A DNA stretch of 42,500 nt, taken from Roseicyclus marinus (GTDB lineage Bacteria > Pseudomonadota > Alphaproteobacteria > Rhodobacterales > Rhodobacteraceae). The DNA lies in contig NZ_JASJOF010000003.1 of NCBI RefSeq assembly GCF_030163795.1, positions 1 to 42,500 on the forward strand. The letters are read 5' to 3'. The notes under the pieces were generated by a model. That model saw only the letters and a program-made list of their open reading frames with translations, was not told where the DNA came from and did not search any database. The position numbers were made by a program, and so were the translations under genes. Shown one piece after another: positions 1 to 42,500 of this stretch (position 1 is its first letter; each line of letters opens with the position of its first letter).

Positions 1-1552
1 CCGCCTCGAACCGCACGGCCAAGGCACCGCCCGCCAGCGGCCCGGCGCGCAGCGCCAACCGACTGCCGTCGCGGCGCGCCAGAACGGCCGTCACATCCCT
101 GCATCCGGCCCTGCGTGCAGCCACATCATGGATCTGCTCCCAGCAGTCGGACGGCAGGCAGTCGGCCTGCCAGTGCCGCACCGCATCGGCCAAAGTCGCG
201 GTCGGCCCCTCCGCCACCTCCGCCTCGGGCCAGAGCAGGTGATAGCCCTGATTGACCAGCATCCGCCGCCCCTCCCCCGAAAACACCGCCGTGGCTTCGG
301 GCAGGGCGTCGATCACCGCCTTGTGCAGGTCCAGATCGCCGCGGAACTGCCGGGTCAGCGTCACCTCCGCGGTGATGTCCTCGAACATGAAGGCCACCGC
401 ACCATCGGGATGCGGGCGGCCAATCACCCGCAGGCTTTGACCGCAGGGCAGGGCCCAGACATCCTCGTAGGTGCCCTGCTCGGCCCGCTCCTCCAACCGG
501 GCGATGGCATCGCGCCAGCCGCGGTAATCCTTGGGCTCCGGCATCCGCTGGCGGTCCCGCAACGCGTCCAGAAAGGCCACCAGCCGAGGCCGCCCCGACA
601 GAAAGGCGGGCGGCAGCGTCGACAGCGTGACCAGCGCGGGATTGAACAACACCAATTCACGTTGCCGGTCGAAAATGGCCAGCCCGATGGGCAGATGGGC
701 AAAGGTCTTGGACAGGGTCTGCACGAAATTGCGCAGCGCGGTTTCGGCGGCCACCAGCCGGTCGATGGGCGTCGCGCAAAACACGGCCCCCTCGCCCTGC
801 GGCACCGCCGCCACCTCGAACCAGAGCGGCGCAGCCTCGGTTTCACCCGCCTCCCGCGTCGGGGTCAGACTGCACCGGCGCGGGCTTCCCGGTTCGGGCA
901 AAGGCTCCAACAGCCCCCCGAACAGCGCAGGCACCGGCCAGATCCCCGTCGACGCCGCCCGCCCCGACACAAGATCGACCAACGACAAGTAACCCGCATT
1001 GGCCCAGATCACGCGCCCCGCCCCATCCTCGGTCCAGATCGCGGCCCCGCCAAGGTCCAGCGCGCGGCGCAAATCCTCGGTCTCGGACTGCATCGCCTTG
1101 AGCACAGGCACATCGACGACCTCGCGCCCGGCTCCCGCGTCCGGCGGCCCGACCGTCACCACGATCCGGCCCTCGACGGCACAACCCGCAACCGACAGCG
1201 CATCGCCCCCGAACCGCCCCGTCAGCACAAAGGCCTCGCCACCTCGCGCCAGCGCGGCAAGCCGCCCGGGCAAATCGGGATGCAACCCGCCCAAGGCCCG
1301 CGACAGATCGCGAAAGGCCGCGCTGCGGTCCGCGTCGGGCGGCAGGAAGGCATCGTTGGGATCGACCCCCGACACAAGGTATCCCTCGTGGAATTCGTAG
1401 CGGCGCAAGGCATCGACCAGCATCGGCGCGCGCCCGGGATAGGTCCGCATCACGCCCCGCCCCGACATCGTCCCCAAAAGGATCAGCGCAAACAGCGCGC
1501 TGAGCAGGCTGATCCCCCCGAAAAGAGCCATGTCGAAAAGATCGGCCTGCAT
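1..1552 (-). CDS. PAS-domain protein, membrane-anchored N-terminus (partial, 3' end outside window)
   Basis: About 517 codons are open to the window edge, so the C-terminus is missing. The ATG at 1552 starts MQADLFDMALFGG, followed at once by a hydrophobic stretch (about residues 8-28) that looks like a single membrane anchor. Further on there are PAS-like segments, for example the stretches containing GGAAIWTEDGAGRVIWANAG and HLPIGLAIFDRQRELVLFNP, and a third around VIDALPEATAVFSGEGRRML. No histidine-kinase H-box or ATPase domain is visible in the part present. Rhodobacteraceae carry a PAS protein of about this size next to regB, which fits the neighbour at 1694. It is probably a signalling or scaffold protein; its ligand cannot be read from sequence. 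The family call is fairly safe, the role is not. Confidence 0.75.
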   Translation of the reverse strand, partial: MQADLFDMALFGGISLLSALFALILLGTMSGRGVMRTYPGRAPMLVDALRRYEFHEGYLVSGVDPNDAFLPPDADRSAAFRDLSRALGGLHPDLPGRLAALARGGEAFVLTGRFGGDALSVAGCAVEGRIVVTVGPPDAGAGREVVDVPVLKAMQSETEDLRRALDLGGAAIWTEDGAGRVIWANAGYLSLVDLVSGRAASTGIWPVPALFGGLLEPLPEPGSPRRCSLTPTREAGETEAAPLWFEVAAVPQGEGAVFCATPIDRLVAAETALRNFVQTLSKTFAHLPIGLAIFDRQRELVLFNPALVTLSTLPPAFLSGRPRLVAFLDALRDRQRMPEPKDYRGWRDAIARLEERAEQGTYEDVWALPCGQSLRVIGRPHPDGAVAFMFEDITAEVTLTRQFRGDLDLHKAVIDALPEATAVFSGEGRRMLVNQGYHLLWPEAEVAEGPTATLADAVRHWQADCLPSDCWEQIHDVAARRAGCRDVTAVLARRDGSRLALRAGPLAGGALAVRFEA

Positions 1553-1693
1553 ATGGCCACCCCACCGGAACATCTACCGGGAAAGCTTTGCTCCCAAAGG
1601 ATTAACAGGGCGTTAAGCCTTGGGCGGCAAATCGAAATCCGCAAAACCCGTTGGGCCGACCCGGCGGTCCGATGCGCGACGGGCCCCGGCTGG

Positions 1694-3100
1694 TCACGGA
1701 GCGAAGGGGCGGTTTTCCCCCAAGGGTCCGGTCGCCTCGGTCAGCGGCACGCCGATCGCCGCCTGTGGCCAGACGACTTCCACGATGGCACCGCTGCGCT
1801 CGGCCTTGTCTTCGGCCGACAGGAACGGGTCGGAGGCGTTAAGGAACATGACCCGCGCGCCTGACCGCTCCAAAAGGGTCTTGGCGATGAACAGGCCCAG
1901 ACCCATCCCCTCGTAACCGGGGCGTGCGGGGCTTTGGGCGCGGGCGCGGCGGCTCAGGAACGGATCGCCCAGACGGCCCAGCAAATCCTGCGGATAGCCC
2001 GGCCCGTCATCGGTGATCCTCAGCCGGATCTCGCCACCGCCCCAGCTGGCATCGACCCAGATCTGGGTCGCGGCGAAATCGACCGCGTTCTGCACAAGGT
2101 TGCGCAAGCCGTGAATAACCTCTGGCTTGCGACGGATGATGGGCTGCCCCTCGGGCGCGCCGGGATCGGCAAGGAAATCGTACAGGATGGCGATGCCCCG
2201 CCCGGCATGGGGCTCGGCCGCTTCGCGCACCACCGCGCCCAGCGGCGCGGAGCGCATGTGCAGATCGTCCTTTCCGGCCCGGCCCATGGACCGCAGGATA
2301 TCGCGGCAGCGGTCGGCTTGATCGCGGATCAGGCGCGCATCCTCGGCCAGGTCGGGCTGGCCCTCCAACTCCTCGGCCAGTTCCGTCGACACCAGCTTGA
2401 TCGTGGCCAGCGGCGTCCCCAACTCATGCGCCGCCGCCGCCACCACGCCCCCCAGATCGGTCAGCTTCTGCTCGCGGGCCAGCGCCATCTGCGTCGCCAG
2501 CAAGGCTTGGCTCATCGAATGGGTTTCCGAGGTGATCCGCCGCGCATAGGCCGACAGAAAGACAATCCCGATCACGATGGAAATCCAGAAGCCCAGGATG
2601 AACAGATCCGGCAGGCGCAAGATCTCGCCGCTTTCGGTGGCCAAGGGCACATGGAACATCCCCAGAAGCGAGATCATCACGATCGCCAAAAGCCCCAGGA
2701 TCGTCGTCGATCGCACCGTCAGCGCCGTGGCCGAGATCGTGACCGGCGCAAGGATCAAGAGCGCGAACGGGTTGTTCAACCCGCCCGTCAGGAACAACAG
2801 GAAACTCAGCTGCGACAGGTCGAACAAAAGCGTCAGCATCGCATCGCGATCCGACAGGCGCTGGTTCTCGGGAAAGATCGTCATCGCGATCAGGTTCGAG
2901 ATGACCGAGGCCCCGATGGCGAGGAAACACAACCCCAGCTCGATCCTCAGCCCCAGATGCAGGGAGGCGATCACCACCGTCACCGTCTGCCCAAGGATCG
3001 CGAGCCAACGCAGCACCAGAAGCGTGCGCAGCCGCACCCAATCACTGCGGGCATCCTGGCTGACCAGGTCCAGCGCCGGATCGGGCGTAGCATTCACCAT
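1694..3100 (-). CDS. regB: Redox-sensing histidine kinase RegB (PrrB/ActS family)
   Basis: Membrane histidine kinase of the RegB/RegA global redox system, which controls photosynthesis, respiration, nitrogen and carbon fixation genes in alphaproteobacteria. The N-terminal half has about six hydrophobic segments. The loop GGLNNPF (residues 106-112) is the conserved ubiquinone-sensing heptapeptide of RegB. The H-box is AAAAHELGTPLATIKL with the phospho-accepting His at 225, and a Cys lies 40 residues later (ADRCRDILRS). With the ATG at 3100 these are H225 and C265, the same numbers as in Rhodobacter capsulatus RegB, whose C265 is the redox-active cysteine. That agreement is why I prefer 3100 to the upstream ATG at 3166, even though its Shine-Dalgarno is weak. 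HATPase motifs (NAVDF, DDGPGY, GMGLGLFIA) follow. It is divergent from senC-regA, the classical arrangement. Confidence 0.95.
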   Translation of the reverse strand: MVNATPDPALDLVSQDARSDWVRLRTLLVLRWLAILGQTVTVVIASLHLGLRIELGLCFLAIGASVISNLIAMTIFPENQRLSDRDAMLTLLFDLSQLSFLLFLTGGLNNPFALLILAPVTISATALTVRSTTILGLLAIVMISLLGMFHVPLATESGEILRLPDLFILGFWISIVIGIVFLSAYARRITSETHSMSQALLATQMALAREQKLTDLGGVVAAAAHELGTPLATIKLVSTELAEELEGQPDLAEDARLIRDQADRCRDILRSMGRAGKDDLHMRSAPLGAVVREAAEPHAGRGIAILYDFLADPGAPEGQPIIRRKPEVIHGLRNLVQNAVDFAATQIWVDASWGGGEIRLRITDDGPGYPQDLLGRLGDPFLSRRARAQSPARPGYEGMGLGLFIAKTLLERSGARVMFLNASDPFLSAEDKAERSGAIVEVVWPQAAIGVPLTEATGPLGENRPFAP

Positions 3101-3240
3101 GGGGGAGGGCTTTCTGTCACAGGCGCGGCATCGTGAATTGATAGGGCGCGCGGCATAGGTAATCAACTCTGACCGACAGGGCCGGCGCGCACCGCACGGT
3201 GCCGAAAACCCGCCAAACCGACAATCCGCGAGGACATGCC
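3101..3240. promoter_or_regulatory. Divergent regB / senC intergenic region
   Basis: This 140-bp region separates two divergently transcribed genes, so it must hold promoters for both regB (leftward) and senC (rightward). I see a good ribosome-binding site for senC (GAGGA just before 3241) but no convincing -35/-10 pair that I would defend. No FNR-type box is obvious. Confidence 0.4.
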
Positions 3241-3882
3241 ATGACCCGCACCTATGCTCTTGCCTCGGCCGCGCTGATCGGGGTGCTCGTGATCGGGGCC
3301 GCCGTCGCCGTCTATCTCGGCCAGGTGCGCCAGACCGCCTCGACCGATCCTTTCGGCCAATGCCGCGCCAGCGTCGTGGCGGGCGGCGCGGGCGCGATCG
3401 GCGGGCCCTTCACGCTCGTCACCGAAACCGGCGAGACCGTGACCGACGCCGATGTCATCACGCAGCCGACGCTGCTTTATTTCGGCTATACCTTCTGCCC
3501 CGATGTCTGCCCGCTCGACGCCGTGCGCAACGCCGAGGCCGTCGATATCCTCGAAGCCGATGGCTATGACGTCCTGCCCGCGATGATCTCGGTCGATCCC
3601 GACCGCGACACGCCCGAGGTCATGGCCGCCTTCACCGACAACGTGCATCCCCGCATGTTGGGCCTGACCGGGACACCGGAACAGACCGACGCGGCGGCGC
3701 GCGCCTATCGCGTCTTCTACCGCCTGAACCGCGAAGGCGATGACCCCTATTACCTCGTGGATCACTCGGCCTTCACCTATCTCGTGCTGCCCGGACATGG
3801 CTTCGTCGAGTTCTTCAACCGCGAAGCCACCCCGCAAGAGATGGCCACGCGCACGGAATGTTTCGTGGATGCAAGCGGTTGA
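3241..3882 (+). CDS. senC: SCO1/SenC/PrrC family copper-binding thioredoxin-fold protein
   Basis: 213 residues. An N-terminal hydrophobic anchor (about residues 6-26) places the rest in the periplasm. The copper/thiol motif FCPDVCP gives C86 and C90, and the third ligand of SCO proteins is H175 in VDHSAFTYLV. SCO/SenC proteins deliver copper to the CuA or CuB centre of cytochrome oxidases; in Rhodobacter the protein (PrrC) also links oxidase activity to the RegB signal. The ATG at 3241 is chosen because GAGGA precedes it and the anchor begins directly after it; an in-frame upstream extension adds a charged tail that fits less well. It lies between regB (divergent) and regA (downstream, same strand), the canonical layout. 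Confidence 0.93.
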   Translation: MTRTYALASAALIGVLVIGAAVAVYLGQVRQTASTDPFGQCRASVVAGGAGAIGGPFTLVTETGETVTDADVITQPTLLYFGYTFCPDVCPLDAVRNAEAVDILEADGYDVLPAMISVDPDRDTPEVMAAFTDNVHPRMLGLTGTPEQTDAAARAYRVFYRLNREGDDPYYLVDHSAFTYLVLPGHGFVEFFNREATPQEMATRTECFVDASG

Positions 3883-3911
3883 GACTGTCACGATCACTTG
3901 CGCGCGCTAAA

Positions 3912-3957
3912 TTGACCGGTCAAGACGATTGCCTGTAAGAAGGTTCAACCGCTGAAC
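3912..3957 (+). promoter_or_regulatory. Candidate regA promoter/operator with perfect palindrome
   Basis: The 12-bp perfect palindrome TTGACCGGTCAA (3912-3923) overlaps a -35-like TTGACC. TGTAAG, 16 bp downstream, could be the -10. A second inverted repeat, GTTCA-n5-TGAAC, spans 3943-3957. The purine-rich SD of regA (GGAAGGAGA) follows at 3961. A site of this kind would let regA be controlled independently of senC; this is inference from position and symmetry only. Confidence 0.35.
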
Positions 3958-3976
3958 GACCGGAAGGAGACGCCGC

Positions 3977-4534
3977 ATGTCGCAGGAGCGCACCCAAAGG
4001 GATATCGGACCCGACAAATCCCTGCTGCTCGTCGACGATGACGAACCGTTCCTGCGCCGTCTGGAACGCGCCATGGAAAAGCGTGGCTTCGAGGTGGAGG
4101 CGGCGCTTTCCGTCGCCGCCGGCAAGGCCATCGCCACCGCCCGCCCGCCCGCTTTCGCCGTGGTCGACCTGCGGCTTGAGGATGGCAACGGCCTCGACGT
4201 CGTGGAAACCCTGCGCGCCAAGCGTCCCGATTGCCGGATCGTCGTCCTGACGGGCTATGGCGCCATCGCCACCGCCGTGGCGGCGGTCAAGATCGGCGCG
4301 ACCGACTACCTGTCGAAACCGGCGGATGCCAACGACATCACCTCGGCCCTTCTGGCCGACGATGAAGAGATGCCGCCGCCGCCCGAAAACCCGATGTCGG
4401 CGGACCGCGTGCGCTGGGAACACATCCAGCGCGTCTACGAGCTGTGCGACCGCAACGTCAGCGAAACGGCGCGGCGGCTCAACATGCACCGCCGAACGCT
4501 GCAACGTATTCTCGCCAAGCGCAGCCCGCGCTAA
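3977..4534 (+). CDS. regA: Global redox response regulator RegA (PrrA/ActR)
   Basis: 185 residues, the usual length for RegA. The receiver domain has the acidic pocket VDDDE (D20-D22), the phospho-acceptor D64 in VVDLRLEDGNG, the conserved Thr in VLTGYG and the Lys in LSKPAD. A proline run (MPPPPENP, about 134-140) links it to a short C-terminal Fis-type helix-turn-helix ending NVSETARRLNMHRRTLQRIL. This DNA-recognition helix is nearly invariant among RegA/PrrA proteins. It is phosphorylated by RegB and binds promoters of respiratory, photosynthetic and other redox genes. A strong SD (GGAAGGAGA) precedes the ATG. No hvrA follows; the next gene is a lipoprotein. Confidence 0.96.
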   Translation: MSQERTQRDIGPDKSLLLVDDDEPFLRRLERAMEKRGFEVEAALSVAAGKAIATARPPAFAVVDLRLEDGNGLDVVETLRAKRPDCRIVVLTGYGAIATAVAAVKIGATDYLSKPADANDITSALLADDEEMPPPPENPMSADRVRWEHIQRVYELCDRNVSETARRLNMHRRTLQRILAKRSPR

Positions 4535-4591
4535 GAGAGCGCCGAACGCGCCCGACCCCGAGTCGCGCCCCGCCTGCCCGGAGACCGAACG

Positions 4592-5092
4592 ATGCACCTG
4601 CGTGCCCTGATGATCCTTGCCACCACGCTTGCGCTTGGCGCCTGCGTCACCACGTCCCGCGAACCGGCCCCGCCGGTCCTGACGCTGGACGCGCAGGGCA
4701 TCCAGCCAACCGTCAGCCAGCTCCGGATCGATTTCGGCCGCGCGCAGCCCGGTGTGATCGACACCGTCACCCGTCTCCTGGGCGATGGGCCCGAGGCGGT
4801 GACGCTGAATGCGGACTGCGGCGCGGGCCCGGTGACATCCGCCACATGGGAAGACGGCCTGACCCTGAACTTCCAGGACAATGCCTTTGTCGGCTGGGTC
4901 AACGCCGACCCCGATCTGGCCGTGGCGGGCGGGTTCCGCGCCGGGCAACCCCGGATCGAGATGCCGCAGACCTCGTTCCAGATCACCACGCTCGGCACCG
5001 AATTCTCGCGCAGCAACATCAGCGGCATCCTGACCGAAGGCGACGCCGCGATCCGCCTGCTCTGGGCCGGAACCACCTGTTTCTTCCGCTGA
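4592..5092 (+). CDS. Putative lipoprotein of unknown function
   Basis: 166 residues. The first 18 residues are a lipoprotein signal, MHLRALMILATTLALGAC, with lipobox LGAC and the lipidated Cys at 18. The mature part has no motif I recognise. It contains two further cysteines that could form a disulphide: one in NADCGAGPVT and one near the C-terminus in GTTCFFR. The ATG follows GGAGA by about 8 nt. It lies 57 bp behind regA on the same strand and converges on a GNAT gene that ends 3 bp away, so it may be transcribed with regA. I would call it a conserved hypothetical lipoprotein and not assign a function. Confidence 0.75.
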   Translation: MHLRALMILATTLALGACVTTSREPAPPVLTLDAQGIQPTVSQLRIDFGRAQPGVIDTVTRLLGDGPEAVTLNADCGAGPVTSATWEDGLTLNFQDNAFVGWVNADPDLAVAGGFRAGQPRIEMPQTSFQITTLGTEFSRSNISGILTEGDAAIRLLWAGTTCFFR

Positions 5093-5095
5093 GCT

Positions 5096-5590
5096 TCAAC
5101 GCAGGTCGTAGCGTTTCAGGATCTTGTCCACGACCTGCCCGTCGGCCATCCGGTAACCGGTGATCCGGCCATAATCCTCGAACCCGCGGGATTGGTAATA
5201 GATCAACCCGCCGCCATTGTCGGCACGGATGTTGGCGTTGATCCACCCGTAGCCCAGCGCGCGGGCGGCGCGGGCCGTGGCCTCGAACAGCTTGGACCCG
5301 ATCCCCAATCCCTGCCGCCCCGGCTTGGCGAAAGTCGCGATTTCCGCCGCCTCGGGCGGCAGGTATTCCGCCCCCGGCGCGATCCACTGGAACCCCACGA
5401 TCTCGCCCCGCTCGGTTTCAGCCACATGCCAGGCCGAGGACCCGGGCGCCCGCCGCATCCAGTCGCGGATATCTTCGGGCGTGATGCGGCCCGTGATCGC
5501 CGTTGTGCCACCGATGGCGATCACCTCCGACAGGATCGCCGCCATGTCGCGGGCATCGAGGTCATGGGCGGGCCGGACCGTGACCCTCAT
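5096..5590 (-). CDS. GNAT-family N-acetyltransferase
   Basis: 164 residues from the ATG at 5590 ([20 protein letters not shown]). The acetyl-CoA-binding signature of GNAT proteins is clear: GRQGLGIGSKLFEATARAAR (motif A, Q/R-x-x-G-x-G) followed by LGYGWINANIRADNGGG and the C-terminal YYQSRGFEDYG (motif B). The N-terminal arrangement resembles the phosphinothricin-acetyltransferase-like branch, but the substrate cannot be told. The start codon overlaps the stop of the upstream HD-domain gene in an ATGA (5587-5590), so the two are translationally coupled. Confidence 0.85.
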   Translation of the reverse strand: MRVTVRPAHDLDARDMAAILSEVIAIGGTTAITGRITPEDIRDWMRRAPGSSAWHVAETERGEIVGFQWIAPGAEYLPPEAAEIATFAKPGRQGLGIGSKLFEATARAARALGYGWINANIRADNGGGLIYYQSRGFEDYGRITGYRMADGQVVDKILKRYDLR

Positions 5591-6183
5591 AGCGCCGCCA
5601 TCAAGTCCGCATGGCGCGCGGTATAGGCGTCGCGCACCGCGACCGGCGGGCGCAACACCAGCTGCAGGCCCGCCGTCAGCGCCGCATCCGGACGGCCAAA
5701 GAACCGGTCGGCTTCGGCCTCCGAAAACCCGGCCAACTGCACCGCCTCCAACCATGCCGAAACCCGATCCGCCTGCTTGATCAGGGTCTTGACCGGCTTG
5801 GGCAGCACGGCAGGCAAGCCGAAGCGCAGGTGGATCGCCGCGGTCAGCCGTTCATCGAGCGCCCCGTAGCCGGGGCCCACCGCCGCCTTCACCGGGCTGA
5901 TCATGTCGCCGATCACGTATTCCGGCGCATCATGCAGCAAGGCCGCCAATTGCCATTTCGCCCCCCAACCGGGCGCAAGCCGGCCGCAGATCTGTTCCAC
6001 CAGCAGCGAATGTTCGGCCACCGAATAGGCGAAATCGCCCCGCGTCTGCCCGTTCCAGCGCGCGACAAAGGCAAGACCATGGGCGATATCCTCGATCTCG
6101 ATATCGACGGGCGTCGGGTCGAGCAGGTCGAGACGGCGGCCCGACAGCATCCTCTGCCAGGCGCGGGGGGGCGGTTTGGGCAT
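5587..6183 (-). CDS. HD-domain phosphohydrolase (YfbR-like)
   Basis: 198 residues from the ATG at 6183, which has a perfect GGAGG ribosome-binding site; an upstream ATG has none and would add a low-complexity tail. The metal-binding HD signature is present: a first His in [12 protein letters not shown], the HD doublet in [15 protein letters not shown], and a later Asp in [16 protein letters not shown]. This is the pattern of YfbR-like 5'-nucleotidase/phosphohydrolase proteins, which act on nucleotides in the cytosol. Substrate is not determinable. It forms a two-gene unit with the GNAT gene and is divergent from ahcY. Confidence 0.82.
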
Positions 6184-6222
6184 GGCGACCTCCGGCGTTG
6201 GCGCTTGATAGCATCTGCCGGA

Positions 6223-6266
6223 TTGGGGGCCAGCCCCCAAACCCCCGGAGTATTTGGAAAGCAAAG
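6223..6266. repeat. Roseobacter-type palindromic intergenic repeat
   Basis: A G-run/C-run hairpin (TTGGGGGCCAGCCCCCAA, 6223-6240) is followed by ACCCCCGGAGTATTTGGAAA and more. I recognise this layout (G/C hairpin, CCCCCGGAGTATTTGG, A-rich end) as a short element found in many intergenic copies in Rhodobacteraceae genomes. It sits between the divergent HD and ahcY genes. The window has one copy, so repetition is not proven here. Confidence 0.55.
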
Positions 6267-6407
6267 ACGGCAAAGACTGGCGATGAGCTTGTCACATGTT
6301 GGCGGATCGGCACGCATCGCCGCGGCCGGACCACCTGCCATTGCCGCACCCCACCCTTGGTGCTAAGTGCGCCGCAACGGAATTCCGATCATCGAAGGAC
6401 AGTCGAC

Positions 6408-7793
6408 GTGACCGATTACATCGTCAAGGATATCGCATTGGCCGATTACGGCCGCAAGGAACTGGACATCGCCGAAACCGAAATGCCGGGCCTGATGGCG
6501 CTGCGCGAGGAATACGGCGAGAAAAAGCCGCTCAAGGGCGCGCGGATCGTCGGCTCGCTCCACATGACGATCCAGACCGCGGTCCTGATCGAGACGCTGG
6601 CGCATCTGGGCGCCGATGTCCGCTGGGCCTCGTGCAACATCTTCTCGACGCAAGACCATGCCGCAGCCGCGATCGCCAAGGCCGGCATCCCGGTCTTCGC
6701 CATCAAGGGCCAGACGCTGGAAGAGCATTGGGATTACCTCGACAAATCCTTCATGTTCCCCGAAGGCCCGAACATGATCCTCGACGATGGCGGGGATGCG
6801 ACGCTCTACATCCTTCTGGGCGCACGCGCCGAAGCGGGCGAGGAGATCATCCCCGTTCCGCAATCCGAGGAAGAAGAGGTCATCAAGGCCCAGATCAAGA
6901 AGCGGATGGCGGCAAGCCCCGGCTGGTTCACCAAGATGAAGAACCAGATCAAGGGCGTGTCCGAGGAAACCACCACCGGCGTTCACCGTCTTTATGAATT
7001 GCAGAAGAACGGCGGCCTGCCCTTCCCCGCGATCAACGTGAATGATTCAGTCACCAAGTCGAAATTCGACAACAAGTACGGCTGCAAGGAATCGCTGGTC
7101 GACGGCATCCGCCGCGCCACAGACACGATGATGGCAGGCAAGGTCGCCGTCGTCTGCGGCTATGGCGACGTGGGCAAGGGCTCGGCCGCATCCCTGCGCG
7201 GCGCGGGCGCCCGCGTGAAGGTGACCGAGGCCGATCCGATCTGCGCGCTTCAGGCGGCGATGGACGGCTACGAGGTCGTGCTGCTCGAGGACGTGATCGA
7301 CAGCGCCGACATCTTCATCACCACCACCGGCAACAAGGACGTGATCCGCATCGAGCACATGCGCGAGATGAAGGACATGGCCATCGTCGGCAACATCGGC
7401 CACTTCGACAACGAGATCCAGGTGGCGGCGCTCAAGAACCACAAGTGGACGAACATCAAGGACCAAGTGGACATGATCGAGATGCCCTCGGGCAACCGCA
7501 TCATCCTCCTGTCCGAGGGACGTCTGTTGAACCTCGGCAACGCCACGGGCCATCCGTCCTTCGTGATGTCGGCCAGCTTCACCAACCAGGTTCTGGCGCA
7601 GATCGAGCTTTGGACCCGTGGCGAGGCCTATGAAAACAAGGTCTATGTCCTGCCCAAGGTTCTGGATGAAAAGGTCGCGCGCCTGCATCTGGCCAAGATC
7701 GGCGTGAAACTGACCCCGCTGAGCAAAGACCAGGCCGATTACATCGGCGTGGCCCCCGAAGGTCCGTTCAAGCCCGAGCATTACCGCTACTGA
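6408..7793 (+). CDS. ahcY: S-adenosyl-L-homocysteine hydrolase (adenosylhomocysteinase)
   Basis: 461 residues, the normal size of the bacterial enzyme, which splits S-adenosylhomocysteine into adenosine and homocysteine in the methyl cycle. The start is the GTG at 6408 ([15 protein letters not shown] after initiation), with AAGGAC upstream; longer in-frame starts have no SD and an atypical composition. Visible signatures are [15 protein letters not shown] (substrate region), [15 protein letters not shown], the NAD-binding glycine loop [16 protein letters not shown], and the C-terminal KPEHYRY that reaches into the neighbouring subunit's cofactor site. The gene is monocistronic, followed by a terminator. 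The 220-bp leader shows no SAH or SAM riboswitch that I can fold. Confidence 0.97.
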
Positions 7794-7813
7794 TCCGGTT
7801 TCCGGAATGGTTG

Positions 7814-7840
7814 GGGGCCGTCCGTTCGGGCGGCCCCTTC
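7814..7840 (+). terminator. Intrinsic terminator of ahcY
   Basis: GGGGCCG (7814-7820) pairs with CGGCCCC (7831-7837) around a short GC-containing loop, followed by TTCGCGTTT. It lies 20 bp after the ahcY stop. Confidence 0.75.
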
Positions 7841-7973
7841 GCGTTTCAGGCCATCGCAATCGACCGATGTGCAGTTTTCCTTTTGGACAGGGCGCAGGGT
7901 CGCGTTAACGTCGCACCGGGCTTGGCCATGTGGGGGCAAGCCGTGTCTTGTGATTACGGGAGTGACTGCGCTT

Positions 7974-8315
7974 ATGGGCAAAAGGGACGAACTGATCGCC
8001 AAATACGCGGACGATCTGAAAAACAAATGCGGAATGACGCCGGACATGGACCTTTTGGCCAAGGTGACCATCGGCTGCGGCCCCGCGATCTATGACGCCG
8101 ACGCCTCGACCGTCGCGGGCAGCCAGCCGGGCGAGTTGGAAACGGTGAAGAAGAACTTTCTGGTCAAGAAGCTGGGCCTGAAGGACAGCCCCGACCTGGA
8201 TGCCGCCATCGCCTCGGTGATCGAGACCTATGGCAAATCGGAGCGCAACAAGTATCGCGCCGTGATCTACTACATGCTGACCAAGCATTTCGGAAAAGAA
8301 GCCGTCTACGGCTGA
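7974..8315 (+). CDS. DUF2853 family protein
   Basis: 113 residues from the ATG at 7974 (MGKRDELIAKYADDLKNKCGM). A GTG four codons upstream (7962) is in frame and also possible; GGGAG lies at 7958-7962. The sequence is small, charged and mostly helical, and ends TKHFGKEAVYG. The stretch SVIETYGKSERNKYRAVIYYMLTKHF matches my memory of the DUF2853 family, compact cytosolic proteins of unknown function. It carries its own hairpin terminator at 8344 and has no functional partner among its neighbours. Confidence 0.75.
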   Translation: MGKRDELIAKYADDLKNKCGMTPDMDLLAKVTIGCGPAIYDADASTVAGSQPGELETVKKNFLVKKLGLKDSPDLDAAIASVIETYGKSERNKYRAVIYYMLTKHFGKEAVYG

Positions 8316-8343
8316 CGCCGGACGCGCCGCGTTTCAATGGCAA

Positions 8344-8368
8344 CGGCCCGCCCCGGCGGGTCGTTTGC
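8344..8368 (+). terminator. Hairpin terminator after DUF2853 gene
   Basis: CGGCCCGC pairs with GCGGGTCG (within 8344-8363, one G-U pair), followed by TTTGCATTTT. It begins 29 bp after the stop codon. Confidence 0.6.
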
Positions 8369-8443
8369 ATTTTCGGCGAATGCGTCTCGAATGCGGCCGG
8401 CAATTCCTTTGCGCAGGCAAGGCTGGCCCTGTATCCCGATCTT

Positions 8444-8541
8444 GCGCCTGACCAGGACGGACGGGCCCGACATATCAACACGCGGAGCGAGTGAGCGTGT
8501 GGGTGGTGGAGGGTCCCGAGGGGTCGGGACCCTCCGTTTTT
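8444..8541 (+). ncRNA. Candidate small RNA with two hairpins and a strong terminator
   Basis: Between the DUF2853 terminator and the convergent EVE gene there is a second, stronger plus-strand terminator that no protein gene needs. The segment has a 6-bp hairpin ACACGC/GCGTGT (8478-8500), then the 12-bp terminator stem (8508-8535) and T5. Upstream, TTGCGC (8409) and TATCCC (8432) are spaced by 17 bp, a weak promoter-like pair that would start RNA near 8444. No plausible reading frame with an SD lies inside. The boundaries are guesses; the region could instead be a tail of the upstream transcript. Confidence 0.3.
8508..8541 (+). terminator. Strong intrinsic terminator
   Basis: A 12-bp near-perfect stem, GGAGGGTCCCGA (8508-8519) with TCGGGACCCTCC (8524-8535) and loop GGGG, is followed by GTTTTTC. 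The T-run marks it as acting on plus-strand transcripts. Confidence 0.8.
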
Positions 8542-8651
8542 CACAAATCTTGACGGATCCTTGCGGGCTTCGGGTAAGGTTCACCCTTTGTCAGGGATCG
8601 GCCCGAAAAATTCACGCTTCGGTAATCTTCCCTACCAAATGCAGGGATGGC

Positions 8652-9065
8652 CTACAGCCCACCCATCTCGCAGATGATCGCCCATTCCTCGGGGGTCACG
8701 GGTTGAACCGACAACCGCGAATTCCGGACCAGAACCATCTCGGCCAGATCGTCCCTTGCCTTGATCTCCTCCAGCGTTACCGGGCGCGGCATCGCTTCTA
8801 CCGCCTTCACATCCACGCAGTCCCAGCGCGGATTATCGCTGGTGCTGTCGGGATGGGCGGGCGCGATGACCTCGACGATGCCGACCACCGCCTTGTCGGT
8901 CTGGCTGTGGTAGAAGAACCCCCGGTCACCCGGCTCCATCTCGCGCATGAAGTTGCGCGCCTGGTAGTTCCGCACGCCCGACCATTCCTCGCCCGTGTCG
9001 CCTTTGGCCACCTGCTGATCCCACGACCAGGCATCGGGTTCCGATTTGAAAAGCCAGTAACGCAT
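8652..9065 (-). CDS. EVE domain-containing protein
   Basis: 137 residues, the usual size of a stand-alone EVE protein. The fold signatures are the start MRYWLFKSEPDAWSW, then GVRNYQARNFMREM and GDRGFFYHSQTD. The EVE domain belongs to the PUA-like group and binds modified or specific bases in nucleic acids; the target here is unknown. The ATG at 9065 is preceded by GGAG at a good distance, while the GTG at 9074 has the SD too close. It lies just behind gpsA in the tsaD-gpsA-EVE order common in Rhodobacterales. Confidence 0.88.
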   Translation of the reverse strand: MRYWLFKSEPDAWSWDQQVAKGDTGEEWSGVRNYQARNFMREMEPGDRGFFYHSQTDKAVVGIVEVIAPAHPDSTSDNPRWDCVDVKAVEAMPRPVTLEEIKARDDLAEMVLVRNSRLSVQPVTPEEWAIICEMGGL

Positions 9066-9070
9066 GGGTT

Positions 9071-10015
9071 TCACTCCGATTTCAGGGGCCTGTTCAAAAG
9101 CCTGTCGGCGATTTCCGCAACGCTCGCCCGACCATCGGCAAGGGCGGCGACGGCCTGCGCGATGGGCGTCTCCGCCCCCGGACGCGCCGCGATCTGGCGG
9201 GCGGTGTGCAGCCCCTCGACCGTCAGCTCCGGGTCGAGTGCGACACCCTGCGCCAGAGCCATGCCATAGCGGAAATTGCGCGATTTCTCGGACCCGCAGG
9301 TCAGGATCAGATCGCCCAGCCCCGACAGGCCCGACAGCGTCGCCTCTTGCCCCCCGGCGGCCACGGCGATCCGCGTCATTTCCGCCAGCCCGCGCGCCAT
9401 CAGAGCCGCCCGCGCGCTGTCGCCCAATCCCGCCCCGATCACCGCCCCGGCCGCGATGGCGACCACGTTCTTGAGCGCCCCGCCCAGCTCCGCGCCGATC
9501 ACATCCGTCGTTCGGTAAAGCCGCAAAGCAGGCAGGGACAGGCGTTCCTGCAAGCCACGGCCAACCGCATCATCGGCACAGGCCAAGGTCAGCGCGGTGG
9601 GCAAACCCGCCGCAATATCGACCGCGAAACTGGGACCGGTCAGTTGCGCCACGGTCGCGCCGGAGTGCCGCGCGATCAGCGCGGATGGGCCCAGACCGGT
9701 AGTCCGGTCGATCCCCTTGGCGCAAGAGACCAGCACACCCGCGCGCAAATCGCTGGCCGCCAGAAACCCGCCAAGGGTTTGCGTGGGCAGGGCCAAAAGC
9801 GCATAATCCCCTTTCAGATCAGATAGATCATCGGTCACACGTAGACCATCAGGCAGGCGGTGACCGGGCAGTCGGCGGGCGTTTTCGCGCGTCCGGCGCA
9901 TCTCCTCCGCACCGTCGCGCGCCCAAAGGGTCACGTCATGGCCCGCCCGCGCATAGGCAATCGCCAAAGCCGTGCCAAAAGCCCCCGCACCCAGGATGTC
10001 GAGCCGGGCGTTCAC
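9071..10015 (-). CDS. gpsA: NAD(P)-dependent glycerol-3-phosphate dehydrogenase
   Basis: 314 residues. It makes sn-glycerol-3-phosphate from dihydroxyacetone phosphate for phospholipid synthesis. The N-terminal Rossmann fold has [28 protein letters not shown]. Later come [18 protein letters not shown], the [20 protein letters not shown] segment, and the catalytic-domain stretch [32 protein letters not shown] with the conserved Lys. The start is a GTG at 10015 that overlaps the stop of tsaD (GTGA, 10012-10015), so translation is coupled to tsaD. Confidence 0.96.
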
Positions 10016-11094
10016 GCCTTGGCCCCCTTTTTCCCCGAGCCGATCAGTGGTGCGGCGGCCGTGTCCAACGGCCAGCGCGGTCGGGCCGAGAGGGTCAGAT
10101 CATCACGCTGCCCCACCTCGTGCAGCAAGAGCCCGGCAAAAGCGATCATCGCCGCATTGTCGGTGCACAGCGCCAAGGGCGGCGCGACAAAGGGCAGGCC
10201 CGCCGCCGCCGCGACAGCATCTAGCCGCGCGCGAAACGTGGCATTGGCGGCGACGCCCCCCGCCACGGCAAAGCCCGTCAGCGCCCCTTGCCCCTCCAGC
10301 GCGCGGGCGGATTTCCCGGCCAGCACATCGGCGACAGCCGCCTGAAACCCGGCGCAAAGATCGGCGCGATCCTGTTCGCTCAACCCGCCCTGTGCCGCGA
10401 CCAGATCGTCGCGGGCGCGCAGAACGGCGGTTTTCAGGCCGGAAAAGCTCAGGTCGCAGCCGGGGCGGTCCATCAGCGGGCGCGGCAGGTCGAACCGGGC
10501 GGGATCGCCCGATTTGGCCGCGCGTTCGACCTCGGGGCCACCAGGCTGCGGCAGGCCCAAAAGCCGCGCGACCTTGTCGAAGGCCTCGCCCGGTGCGTCG
10601 TCGATGGTGCCGCCAAGCCGCCGGAATTCTTGCGGGCCATCGACGCGCAAGAATTGGCAATGCCCGCCCGAGACCAGCAGCATCAGGTAGGGAAACCGCA
10701 TCCCATCGGTCAGAACCGGTGTCAGCGCGTGACCGGCCAGATGGTTCACCCCCAGCAGCGGCTTGCCCAGACCCATGGCCAGCCCCTTGGCCGCCATCAC
10801 GCCCGACAGGACCCCACCGATCAGGCCGGGACCCGCCGTCACCGCAACGGCGTCGATTTCGGGAAGCGTCACGCCAGCCTCGGCCAGCGCCTGTTCCACC
10901 ATGATATCAAGCTTTTCAGCATGGGCGCGCGCCGCGATCTCGGGCACCACGCCGCCAAAGGCCGCGTGCAGATCGGTCTGGCTGGCCACGACATTCGAGA
11001 GGATCACGGCCCTATCCCCGTCGCGGCGCAGCACGGCCGCGCCCGTGTCGTCGCAGCTCGATTCCAGGCCGAGGATCGTGAGGGGGAGGGGCAT
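10012..11094 (-). CDS. tsaD: tRNA N6-threonylcarbamoyladenosine (t6A37) synthesis protein TsaD
   Basis: 360 residues from the ATG at 11094, with GAGG upstream; an earlier start lacks support. TsaD transfers the threonylcarbamoyl group to A37 of ANN-decoding tRNAs together with TsaB/TsaE. The signatures are [15 protein letters not shown] at the N-terminus, the metal-binding pair in [10 protein letters not shown] (two His four apart), the nucleotide loop [11 protein letters not shown], and the C-terminal Asp in [13 protein letters not shown]. It is divergent from hemD, with only 47 bp between the start codons, and overlaps gpsA downstream. Confidence 0.97.
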
Positions 11095-11141
11095 CGGGGC
11101 CTCGTTGCAGGCTTGCGCTTTGGCAGGTAACACTCGGGCTC

Positions 11142-11852
11142 ATGTCTGACAATGCCGCGCCCCTCGTGATCCTGACCCGCCCGCGCGCGGCGTCGGAACG
11201 TTTTGTCGAGGCGTTGCGCGCCGATGTCGGACCGGTGGCGGTCACGATCCTGCCGCTGATGGACATGGCACCGCTTGTCGACAGCCTCGATCTCGACGGG
11301 GTGGCGGCGTTGATCTTCACCTCGGCCGCCGGGGTCGAGACCTTTGCCGGCCTGACCGATGACCGCAGCCTGAACGCGTGGTGCGTCGGCGATCGCACAG
11401 CAGAAGCCGCCCGCGACATCGGGCTCAAGGCGACCTCCGCCGGGGGCGATGCCGAAGCGCTGATCGCGCTGATGGCCGAGGCGCGGCCCGAGGGGCGGCT
11501 TTTGCACCTGCATGGCGCGCATGTCAGTGTCGATGTGGCCGACCGGCTTGCGCAGCACGGCCTGCGGGCCGAGGGACTGGCGATCTACGATCAGGTCAGC
11601 GTTCCGCCCGGCGATGCGATGGCGGCCGCGCTGGCGCATGACGGGCCTATCCTCGTGCCGCTGTTTTCGCCCCGCAGTGCACGGCTGTTCGTCGAAGCTG
11701 CGGGTCAGGCCGCGGATCGGATCCAGCCCGTCGTGATCAGTATCGCCACCCGGGACGCCCTGCCCGACGCGCTGGCCCAGCGCGCGACGGTCGCCGACAC
11801 GCCAGACGCGCCTGCGATGATCCGCGCCTTGTCTTCGCTGATTTCTTCCTAG
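11142..11852 (+). CDS. hemD: Uroporphyrinogen-III synthase
   Basis: 236 residues. HemD closes hydroxymethylbilane with inversion of ring D to give uroporphyrinogen III. The family is poorly conserved. Support comes from the start VILTRPRAASERFVEAL, the segment DGVAALIFTSAAGVETFAG, CVGDRTAEAARDIGL, LLHLHGAHVSVDVADRLAQHG and the C-terminal PVVISIATRDAL followed by ATVADTPDAPAMIRAL. The SD is weak (an AGG far upstream). The downstream mitofilin-like gene and hemY form the hemD block typical of alphaproteobacteria. The enzyme acts in the cytosol. Confidence 0.9.
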   Translation: MSDNAAPLVILTRPRAASERFVEALRADVGPVAVTILPLMDMAPLVDSLDLDGVAALIFTSAAGVETFAGLTDDRSLNAWCVGDRTAEAARDIGLKATSAGGDAEALIALMAEARPEGRLLHLHGAHVSVDVADRLAQHGLRAEGLAIYDQVSVPPGDAMAAALAHDGPILVPLFSPRSARLFVEAAGQAADRIQPVVISIATRDALPDALAQRATVADTPDAPAMIRALSSLISS

Positions 11853-11949
11853 CCTCTGCTTGAGGGGCGGGGCACGCTGGTCTAGGCTTCCTTGGGCATC
11901 GGCGTAAGGTGTTCTGGACAGTTTCGAAACTTACAGCTGAAGGACGATT

Positions 11950-13413
11950 GTGGTGGCACGTGGAAGCTCGAAAAGTGCAGGCAGCACAAGCAATCGGCGC
12001 AAAACGTCGGACACGTCCTCGGCGATGGATGAAACGCTCAACCCCGGATCGACCGATGCTGGCGATTCGTCGCTTTCCCCCGCCGACAGCGTGACGGCAG
12101 CAGACGCGGACAGCATCGTCGCATCGGATACCCCCATCACAGCGGATACCGCTCAGACCGTTTCCGCATCCGACGAGACCGCCAGCGATACGGCCGGGTC
12201 CGCCGGCGACGACAGCGTGGCCGGCTCCGGCGATGGCGTGGAAGAGGCCGAGATTGTGGCCCCCTCGACCGGCGGCGACGAGACCGTCACGCTGATGACC
12301 GAGGATGCCGCGAGCGTCACGCCGCCACCGCCCCGCGCACCCGCCCCGCAACCCGCACCCCAGCGCGGCGGGCTTGTGCCCCTCGTCCTTGGCGGCGTGG
12401 TAGCGGCGGGCATCGGGTACGGCGCGGCCTACATGGGCCTTTTGCCGACCACCGGCCCGGCCTCCGACACATCGCAGACGACCGCCATAGCCGAGGCGCT
12501 GGCAACGCAGGCCGAAACGCTCGCAGCGCTTCAGGCACAGGTGGCCGAGTTGGCCGCTACCCCCGCCTCAGGGGCGGCAGCATCCGAAATCGACCTGACG
12601 CCGGTCACAGACCAGATCGGCGCGCTGGCCGGTCAGATCGAAAGCGCGACGGCAACTCTGGGCAGTCTGGCCGACAGGGTCGCCGTGCTGGAGGATCGGC
12701 CAGTATTCAGCGGCGACATCACCGCCGACAGCGCCGCGGCGCTTGAGGCTGCGACCGCGTTGGAGGCCGAGCTTGAGGCGCAACGTGCCGCCGCCGAGGA
12801 ACAGGCCGCGACGCTTCAGGCCGCCGCAGAAGCCGCCGCAACAGCCGCCGCCGAAGCGGAAGCGCAGGCTGCCGCCGCGGTCGCAGAGGCCGAGGCGCAA
12901 GCCGCAGCCGCGCTGGCGCGGGCCGAAGCCGATGCGGCGCTGGTTCAGTTGCAAGTCGCGCTCGAGACAGGCGCACCCTTTGCCGACGCGCTGGCTGCAC
13001 TTGGCGAGGTGACCGAGGTTCCACCCGGTCTTGGCGATCTGGCCGCGTCCGGTGTGCCGACCTTGGGCGCGCTGCAGGCCGATTTCCCCGCGCTTGCCCG
13101 TGCCGCGCTGCCCCGCGCCTTGCAGGAGGCGGCGGGCGACAGCATGGGCGACCGGCTTGGGGCTTTCGTCATGGGCCAGATCGGCGGACGGTCGGTCGCG
13201 CCGCGCGAAGGCGACGATCCGGATGCCGTGCTTAGCCGGATCGGGGCCGCGATCGAGGCGGGCGAACTGGACACCGTGCTGACCGAACTTGCCGCGCTAC
13301 CCGAAGGCGCGCAGGCCGAACTGGCCCCGTGGGCGGCAGGCGTGCAGGCGCGCGCCACGGCGGTCGACGGTTTGGCCATCCTGTCCGACGCGCTTGCGTC
13401 CAGCGGTAACTGA
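11950..13413 (+). CDS. Mitofilin/Mic60-like membrane protein
   Basis: 487 residues from a GTG at 11950 with AAGGA upstream. The layout is that of alphaproteobacterial Mic60: an acidic, low-complexity Ser/Asp/Thr-rich N-terminus (1-120), a proline-rich patch (124-138), one membrane span (about 141-165), a long alanine/glutamate-rich coiled coil (about 175-330), and a C-terminal mitofilin-like segment with VLSRIGAAIEAGELDTVL. Mic60 homologues shape intracytoplasmic membranes in alphaproteobacteria and are the relatives of the mitochondrial cristae organiser. The position between hemD and hemY is the known conserved neighbourhood. The protein starts 97 bp after hemD and ends 9 bp before hemY. 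Confidence 0.85.
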   Translation: MVARGSSKSAGSTSNRRKTSDTSSAMDETLNPGSTDAGDSSLSPADSVTAADADSIVASDTPITADTAQTVSASDETASDTAGSAGDDSVAGSGDGVEEAEIVAPSTGGDETVTLMTEDAASVTPPPPRAPAPQPAPQRGGLVPLVLGGVVAAGIGYGAAYMGLLPTTGPASDTSQTTAIAEALATQAETLAALQAQVAELAATPASGAAASEIDLTPVTDQIGALAGQIESATATLGSLADRVAVLEDRPVFSGDITADSAAALEAATALEAELEAQRAAAEEQAATLQAAAEAAATAAAEAEAQAAAAVAEAEAQAAAALARAEADAALVQLQVALETGAPFADALAALGEVTEVPPGLGDLAASGVPTLGALQADFPALARAALPRALQEAAGDSMGDRLGAFVMGQIGGRSVAPREGDDPDAVLSRIGAAIEAGELDTVLTELAALPEGAQAELAPWAAGVQARATAVDGLAILSDALASSGN

Positions 13414-13422
13414 AGGGACACC

Positions 13423-14889
13423 ATGATGCTTTGGTCCTTGCTCAAAGTCGTGATCTTCATCGCGCTGGTCGCCGGTCTCACCTGGGGGGTGGGGCTGCTT
13501 ATGGAAATGGGGGAACTGGCCACCCTGACCGTGGTGGGGCGCGAATTCGTCCTGACCCCGCTTCTGGCGGTTCTGGGCGCGCTGGTGCTGTTGCTGGCGG
13601 TTTGGCTCTTGTTCAAAGCCGTCGGCCTTCTGGTCGCCACCTTGCGGTTCCTGAACGGCGACGAGACAGCGATCAGCCGCTATTTCAACCGCCGCGCCGA
13701 GCGCAAGGGATACGAGGCTTTGGCCGATGGGATGATGGCGCTTGCCGCTGGCGAAGGCCGTTTGGCCATCCGCAAGGCGGAACGGGCCGAGAAATACCTC
13801 GGGCGGCCCGAGTTGACAAAACTTGTGGTCGCACAAGGCGCCGAGATGGTGGGCGATGCGGCCCTCGCCACCGAAACCTTCAAGGCTTTGGTCGCCGATG
13901 ATCGCACGCGCTTTGTCGGTGTGCGCGGATTGATGAAGCAGAAACTGGCCTCGGGCGATACGGAAACGGCCATGAAACTGGCCGAGAAGGCGCTCGCGAT
14001 CCGCCCCAAGAACGAAGAGGTGCAGACCACGCTGCTGCAGCTTCAGGCGCGGCACGAGGATTGGGCCGGCGCGCGTGCGACCCTGGCCGCAGCGCTGAAA
14101 TCCGGCAACCTTCCCCGCGACGTGCACAAGCGGCGCGATGCGGTTCTGGCACTGGCCCATGCCCGCGACGCGATGGCCGAGGGCAAGATCGCGGATGCCG
14201 TCCGCGACGCCGAGGCGGCACAGGCCATGGCGCCGGGCCTTGTTCCCGCCGCCGTGATGGCGGGCCGTCTTGCCATCGCCGATGGCAAGACCAAGCATGC
14301 GACCAAGATCCTGAAATCCGCCTGGGACATGAACCCCCACCCCGATATCGCGGCAGCCTTTGCCGAGATCGCGCCCGATGAAACCCCGGCAGAACGGTTG
14401 AAGCGGTTCAAGCCCCTGATCGCGAAACATGCCGGCACGCCCGAGGCGCGGCTCTTGGAGGCCGAGTTGCAGATCGCGGCCGAGGATTTCCCGGCCGCCC
14501 GTCGTGCCCTTGGCGATCTCCCGCAAACCAATCCGACGGCAAGGTCGCTGACCATCATGGCGGCGATCGAACGCGGCGCAGGGGCCGAGGACCGCGTCGT
14601 GCGCGCCTGGCTTGCCAAGGCGGTCACCGCTCCGCGCGGCATGCAATGGGTCTGCGACGCCTGTGGTCATATCCATGCGGAATGGCGTCCGGTCTGTTCG
14701 CATTGCGGCAGTTTCGACCGGCTGAGCTGGCAGGAAGTGGCGCAAAGCGACGCTGCCCTCATGGGTCCGGCGCAGATGCTGCCGCTGATCGTGGGATCGC
14801 TGGAGGATCGGCGGAGCGCGACCGCGACGGAGGCGGAAGAGGCCGAAGTCGTCCCCTCCGACACCGAAGCGGCCAAAGCCGAAAATTAG
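13423..14889 (+). CDS. hemY: HemY-like TPR membrane protein with C-terminal metal ribbon
   Basis: 488 residues. Two membrane spans at the N-terminus (about 5-28 and 45-70) are followed by helical TPR-like repeats such as YEALADGMMALAAGEGRLAIRKAERA and AMKLAEKALAIRPKNEEVQ. Near the C-terminus is a four-cysteine ribbon, WVCDACGHIHAEWRPVCSHC, with C411, C414, C425 and C428, of the rubredoxin-like type seen in LapB (YciM). The N-terminal domain is the HemY_N family, linked by gene neighbourhood to haem synthesis but without a proven reaction; it is not the protoporphyrinogen oxidase also called HemY. AAGGGA precedes the ATG. A stem-loop follows at 14906. Confidence 0.88.
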   Translation: MMLWSLLKVVIFIALVAGLTWGVGLLMEMGELATLTVVGREFVLTPLLAVLGALVLLLAVWLLFKAVGLLVATLRFLNGDETAISRYFNRRAERKGYEALADGMMALAAGEGRLAIRKAERAEKYLGRPELTKLVVAQGAEMVGDAALATETFKALVADDRTRFVGVRGLMKQKLASGDTETAMKLAEKALAIRPKNEEVQTTLLQLQARHEDWAGARATLAAALKSGNLPRDVHKRRDAVLALAHARDAMAEGKIADAVRDAEAAQAMAPGLVPAAVMAGRLAIADGKTKHATKILKSAWDMNPHPDIAAAFAEIAPDETPAERLKRFKPLIAKHAGTPEARLLEAELQIAAEDFPAARRALGDLPQTNPTARSLTIMAAIERGAGAEDRVVRAWLAKAVTAPRGMQWVCDACGHIHAEWRPVCSHCGSFDRLSWQEVAQSDAALMGPAQMLPLIVGSLEDRRSATATEAEEAEVVPSDTEAAKAEN

Positions 14890-14905
14890 GGGCTAGGAAA
14901 CCCCC

Positions 14906-14928
14906 GGCGGGCTTGCTAATAGCCCGCC
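14906..14928 (+). terminator. Stem-loop after hemY
   Basis: GGCGGGC (14906-14912) pairs with GCCCGCC (14922-14928) around a 9-nt loop. No T-run follows, so it may be a weak or Rho-assisted terminator, or an mRNA-end stabiliser. Confidence 0.45.
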
Positions 14929-14986
14929 ACATGCCAAGCGCATGACGGATCGGGATCAGATTTTCCCCTGTCCGTACGAGAAGAAT

Positions 14987-15062
14987 GCCGCTGTAGCTCA
15001 GCTGGTAGAGCACGTCATTCGTAATGATGGGGTCGGGGGTTCGAGTCCCTTCAGCGGCACCA
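14987..15062 (+). tRNA. tRNA-Thr (anticodon CGT)
   Basis: The cloverleaf folds fully: acceptor GCCGCTG with CAGCGGC, D-arm GCTCAGCTGGTAGAGC, anticodon loop TTCGTAA giving CGT (reads ACG), T-arm GGGGGTTCGAGTCCCTT, discriminator A and an encoded CCA (15060-15062). Confidence 0.97.
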
Positions 15063-15256
15063 TTCTTCTCTTCTAAATTCCTTGCATCTTCTCTGTATAC
15101 CGTGCGTGGCCCGCAGAAGATCTCAGCTTGTCCAGCGTCGGTGGCGGGCCCGCGTGATTGGCTTGGCTTGCGGGTGTGGCGACACCCACGCTAAATGGCG
15201 GGACGGTCACCGGGCGCGCCTCGGGCGACGGGGCAATCGCGGGGGAGCAGACACAA

Positions 15257-15487
15257 ATGGCTGAGGATGAGACTCTGGACACTTTGGGCCTGCTATGTCC
15301 GCTGCCGGTTCTCAAGGCGCGCAAACGGCTGAGGGCGATGCAGCCCGGGCAGGTTCTGCGGCTTTTGGCCAGCGATCCAGCGGCGGTGGTGGATGTGCCG
15401 CATTTCTGCGCCGAAAGCGGTCACGAGCTTCTGGGTGTCGAGGATGCGGGCGACGGCGCGCAGGCCTATCTCATCCGGCGGGCCTGA
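15257..15487 (+). CDS. TusA-family sulfurtransferase
   Basis: 76 residues from the ATG at 15257 with GGGGGAG upstream. The TusA/SirA signature TLGLLCPLPVLKARKRL is at the N-terminus, with the sulfur-carrying Cys at 14. The rest (LLASDPAAVVDVPHFCAESGHELLG) fits the small two-layer fold. TusA-like proteins pass persulfide sulfur to tRNA thiolation, molybdenum-cofactor synthesis or sulfur oxidation. Here the 3' end overlaps moeA convergently by 17 bp, and fdhD is three genes beyond, so a role in supplying sulfur for molybdopterin or FdhD is reasonable but inferred. The gene is alone on its strand. Confidence 0.9.
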   Translation: MAEDETLDTLGLLCPLPVLKARKRLRAMQPGQVLRLLASDPAAVVDVPHFCAESGHELLGVEDAGDGAQAYLIRRA

Positions 15488-16754
15488 TCCCGAAGGACGC
15501 GTAAGGCAGATAGCGCACCGGATCTCCGGGCGCGACGGTGCAGGCCCCGTCCGGCAATTCCACCAGACCCGTAGCCCAGCTCAAACCCGAAATCCGCCCC
15601 GACCCTTCGGAGGCAAAAACCTCGGCCGCGCCGGTGTCGGTCAGGCGCGCGCGCAGATATTCGCGTCGCCCAGCCTTCTTTCGCTTGGAAAAGGCGGCGG
15701 GCACGGTGAAGCCCTGCGGTGCGGACCAGCCTGCCCCCGACAAGAGCGACAGTGCAGGACGGGCAAAGACCAGCGCGCAGGTCATGGCGGCAACCGGGTT
15801 TCCCGGCAGGCCGAACACAGGCACACCATCCCAGAGCGCCAAGGCCAGCGGGCGGCCCGGCTTGACCGCGATCCGCCAGCTCGACAGCGTCCCGCGGTCG
15901 CGCAGGAGCCGAGAGACATGATCCTCATCGCCAGCCGAGGCCCCACCCGAGGTCAGGATGGCATCGGCATCGTGCGCGCCCCGATCCAGACGCGCCGCGA
16001 TTTCGACCGCATCGTCGGGCGCGTGGCCCAGATCGATCGTTTCGAACCCCCACTCCGCCAGCAGCGCCAGCAGCATCGGGCGGTTGGCGTCGAAGATCTG
16101 GTGGGGCTGGGCGGGCGCGGCGGGGTCGGGCAGCAATTCGTCGCCCGTCGACAGGACCGCCACGCGCAACCGTCGATGCACCGCGACATGCGCCACACCC
16201 ACCGCCGAGAGGAGCGCCAGATCGGCGGGCGTCAGCAGGTGGCCTGCAGGCAGGATCATCGCGCCTTCGGGCACATCCTCACCGGCTTGCCGCGTGTTGA
16301 TGCCGCGCTTGACCGGCCCGTCGAAGGCGACGGCCTGACCATCGGTGGCGCAATCCTCCTCCAGCACCACGGTATCCACGCCATCCGGCAGGATCGCGCC
16401 GGTCAGGATGCGAATGGCGCGACCGGGCGGGACGGTATCGGCGAAAGGCTGACCCGCCGCCGCACGCCCCGGCACAAGCGGGAGGCGCTGCACGCCCTCA
16501 CTGGTCGCGGCATGGGCAAAGCCGTAGCCATCGACAGCGGAATTGGGGCGCGGCGGGTTGGACCTGCGCGCCGTCGCGGGTGCTGCAAGGATCCGACCGT
16601 GGGCCGCAGCGGTGGTCAGGTCCTCGGTCCCGGTCACGGCATGAAGCCGCGTCCGCAAAAGCGCCAGCGCCTCGTCGACCGGCACCCATTCGACGCCTTG
16701 CGGCATGGCAAAGCAATCATTGCGCAGACGCGGGGGGATCAAGCCATCGGTCAT
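15471..16754 (-). CDS. moeA: Molybdopterin molybdenumtransferase MoeA (canonical copy)
   Basis: 427 residues. MoeA inserts molybdate into adenylylated molybdopterin. The expected motifs are all here: the early active-site loop NSAVDGYGFAHA, TGAILPDGVDTVVLEED, the RQAGEDVPEGAMIL segment, the MoCF domain with VLSTGDELL, TSGGASAGDEDHV and the FGLPGNPVAAM loop. The start ATG at 16754 overlaps the mobB stop (ATGA), so it is the last gene of a coupled fdhD-mobA-mobB-moeA run. It is the only one of three MoeA homologues in the window that keeps the standard active-site pattern without a fused domain. Confidence 0.95.
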   Translation of the reverse strand: MTDGLIPPRLRNDCFAMPQGVEWVPVDEALALLRTRLHAVTGTEDLTTAAAHGRILAAPATARRSNPPRPNSAVDGYGFAHAATSEGVQRLPLVPGRAAAGQPFADTVPPGRAIRILTGAILPDGVDTVVLEEDCATDGQAVAFDGPVKRGINTRQAGEDVPEGAMILPAGHLLTPADLALLSAVGVAHVAVHRRLRVAVLSTGDELLPDPAAPAQPHQIFDANRPMLLALLAEWGFETIDLGHAPDDAVEIAARLDRGAHDADAILTSGGASAGDEDHVSRLLRDRGTLSSWRIAVKPGRPLALALWDGVPVFGLPGNPVAAMTCALVFARPALSLLSGAGWSAPQGFTVPAAFSKRKKAGRREYLRARLTDTGAAEVFASEGSGRISGLSWATGLVELPDGACTVAPGDPVRYLPYASFGIRPAG

Positions 16755-17242
16755 AATCCCACCTCGGCACGGATGAAGGCCGCGATGCCCGCGACATCGT
16801 TCAGATCGAAGCAGGGTAAAGCCGTTTTCAGCGGCCCGTCGCTGGCGATAGCCCGGATCGTGGCGTTCTGTGGCGCGAGCAGATCGCGGCCAGTCGCCTT
16901 CCGCCAGGTTTCGATCTTGGGATGGGGGGCGGATTTGTAACCCTCGATCAAGACGAGGTCGCAGGGGTCGAGATGGGCGAGAAGATCGGCCAGTGGCGGC
17001 TCTTCTGCGCCGCGCAATTCTGTCATCAGGGCCCAGCGGACGGGCGAAGCGACGATCACCTGTGCCGCACCGGCCATCCGGTGGCGGTGGCTGTCGCGGC
17101 CCGGATGGTCGATCTCGGTCGCGTGGTGGGCATGCTTGACCGTCGAGATGCGCAAACCCTGCCCCACCAACTCGGCTACCAGCCGTTCGGTCAGCGTGGT
17201 CTTGCCGGTGTTTTTCCACCCGGTGACGCCGTAAACCCTCAT
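16751..17242 (-). CDS. mobB: Molybdopterin-guanine dinucleotide biosynthesis adaptor MobB
   Basis: 163 residues. A P-loop at the very start (MRVYGVTGWKNTGKTTLTERL) and the segment STVKHAHHATEIDHPGRDSHRHRMAGAAQVIV are the MobB signature; LILIEGYK-type text follows (DLVLIEGYKSAPHPKIE). MobB binds GTP and assists MobA in forming the bis-MGD cofactor used by formate dehydrogenases. Start and stop overlap both neighbours as ATGA, so expression is tightly coupled to mobA and moeA. Confidence 0.94.
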   Translation of the reverse strand: MRVYGVTGWKNTGKTTLTERLVAELVGQGLRISTVKHAHHATEIDHPGRDSHRHRMAGAAQVIVASPVRWALMTELRGAEEPPLADLLAHLDPCDLVLIEGYKSAPHPKIETWRKATGRDLLAPQNATIRAIASDGPLKTALPCFDLNDVAGIAAFIRAEVGL

Positions 17243-17850
17243 GCCGCCCCCATCAGCGCCTCGGCCGTGGCGATATCCTCGGGCGTGTTGACGTTGAAGA
17301 ACGGATCGAAGGGTGCGGCATCGAACACAGCCTGCCCGGCGGCATGGCCGTCGGTCCAGATCACGATCTTTCGCAAACCTCCGCTCAGGGCCGTGCGCAG
17401 GTCGTGGCGCAGGGCAACGGGCCAAAGGCCGAAGGTCGGCTGGCGCTGCACTCGTCCCGTGTCGTCGGGGCTGGCGGCCAGACACAGTCCGGATGGACCT
17501 GCATGTTCCATCAGCCGCGCCACCAGATCCCCGGGGAAAAAGGGCGTGTCGGCGGCGGCGGTCACGATGGCATCGGCACCCTGCGCCGCTGCCCAATCAA
17601 GGCCCGCCAGCACACCGGCCAGTGGGCCCGGATGGTCAGGCAGAGTGTCGGGCAGGATCGGCAGGCCGAACTCCTCCAGCCGCGCGGGATCGCCGTTGGC
17701 ATTGATCGCCATCGCGGCGCATTGCGGGCCGAGCCGGTCGATGACGTGATCGATCAGGCGTCTGCCGCCCACCATGCGCAGCCCCTTGTCGCCGCCGCCC
17801 ATGCGCGTTGCACGCCCACCGGCCAGAATGACGCCAAGCGGTCTGGTCAT
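17239..17850 (-). CDS. mobA: Molybdenum cofactor guanylyltransferase MobA
   Basis: 203 residues. The nucleotide-binding start GVILAGGRATRMGGGDKGLRMVGGRRLIDHV is the MobA signature; AINANGDPARLEEFGLPILPD and TAAADTPFFPGDLVARL carry the metal-binding Asp, and DPFFNVNTPEDIATAE is the family's C-terminal motif. It transfers GMP to molybdopterin to make MGD. It overlaps fdhD upstream (ATGA at 17847-17850) and mobB downstream (17239-17242). Confidence 0.95.
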   Translation of the reverse strand: MTRPLGVILAGGRATRMGGGDKGLRMVGGRRLIDHVIDRLGPQCAAMAINANGDPARLEEFGLPILPDTLPDHPGPLAGVLAGLDWAAAQGADAIVTAAADTPFFPGDLVARLMEHAGPSGLCLAASPDDTGRVQRQPTFGLWPVALRHDLRTALSGGLRKIVIWTDGHAAGQAVFDAAPFDPFFNVNTPEDIATAEALMGAA

Positions 17851-18722
17851 GCGTCATCCTCCGCACTCTTGCGGCGGTGGCGGCGGTCTTCTTCGGGGAT
17901 GGATGCGAGATCTGCATCACGGATCAGGCGGCTTTCGCCGGACAGGCAGACGAAGCGCTGCCCGCGCATCCGGCCAATCAGCGTCAGGCCCAGTTGCTGG
18001 GCGATTTCCACGCCCCAAGCGGTAAATCCCGACCGCGAGGCAAGGATGGGAATCCCCATCATCGCGGTCTTGATCACCATTTCCGATGTCAGACGGCCCG
18101 TGGTGTAAAGGATCTTGTCGGCGGCGGGCACATCATGGTGGCGCATGAAACCCGCGATCTTGTCGACGGCGTTATGACGGCCGACATCCTCCATGTAGAC
18201 AAGCACCTTGTCCTCCTGACACAGAACCGTGCCATGGATCGCGCCCGCGCTGAGGTAAAGCGACGGCAGCGTGTTGATCTGACGCGACAGGGCATAAAGC
18301 CAGCTGGTGCGCAGGGAAGCGGAGGGGAGCGTCACACCCTCCAGCCCCTCCATCATGTCGCCGAAGACGGTGCCGACCGCACAACCCGAGGTGCGGGTTT
18401 TTTTCTTCAGCTTGTCCTCGTAGCTGGTCTGGCGATCGGTTCGCACAACGACCGTCTCGATATCCTCGTCGTAGTCTATGCCGGTCACCGTATCGTCGTC
18501 GCGCAACATGCCTTGATTGCGCAAGAATCCCAGCGCGAGGTATTCCGGGTAATCCCCGATGGTCATCGCCGTGACGATTTCCTGACTGTTGAGGTAGATG
18601 GTCAGCGGCCTTTCCTCGACAACGGGCAGTTCCACCTCGGCACCGGTGTGGTCATGGCCACGCACCGCGCGCGTCAGGCGAGCAGCCGAGGGATCGGGCA
18701 AAAGGGGCAGGTTGGGCAGCAT
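17847..18722 (-). CDS. fdhD: Formate dehydrogenase accessory sulfurtransferase FdhD
   Basis: 291 residues. FdhD moves sulfur from a cysteine desulfurase to the bis-MGD cofactor and is needed for FDH activity. The segments LTIYLNSQEIVTAMTIGDYP, EYLALGFL, MEDVGRHNAVDKIAGF, ILYTTGRLTSEMV and PILASRSGFTAWGVEIAQQ are typical. The sulfur-carrying loop reads TSGCAVGTVFG with one cysteine (C114), where E. coli FdhD has CxxC. The C-terminus is a charged tail. GGAG precedes the ATG. It heads the coupled run fdhD-mobA-mobB-moeA and follows the WD40-cytochrome c gene by 63 bp. Confidence 0.95.
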   Translation of the reverse strand: MLPNLPLLPDPSAARLTRAVRGHDHTGAEVELPVVEERPLTIYLNSQEIVTAMTIGDYPEYLALGFLRNQGMLRDDDTVTGIDYDEDIETVVVRTDRQTSYEDKLKKKTRTSGCAVGTVFGDMMEGLEGVTLPSASLRTSWLYALSRQINTLPSLYLSAGAIHGTVLCQEDKVLVYMEDVGRHNAVDKIAGFMRHHDVPAADKILYTTGRLTSEMVIKTAMMGIPILASRSGFTAWGVEIAQQLGLTLIGRMRGQRFVCLSGESRLIRDADLASIPEEDRRHRRKSAEDDA

Positions 18723-18785
18723 GGATGCTCCGGCGGTTCGGGACGGATCAGGTATATCGCAGCGATGGGTCGGGGCCAGCCCCGA

Positions 18786-20030
18786 TCACCGGCTGGCGCG
18801 GTCGAGAAATTCGACCAGGGCCTGCCGGTCGGCGGGGTCGGCCACCCGTTGATCGGGCATGCGTGATCCCGGGGTGTAGATGTCCGGGCCAACCTCGAAC
18901 AATTCCGCCACGGTTTGCGGTGTCCAGATGATGTCGAGCTCTCGCAGAGCGGGAGAAAAGGCATATCCCGCGACCGAGGCGATGGGCCGGTCGAAAATGC
19001 CATGGAGGCTTGGGCCCGCGCGGGAATGGTCGCCGGGTTCCAGCGAGTGGCAAATGGCACAGGCGCGATAGACAGCGGCGCCGCGGCTGCCGTCATCATG
19101 GTCGGCAAGGGCCGTGGCCTGCGCCCCGCCAAGGCGCGCGCCGGTGCTTGTGTCGTGGCGGCGGATCGCGCCCGATGCGCCACCGGCAAACAAAGTGTCC
19201 CCTGCCAGTGCCAAGGCCCAGACCGGCCCGCCTTCACCCGGAATTTCCGCGCGCACCTGGAGAGTGTCATCCGCCAGAAGCCACACCGCTCCATCGACCG
19301 CGGCGGCGGCGACCGTCCCCGCCGTTGCGGCAACCGCCACAAGCGGGCGCTCGCTCAGGAAGCGTTCGGGCAGGACGAGTCCATCGGCGGAGAACAGGCG
19401 CAGCGCACCTTCGGCAAAGATCACGGCGATCCTGTCCCCGACACGGGCAAGCCCATTGGGCAGATCGGGCAACCCGGTACTGGCCTGCGGCGACAGATCG
19501 GCATCCCAGCGGGTGAAGCGCAGATCGCCACCGACGGTGACCAGATCGCCATTGCCGAGAAAGGCGAGCCCCGACAACCGACCGTCATGGGCCTGCACGC
19601 TTTGCAGGGTCCGTCCCGCAGTATCCATCACGACAAGGCGTCCATCCCAGAACCCCGCCGCGATCAGGGTTTCATCCGGCGACACCGCCAAGGCGGCAAG
19701 CGGCGAGACACCGTGGGCCGTGGCAAAGACCGGTGCGCTGCCTTCGACCGCCGCATCCCAGAGCGCGACGCGCCCATCCTGGCCGCCAGTCAGGTATCGT
19801 CCGCCCGACATAAGCGCCACGGCCGTGACATTGCCGTCGTGGAACCGCACGACATGGCGGGCGCGTGACAGGTCTGGCGCCCACAGGATCGCCCGTCCGT
19901 CGAAGCCGCCCGAGGCGAGCCGGTCGCCATCAGCCGCCAACGCACTGACCGGTCCGGCATGGCCGAAGGGGGATTGCGCCATGGCCGGGCTGGCCAGCGC
20001 AAGCATCAGGACACAGAAAAGGCGCAACAC
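18786..20030 (-). CDS. Periplasmic WD40 beta-propeller fused to class I cytochrome c
   Basis: 414 residues from a GTG at 20030. A Sec signal (MLRLFCVLMLALASPAMAQ) is followed by WD40-like repeats: GHAGPVSALAADGDRLASGG with RAILW, DGNVTAVALMSGGRYLTGG with RVALWD, and further weaker blades up to about residue 305. The C-terminal 90 residues are a cytochrome c domain with haem motif CAICH (324-328), GPSLHGIFDR as in mitochondrial-type class I cytochromes, and an axial Met near 391 (TPGSRMPDQ). It probably carries electrons in the periplasm; the propeller may dock a partner. Its place between the Mrp gene and fdhD ties it to the FDH operon. Confidence 0.85.
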   Translation of the reverse strand: MLRLFCVLMLALASPAMAQSPFGHAGPVSALAADGDRLASGGFDGRAILWAPDLSRARHVVRFHDGNVTAVALMSGGRYLTGGQDGRVALWDAAVEGSAPVFATAHGVSPLAALAVSPDETLIAAGFWDGRLVVMDTAGRTLQSVQAHDGRLSGLAFLGNGDLVTVGGDLRFTRWDADLSPQASTGLPDLPNGLARVGDRIAVIFAEGALRLFSADGLVLPERFLSERPLVAVAATAGTVAAAAVDGAVWLLADDTLQVRAEIPGEGGPVWALALAGDTLFAGGASGAIRRHDTSTGARLGGAQATALADHDDGSRGAAVYRACAICHSLEPGDHSRAGPSLHGIFDRPIASVAGYAFSPALRELDIIWTPQTVAELFEVGPDIYTPGSRMPDQRVADPADRQALVEFLDRASR

Positions 20031-20050
20031 CTTGGGTGCGGCCTCGGGGA

Positions 20051-20206
20051 TCAGTTGGTGAGCAAGTTCGAGCCGGGATCGCCGACGCGGGCACCTTCGG
20101 TGGCGAAGGCCGAGGACGCCGGGGTCTGGTAGCTGTCATTCAGAACAAAGGATGCGCCGGCTGCGATAGCGACGGCAAAGATCACGGAGGCAAGGAACGC
20201 TTTCAT
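20051..20206 (-). CDS. Small (51-residue) anchored or secreted protein of the FDH operon
   Basis: 51 residues, MKAFLASVIFAVAIAAGASF at the start, which is a hydrophobic segment usable as signal or anchor, then a polar tail with GARVGDPGSNLL. AGGAG lies at the right distance before the ATG at 20206, which makes it a credible gene despite its size. It is placed between Mrp (14 bp) and the WD40-cytochrome c gene (20 bp) with no other candidate frame. The name and function are unknown; a small FDH-associated subunit or assembly peptide is possible. Confidence 0.7.
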   Translation of the reverse strand: MKAFLASVIFAVAIAAGASFVLNDSYQTPASSAFATEGARVGDPGSNLLTN

Positions 20207-20220
20207 TATGTGGTCTCCTG

Positions 20221-21351
20221 TCAGGTGCGGATCGGCTGTGCCGCCCGCTTTCCGGGTTCCAGCCCGGCCAGGACGGCACGGGCGATCTGTTGATAAAGTC
20301 GGCCCAGCGGACCATCGGGGTCGCGGGCGGTGATGGGCTGGCCCGCGTCTGATGCGGCGCGCAGGTCCATGGTCAGGGGGATGGCCCCGAGGAAGGGCAC
20401 GGAAAGCCGCGCCGCCTCGGCCTCGGCGCCGCCTTGGCCAAAGATGGCATGGGAGCCGCCGCAATCGGGGCAGATGAAATGGGCCATGTTCTCGACGATG
20501 CCGAGGATCGGCACATCCACCTTGCGGAACATCGAGATGCCCCGCCGTGCGTCGATCAACGACAGGTCCTGCGGGGTCGAGACGATCACGGCCCCGGACA
20601 GGCGGGTGCCCTGTGCCAGCGCCAGTTGCGCGTCGCCGGTTCCGGGCGGCATGTCGACCAGAAGGATATCAAGGGGCCCCCAATCCACATCCGCCATCAT
20701 CTGCGTGATGGCCGACATGACCATGGGTCCGCGCCAGACCATCGCGGCCTCGGCCTCGACGAGCAGGCCCATCGACATCGCCTTGAGGCCATAGGCCTGC
20801 ATCGGCTTGAGTTTGCGACCCGCGGCCTGCGGTTTGCCATGCAGGCCCAGCAGTGTGGGAAGCGACGGGCCGTAAATATCGGCGTCAAGGATGCCGACAG
20901 ACAAGCCCTGCGCCCTTAGGGCGAGCGCGAGGTTCACCGTGGTGGTGGATTTGCCGACGCCGCCCTTGCCGGAAGCGACCGCGATGACATGGCCGACGGC
21001 GGCCAGTGGATCGGGCTTTTCGGCCTTCGATGTGGTCAGGGACGGGGGCGCGGGTCTCGCAGCCTGTGTTTCGCTGGTCAGAACGACGAAGGCGCTGGTC
21101 ACGCCGGGCAGGCGGCGCAATCGGGCCTCTGCCTCATCGCGCAGCGCAGCAAGCGACGCGGCCTCGGCGGGACTGGTGCGGATCGAAAGGTTGACGCGAT
21201 GGCCGTCCACCATGGCACCGGACAGACGGTCCGAGGCGGCAAGCGGGGTGCCATCGGGCAGCGTCAGGCCCTGCAGCGCCTCGATCACCTGGTTGTCGTT
21301 CGTGTCCGACACGGGTTCCGTCCATCGGGTTTGAGGCGCATTCGGCCCCAT
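20221..21351 (-). CDS. apbC: Mrp/ApbC-type P-loop Fe-S cluster carrier ATPase
   Basis: 376 residues. The N-terminal MIP18/DUF59-like domain (residues about 20-100) is followed by the deviant Walker A VIAVASGKGGVGKSTTTVNL, the switch region LDADIYGPSLPTLLG, MPPGTGDAQL and the cluster-binding pair CPDCGG (FICPDCGGSHAIFG). Mrp proteins carry 4Fe-4S clusters to target enzymes. Here the target is plausibly the FDH beta subunit or the cytochrome-bearing partners. The ATG at 21351 has GAAGGA just upstream; a GTG 14 codons on is the alternative. It sits behind the FDH gamma gene by 44 bp. Confidence 0.92.
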   Translation of the reverse strand: MGPNAPQTRWTEPVSDTNDNQVIEALQGLTLPDGTPLAASDRLSGAMVDGHRVNLSIRTSPAEAASLAALRDEAEARLRRLPGVTSAFVVLTSETQAARPAPPSLTTSKAEKPDPLAAVGHVIAVASGKGGVGKSTTTVNLALALRAQGLSVGILDADIYGPSLPTLLGLHGKPQAAGRKLKPMQAYGLKAMSMGLLVEAEAAMVWRGPMVMSAITQMMADVDWGPLDILLVDMPPGTGDAQLALAQGTRLSGAVIVSTPQDLSLIDARRGISMFRKVDVPILGIVENMAHFICPDCGGSHAIFGQGGAEAEAARLSVPFLGAIPLTMDLRAASDAGQPITARDPDGPLGRLYQQIARAVLAGLEPGKRAAQPIRT

Positions 21352-21395
21352 GCGTCCTTCGCACGGGGCCGAACAGCGGTTTCGTCAGGGCGCTA

Positions 21396-22388
21396 TCACT
21401 CGGCCGGGTGCGGGCGCGCCTTCGATCCGGTTTCGCCCTTCACTTCTTCGACCCAGAGCGAGTGATGCTCTTTCGCCCAGTTCTCATCGACCTCGCCCGA
21501 ACCCATGGCATCGAACGCGCCCTCCATCCCGACGGAGCCGATGTAGATGTGCGCGATGATGATGGCAGACAGCGCGGCGGCCGTCAGGGCGTGGATCGTC
21601 TGGTAGAACTGCCAATCGGCAAAGGTCGCGACCTCGTTGGGGAACAGCAGCATCACGCCGGTAAAGGACAGCGCCGCACCACCAAGGACCACCGACCAGA
21701 AGATGATCTTCTGCCCGGCGTTGAACTTCTTGGCCGGGGGGTGAACACCCTTCTTCAGAAGGCCGCCGCCCTGCTTCATCCATTCCAGATCGACCTTGTT
21801 GGGGATGTTGTGGATCACCCAAAGAACCACGATCATGACCAGTGCGACCATGAACGGCCAGGCCAGGAAGTTGTGCGCGATCTTGCCCCAAGCGCTGAGC
21901 GTGCCGAAGGCGCCCTCGCCGATCATGGGCAGCAGCACGGTGCGGCCGATGATGATGTTGAGCCCCGACAGCGCGAGGATGATGAAGGTCGAGGCAAGCG
22001 TCCAATGCGCGAAACGCTCGATCGCGTTGAAGCGCAGGATCTTGCGCCCCGACATCCCGCCGTCGATCCGGATCTTGCCCCTGACGAGGTAGAACAGCGT
22101 CAGAAGGGCGATCATGCCGATCACGGCCCAGATCGAGATCGTGTGGAGCGTATCGCCCTGCATCGCGGCCCAGACGCGGTTTTCCGGTGCGATCAACTGG
22201 CCCGCATGTGCATCGGGAATGCTGATGCGGCCCGTGACATTGCCGCCCGAGCCCAGCGCGTCGAACAAGGCTTCCTCGGTCACGGATTCAGCGGTCGGGT
22301 TGACCTGCGCCATGGCCTGAGGTGCGAACAGGCCCAGCGTCAGGGCAAGCCCCAACGCAACGACCAGACGGTGGATTTGATGTGCCAT
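21396..22388 (-). CDS. Formate dehydrogenase gamma subunit (cytochrome b556-type)
   Basis: 330 residues. A Sec signal (MAHQIHRLVVALGLALTLGLFAPQAMAQ) is followed by a periplasmic segment (about 28-82), then four or five membrane spans, as in FdoI/FdnI-type subunits with an extra N-terminal part. Candidate haem ligands are in ERFAHWTLAST, IHNIPNKVDLEW and TIHALTAAALSAIIIAHIYIG. This subunit anchors the periplasmic FDH and passes electrons to quinone. AAGGGAAAG lies before the ATG at 22388, and it begins 11 bp after the beta gene. No fourth structural subunit is seen. Confidence 0.93.
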   Translation of the reverse strand: MAHQIHRLVVALGLALTLGLFAPQAMAQVNPTAESVTEEALFDALGSGGNVTGRISIPDAHAGQLIAPENRVWAAMQGDTLHTISIWAVIGMIALLTLFYLVRGKIRIDGGMSGRKILRFNAIERFAHWTLASTFIILALSGLNIIIGRTVLLPMIGEGAFGTLSAWGKIAHNFLAWPFMVALVMIVVLWVIHNIPNKVDLEWMKQGGGLLKKGVHPPAKKFNAGQKIIFWSVVLGGAALSFTGVMLLFPNEVATFADWQFYQTIHALTAAALSAIIIAHIYIGSVGMEGAFDAMGSGEVDENWAKEHHSLWVEEVKGETGSKARPHPAE

Positions 22389-22399
22389 CTTCTTTCCCT

Positions 22400-22996
22400 T
22401 CAGACCGTCACGGTTTCGCCATAGGCCGTGCGCCAGCCCCAGGCGCCCGAGCCATAGCCGCGCGTCACGACACGCTCGCGGTAGATTTCCGCGATGATGT
22501 CGCCGTCTCCGGCCAGAAGCGATTTGGTGGAGCACATTTCCGCGCAAAGCGGCAGCTTTCCTTCCGCCAGGCGGTTGGAGCCATACTTGATGTATTCCAC
22601 CTCGCTCATGTCCGGCTCCGGGCCGCCCGAGCAGTACGTGCATTTGTCCATCTTGCCGCGGGTGCCGAAGTTCGCGGTCTGCGGATACTGCGGCGCACCG
22701 AAGGGGCAAGCATAGGAGCAATAGCCACAGCCGATGCAGGTGTCCTTGTTGTGCAGGACCACGGCATCGTCGGTCGTGTAGAAGCAATCGACCGGGCACA
22801 CCGAGGCGCAGGGCGCATCGGTGCAGTGCATGCAGGCCATGGAGACCGAGCGTTCGCCCGGCAGACCATCGTTGATGGTGACCACGCGGCGCCGGTTGAT
22901 GCCCCACGGAACCTCATGCTCGTTCTTGCAGGCGGTGACGCAGGCGTTGCATTCGATGCAGCGGTCGGCGTCGCACAGGAACTTGAGACGTGCCAT
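22400..22996 (-). CDS. Formate dehydrogenase beta subunit, four 4Fe-4S clusters
   Basis: 198 residues. The cysteine pattern is that of FdhB/DmsB-type iron-sulfur subunits: CIECNACVTACKNEH, MACMHCTDAPCASVCPVDC, CIGCGYCSYACPFG and a last set KCTYC with CAEMC. These hold four clusters that wire the alpha subunit to the cytochrome b. There is no signal peptide, so it is exported together with the Tat-signal-bearing alpha subunit, as usual for this enzyme class. It is 15 bp after the alpha gene. Confidence 0.95.
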   Translation of the reverse strand: MARLKFLCDADRCIECNACVTACKNEHEVPWGINRRRVVTINDGLPGERSVSMACMHCTDAPCASVCPVDCFYTTDDAVVLHNKDTCIGCGYCSYACPFGAPQYPQTANFGTRGKMDKCTYCSGGPEPDMSEVEYIKYGSNRLAEGKLPLCAEMCSTKSLLAGDGDIIAEIYRERVVTRGYGSGAWGWRTAYGETVTV

Positions 22997-23011
22997 TTGC
23001 TATATGCTCCT

Positions 23012-25984
23012 TCAGGCCGCGGCGATTTGGCAAAGGGTGACTTTGCCTTCGTGCATCCCGGTGACGGGATCGTAGCCGTAGGTGGTGATGACGTTGACGG
23101 ATTCGCCAAGGACGATGGGGTCGGTCCCCTCGGGGTAGTTGCCCCGCTGGTCTTCGCCCTGGAACCAACCGGCGAAGTGGAAGGGCATGAAGGCCACGCC
23201 CTGCCCGACGCGTTCGGTCACAAGCGCCTTGACGCGCGCCCGCGATCCGCCCTCGGGGCCGGTCACCCAGACCCAACCGCCATCGACGATCCCGCGAGAG
23301 GATGCGTCGGCGGGGTTGATCTCGACGAACATGTCCTGCTGCAATTCCGCAAGCCACGGGTTCGACCGGGTTTCCTCGCCACCGCCCTCGTATTCGACCA
23401 GACGGCCCGAGGTCAGGATGATCGGGAATTGCTCGGCCACCCGGTTCTCGAGGTTGGCGGTCTGCAGCGTCAGACCGATGTTCGGCATACGCTGCTGGCG
23501 GCCATCTTCGCGGGTCGGGTATTCAGCGACCAGATCGGTGCGCGGCGAATAGATCGGCTCGCGGTGAACCGGGATCGGATCGGGCAGGTTCCACGCCACC
23601 GCGCGGGCCTTGCCGTTGCCGAAGGGCACGCAGCCGTGCATCAGCGCGACGCGCTGGATGCCGCCGGACAGGTCGAGCGACCAAGACACCGCCGCCATGG
23701 CTTCGGGGTCGTTGTTGCCGATGCGACGGATGGTGGCCAGTTCCTGCGGCGTCAGGTCCGCATCCCAGCCAAGCTCCTGCAGGACACCGTAGGTGAACTG
23801 GGGATAACCATCCTCGATCTCCGAACCCGCCGGCCAGCTGCCTTCGGCAAGGAGCGTTTCGCCGTCGCGGTCCAGACCGAAGCGCGGACGGAAGGCACCG
23901 CCGCCCTCCATCGGGGGCAGGTTCGTGTTGTAGAGGATATGCGTCCCGGGGTGCCGCAATTCGGGCGTACCCCAGCACGGCCACGGCAGGCCGTAGAAAT
24001 CGCCGCGGATTTCCTCGGGTGCGTCCGGCAGGGCGCGCAGCGTGATCAGGTCGAAGTGTTCCTGGTTCGCCATATGCGCCTTGAGCCGCTCGGGGCTCTG
24101 GCCGGTGTAGCCGGTCGACCAGCCACCCCGGTTGATCTCGCGCAGCACGGATTCCGGCGTGGGCTCCATGCCGAACTTGCCCTGCACCATCTCGTAGTTC
24201 TTGAACATCTCATCCGCGAAACCGAGACGCTGTGCGAGACCGTAGATCACCGCGTAATCGTTGTCGGATTCGAAGATCGGGTCGACCACCTTCTCGCCCC
24301 ACTGCACCGAGCGGTTCGACGCCGTGCGCGAGCCCGAGCATTCGAACTGCGTGCAGATCGGCAGCAGGTAGGTGTTGTCCGTCCGCGAATGCAGCGCCGC
24401 GAAGGTCGTCGGGTGCGGGTCGGCCACGACCAGCAGGTCAAGCGCGTCCATGCCGCGCTGTGCGTCCTGCATCCGGGGCACAGTGTTGCCGCCGTGACCG
24501 AAGACGAGCATCGCCTTGATGTTGTCCACCTGGTCGATGTCTTCGGCGTCGATCGTCACCGCGTCGAACCAGCGGGTCGAGGTGATGCCCGCCACTTCCA
24601 TGTTCTGTTCCGGGGTACGGGCGTCACGCCCACCCTTGGCCGGAACGGCGTCGAAGCGGCTCACGAAATATTCGTAGGGCACTTCCCAGACGCGCGACCA
24701 ATGCTTCCATGCGCCCGCGCCGAGGCCGTAGTAGCAAGGCAGGTTGCCCACATCGAGACCGAAGTCGGTTGCGCCCTGCACGTTGCAATGGCCGCGGAAG
24801 ATGTTGGCGCCGTTACCCTCGCCGCCCACGTTGCCGGTGGCCAGCAGCAGGTTGTTGTACATCCGCACGTTGGCGGTGCCGACGGTGTGCTGCGTGCCGC
24901 CCATGCACCAGATGAAGGTCGAGGGGCGTTCCTTGGCGAATTTCTCGGCGGTGCGGCGCAGGGTTTCGCCGTCGATGCCGGTGATCCGCTCGACCACTTC
25001 GGGCGGATAGGCCCGGGTCTCTTCGCGGATCTGGTCCATGCCCCAAACGCGGCTCGCGATGTATTCGCGATCTTCCCAGCCGTTTTCGAAGATGTGCCAG
25101 AGCATCCCGTAGATCACCGCGATGTCGGTGCCGGGACGGAAGCGGACATATTCGGTCGCATGGGCCGCCGTGCGGGTAAACCGCGGGTCGAAGACCATGA
25201 CATTGGCGCGCTGCGTTTCCTTGCCTTCAAGGATGTGCTGCAACGAAACGGGATGCGCCTCGGCCGCGTTTGACCCCATGAAGATGATGGTCTTGGAGTT
25301 GCGGATGTCATTGTAGCTGTTGGTCATGGCGCCGTAGCCCCAGGTGTTCGCAACGCCCGCCACGGTGGTGGAGTGGCAGATGCGGGCCTGGTGGTCGACG
25401 TTGTTGGTGCCCCAGAAGGCCGCAAACTTGCGGAACAGGTAGGCGCCTTCGTTCGAGAATTTGGCGGAGCCCAGCAGGTAGACCGAATCCGCGCCCGAGC
25501 GGCCACGGATTTCGGTCATCTTTTCGCTGATCTCGGTCAGGGCCTGGTCCCAGCTGATGCGCTGCCATTCGCCACCGACCTTTTTCATCGGATACTTGAT
25601 CCGGCGGTCGCCGTGCACCAGCTCGCGCACCGACGCGCCCTTGGCGCAATGGGTGCCGCGGTTGATCGGGCTTTTGTAGGCCGGTTCCTGGCCGACCCAG
25701 ACACCGTTCTGGACCTCGGCCTTCACCGTGCAGCCCACCGAGCAATGGGTGCAGATGTTGGTCCGGATCTCGATCGGCTGGGACATGTCGGTGAAGCCTT
25801 CGGCGGCCTCGACGCGGCGCGTCATGCCTGCGCCCAGCGTGCCGAGTGCGGCCAGCCCCCCGACGGTCAGGCCCGACGCCCGCAGAAAGCTGCGGCGATC
25901 GAGCGGGCGGGCCGAAACGGCTGCCGCCATCTGTGACAGGCGCCCGGTCGACGCGGTGTCACCATTCCTGCGCTTAACGAGCAT
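23012..25984 (-). CDS. fdhA: Formate dehydrogenase alpha (catalytic) subunit, Tat-exported, Cys-type
   Basis: 990 residues. A twin-arginine signal, DRRSFLRASGLTVGG (RR at 30-31), directs folded export. A 4Fe-4S site follows (CTHCSVGC with C78, C81, C85, and a fourth Cys at 113 in GTHCAKGAS). The catalytic pair is C203-H204 in ARICHSTTVAG, so the metal ligand is cysteine and not selenocysteine; there is no in-frame TGA. Downstream, GYGAMTNSYNDIRNS and FMGSNAAEAHP are cofactor-binding segments, and NPADASSRGIVDGGWV is part of the C-terminal MGD domain. It resembles the FdnG/FdoG/W-FDH branch. The start ATG overlaps the stop of the small Tat-signal gene (TGATG). Metal (Mo or W) cannot be decided from sequence. 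Confidence 0.96.
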   Translation of the reverse strand: MLVKRRNGDTASTGRLSQMAAAVSARPLDRRSFLRASGLTVGGLAALGTLGAGMTRRVEAAEGFTDMSQPIEIRTNICTHCSVGCTVKAEVQNGVWVGQEPAYKSPINRGTHCAKGASVRELVHGDRRIKYPMKKVGGEWQRISWDQALTEISEKMTEIRGRSGADSVYLLGSAKFSNEGAYLFRKFAAFWGTNNVDHQARICHSTTVAGVANTWGYGAMTNSYNDIRNSKTIIFMGSNAAEAHPVSLQHILEGKETQRANVMVFDPRFTRTAAHATEYVRFRPGTDIAVIYGMLWHIFENGWEDREYIASRVWGMDQIREETRAYPPEVVERITGIDGETLRRTAEKFAKERPSTFIWCMGGTQHTVGTANVRMYNNLLLATGNVGGEGNGANIFRGHCNVQGATDFGLDVGNLPCYYGLGAGAWKHWSRVWEVPYEYFVSRFDAVPAKGGRDARTPEQNMEVAGITSTRWFDAVTIDAEDIDQVDNIKAMLVFGHGGNTVPRMQDAQRGMDALDLLVVADPHPTTFAALHSRTDNTYLLPICTQFECSGSRTASNRSVQWGEKVVDPIFESDNDYAVIYGLAQRLGFADEMFKNYEMVQGKFGMEPTPESVLREINRGGWSTGYTGQSPERLKAHMANQEHFDLITLRALPDAPEEIRGDFYGLPWPCWGTPELRHPGTHILYNTNLPPMEGGGAFRPRFGLDRDGETLLAEGSWPAGSEIEDGYPQFTYGVLQELGWDADLTPQELATIRRIGNNDPEAMAAVSWSLDLSGGIQRVALMHGCVPFGNGKARAVAWNLPDPIPVHREPIYSPRTDLVAEYPTREDGRQQRMPNIGLTLQTANLENRVAEQFPIILTSGRLVEYEGGGEETRSNPWLAELQQDMFVEINPADASSRGIVDGGWVWVTGPEGGSRARVKALVTERVGQGVAFMPFHFAGWFQGEDQRGNYPEGTDPIVLGESVNVITTYGYDPVTGMHEGKVTLCQIAAA

Positions 25985-26199
25985 CAGTTGGTCCCCCGAG
26001 GATAGTAGCGGTTGGTCCGGTAATAAGTTTCGACATGTTCTGTGGCCTGGTAACGGGCGCGCGTGCGCTCGTCCCCGGTTTCCTGGGCAAGCGCGGGGCG
26101 CGCCGATCCGGTGCCCAGCGCGACGCTGGCCGTTGCGCCAAGAGCCGTGGTCCCGAGAAAGGCCCGCCGGCTGATCGGTGTGGGTGTCTTGCTGGTCAT
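25984..26199 (-). CDS. Small Tat-signal protein of the FDH region
   Basis: 71 residues. Twin-arginine signal (ISRRAFLGTTALGATASV, RR at 11-12), an AxA-type cleavage region (ARPALAQ), and a short charged mature tail with ARYQATEHVETYYRTNRYYP. This matches the family known as formate dehydrogenase region Tat target, small proteins always placed just upstream of the catalytic subunit. Function unknown; chaperone-like or assembly roles are suspected. Its stop overlaps the fdhA start (TGATG), so the two are co-translated. Confidence 0.88.
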   Translation of the reverse strand: MTSKTPTPISRRAFLGTTALGATASVALGTGSARPALAQETGDERTRARYQATEHVETYYRTNRYYPRGTN

Positions 26200-26287
26200 G
26201 TCGATCCCCTTTCTGCTTCGGTTCGGGCTCTATTCCGGTCCGAGTGTCGTTTCATTCCTGTAGTCAGACCGCTTGCCGGTCCTTGCG

Positions 26288-26893
26288 TTAGGCCGCGAGC
26301 GAGAACGCGCGCGCCTCGATGTCCACAAGCAATCGGCCAACCTCGGCGACTGCTCGGTAAAAAGATGCACTGGGTGCGATAGCCAGATCGTCGAAGAACT
26401 GCGCAGCCCAAGGTTCGATATGCCGCCCGAAAAATTCAGCCTGCATTGATGCCGGGGCCTGAACCGCACCGGATGCAAGGTCAGCCATCACCTCGAACAA
26501 CAGTGCGATGTGATCCTCGGGTTCGAACCGCCCTTCGGCGCGGGCAATGCCCAGCCGCGAAAGATCGCTCCTGACCTCGGCAAGCGGCCGTTCATTCAGG
26601 AAACCGGTCTGATAGAAACTGGCGTAGGGCAGCAACTCGCCGCGCCCGACACCGATGAAAAGCTGAAAGAATTCCCGCTCCACCTTCGCGGCATCGGTGC
26701 CGCGCGCAGCTTCGGCGAGGGCCGTGATGGCCTGGCCCAGCGCTGTCCGGTCACCCGTCAGCGCGGCGGTTCCATCCAGAATTTCCCGTGAAGGCGCGTG
26801 AGAAAGCAGGGTCGCCACGAAGCGATACATGTCGCCTCGCGCTGCGTTTTCTGCGTCACTAGCGGGCCGGTCGCCCGGCTGGCTGGTTTTCAT
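26288..26893 (-). CDS. TorD/DmsD-family molybdoenzyme chaperone
   Basis: 201 residues, all helical. The TorD-family traits are the N-terminal DMYRFVATLLSHAP, the central VEREFFQLFIGVGRGELLPYASFYQTGFL with its Y/F-rich patch, and PEDHIALLFEVMADL with the E-P-E-D-H pattern conserved in DmsD/TorD. These chaperones bind the Tat signal and help load cofactor. It is upstream of the FDH structural genes on the same strand, so its client is most likely FdhA. AGGA precedes the ATG. It begins a sub-operon after a 189-bp gap. Confidence 0.9.
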   Translation of the reverse strand: MKTSQPGDRPASDAENAARGDMYRFVATLLSHAPSREILDGTAALTGDRTALGQAITALAEAARGTDAAKVEREFFQLFIGVGRGELLPYASFYQTGFLNERPLAEVRSDLSRLGIARAEGRFEPEDHIALLFEVMADLASGAVQAPASMQAEFFGRHIEPWAAQFFDDLAIAPSASFYRAVAEVGRLLVDIEARAFSLAA

Positions 26894-27082
26894 GAGTCCT
26901 GTTCTCTTCCCTCACGCGACGATTGCATACAATCGCGTGCCCTGCTCCTAAGGAGCGTGAGAGCGGGTGTTTGGTCAAGCGAAATTTGTCAAATGCATGC
27001 AATTTTTCCCGACACCCCAACCCTCTATCCGGATGGCCCAAAGGGCTTTAGCCCAAGCAACATTGATCCGTCGTGAGGGCGG
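26894..27082 (-). promoter_or_regulatory. Candidate promoter/operator region upstream of the torD-fdh genes
   Basis: This 189-bp gap between DUF3306 and torD holds three symmetric elements: CGATTGCATACAATCG (26920-26935, 6-bp arms), GCTCCTAAGGAGC (26944-26956, 6-bp arms) and AAATGCATGCAATTT (26991-27005). On the minus strand a TTGACA (26992-26987) and a TTGACC (26978-26973) could be -35 boxes; -10 matches are weak. The ATTG-CATA-CAAT type is the sort bound by GntR/FCD regulators. No such regulator is encoded in the window. Confidence 0.45.
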
Positions 27083-27769
27083 TTATCCCGGCATCGCCGA
27101 TCCGTGTCGCCTGCGCGGCAAGGCGTCCGGATCGTCAACAGGGTTGCTGCTTGTCCGCACGGAATCATCGGTTGTCCGGGCCGCGGGGGTCGCCTCGGAT
27201 ACAGCCGCTGAAACCGCGGGTTTTGGCCCATCATCAGCCGCCGACGCTTCGGTCGCATCGTCCGATTCTATCGCCTCGGCAGCCGCCGCCTCCGCGGACT
27301 GGTCACCCACTGCCTCCGCTGCGGTGTCACCGCGCGGGGACAGCAGTGACTTCAACATCTGGGCCGCGCGTTCGGGGGACGGTGCCACCCCGTCACCGGG
27401 CACACCGCCGGGGGTGTTCCAGTCCCACGCGTAATCGACAGCCGGGTCCTGATGATCGCGAATACCGGGCGTCAGCATCCAGATCCGGCGCAGCGCGGCA
27501 TTCTTGAGCGACCGCGGAACCCCCGGTCGCAGGAACGGGCGGATGTCGCTGCCCTGCACCAGATCCTCGATCCGGGGCAAGGCGGCCAGTTCTTCGTCCG
27601 AGAGAGTCGGAGGCGCGGCTTCGGTTTCGACTTCGGGCGCGGCTGTGCCCTCGGCCACAGCATCGGCCTCGGGTGGAAGTTCCGACTCGGTCTCCGGCTC
27701 GGAGCGCACCGCCGTGCGCTTGACCCGTGACCAGCGGCCCAGAAAGCCTTCGGGTTCGTCGCCGTTCAT
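27083..27769 (-). CDS. DUF3306 family protein
   Basis: 228 residues from the ATG at 27769. The N-terminal part has GFLGRWSRVKRTAVR and the central part PPTLSDEELAALPRIEDLVQGSDIRPFLRPGVPRSLKNAALRR-like text (several blocks), followed by IWMLTPGIRDHQDPAVDYAWDWNTPGGVPG, which is the conserved core of DUF3306. The C-terminal third is an acidic, alanine-rich low-complexity tail. The family is seen beside Fdh genes and DUF3305. It overlaps DUF3305 by ATGA (27766-27769). Function unknown. Confidence 0.8.
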   Translation of the reverse strand: MNGDEPEGFLGRWSRVKRTAVRSEPETESELPPEADAVAEGTAAPEVETEAAPPTLSDEELAALPRIEDLVQGSDIRPFLRPGVPRSLKNAALRRIWMLTPGIRDHQDPAVDYAWDWNTPGGVPGDGVAPSPERAAQMLKSLLSPRGDTAAEAVGDQSAEAAAAEAIESDDATEASAADDGPKPAVSAAVSEATPAARTTDDSVRTSSNPVDDPDALPRRRHGSAMPG

Positions 27770-28305
27770 GGATCCGACCTCCGGCCTTTGCGATTCTCCC
27801 ATTTGTCCTCGGGCTGGAGGACGCGGGGCGCACGCGACACGACCGCGTTGGGGTCGGCGGGCTGACGCTTGCGTTTCTTGAAGGGCATCTCGACGAAATG
27901 CCGGTCGGCGAAGGCTGCCACAGCTCTCGCGACAGCATCAGGCATCGGCACCGCATCCACGATAAGGTCAGGGTCCGAGGCCAGCCCCTCACCCTCGTAG
28001 GGATCGACCGTGGCGGCCATAACCTCGGCGCGCGCCGGATCGCTCCCGCGCAACGCCACCCAGACCGACGGCCGCCCGGACATCAGGTTGTCGCGGTGGT
28101 GGCTGGCATCCCCCGACCACAAAACCACGTCGCGTCCGCCCACATACCATGTCTCGACGCCCGCCTCCGTGCCCAGCAGGGTGCCGGGCGGGGTCGCGGG
28201 TTCGACGGGCAGGACCAGCAGCGGGCGCAATTCCCCGGTGCTCCAACGGGTCACGGGCGGGCGGCGTTGTGCCACGACACCGATGCGGATGATCTCCCTT
28301 GGCAT
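27766..28305 (-). CDS. DUF3305 family protein
   Basis: 179 residues, beginning MPREIIRIGVVAQRRPPVTRW. The core (VETWYVGGRDVVLWSGDASHHRDNL, PSVWVALRG, VMAATVDPYEGEGLASD) fits DUF3305, and the C-terminus is a basic tail (FKKRKRQPADPNAVVSRAPRVLQPEDKWENRKGRRSD). DUF3305 and DUF3306 travel as a pair in formate dehydrogenase clusters. The pair overlap by 4 nt here and are probably partners. Function unknown; no catalytic motif is visible. Confidence 0.8.
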   Translation of the reverse strand: MPREIIRIGVVAQRRPPVTRWSTGELRPLLVLPVEPATPPGTLLGTEAGVETWYVGGRDVVLWSGDASHHRDNLMSGRPSVWVALRGSDPARAEVMAATVDPYEGEGLASDPDLIVDAVPMPDAVARAVAAFADRHFVEMPFKKRKRQPADPNAVVSRAPRVLQPEDKWENRKGRRSDP

Positions 28306-28320
28306 ACCGTCCCCCTCCGT

Positions 28321-29310
28321 TCAGTGCAGATGCGGTTCGGCCAACGGCAGGCCGGACAACAGGTTTTGCGGTTTCATCCGCACCGCGCCGTCCTGCCCAA
28401 GGCCAAGCAGCAGCCAGACCGGGTGACCCGCTACATCCGCCCGCATCACCGACGGATCCGCAAAGTCGAGCCGGAACACCCCGATCAGGCTGGCAGGCAA
28501 CGCCCTGCCGTGCCACAGCGAATCCCCGATGGCCGTGCCGTTCGGGTCAAGCCCCACATACCAGCGCAGGTCCACATCGTCGACGCGGGTCTGCGGGGTG
28601 ACGCTGAGCTCTACCCCCAGCATATGCCGGATGAAGGCAGCCAGCGCCGTGGCCATGCCGCGCCGCGCTTCGGGATCTCCGCCGAAATTATAGATCATCG
28701 TATGGGCGTCCGACCGTGACCAATAGGTCCATTCATTGCCGCCGCCCAGCACGTCGAGGCTGTCGATCCCGCCCGAGAACATCGCCATGAGCGGAGAGGC
28801 ATGCATGTCGGCCTCGAATAGCGCCACAAGCTCTTCGTCGGCCATCAGGACCATGCCGTCCTTCACATGGGCGCGCTGCGGCCGGAACAGGCATTCGGCC
28901 GCGCGCAACACCTGCGGATCGTCGCACCCGTCCAGCGCGTTGCGCAAGATCAGCTGCACCAACTGCGACAGGAACACGACCGGAAGACGCAGCCCCTCGC
29001 GCATGATCGCGGCATAGCCTTCTTCGATGGTGCCCGCCTTTTGCAGCCGGTCGCGCAGCGTCAAAAAAAACTGCCAGTTCTCGCGCGCATCGGGATCCTT
29101 CACCGCAGCCAGTTCCAAGGGCGGAACAGCGGCGCGCGGATCCGCCATCAGCCGCGCATGGACGGCGCGCTCGGTCGCGCAGGCGTCGGACGGGGGGACG
29201 ATCTCGGGGCGGGCAAGCCACGCCAACAAAAGCTCGTCCGTCACGACCATCCGGCCCGCGTGATCCAGCCGCGCCAGATGATGGCCTGAAGCGACCCAGA
29301 ATTCCGGCAT
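28321..29310 (-). CDS. DUF6352 family protein
   Basis: 329 residues. The start MPEFWVASGHHLARLDHAGR, ACATERAVHARLMADPR, DPDARENWQFFLTLRDRL, LILRNALDGCDDPQVLRAAECLFR and ADEELVALFEADM match what I know of DUF6352. It is cytosolic and helical, with conserved acidic and arginine residues and no recognised catalytic motif. Its start overlaps the DUF6505 stop as TGATG at 29308-29312. The constant company of DUF6505 and FDH genes suggests a role in FDH maturation or regulation; this is inference. Confidence 0.75.
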   Translation of the reverse strand: MPEFWVASGHHLARLDHAGRMVVTDELLLAWLARPEIVPPSDACATERAVHARLMADPRAAVPPLELAAVKDPDARENWQFFLTLRDRLQKAGTIEEGYAAIMREGLRLPVVFLSQLVQLILRNALDGCDDPQVLRAAECLFRPQRAHVKDGMVLMADEELVALFEADMHASPLMAMFSGGIDSLDVLGGGNEWTYWSRSDAHTMIYNFGGDPEARRGMATALAAFIRHMLGVELSVTPQTRVDDVDLRWYVGLDPNGTAIGDSLWHGRALPASLIGVFRLDFADPSVMRADVAGHPVWLLLGLGQDGAVRMKPQNLLSGLPLAEPHLH

Positions 29311-29861
29311 CAGTCCTGCCCCCGCAATTGAAAGAGATCGACGTGATCCTCGGTTTCTTCCTCGAAGAACTGAAACGCCCGGTCGTGGCCCATAAGGTGC
29401 GAGGCGGAAAACGCCGTCTCGTCGCGCGGGCGCAGGGTGCGGAATTGCTCCCGGATCTCGCCATCCTCGCCGTGCTTGCGATGAAGCGCGATCAGAGTGC
29501 CAATGCCATGTGCGGCACAGAGGCTTTCCGCCAGCGCCACCTCTTGTTCTGCGGCGGGGCGCGCGATGTCGCGGGATGGCGCGCCAAGCTGCGCGACCAG
29601 TTGATCCGCCAAAGCCTCGACCATCGCGGCGCGCTCGTCGGGGCGTGCCTCCTGCACGGTGACGAGCGTGGAATGGCCGAAACTGTCCACACCCAGAAAT
29701 CCAGAGCGAAAGGCGATCGCCTCCTTCCGGGTCAGGCTGTCGGGTGCGCGCCCCCAAAACAGGAAGGTGCCCGGGACCGCCCATTCGCCGGGTTCTGCGG
29801 CATGGGCAAAGATGTGGCGGTCCGACGGGTCAAGCCGGATCGTACGCGGCAGCCTTGTCAC
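29310..29861 (-). CDS. DUF6505 family protein
   Basis: 183 residues from a GTG at 29861. It begins LPRTIRLDPSDRHIFAHAAEPGEWAVPGTFLFW, with FRSGFLGVDSFGHSTLVTV and a C-terminal HLMGHDRAFQFFEEETEDHVDLF, which I recognise as DUF6505. No enzyme motif is visible. The protein overlaps the ligase-like gene upstream by GTGA (29858-29861) and DUF6352 downstream, so the three are translationally coupled. Function unknown. Confidence 0.72.
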   Translation of the reverse strand: MTRLPRTIRLDPSDRHIFAHAAEPGEWAVPGTFLFWGRAPDSLTRKEAIAFRSGFLGVDSFGHSTLVTVQEARPDERAAMVEALADQLVAQLGAPSRDIARPAAEQEVALAESLCAAHGIGTLIALHRKHGEDGEIREQFRTLRPRDETAFSASHLMGHDRAFQFFEEETEDHVDLFQLRGQD

Positions 29862-30595
29862 AGCTTCGGCCCGGCTTCGTCACGCCAGCCTTGGACCGCC
29901 AGCGCCTCGCGCAGCGGGGGCAAACGACGCCCGCCGCCCGAGGGGGTGATTTCCATCATCTGGTCGCCTTCGATCCGGCGCACGCCCCGCAACAGCGGGG
30001 GATCGACCCGCATCAGGAAACGGTTCGACACGGCGGCAAAGCCGTCATGGGCCCAGCGGTCGAAATACAGCATCATGTAAGACGCAAAGGTCGACACGAT
30101 ATCCTCGGCCGGGTCGAACCCTTCCTCGAACAGCGACGTGCTGTCGGGATAGGAACCCGGCTCGGCGATATGGTGCCGGTCGGCGATCAATTCGGCGGCA
30201 AAGACCATCCAATCGGGCACCGCATCCTCGGCCGTGCCGGGCGCGATGGCAAAGCGGCCGCCGCCAATGCGCGCGCCGTCGAACAGCACCTCGTCCGGCC
30301 AGTTCAGACGCACCGGGCGGTCGGGCGGGCAATGCGCGGCCAACGCGTCGCCCAGCGCCGTCATGCCCAAAAGAAAGGCCAACTGTGCTTCGACCAGCTT
30401 CTGCTCGGGTTCCAGCACCACGGCAAAAGCCAGAAGTCCCGCCGATTGGTGCAGCACCAGCGTGCCTGCACCCTCGGACGGGGCCAGCGCCACAGCCGCC
30501 GCCAGCACATCGCGGTTTTCAGTGCGATGCGGCGTGAACGGAGGCGGCAGATGCAGCCTTGGCCCTACTTGGTCTTCCGCAAGCAAGCTCGACAT
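29858..30595 (-). CDS. Biotin/lipoate-protein-ligase-like protein with altered catalytic motifs
   Basis: 245 residues from the ATG at 30595 with a strong GGGAGGG SD. The fold is like biotin/lipoate A/B ligases: WPDEVLFDGARIGGGRFAIA corresponds to the WPND...KIGGIL motif, and a C-terminal DUF4444-like part (RFLMRVDPPLLRGVRRIEGDQMMEIT) follows. The ligase's GRGRxG loop is not visible (APSEGAGTLVLHQSAG at the likely place), and the conserved Lys of KIGG reads Arg (ARIGG). It may have lost ligase chemistry and now bind a partner or cofactor. It is the first gene of the run leading into the FDH operon. Confidence 0.75.
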   Translation of the reverse strand: MSSLLAEDQVGPRLHLPPPFTPHRTENRDVLAAAVALAPSEGAGTLVLHQSAGLLAFAVVLEPEQKLVEAQLAFLLGMTALGDALAAHCPPDRPVRLNWPDEVLFDGARIGGGRFAIAPGTAEDAVPDWMVFAAELIADRHHIAEPGSYPDSTSLFEEGFDPAEDIVSTFASYMMLYFDRWAHDGFAAVSNRFLMRVDPPLLRGVRRIEGDQMMEITPSGGGRRLPPLREALAVQGWRDEAGPKL

Positions 30596-30688
30596 CCGTT
30601 TTTCCCTCCCGAGACCGCTACCCTTCACCCAAGGTTCGGATTACACCCGGTGTTGAGATAGTCCAGCACAAGGCCAGACAAAAGCCCC
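30596..30688. promoter_or_regulatory. Divergent promoter region, ligase-like / polyferredoxin genes
   Basis: 93 bp separate two divergent start codons, so both promoters must lie here or within the coding ends. Only the SD sites are clear, GGGAGGG on the minus side and a weak AAGG on the plus side. No -35/-10 pair is convincing. Confidence 0.4.
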
Positions 30689-32641
30689 ATGTCCGACACG
30701 AACGATGTCCGCCTGATCTGCACCTGCGAAGGCACGATGACCCTTGCCGGCGATACGCTGGGGGCCACGGGCAAACCGGCCAGCCAACTTTGCCGCGCGC
30801 AGCTCGACAATTTCCGAGATGCATTGGGCAGCTTTGCCGCGATCACGGTCGCCTGCACGCAAGAAGCCCCACTGTTTTCCGAGGTGGCCGAGGATGCCGG
30901 ATATGCCGGCACCCTGCGCTTCGCCAATATCCGCGAAACCGCGGGATGGTCGGATGACGGGGCCAAGGCAGCGCCCAAGATGGCCGCGCTTCTGGCGATG
31001 GCGGAAACGGCGGGCTCTTCCTTCGAGACGGTCAGCCTTGAAAGCAACGGCGTTGCGCTGGTTCTGGGCCGCGACGAGGTGGCGCTCGAGGCTGCGCGGC
31101 AATTGTCGGGCGTGCTGGACCTGACCGTGCTGCTCCTGCCCGGCGCGGAGGCCGCGCCGCCCCGCCAGACCACGTGGCCGGTGCTGCAGGGGCGCATCGC
31201 ACGGGCCAAGGGGCACATGGGTGCCTTCGAGCTGACGGTCGATGCCTATGCCGCGCCCGCCCCGTCGTCGCGCAAGCATCTCGAATTCGGTCCGGCCCGC
31301 GATGGTGCCGTGTCACGCTGCGACCTCGTTCTGGATCTGACGGGCGGCCAGCCCCTGTTCCACCACACGCGCCCCGGCTACCTGCGCGCCGATCCGCGCG
31401 ACCCGTCGGCTGTCGCCGCGCTCGTGGCCGAGGCTGGCCAGATGGTCGGCGTCTTCGACAAGCCGAAATACATCGATTTCGAGGCGGGCCTCTGCGCCCA
31501 TTCGCGCAACACCAAGATCGGCTGCACCCGCTGCTTGGATCTATGCCCCACCGGAGCGATCCTGCCTGCAGGCGATAGCGTGGCGATCGATCCGGCGATC
31601 TGCGCGGGCTGCGGGCAATGCGCGGCGGCCTGTCCGACCGGCGCTGCCTCCTACGCGCTTCCTGCCGTGGGCAGCTTGGCCGACCGCTTGCGCGCCGGCC
31701 TGTCGGCATGGGTCGAGGCGGGCGGGCGCAGCGCGCCCGTCATCCTGTTCCACGATGAAGGGCACGGCGCGCCCCTGATCGATGCGGCGGCCCGGTTCGG
31801 GCGCGGCCTGCCTGCGCATGTCATTCCGGTGCAGGTCAACGAGCCAAGCCAGGTCGGCCCCGAAATCATGGCCGCGGCGCTGGCCTGGGGGGCGGGTGGT
31901 GTGCGCGTTCTGGCCAAGGACCGTCCCGCGCATCCGCTCGACGGGCTTGCCACGACGCTCGACCTGATGGCGGTCATCTGCGAGGCGATGGGGCAACCCG
32001 TAGACGCCTGCGCGCTGATCCAGACCGATGACCCGGACGCGCTGGAAACCGCGCTTTGGCATCCGGCCCAGCCGCTTCGCCCTACGCGATCCTCCTTCCT
32101 GCCACCCGAGGACAAGCGCGGCCTGCTGACCCTTGCCATGGAAGAGCTGAACCGCACCGCCCCCCGCCCGGCCCAGCGGATCGAATTGCCCAAGGGGGCG
32201 CCCTTCGGCAGCGTCACCCTCAACCTCGACAGCTGTACGCTCTGCCTTGCTTGTGTCGGTGCCTGCCCGACCGGCGCGCTTGGCGACAACCCCGACAAGC
32301 CGATGCTGCGCTTCACCGAAAGCGCCTGCGTGCAATGCGGGATCTGCACCGTGACCTGTCCCGAACAGGCCATCTCGATCACGCCACAGATGGATTTCGC
32401 CGCTTGGGCCAACCCCAAGCGCATCCTCAAGGAAGAAGAGCCGTTCTGCTGCTCGTCTTGCGGCAAGGGCTTTGGCACCGGGTCGTCCATCCGACGCGTG
32501 ATGGAGCGGCTGGAGGGTCACTGGATGTTCAGCGGAGAGGATGGCGCAGCGCGCAAACGGCTTTTGACCATGTGCGACGATTGCCGGACGAAAGAGGTCG
32601 TGATCGCGGGTTTCGACCCGCATGAAGGCCCCGCCTCGTGA
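30689..32641 (+). CDS. 650-residue multi-cluster ferredoxin-like protein of the FDH locus
   Basis: The N-terminus carries cysteines in an unusual setting (ICTCEGTMTL, C11 and C13; C35; VACTQEAPLF, C56), reminiscent of heterodisulfide-reductase-like parts. In the middle are two ferredoxin motifs (CTRCLDLCPTGAI, CAGCGQCAAACPTGAA), and near the C-terminus two more (CTLCLACVGACPTGALGD, CVQCGICTVTCPEQAI), then CCSSCGKGFG and CDDC pairs. So at least four 4Fe-4S clusters and possibly one more metal site. No signal peptide, so it is cytosolic. It is divergent from the ligase-like gene that leads the FDH run. It probably moves electrons between a soluble donor and another enzyme; its partner is unknown. 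Confidence 0.8.
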   Translation: MSDTNDVRLICTCEGTMTLAGDTLGATGKPASQLCRAQLDNFRDALGSFAAITVACTQEAPLFSEVAEDAGYAGTLRFANIRETAGWSDDGAKAAPKMAALLAMAETAGSSFETVSLESNGVALVLGRDEVALEAARQLSGVLDLTVLLLPGAEAAPPRQTTWPVLQGRIARAKGHMGAFELTVDAYAAPAPSSRKHLEFGPARDGAVSRCDLVLDLTGGQPLFHHTRPGYLRADPRDPSAVAALVAEAGQMVGVFDKPKYIDFEAGLCAHSRNTKIGCTRCLDLCPTGAILPAGDSVAIDPAICAGCGQCAAACPTGAASYALPAVGSLADRLRAGLSAWVEAGGRSAPVILFHDEGHGAPLIDAAARFGRGLPAHVIPVQVNEPSQVGPEIMAAALAWGAGGVRVLAKDRPAHPLDGLATTLDLMAVICEAMGQPVDACALIQTDDPDALETALWHPAQPLRPTRSSFLPPEDKRGLLTLAMEELNRTAPRPAQRIELPKGAPFGSVTLNLDSCTLCLACVGACPTGALGDNPDKPMLRFTESACVQCGICTVTCPEQAISITPQMDFAAWANPKRILKEEEPFCCSSCGKGFGTGSSIRRVMERLEGHWMFSGEDGAARKRLLTMCDDCRTKEVVIAGFDPHEGPAS

Positions 32642-32667
32642 CCACCTGAGCGCCGCGAAACTGGTCC

Positions 32668-33195
32668 CTAGACAGCCAACGCCGGGGGATGTCCGGGCAG
32701 CGCCGCAAGGCACCAGGCCAGCGCGGCCTCCGCATTGGGCGCGATCTCGGTGGCAAGCCCATCGGCGAATGCCAGAAAGGCGGGCAGGTTTCCGGCCGAA
32801 ACGGTGGTCAGAACCGGCACGTCCTGCCCGAGCGCGCGCCCGATCACGTCGCGGAACCCGCCACCCTCGGCTTCCTGCTTGCCGAACTTGTTGATCAAAA
32901 GCACGCGGGCCGTGCCTTGGTCGAGGGCACTCTCCACGCGCTGCACCGCATCGGCCAACCCGCGCGGATCGAGACGGCAGCCGCGCGCATGGCGGCCACG
33001 ATCCTCGGAAATGCGCAGCACATCGCCCCGGCCCAGAATGTGAAGATCCATGTGGCAATGCCGGTCGGCATCATGCTCGATATTCAGCTGCACCGCGCCG
33101 GCCACGGAAACGCCACGTGCGGTAAGCGTTTCGGCGACGGTGACCATCAACCGGTCCCCCAAGCCACGCCCCGAAGAGATCATGTATCCCAACAT
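32668..33195 (-). CDS. DUF2478 family protein
   Basis: 175 residues from the ATG at 33195 with GGGGGAG upstream. The signature blocks are LGDRLMVTVAETLTARGVSVAGAVQ, HCHMDLHILGRGDVLRISEDRGRHARGCRLDP (in two parts) and VLLINKFGKQEAEGGGFRDVIG. The family is placed near nucleoside-triphosphatases but no Walker A GKT/S is seen at the N-terminus. It converges on the polyferredoxin gene (26 bp) and is the last gene of the MoeA/regulator run. DUF2478 is often beside molybdate or FDH genes; its function is unknown. Confidence 0.82.
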   Translation of the reverse strand: MLGYMISSGRGLGDRLMVTVAETLTARGVSVAGAVQLNIEHDADRHCHMDLHILGRGDVLRISEDRGRHARGCRLDPRGLADAVQRVESALDQGTARVLLINKFGKQEAEGGGFRDVIGRALGQDVPVLTTVSAGNLPAFLAFADGLATEIAPNAEAALAWCLAALPGHPPALAV

Positions 33196-33284
33196 CTGCC
33201 GCAGCTCCCCCCGCGCAATGCCGCCCCACGGGCCGCACCGGGTTTGCTTAGGCAAGCCAAGACCGGCTTGTCAACGCGCCCCGC

Positions 33285-35222
33285 TCAGCGCGGATCGAAG
33301 CCCAGCGCCTGCAGATCGTCCACGGCGTCGGACAATGCCGCCTCGAACGCGGCAAGGGCGGCAGCATCGCGCGGGTCCTGCCAGACCGCGAAATCATAGT
33401 GTTCGTCTGCGACTGGCAGAAAACCCAAACCCAAGGCCTCGGCCACGGGGCGGATCGCCATGCCCCAATCGGCCCGCCCCTGCACCACGGCCGCCGCGAC
33501 CGCATTATGCGAATTGGGCTGGTTCCAGTAGCCCACCGGGCGCGTGCCCGCCAATAGCCGATCCACGAGCACGCGCGTCCCCGAACCTTGGTTGCGGTTG
33601 ACCATGATCGCCTCGGGATCGGCGCGCAGCGCGGCCAGCGCCTCGGGCAAGCTGCGCCCCTCCAGCCGTGGGTCGCCGGGACGGAACACCAACCCCTGCA
33701 TCCGCCGCCAGCCGGGGATCAGGCGCATGCCATCCGCCAGAAACGGCGCATTGTACCTGTCGCTCGCGGGATCAAGCAGATGGATCGGGGCGATATCGCA
33801 TTCGCGCCGCGTCAGCGCGGCCAATCCTCCCTGCGATCCGGTCGCAAGGATTCGCGTCATCATGCCCTGCCCCACCAGACGCCCCACCACGGCGTCGAGG
33901 CCAACGCAATGGCTGCCGATTACCGCCAATCGCGGCGCGGCAACCGACGGGCCAAACAGCGTCACCTCGGCCTTCGTTCCGGCGGGCAGGCCATCAGCCA
34001 GCGCGGGTACGGTCACAAATCCATCAGCCTGCGCAAAGGCCGTGACAGCACCGGAACCCTTGGACACCGGATGGGCCACGGGCCCCTCCGCCCCTTCGGT
34101 CAGCGCGACCATGGCAAATTCGGTCCGCCCCAGTTCCGAAGACAGGCGCAAGGGCAACGACGCAGAAACCCGGGCCGTGCTGCGCGGCGGCAGACCGGCC
34201 ATCATCCGCAGCGCGGGCGCGACCATTTCATGAAAGGTGAACATGGCCGATGTCGGAAAGCCGGGCAGCACCACCACGGGCTTGCCCGCGCAGACCGCAA
34301 GGCACAGGGGCTTGCCGGGTTTGAGCGCCACGCCATGCGCGACGATCCCCGGCGCGCCAAGCCCCGCGATGACCCGCGTGGTCAGATCGCCCGCGCCCTT
34401 GGATGTCCCGCCCGACAGGATCACCGCGTCATGTTCGGCATAAGCGTCCGCGATGGCAGCGGTCAATTTCGCCTCGTCATCGGGGATCGCACCCAGATGC
34501 ACCGCCTCGCAACCCGTTTCGCGCAAGGCGGCGGCGATCACGGGACCATTGGAATCATAAATGCCCGCGGGGCGCAGCGGCTGACCGGGCGGCACCAGTT
34601 CATCGCCGGTGGAAATGACCGCAACGCGGGGCTTGCGCCAAACCGAGGCGCGGGCAAGCCCGACCGCCGCCAGCATCGCCACTTCGCGCGCGCCGATCAC
34701 GGTACCCTGCCGCAAAAGCGTCTGACCCCGCGCGATATCGGACCCGGCGAAGGCGATGAAGCTACCCGGTGACACCGCGCGCCCCACTGCGATCGCGTCA
34801 TCTTCGGGGTCGGTATGTTCGATCATCACAACAGCATCCGCCCCACGCGGAATGGGGCCGCCGGTGGCGATGGGCGTGGCGGTTCCGGGCGCAACGGAAA
34901 GGCTGGGCGCCGTGCCGCAATGGATCACCTCGGGGTTCAGGCGCAGGCGCACCGGTTCGACTTCGGAGGCTTCGAAAAGGTCTGCCGCGCGCAGCGCGAA
35001 CCCGTCTACCACGGCGCGGTCGAACGGCGGCGCATCGACTGGCGCAGCGATATCACCGGCGAGCACTCGCCCCGGCAGATCGTCGAGCGCAATCTCCTCC
35101 GCCCCAAGCGGGCGCGGCTGCAATGCGGCAAGGAATGCGGCCTCGGCATCATCGCGCGACAGGACCTGCAGGAACTGATCTTGCTGAAACGCGGTGGAGG
35201 CGGGGGCTTTGGGTGCAGACAT
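33285..35222 (-). CDS. MoeA fused to a periplasmic-binding-protein-like (PBP) domain
   Basis: 645 residues. The first about 410 residues are MoeA-like (AVVDGFALRAADL, TGGPIPRGADAVVMIEH, GSDIARGQTLL, VISTGDELVPPG, LSGGTSKGAGDLTT, VVLPGFPTSAMFTFHEM). The last about 215 are a PBP-like domain of the kind named PF12727 (LAVIGSHCVGLDAVV, ATGSQGGLAALTRRECDIAP, VNRNQGSGTRVLVDRLL, GRADWGMAIRPVAEALGLGF). Such fusions pair cofactor metal insertion with an oxyanion or ligand sensor. The start has a weak SD. It is 5 bp downstream of the degenerate MoeA gene. A role in inserting tungsten or molybdenum for FDH is inferred from the Tup transporter next door. Confidence 0.88.
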   Translation of the reverse strand: MSAPKAPASTAFQQDQFLQVLSRDDAEAAFLAALQPRPLGAEEIALDDLPGRVLAGDIAAPVDAPPFDRAVVDGFALRAADLFEASEVEPVRLRLNPEVIHCGTAPSLSVAPGTATPIATGGPIPRGADAVVMIEHTDPEDDAIAVGRAVSPGSFIAFAGSDIARGQTLLRQGTVIGAREVAMLAAVGLARASVWRKPRVAVISTGDELVPPGQPLRPAGIYDSNGPVIAAALRETGCEAVHLGAIPDDEAKLTAAIADAYAEHDAVILSGGTSKGAGDLTTRVIAGLGAPGIVAHGVALKPGKPLCLAVCAGKPVVVLPGFPTSAMFTFHEMVAPALRMMAGLPPRSTARVSASLPLRLSSELGRTEFAMVALTEGAEGPVAHPVSKGSGAVTAFAQADGFVTVPALADGLPAGTKAEVTLFGPSVAAPRLAVIGSHCVGLDAVVGRLVGQGMMTRILATGSQGGLAALTRRECDIAPIHLLDPASDRYNAPFLADGMRLIPGWRRMQGLVFRPGDPRLEGRSLPEALAALRADPEAIMVNRNQGSGTRVLVDRLLAGTRPVGYWNQPNSHNAVAAAVVQGRADWGMAIRPVAEALGLGFLPVADEHYDFAVWQDPRDAAALAAFEAALSDAVDDLQALGFDPR

Positions 35223-35227
35223 CGTGT

Positions 35228-36214
35228 TTACCCGAGGGGGAAGTTGAGCGGGATCCCCGCCAGCATCGCACCGGCTGGAAGGCCCTCGCTGTGCGGCGGA
35301 AGGATTGCGCAGGCATCGGCAGCAGCCAAGGCAGCCAGCGTTACGCTGCCCGCCGGGCCGGGGACCCAAGCATCGTCTTGGCGCGTGAGCAAGACAAGGT
35401 GGGACAGGCCAAGTCCTGATGCGATCTTTCGCGTCAGGGGCCGCGTCTCGGTCAGGGCCTTCGCCCCGGTCAATGCCGCCATCGCGGGCATGGCAAGCGC
35501 AACACAGGCAGCAAACACCGCATCAAACCGCCGGGGAACCGACAGGACAAGCATCGCGCCCTCGCGCTCCAGCCACGCCGTATCACCCGGCGCAAGGGCA
35601 AGGCGCGGTTCGGCATCGTCGGATGGGCGCAGCAACAGGTCAGGTGCCTCGGCGACGAATTTTCCCCCAAGTGCCGTCAGGAACCCTTCGATAAAGGCCT
35701 GATGCCGGGGATCGGGCAGGTCGACCCTGACACGGGGGCGCCGCAAATGGCACACTTCCAGCCCGGCCATGGTGGCGACATGGCAGACGTGATTGGTCAT
35801 CACCGCACCGGCCGCAGCGATCGGCGCGCCGGCGCGGCCATCATGGCCCGCGCGGCGCACGCCTTCGCCCGGTGCGACGGTCTGGATGGCGACCAAACCG
35901 CCCGCAAGGGTTTCCAATCCGACGGCCGGCAAAACGGCGTCTGCCCCGGGTGGCAGTTGATCGCCGGACAGCACCCGGATCGGATGCGCAAGCGGGATCG
36001 GCAGGCTTGCACTTGCTCCGGCCAGATCCAGCGCCGCCACAGCGACACCGACGCGCAACGCCTCGGGTTGCGCGGGGGTGTCGAGCGGGAAAACAAGAGG
36101 TTCTGCCAGAATGCCACCCCGCGCCGCAGTCACCGGCACCACCTCGGACAAGACCGGGCCTTGCCCCGAAAGGGCCTGCGCCAGACAGTCTTCCAGAGGT
36201 ACCAGAGCGGTCAT
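35228..36214 (-). CDS. Degenerate MoeA-like protein (probable pseudoenzyme)
   Basis: 328 residues from the ATG at 36214. The order of MoeA blocks survives: LEDCLAQALSGQG at the start, AARGGILAEPLVFPLDTPAQPEAL, RVLSGDQLPPGADAVLP, GEGVRRAGHDGRAGAPI and the C-terminal VPRRFDAVFAACVALAMPAM in place of the LPGNP loop. The key loops are lost: the NSAVDGYG-type motif reads PEALRVGVAVAALD, the TGDE motif reads VDLPDPRHQ, and the SGGxSxGD loop is absent. It lies between trmO-like and MoeA-PBP genes. It may be an inactive partner of the fusion protein; the reading frame is intact, so it is not a decayed gene. Confidence 0.75.
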   Translation of the reverse strand: MTALVPLEDCLAQALSGQGPVLSEVVPVTAARGGILAEPLVFPLDTPAQPEALRVGVAVAALDLAGASASLPIPLAHPIRVLSGDQLPPGADAVLPAVGLETLAGGLVAIQTVAPGEGVRRAGHDGRAGAPIAAAGAVMTNHVCHVATMAGLEVCHLRRPRVRVDLPDPRHQAFIEGFLTALGGKFVAEAPDLLLRPSDDAEPRLALAPGDTAWLEREGAMLVLSVPRRFDAVFAACVALAMPAMAALTGAKALTETRPLTRKIASGLGLSHLVLLTRQDDAWVPGPAGSVTLAALAAADACAILPPHSEGLPAGAMLAGIPLNFPLG

Positions 36215-36260
36215 GTCGGCTGACTTAGCGGCAGGGGTCCGCAAAGACCAGTGCGCCCGA

Positions 36261-36749
36261 TCATCCGCCAGCTTCGGGGGATGTTTGGCCACCCGCACGG
36301 TCCCGGCTTGGCGGCGTGAAATGCCGTCGGTCGGGTTTGATGTCGAGCAACGGCGTCCCCGAAACGCATTCCAGCCCGCGCACCGTCACCCGATTGCCCG
36401 CCCACCCGATCAGCCGCACGTTCGACAGACCGATGGGATTTGGCCGAATGGGAGAGCGCAGGGAAAATGTGCCCCGCGCCGCGTCACCATGGTCGGGGTT
36501 CTGCAAGATCAAATCGCGGCGCGACAGATGCATCCAGTAAAGAATGTCGAGGAAAGGATAAGCGTCGATCCCCGTCAGCGCAGGCAACCAAGGCGGCGCG
36601 ACAACAAGAGCGCAATCCGGGCCCGCCACGCTGTCCCCTTGGCGTGGGCAATCTTCGGGCCGGGTCCATGGGGTTTCGATATGGCCGATATAGGTCAGGC
36701 TCGCATCCGTCGCCGGCATCACGTCCGCCGTCATCTCGTTCGGCCGCAT
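36261..36749 (-). CDS. trmO: TrmO/TsaA-like tRNA m6t6A37 methyltransferase
   Basis: 162 residues from the ATG at 36749, chosen because GAGGA lies 7 nt upstream; the earlier ATG at 36767 has no SD. Motifs of the TsaA/YaeB family are ASLTYIGHIETPW, GIDAYPFLDILYWMH, SLRSPIRPNPIGLSNVRL (with the RPNPIGLS hallmark) and TPLLDIKPDRRHF. TrmO methylates N6 of t6A37 in tRNA-Thr. Here it sits inside a molybdenum/tungsten operon, a common place for TsaA-like proteins in alphaproteobacteria; whether it acts on tRNA in this setting is not certain. Confidence 0.85.
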   Translation of the reverse strand: MRPNEMTADVMPATDASLTYIGHIETPWTRPEDCPRQGDSVAGPDCALVVAPPWLPALTGIDAYPFLDILYWMHLSRRDLILQNPDHGDAARGTFSLRSPIRPNPIGLSNVRLIGWAGNRVTVRGLECVSGTPLLDIKPDRRHFTPPSRDRAGGQTSPEAGG

Positions 36750-36844
36750 GGGAAAATCCTCGGTCATGGGTCAGACCGCGATCATCGGGGCCAGCATGTG
36801 CCGGGTCTCACGTGTCTGGGTTGCGGGGCTGGCGAGACGGACCA

Positions 36845-37774
36845 TCAGCCGTTCCACAGCACGCGACCGAGGTCACTGATGTCATAGCCGCCCAGATGCG
36901 CGGCACGGCGGGCAAACGCGTCGGTCCGGGCAAAGGCCAAAAGGCTTTGTATGGGCGGTTCGAAAAATTCACGACGCGTCATGGCAAGGTCAAAGCTTTC
37001 GTCCCGCACCAATGGGATGAAGCCCATATGCCCCGCTGCCGCCTGCAGCCCGAGGCCACAATCCGCCTCGCCCGACTCGATCAGCGTTGCAAGATCCGTG
37101 TGGCTTTCGGCCGGGCGGTCGAGCGTCACAAGATCGGCAAGGGTTAAACCCTCGCGGGACAAAAGCACCTCGAACAGCCGCGTCGACCCCGCCCCATCCG
37201 CACGCAGGGCGAAGCGCAACTTGCGCCGCGCGGCGTCCGCCAGCCCCGTGATCGCCAAGGGATTGTCAGCCGCGGTGATCAGACCCTGCGTACGGCGAGC
37301 CCAATGGATCAGGACATGCCCGGTACCGGGCAACTGCGCCCTGACGGCGGCAAGGTTCCATTCCCCCGTATCAGGGTCGAGCAGGTGGCACCCCGCCATG
37401 ATGGCGCGGCCCTCCGCCAGATCGGCAAGACCTTGCACGGACCCGCGTGCCAGAACGGCCAGACCGCTGCCGGATTGACGTAGTGCCCATTCCAGCAGCG
37501 GGTCATTCGACCCGGCATAGATCGGCGGTGCGGGCGCAATGCCCGTTGCGGGCAGTTCCGTCTGCGCCTCGAGCCATGCATCGACCAGCCGTCGCGGGAA
37601 CAGCAACTTGCCGGTGGCACGGCTGAACGGGATCGTTTGTCGGGCGACCATTTCGTAGATCGTGCGTTCCTTGACGCGCAGGTACTCCGCGACTTCTGCG
37701 GTTGTCATCAACGTGGACGCGCCAACCAGCGGGCGCACGGCCGTCGCGTCATCTGCCCTGGGATCGGACTGCAT
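36845..37774 (-). CDS. HTH regulator with PBP-like sensor domain (putative Mo/W regulator)
   Basis: 309 residues. An excisionase-type helix-turn-helix is at the N-terminus (LMTTAEVAEYLRVKERTIYEM, IPFSRATGKLLFPRRLVDAWL, about 21-70). The rest (85-309) is a PBP-like domain of the same type as in the MoeA fusion: GSVQGLADLAEGRAIMAGCHLLDPDTGEWN and ADGAGSTRLFEVLL, GEADCGLGLQAAAGHMGFIPL. Such proteins regulate molybdate or tungstate uptake. It is divergent from tupBCA, so the transporter is the likely target. The ATG at 37774 is preceded by AAGGA 11 nt upstream. The ligand is not provable by reading. Confidence 0.85.
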   Translation of the reverse strand: MQSDPRADDATAVRPLVGASTLMTTAEVAEYLRVKERTIYEMVARQTIPFSRATGKLLFPRRLVDAWLEAQTELPATGIAPAPPIYAGSNDPLLEWALRQSGSGLAVLARGSVQGLADLAEGRAIMAGCHLLDPDTGEWNLAAVRAQLPGTGHVLIHWARRTQGLITAADNPLAITGLADAARRKLRFALRADGAGSTRLFEVLLSREGLTLADLVTLDRPAESHTDLATLIESGEADCGLGLQAAAGHMGFIPLVRDESFDLAMTRREFFEPPIQSLLAFARTDAFARRAAHLGGYDISDLGRVLWNG

Positions 37775-37859
37775 TTTCTTGCATTCCTTTGCACGCTTTA
37801 CATTGTTGCACCTTAATTTGAATTCTGCTCTTTTTCCATTGTTTTGTAAGGGAATTGAC
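37775..37859. promoter_or_regulatory. Divergent regulator/tupB region with TTGCA repeats
   Basis: 85 bp, AT-rich compared with its surroundings. Three direct copies of TTGCA (beginning at about 37779, 37789 and 37806) are spaced 10 and 17 bp, with the first two repeated as TTGCAnnCTTT. This fits binding sites for the divergent regulator. The tupB start is preceded by AAGGGA. Confidence 0.5.
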
Positions 37860-38555
37860 GTGGACGGCCCTTTCGCAATCGCTTTCAGCCTGATCGCCAG
37901 CGGGGATCCCGCGATGATGCAGATCATCGGCCTGTCGCTCCGCGTCACGCTTACGGCGGTGGTGATTGCGTGCGTGATCGGCCTTCCGCTTGGGGCCGTG
38001 TTGGCGCTGGCGCGGTTTCCGGGGCGCGGGGCGGTCGTGGTGTTGAGCAATGCCTTGATGGGGCTGCCGCCGGTCGTGGCCGGGTTGGTCGTCTACCTCA
38101 TGTTATCCCGTTCCGGGCCGCTTGGATCCTTGTCGCTGCTGTTCACCCCCGGCGCGATGATCATCGCCCAGACGCTGTTGATCCTGCCGATCGTGATTTC
38201 GCTCACACGGTCCGTGCTCGAGGATCTGTGGGCCGAATATCACGAGCAATTGCGCAGCCTCGGCGCAAGCAGGTTGCGCGCGGTGCCGACGCTTCTCTGG
38301 GATGGGCGGGTCAGCCTGCTGACCGGAGTACTTGCGGGATTCGGGCGCGCTTCTGCGGAGGTCGGGGCGGTGCTGGTGGTCGGCGGGAACATTGCGGACC
38401 ACACGCGCACCATGACAACCGCGATCACGCTTGAAACCAACCGGGGCAATCTCGGGTTGGCTGTGGCTTTGGGGATCGTCCTTCTGACCTTGACGCTCAT
38501 GTTGAATGCCGCGGCATGGGGGGCAGGGCAATGGGCGCGGGGACGCCTGGGTTGA
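37860..38555 (+). CDS. tupB: Tungstate ABC transporter permease (TupB-type)
   Basis: 231 residues, the usual TupB size, from a GTG at 37860 with AAGGGA upstream. About five to six membrane spans are visible (SLRVTLTAVVIACVIGLPLG, VVVLSNALMGLPPVVAGLVVY, IIAQTLLILPIVIS, GNLGLAVALGIVLLTLTLML). The permease motif EYHEQLRSLGASRLRAV-LW and GFGRASAEVGAVLVVGGNI (EAA-like loop) contact the ATPase. Part of tupBCA, which overlaps tupC by 25 bp. Tungstate is preferred over molybdate because the binding protein looks like TupA; molybdate cannot be excluded. Confidence 0.88.
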   Translation: MDGPFAIAFSLIASGDPAMMQIIGLSLRVTLTAVVIACVIGLPLGAVLALARFPGRGAVVVLSNALMGLPPVVAGLVVYLMLSRSGPLGSLSLLFTPGAMIIAQTLLILPIVISLTRSVLEDLWAEYHEQLRSLGASRLRAVPTLLWDGRVSLLTGVLAGFGRASAEVGAVLVVGGNIADHTRTMTTAITLETNRGNLGLAVALGIVLLTLTLMLNAAAWGAGQWARGRLG

Positions 38556-39295
38556 AACCGGACCGCATGATCACCGCCGCCGAACCTGCCAGCATCCTGC
38601 CCCTGCGGCTCGAGGATGTCGGCTACGCGGTCGGGGGTAAATCACTGCTGTCCGGCATTTCCCTGCGGATCGAGGCCGGTCGGCGCTTGATGGTGATGGG
38701 GGCGAACGGGGCCGGGAAAAGCCTGTTTCTTCGGCTCTGTCACGGGCTGATCGATCCGACGCAAGGACGCCGGATCTGGGCCAACGGCGAAACGCGGGCC
38801 GAGACGCAGGCGATGGTATTTCAAAGGCCGGTTCTCTTGCGCCGAAGCGTGGCGGGCAATCTGGAGTATCCCCTCGCGCTCAAGGGCGTAAGCCGTGCGG
38901 CGCGCCGGAACGCGGTTTCCGACACACTGGAGCGATTCGGCCTCGGCCATATGGCGGACAGGCCTGCGCGGCTGTTGTCTGGGGGTGAGCAGCAACGGCT
39001 TGCGCTCGCCCGCGCATGGTTGATGCGGCCGCAGGTTCTGTTTCTCGACGAGCCATCTTCGTCGCTCGACCCCTCCGCCACTCGCGCGATCGAGACGATG
39101 ATCCGGCACTTCTCCGAGGACGGCATCACCATCGTGATGAGCACCCACGACCTCGGGCAGGCGCGTCGTCTGGGTGAGGACGTCGTTTTTTTGCATCGTG
39201 GTGGGCTGATGGAACATCAGCGCGCCGTGGACTTCTTCGCTGGACCCCGGACGCGCGAGGCGCGGGCGTTCCTCGCGGGGGATTTGCTCTGGTAG
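38531..39295 (+). CDS. tupC: Tungstate ABC transporter ATP-binding protein (TupC-type)
   Basis: 254 residues with the ATG at 38531 (GGGCAGGGC upstream); ATGs at 38516 and 38567 are alternatives. Walker A GANGAGKS, Q-loop VFQRPVLLRRSV, signature LSGGEQQRLALARA, Walker B VLFLDEPSSSLD and the H-loop MSTHDLGQARRLG are all intact. It energises the TupB permease. No C-terminal TOBE or Mop domain is present, unlike ModC, which favours TupC. It overlaps tupB by 25 bp and tupA starts 20 bp later. Confidence 0.9.
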   Translation: MGAGTPGLKPDRMITAAEPASILPLRLEDVGYAVGGKSLLSGISLRIEAGRRLMVMGANGAGKSLFLRLCHGLIDPTQGRRIWANGETRAETQAMVFQRPVLLRRSVAGNLEYPLALKGVSRAARRNAVSDTLERFGLGHMADRPARLLSGGEQQRLALARAWLMRPQVLFLDEPSSSLDPSATRAIETMIRHFSEDGITIVMSTHDLGQARRLGEDVVFLHRGGLMEHQRAVDFFAGPRTREARAFLAGDLLW

Positions 39296-39314
39296 CCTAG
39301 GGAGTGATCTTATC

Positions 39315-40133
39315 ATGAACCATAATCGTCGGATTATTCTTGCCGGCGTGTCCGCTATGGCGCTGTTCGCAGCCATGCCCGTGGCAGCGCAGGATTTCAT
39401 CATCGTTGCCTCAACCACCTCCACAGAGAACTCTGGGCTTTTCGGGCATATCTTGCCGATTTTCGAGGCCGAAACCGGGATCGAAGTTCGGGTCGTATCG
39501 CAAGGAACGGGACAAGCGCTCGAAACCGGGCGACGCGGCGATGCCGATGTCGTCTTCGTCCACGCGCGTGCACTGGAGGAGGAATTCGTGGCCGAAGGCT
39601 ACGGCGTGCAGCGGTTCGACGTTATGTACAATGATTTCGTTTTGGTTGGCCCGGGCGAAGATCCGGCCGGGCTGCGCAATGCAGCCGATGCCGTTGCGGC
39701 CATGACCGCGATTGCGACGACCGAGGCAGCCTTCGCCTCGCGTGGGGATGACAGCGGAACCCATGTTGCGGAGATGGCGCTATGGGCCAACGCCGGAGTG
39801 GACCCAAGTGGTTCTTGGTACCTGTCCACCGGCTCGGGCATGGGGGCCACCTTGAACACGGCGGTTCAGGTTCCCGCCTATGTGCTCACGGATCGTGGGA
39901 CATGGCTGAGCTTTGTGAACCGTGGCCCTCTCGAGATCGTCTTTGAAGGGGATCCGGTGCTCTTCAACCCCTATGGGATCATTCTCGTGAACCCCGAGCG
40001 TCACCCGCACATCAAAGCCGAACAGGGTCAGGTTTTCATCGACTGGATCGTGTCGGAGGCGGGGCAAGCAGCCATCGCCAGTTTCACCGTGGACGGGGAA
40101 CAACTCTTTTTTCCGAACGTCAGCGGACAATAA
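39315..40133 (+). CDS. tupA: Tungstate-binding periplasmic protein (TupA-type)
   Basis: 272 residues. Signal peptide MNHNRRIILAGVSAMALFAAMPVAAQ, then the ligand-binding start FIIVASTTSTENSGLFGHIL, the TTST-x2-SG motif of TupA (residues 34-41), DADVVFVHARALEEEFV, FASRGDDSGTHVAEMALW and YVLTDRGTWLSF. The binding fold differs from ModA. AGGGAG is upstream of the ATG. It is last in tupBCA; the order B-C-A is unusual, since tupA is often first. The tail converges on the rRNA terminator about 130 bp away. Confidence 0.93.
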   Translation: MNHNRRIILAGVSAMALFAAMPVAAQDFIIVASTTSTENSGLFGHILPIFEAETGIEVRVVSQGTGQALETGRRGDADVVFVHARALEEEFVAEGYGVQRFDVMYNDFVLVGPGEDPAGLRNAADAVAAMTAIATTEAAFASRGDDSGTHVAEMALWANAGVDPSGSWYLSTGSGMGATLNTAVQVPAYVLTDRGTWLSFVNRGPLEIVFEGDPVLFNPYGIILVNPERHPHIKAEQGQVFIDWIVSEAGQAAIASFTVDGEQLFFPNVSGQ

Positions 40134-40263
40134 GGCTTGGTTGGTTCGCGGCGATCAGAACTTCGGGGGAGTATCGCGTGGCTTTTCAGACACCTGCAAG
40201 GGGTGGGTTTCTTTAGGCGAGCTGAAGACGTTTAAGTCAGGACAAATCGACACCACAAAAACC
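40134..40263. other. Convergent intergenic tail between tupA and rRNA operon
   Basis: About 130 bp with no gene and no clear element apart from the terminator that follows. A plus-strand frame running through it into the tRNA is an artefact. Confidence 0.5.
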
Positions 40264-40290
40264 AAAAGCCCGCCGAATTGGCGGGCTTTT
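40264..40290 (-). terminator. rRNA operon terminator
   Basis: An 11-bp stem AAAAGCCCGCC with GGCGGGCTTTT around a 5-nt loop (GAATT), with T/A tracts at both sides, so it can act in both directions. It follows the tRNA-fMet and ends the rRNA transcript; it would also stop tupA read-through. Confidence 0.88.
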
Positions 40291-40306
40291 TGGGTATTGA
40301 GTAGGT

Positions 40307-40383
<77 letters not shown>

Positions 40384-40461
40384 CCAATGCCTCGGGCGTG
40401 CCGGTTAAGGAAGTCCGAGGCGGGTGATCATCGTAGAGAGATACGCGTGTTTCTTTCTAGG

Positions 40462-40575
40462 TTTGGCGGTGACCTACTCTCCCACGCCTTAAGACGCAGT
40501 ACCATCGGCGCTGTGGCACTTAACGGCCGGGTTCGGAATGGAGCCGGGTGTTTTGCTCACGCTATGACCACCAAA
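40462..40575 (-). rRNA. rrf: 5S ribosomal RNA
   Basis: The minus strand begins TTTGGTGGTCATAGCG and ends GGTCACCGCCAAA, with the central CCCGGCTCCATTCCGAAC typical of 5S. Ends pair as expected. Boundaries are good to a few bases. Confidence 0.96.
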
Positions 40576-40656
40576 CCGAGGAAGAAACACGCATCCAAGT
40601 CAGCACACCTATGTGCGCTTTCGGATCCGATCGGCCATTCCTGGCTTTCACTGGAT

Positions 40657-42500
<1,844 letters not shown>

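Follow-up and report, generated by a model that had tools for sequence, protein, structure and literature searches.

Gene content, distribution and a putative assembly role of accessory genes at a probable tungsten formate dehydrogenase locus in Roseicyclus marinus

Described systems and layout of the locus

Two described systems, as set out in the available portions of the respective papers, resemble the locus considered here. For MeFDH1 of Methylorubrum extorquens, a heterodimeric alpha-beta enzyme, the tungsten cofactor pathway comprises MoeA1, MobB, MobA and FdhD, and a moeA1-mobB-tupBCA cluster has been reported (PMC13197769); the words 'fdh3', 'hypothetical' and 'uncharacterized' are absent from the main text of that paper. 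Elsewhere, operons have been described in which fdhGHI is joined with genes for NarJ-family chaperones; DUF3305 and DUF3306, which also occur there, are termed putative membrane proteins, and dmsD-fdhGHI operons are put at 60% (PMC4464133). The presence of DUF3305 and DUF3306 beside fdh genes is thus already published, in the one relevant paper that the open literature searched gave for these two families. DUF6352 and DUF6505 are unnamed in the available portion of that paper, and we found them named by no paper in the open literature searched. That search also gave no FDH link for the second group of genes described below, nor, by title or start of abstract, any work on these accessory genes.

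We analyzed a window of 42,500 nucleotides of R. marinus DNA, in which the FDH locus comprises 17 genes. The original prediction placed all seventeen on the minus strand; the number holds, but only 16 lie there, and the 17th, encoding a 650-aa 4Fe-4S protein with Fer4 domains (30689..32641), is divergent on the plus strand.

On the minus strand, the late cofactor genes occupy one end: MoeA (15471..16754; Pfam MoeA_N, MoCF_biosynth and MoeA_C), MobB (16751..17242; 163 aa in its own frame, with a 4-nt overlap at either side), MobA (17239..17850; TIGR02665, 189.9 bits, cut-off 151.85) and FdhD (17847..18722; PF02634, 250.5 bits). MobB was named from its sequence and its similarity to MobB-like frames of other loci, not from the family scan. 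There follow a protein with WD40 repeats, cytochrome c and one CxxCH (18786..20030), an Mrp/ApbC-type Fe-S carrier (20221..21351; PF10609, 332.5 bits), the cytochrome b gamma subunit FdhC (21396..22388), the FDH3 beta subunit FdhB (22400..22996), FdhA (23012..25984), the small Tat-signal protein FdhX (25984..26199) and a TorD/NarJ-family chaperone (26288..26893; PF02613, 111.6 bits). Five further proteins, here called the unknowns, complete the series: a DUF3306 protein (27083..27769; PF11748, 68.1 bits, cut-off 25), a DUF3305 protein (27766..28305; PF11749, 112.5 bits, cut-off 25), a DUF6352 protein (28321..29310; PF19879, 159.5 bits, cut-off 25), a DUF6505 protein (29310..29861; PF20115, 191.8 bits, cut-off 23.9) and a pseudo biotin-protein-ligase (29858..30595; PF16917, BPL, 182.7 bits, cut-off 27). 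Their Pfam scores lie so far above the cut-offs that chance matches can be discounted. Every component named in the original prediction was recovered by family match or from sequence: FDH alpha, beta and gamma, TorD, FdhD, MobA, MobB, MoeA, Mrp, the WD40-cytochrome c protein, the four DUF proteins and the BPL/LplA-like protein. FdhX was missing from its gene list.

Overlaps of 1 or 4 nt occur at seven junctions (MoeA/MobB, MobB/MobA, MobA/FdhD, FdhA/FdhX, DUF3306/DUF3305, DUF6352/DUF6505 and DUF6505/BPL), as had been predicted in general terms. The locus is not, however, a single packed run, being interrupted by gaps of 44, 63, 88, 189 and 190 nt. The suggested translational coupling of the unknowns to core maturation genes is not supported either; they overlap each other, and not Fdh, MobA or FdhD.

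Sequence features mark the enzyme as FDH3, a respiratory formate dehydrogenase of Cys type that carries a Tat signal and is anchored by a cytochrome b subunit. FdhB passes the NF038355 cut-off (334.6 versus 240 bits) and FdhC that of TIGR01583 (149.1 versus 115.85 bits), while FdhA has the Tat motif RRSFL and Cys, not Sec, at its active site (QARICH). This site is identical in 56/56 ORFs matching the site pattern, pattern-less ORFs being left uncounted. FdhA scores below the cut-off of TIGR01591 (Fdh-alpha; 444.8 versus 666.25 bits, in three stretches), a model that is not FDH3-specific and is still its best match. FdhX, which directly precedes FdhA, scores 40.7 bits against a cut-off of 48.45 for formate_TAT (TIGR02811), its best NCBIfam match. 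The locus shares with the MeFDH1 pathway its late cofactor genes, an Arg/Ala MoeA and Tup genes nearby, and differs from it in the Tat signal and the membrane subunit of FDH3 (PMC13197769). With the fdhGHI operons it shares the chaperone family, fdh tat, the 4Fe-4S protein, DUF3305 and DUF3306 (PMC4464133).

Distribution and order of the accessory genes

In a phylum sample of 229 genomes, FDH3 beta was found in 28 genomes and DUF3305 in the identical 28. DUF6352 (12 genomes) and DUF6505 (17) fell entirely within this set; DUF6352 was missing from 16/28 FDH3 genomes, DUF6505 from 11/28 and both from 9/28. Counts at this level cover FDH3 beta and these three families, and those for DUF3306 and the pseudo-ligase refer to the class. 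In a class sample of 157 genomes, the class being taken as Alphaproteobacteria, 22 had FDH3 beta, and DUF3305 and DUF3306 shared an identical set of 25, made up of the 22 beta genomes, two genomes in which the DUF3305 contig carries FdhA (G071 and G127), and G125. The last (98% complete) encodes DUF3305, DUF3306, MobA, FdhD and the 4Fe-4S protein, yet no FDH3 beta. DUF3305 was thus present in 100% of FDH3 genomes of both samples, to be set beside the 60% given for dmsD-fdhGHI operons (PMC4464133). DUF6352 was found in 21 class genomes (18 with FDH3 beta), DUF6505 above its cut-off in 14 (12 with beta), and the pseudo-ligase form in 17, of which 15 had beta and the remaining two were G071 and G127. 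The pseudo-ligase set was defined as matches of at least 110 bits minus G087, whose copy is ordinary. DUF6352 occurred without FDH3 beta in G007, as did a DUF6505 match with an internal stop in G119. Fisher P values for co-occurrence ranged from 1.7e-10 to 1.4e-36 and are overstated because the sampled genomes are related; some entries with G and L designations are, or may be, the same genome.

DUF6352 is often encoded away from fdh; the DUF6352 matches drawn on were the best 80 of 564. FDH3 beta exceeded its cut-off in 42/50 genomes with a distant DUF6352, compared to base rates of 22/157 in the class and 28/229 in the phylum. The other eight, all recorded as MAGs by their titles, gave no beta match (seven) or a fragment (one). 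This search covered 50 of 57 distant loci, leaving out L063, L075, L087, L098, L109, L117 and L123. Neighbours at the distant loci formed mixed clusters, housekeeping by eye, the largest common neighbour being present at 17/57 loci; the larger clusters consisted of DUF6352 read antisense or in a shifted frame. A ligase-like gene lay near DUF6352 at 5/57 loci, many of which have short flanks. The neighbours at these 57 loci pointed to no second role for DUF6352.

Gene order was conserved in part. DUF3305-DUF3306-TorD-FdhX-FdhA were consecutive assigned genes on one strand in 41/55 contigs with DUF3305 and FdhA. DUF6352 stood ahead of this run in 25 contigs, a count biased upward because part of the contigs were found via DUF6352, and pseudo-ligase-DUF6505 stood ahead of DUF6352 in 18. 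DUF3305, MobA and FdhD were adjacent to each other in three genomes (G051, G125 and G128). Among class-sample genomes, 19/22 showed the 650-aa type of 4Fe-4S protein within their fetched FDH3 stretches; it was not seen in those of G028, G087 and G105 or at the second G343 locus. The DUF3306 profile had no match at that same locus or in the fetched stretch of G370. At the level seen, then, constancy of these genes is incomplete.

These data are best read as two modules. FdhX, the TorD-type chaperone, DUF3305, DUF3306 and the 4Fe-4S protein would form a first, nearly constant with FDH3. The pseudo-ligase, DUF6505, DUF6352 and sometimes Mrp would form the other, which is optional, can change place and would serve the same enzyme in some members of the phylum. 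In our samples (for DUF3306 and the pseudo-ligase form, the class sample), the four DUF families and the pseudo-ligase form seldom occur where FDH3 is missing; the dedication to FDH put forward in the original prediction thereby withstands the distribution test set for it, as far as this was run. The five do not, however, behave as one unit: their distributions differ and DUF6352 is missing from more than half of the FDH3 genomes of the phylum sample, which leaves a single coupled module unsupported.

Metal specificity and features of the unknown proteins

The FDH3 at this locus is probably a tungsten enzyme, as suggested by the MoeA residues and the TupABC-like genes. In the operon MoeA, the positions of MoeA1 Arg291 and Ala312 are occupied by Arg and Ala (KPGR...GNPVA), a pair tied to tungsten preference in the tungsten-inserting MoeA1 by one paper, on another FDH (PMC13197769). 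Six MobB-adjacent MoeA proteins were seen, and the G199 MoeA, not adjacent to MobB, has Arg/Ala too. Metal-related genes continue beyond 32641, up to 40133: minus-strand genes for a DUF2478 protein (32668..33255; PF10649, 158.4 bits) and a MoeA-PBP protein (33285..35369; NF011068, 745.5 bits, cut-off 534), and a plus-strand TupBCA-like ABC transporter with permease, ATPase and TupA-like binding protein (37662..40133).

A dedicated biogenesis line that is real but handles molybdenum appears rather unlikely. It would fit the equivalog scores of the TupA-like protein (214.2 versus 400 bits, its sole match) and the TupB-like protein (171.4 versus 320 bits, its second-best match), which fall below cut-off, and the DUF2478 and MoeA-PBP genes next door, the latter with Lys and Ser (by eye) at the two positions held by Arg and Ala in the operon protein. 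Against it stand the Arg/Ala pair itself and the recurrence of TupA-like genes at FDH3 loci, in the fetched stretch of 14/58 FdhA contigs (our own locus counted; not seen in 44/58).

The pseudo-ligase shares its Pfam family (PF16917) with biotin protein ligase, but the FDH-linked form is without the lysines of KWPND and KxxG and the GRGR loop, which we take to be the catalytic motifs of that enzyme. In 48 FDH-linked proteins, the KWPND lysine was absent from 48/48, the KxxG lysine from 47/48, and gaps fell at GRGR in 48/48; both lysines were present in 23/23 ordinary ligases. FDH-locus matches below 100 bits were left out of this reading and none was dropped for length; 87 class genomes exceed the PF16917 cut-off. 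We therefore rejected an active biotin ligase. An ordinary paralogue was also present in 16/17 class-sample genomes with the FDH-linked form, G154 giving the FDH-linked match only. The best solved relative is PDB 3bfm (E 1.3e-11), deposited as 'Biotin protein ligase-like protein of unknown function', for which the open literature searched held nothing relevant.

Of the five unknowns, two were modelled structurally. The models of DUF6352 (pLDDT 90.2, pTM 0.90; confident) and DUF6505 (pLDDT 83.1, pTM 0.78) had no match at E ≤ 0.001 in a Foldseek search of the PDB, and sequence searches of solved structures gave best E values of 0.046 (DUF6352), 1.8 (DUF3305) and 0.4 (DUF6505). In the NCBIfam MobA-DUF3305 model NF011058, the locus MobA and DUF3305 match separate halves, DUF3305 the second. 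Hydropathy stretches above 1.6 were found in 1/60 DUF3305 and 0/60 DUF3306 proteins, compared to 55/55 for FdhC, and we rejected the idea that these two are membrane proteins, in contrast to PMC4464133. Such stretches in 21/51 ligase-family and 22/55 4Fe-4S proteins make membrane contact possible for those.

It seems improbable that the unknowns, instead of assisting assembly, serve FDH as structural or electron-transfer partners. The Fer4 domains of the 650-aa protein and the one heme motif of the WD40 protein would suit such a role. However, cysteines are few in the unknowns of this locus (none in DUF3305 or DUF3306, one each in DUF6505 and the pseudo-ligase, three in DUF6352), making bound Fe-S clusters unlikely, and FdhA has a Tat motif whereas none was found in the first 60 residues of the locus 4Fe-4S protein or the five unknowns. 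The WD40-cytochrome c protein, which is outside the five, may be a true FDH partner.

We likewise give little credence to a control module that senses formate, metal or redox state and regulates FDH expression or activity. Optional occurrence, which the second group shows, is common among regulators, and an HTH-PBP protein is encoded nearby (36845-38050). But the five unknowns had no Pfam or NCBIfam match to a DNA-binding or sensor domain (Pfam only for DUF6505), and in the phylum sample DUF3305 is found exactly where the enzyme is. A putative assembly role looks likelier.

A proposed maturation line for FDH3

Mere chance neighbourhood, or horizontal co-transfer of functionally unrelated genes, is extremely improbable and the former was rejected: the locus FdhA does group with other families and not with its own family members G022, G154 and G260, which could reflect movement of the block, but distant DUF6352 still accompanies FDH3 beta in most genomes searched and the Fisher P values are small, even if inflated by kinship.

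With moderate confidence, we favor two biogenesis modules serving one, probably tungsten, Cys-type FDH3 with its own maturation line. Gene content, co-occurrence, catalytic residue loss and tungsten-type MoeA residues are observations, whereas both the metal and each biochemical step of the unknown proteins are inferred. Tungstate would be imported by the TupABC-like transporter and put into the pterin by MoeA-MobB; bis-MGD would be made by MobA and sulfurated by FdhD. DUF3305 and DUF3306 may help MobA/FdhD in transferring the cofactor to TorD-bound apo-FdhA, with Fe-S clusters presumably supplied by Mrp. The pseudo-ligase, without biotin chemistry, could hold an FDH subunit or cofactor and form a scaffold with DUF6505 and DUF6352, and Tat export of FdhAB would come last.

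The five proteins seldom occur without FDH3 in the genomes sampled, and one of them resembles a ligase stripped of its active site; together they may thus act as a crew reserved for building this metal enzyme. More tentatively, a chemistry-less biotin-ligase fold and two proteins without a PDB fold match might form machinery devoted to assembling a tungsten FDH, the pseudo-ligase pocket conceivably binding W-bis-MGD or a subunit tail at hand-over. According to the available portion of one paper, maturation is what chiefly limits the production of one tungsten formate dehydrogenase in E. coli (PMC13396061). Should dedicated assembly proteins of a related enzyme have been missed so far, they would be candidates for co-expression; the orphan crystal structure 3bfm, DUF6352 and DUF6505 gain a context.

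Layout and possible history of the FDH3 locus

The original prediction placed 17 minus-strand genes in a single packed run at 15471-32641. There are indeed 17 genes, but only 16 (MoeA, MobB, MobA, FdhD, WD40-cytochrome c, Mrp, FdhC, FdhB, FdhA, FdhX, TorD, DUF3306, DUF3305, DUF6352, DUF6505 and a biotin/lipoate-ligase-like protein) lie on the minus strand; the 17th, encoding a 4Fe-4S protein (30689-32641), is on the plus strand. Overlaps of 1 or 4 nt occur at seven junctions, but the run is broken by gaps of 44, 63, 88, 189 and 190 nt. Translational coupling of the uncharacterized genes to core maturation genes was not borne out, as these genes overlap one another rather than the cofactor genes. 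FdhA carries a Tat motif and the active-site Cys, and FdhB scores far above the NCBIfam FDH3 cut-off. The WD40-cytochrome c gene (18786-20030, minus strand) encodes WD40 repeats and a cytochrome c domain; many of the FDH3 loci examined contain relatives of this protein, which is a possible electron acceptor.

In a tree of 38 FdhA sequences (two short ones omitted), the window FdhA pairs with that of genome G166 in a 10-row clade (support 100). G022, G154 and G260 belong to the same family as the window's organism but fall outside this clade, and none of them has DUF6352. Given this separate grouping, the FDH3 block may have been acquired horizontally. On contig C1 of G199 (L141:7800-10675), the FdhA frame shifts near its 3' end, by sequencing error or decay.

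Co-occurrence with FDH3

A 2015 paper already placed DUF3305 and DUF3306 next to fdh, together with a chaperone of the NarJ family, and termed both putative membrane proteins (PMC4464133). Hydropathy speaks against a membrane location. Among the open-access papers searched, we found none linking DUF6352, DUF6505 or the pseudo-ligase to FDH3.

Following the check suggested with the original prediction, presence of the families was compared with FDH3 in 157 genomes (class sample) and 229 genomes (phylum sample, searched for FDH3 beta, DUF3305, DUF6352 and DUF6505), with some genomes common to both. In these samples the families rarely occur without FDH3 beta. In the class sample, beta exceeded the cut-off in 22 genomes, all with DUF3305 and DUF3306, which share an identical set of 25. 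Two of the 25, G071 (82% complete) and G127 (74%), have no beta above the cut-off, yet FdhA lies on the DUF3305 contig. The third genome without beta, G125 (98% complete), is a true exception; its contig C3 (L018) carries DUF3306-DUF3305-MobA-FdhD adjoining the 4Fe-4S protein, a set that may be a remnant or serve another client enzyme. DUF6352 coincided with beta in 18 of 21 genomes (others: G071, G127, G007) and DUF6505 in 12 of 14 (others: G127 and G119, the latter a weak match with an internal stop codon); G091 gave a DUF6505 match below the cut-off. In the phylum sample, beta and DUF3305 occupy exactly the same 28 genomes, which include all 12 with DUF6352 and all 17 with DUF6505.

A near-constant core and a movable group

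The uncharacterized families had been expected to form one module. They instead split in two: pseudo-ligase, DUF6505 and DUF6352 are a group separate from the core, partly or wholly missing in some FDH3 lineages.

Of 55 contigs that carry both DUF3305 and FdhA, 41 have DUF3305-DUF3306-TorD-FdhX-FdhA as consecutive assigned genes, all on the same strand; in 6 of the remaining 14 (G199, G214, G232, G345, G358, G367), the 4Fe-4S gene lies between DUF3306 and TorD. For the 22 class-sample genomes with beta, the retrieved stretches contained TorD and FdhX in 21 (all but G064, where the contigs break off). The 4Fe-4S protein was seen in 19 of them, the exceptions being G028, G087 and G105. Profile searches found no DUF3306 in the G370 stretch or the second G343 locus.

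DUF6352 immediately precedes the core in 25 of 55 contigs, with ligase-DUF6505 ahead of it in 18, although some contigs were collected through DUF6352. It is distant from fdh or on another contig in G135, G105, G028, G051, G087 and G128, and 9 of the 28 FDH3 genomes in the phylum sample lack both it and DUF6505. Mrp adjoins the ligase-like gene in G022, G096, G154, G135, G217 and G260; the window Mrp lies on the opposite side of fdhABC. At 57 of the best 80 of 564 DUF6352 loci from a genome collection, no core fdh gene lay within the available flank. FDH3 beta was sought in 50 of these 57 genomes and found above the cut-off in 42, as a fragment in 1 and not in 7; given the 42, DUF6352 accompanies FDH3 even when not its neighbor. 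Among the matches listed, DUF6352 is also recorded in Betaproteobacteria (taxon as recorded).

A second FDH3 locus type with DUF3305 occurs in one genus (G256 C103, L150; G343 C97, L152). No pseudo-ligase group was seen in these fetched stretches, and a whole-genome search of G256 gave no DUF6352 or DUF6505 match.

Metal and proposed roles

MoeA1, the tungsten insertase of M. extorquens, is reported to have Arg291 and Ala312 where Mo-insertases have Lys and Ser, and these residues tilt its preference to tungsten (PMC13197769). The operon MoeA has this Arg/Ala pair (KPGR and GNPVA), as do the MobB-adjacent MoeA of G035, G075, G217 and L072; that of G166 has KPGR with GNPAA. MoeA away from MobB in G122, G199 and G232, and the window MoeA-PBP at 33285 (read by eye), have Lys and Ser; another G199 MoeA, likewise not beside MobB, carries the Arg/Ala pair. 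A TupABC-like transporter (37662-40133) scores below equivalog cut-offs, and 14 of 58 FdhA contigs, the window among them, have a TupA-like gene within the retrieved stretch. From these sequence features, tungsten is the likely metal of the window's FDH3. The adjoining HTH_17/PBP-like protein (36845-38050, minus strand) possibly regulates the TupABC-like genes.

Among 48 FDH-linked ligase-like proteins, none keeps the KWPND lysine, one keeps the second catalytic-site lysine, and the GRGR columns are gaps (motif names as in BirA). Both lysines are present in all 23 ordinary ligases. Of these, 16 come from genomes that encode an FDH-linked copy as well, 3 from FDH3 genomes lacking such a copy and 4 from genomes without beta above the cut-off. 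By sequence, the FDH-linked protein is a pseudo-ligase; the nearest solved relative of the window protein, 3bfm, was deposited as ligase-like, function unknown. Models of DUF6352 (pLDDT 90.2, pTM 0.90, from 54 sequences) and DUF6505 (83.1, 0.78, from 18) had no Foldseek match in the PDB at E ≤ 0.001, although more remote similarity to solved folds may exist.

Window MobA and DUF3305 each match one half of an NCBIfam MobA-with-DUF3305 model, and DUF3305, MobA and FdhD adjoin in G051, G125 and G128. Based on this model and neighborhood, DUF3305, with its usual partner DUF3306 (in the window, without hydrophobic segment or cysteine), would act at cofactor hand-over. The pseudo-ligase group would probably serve as a scaffold, either for that hand-over or in subunit folding.
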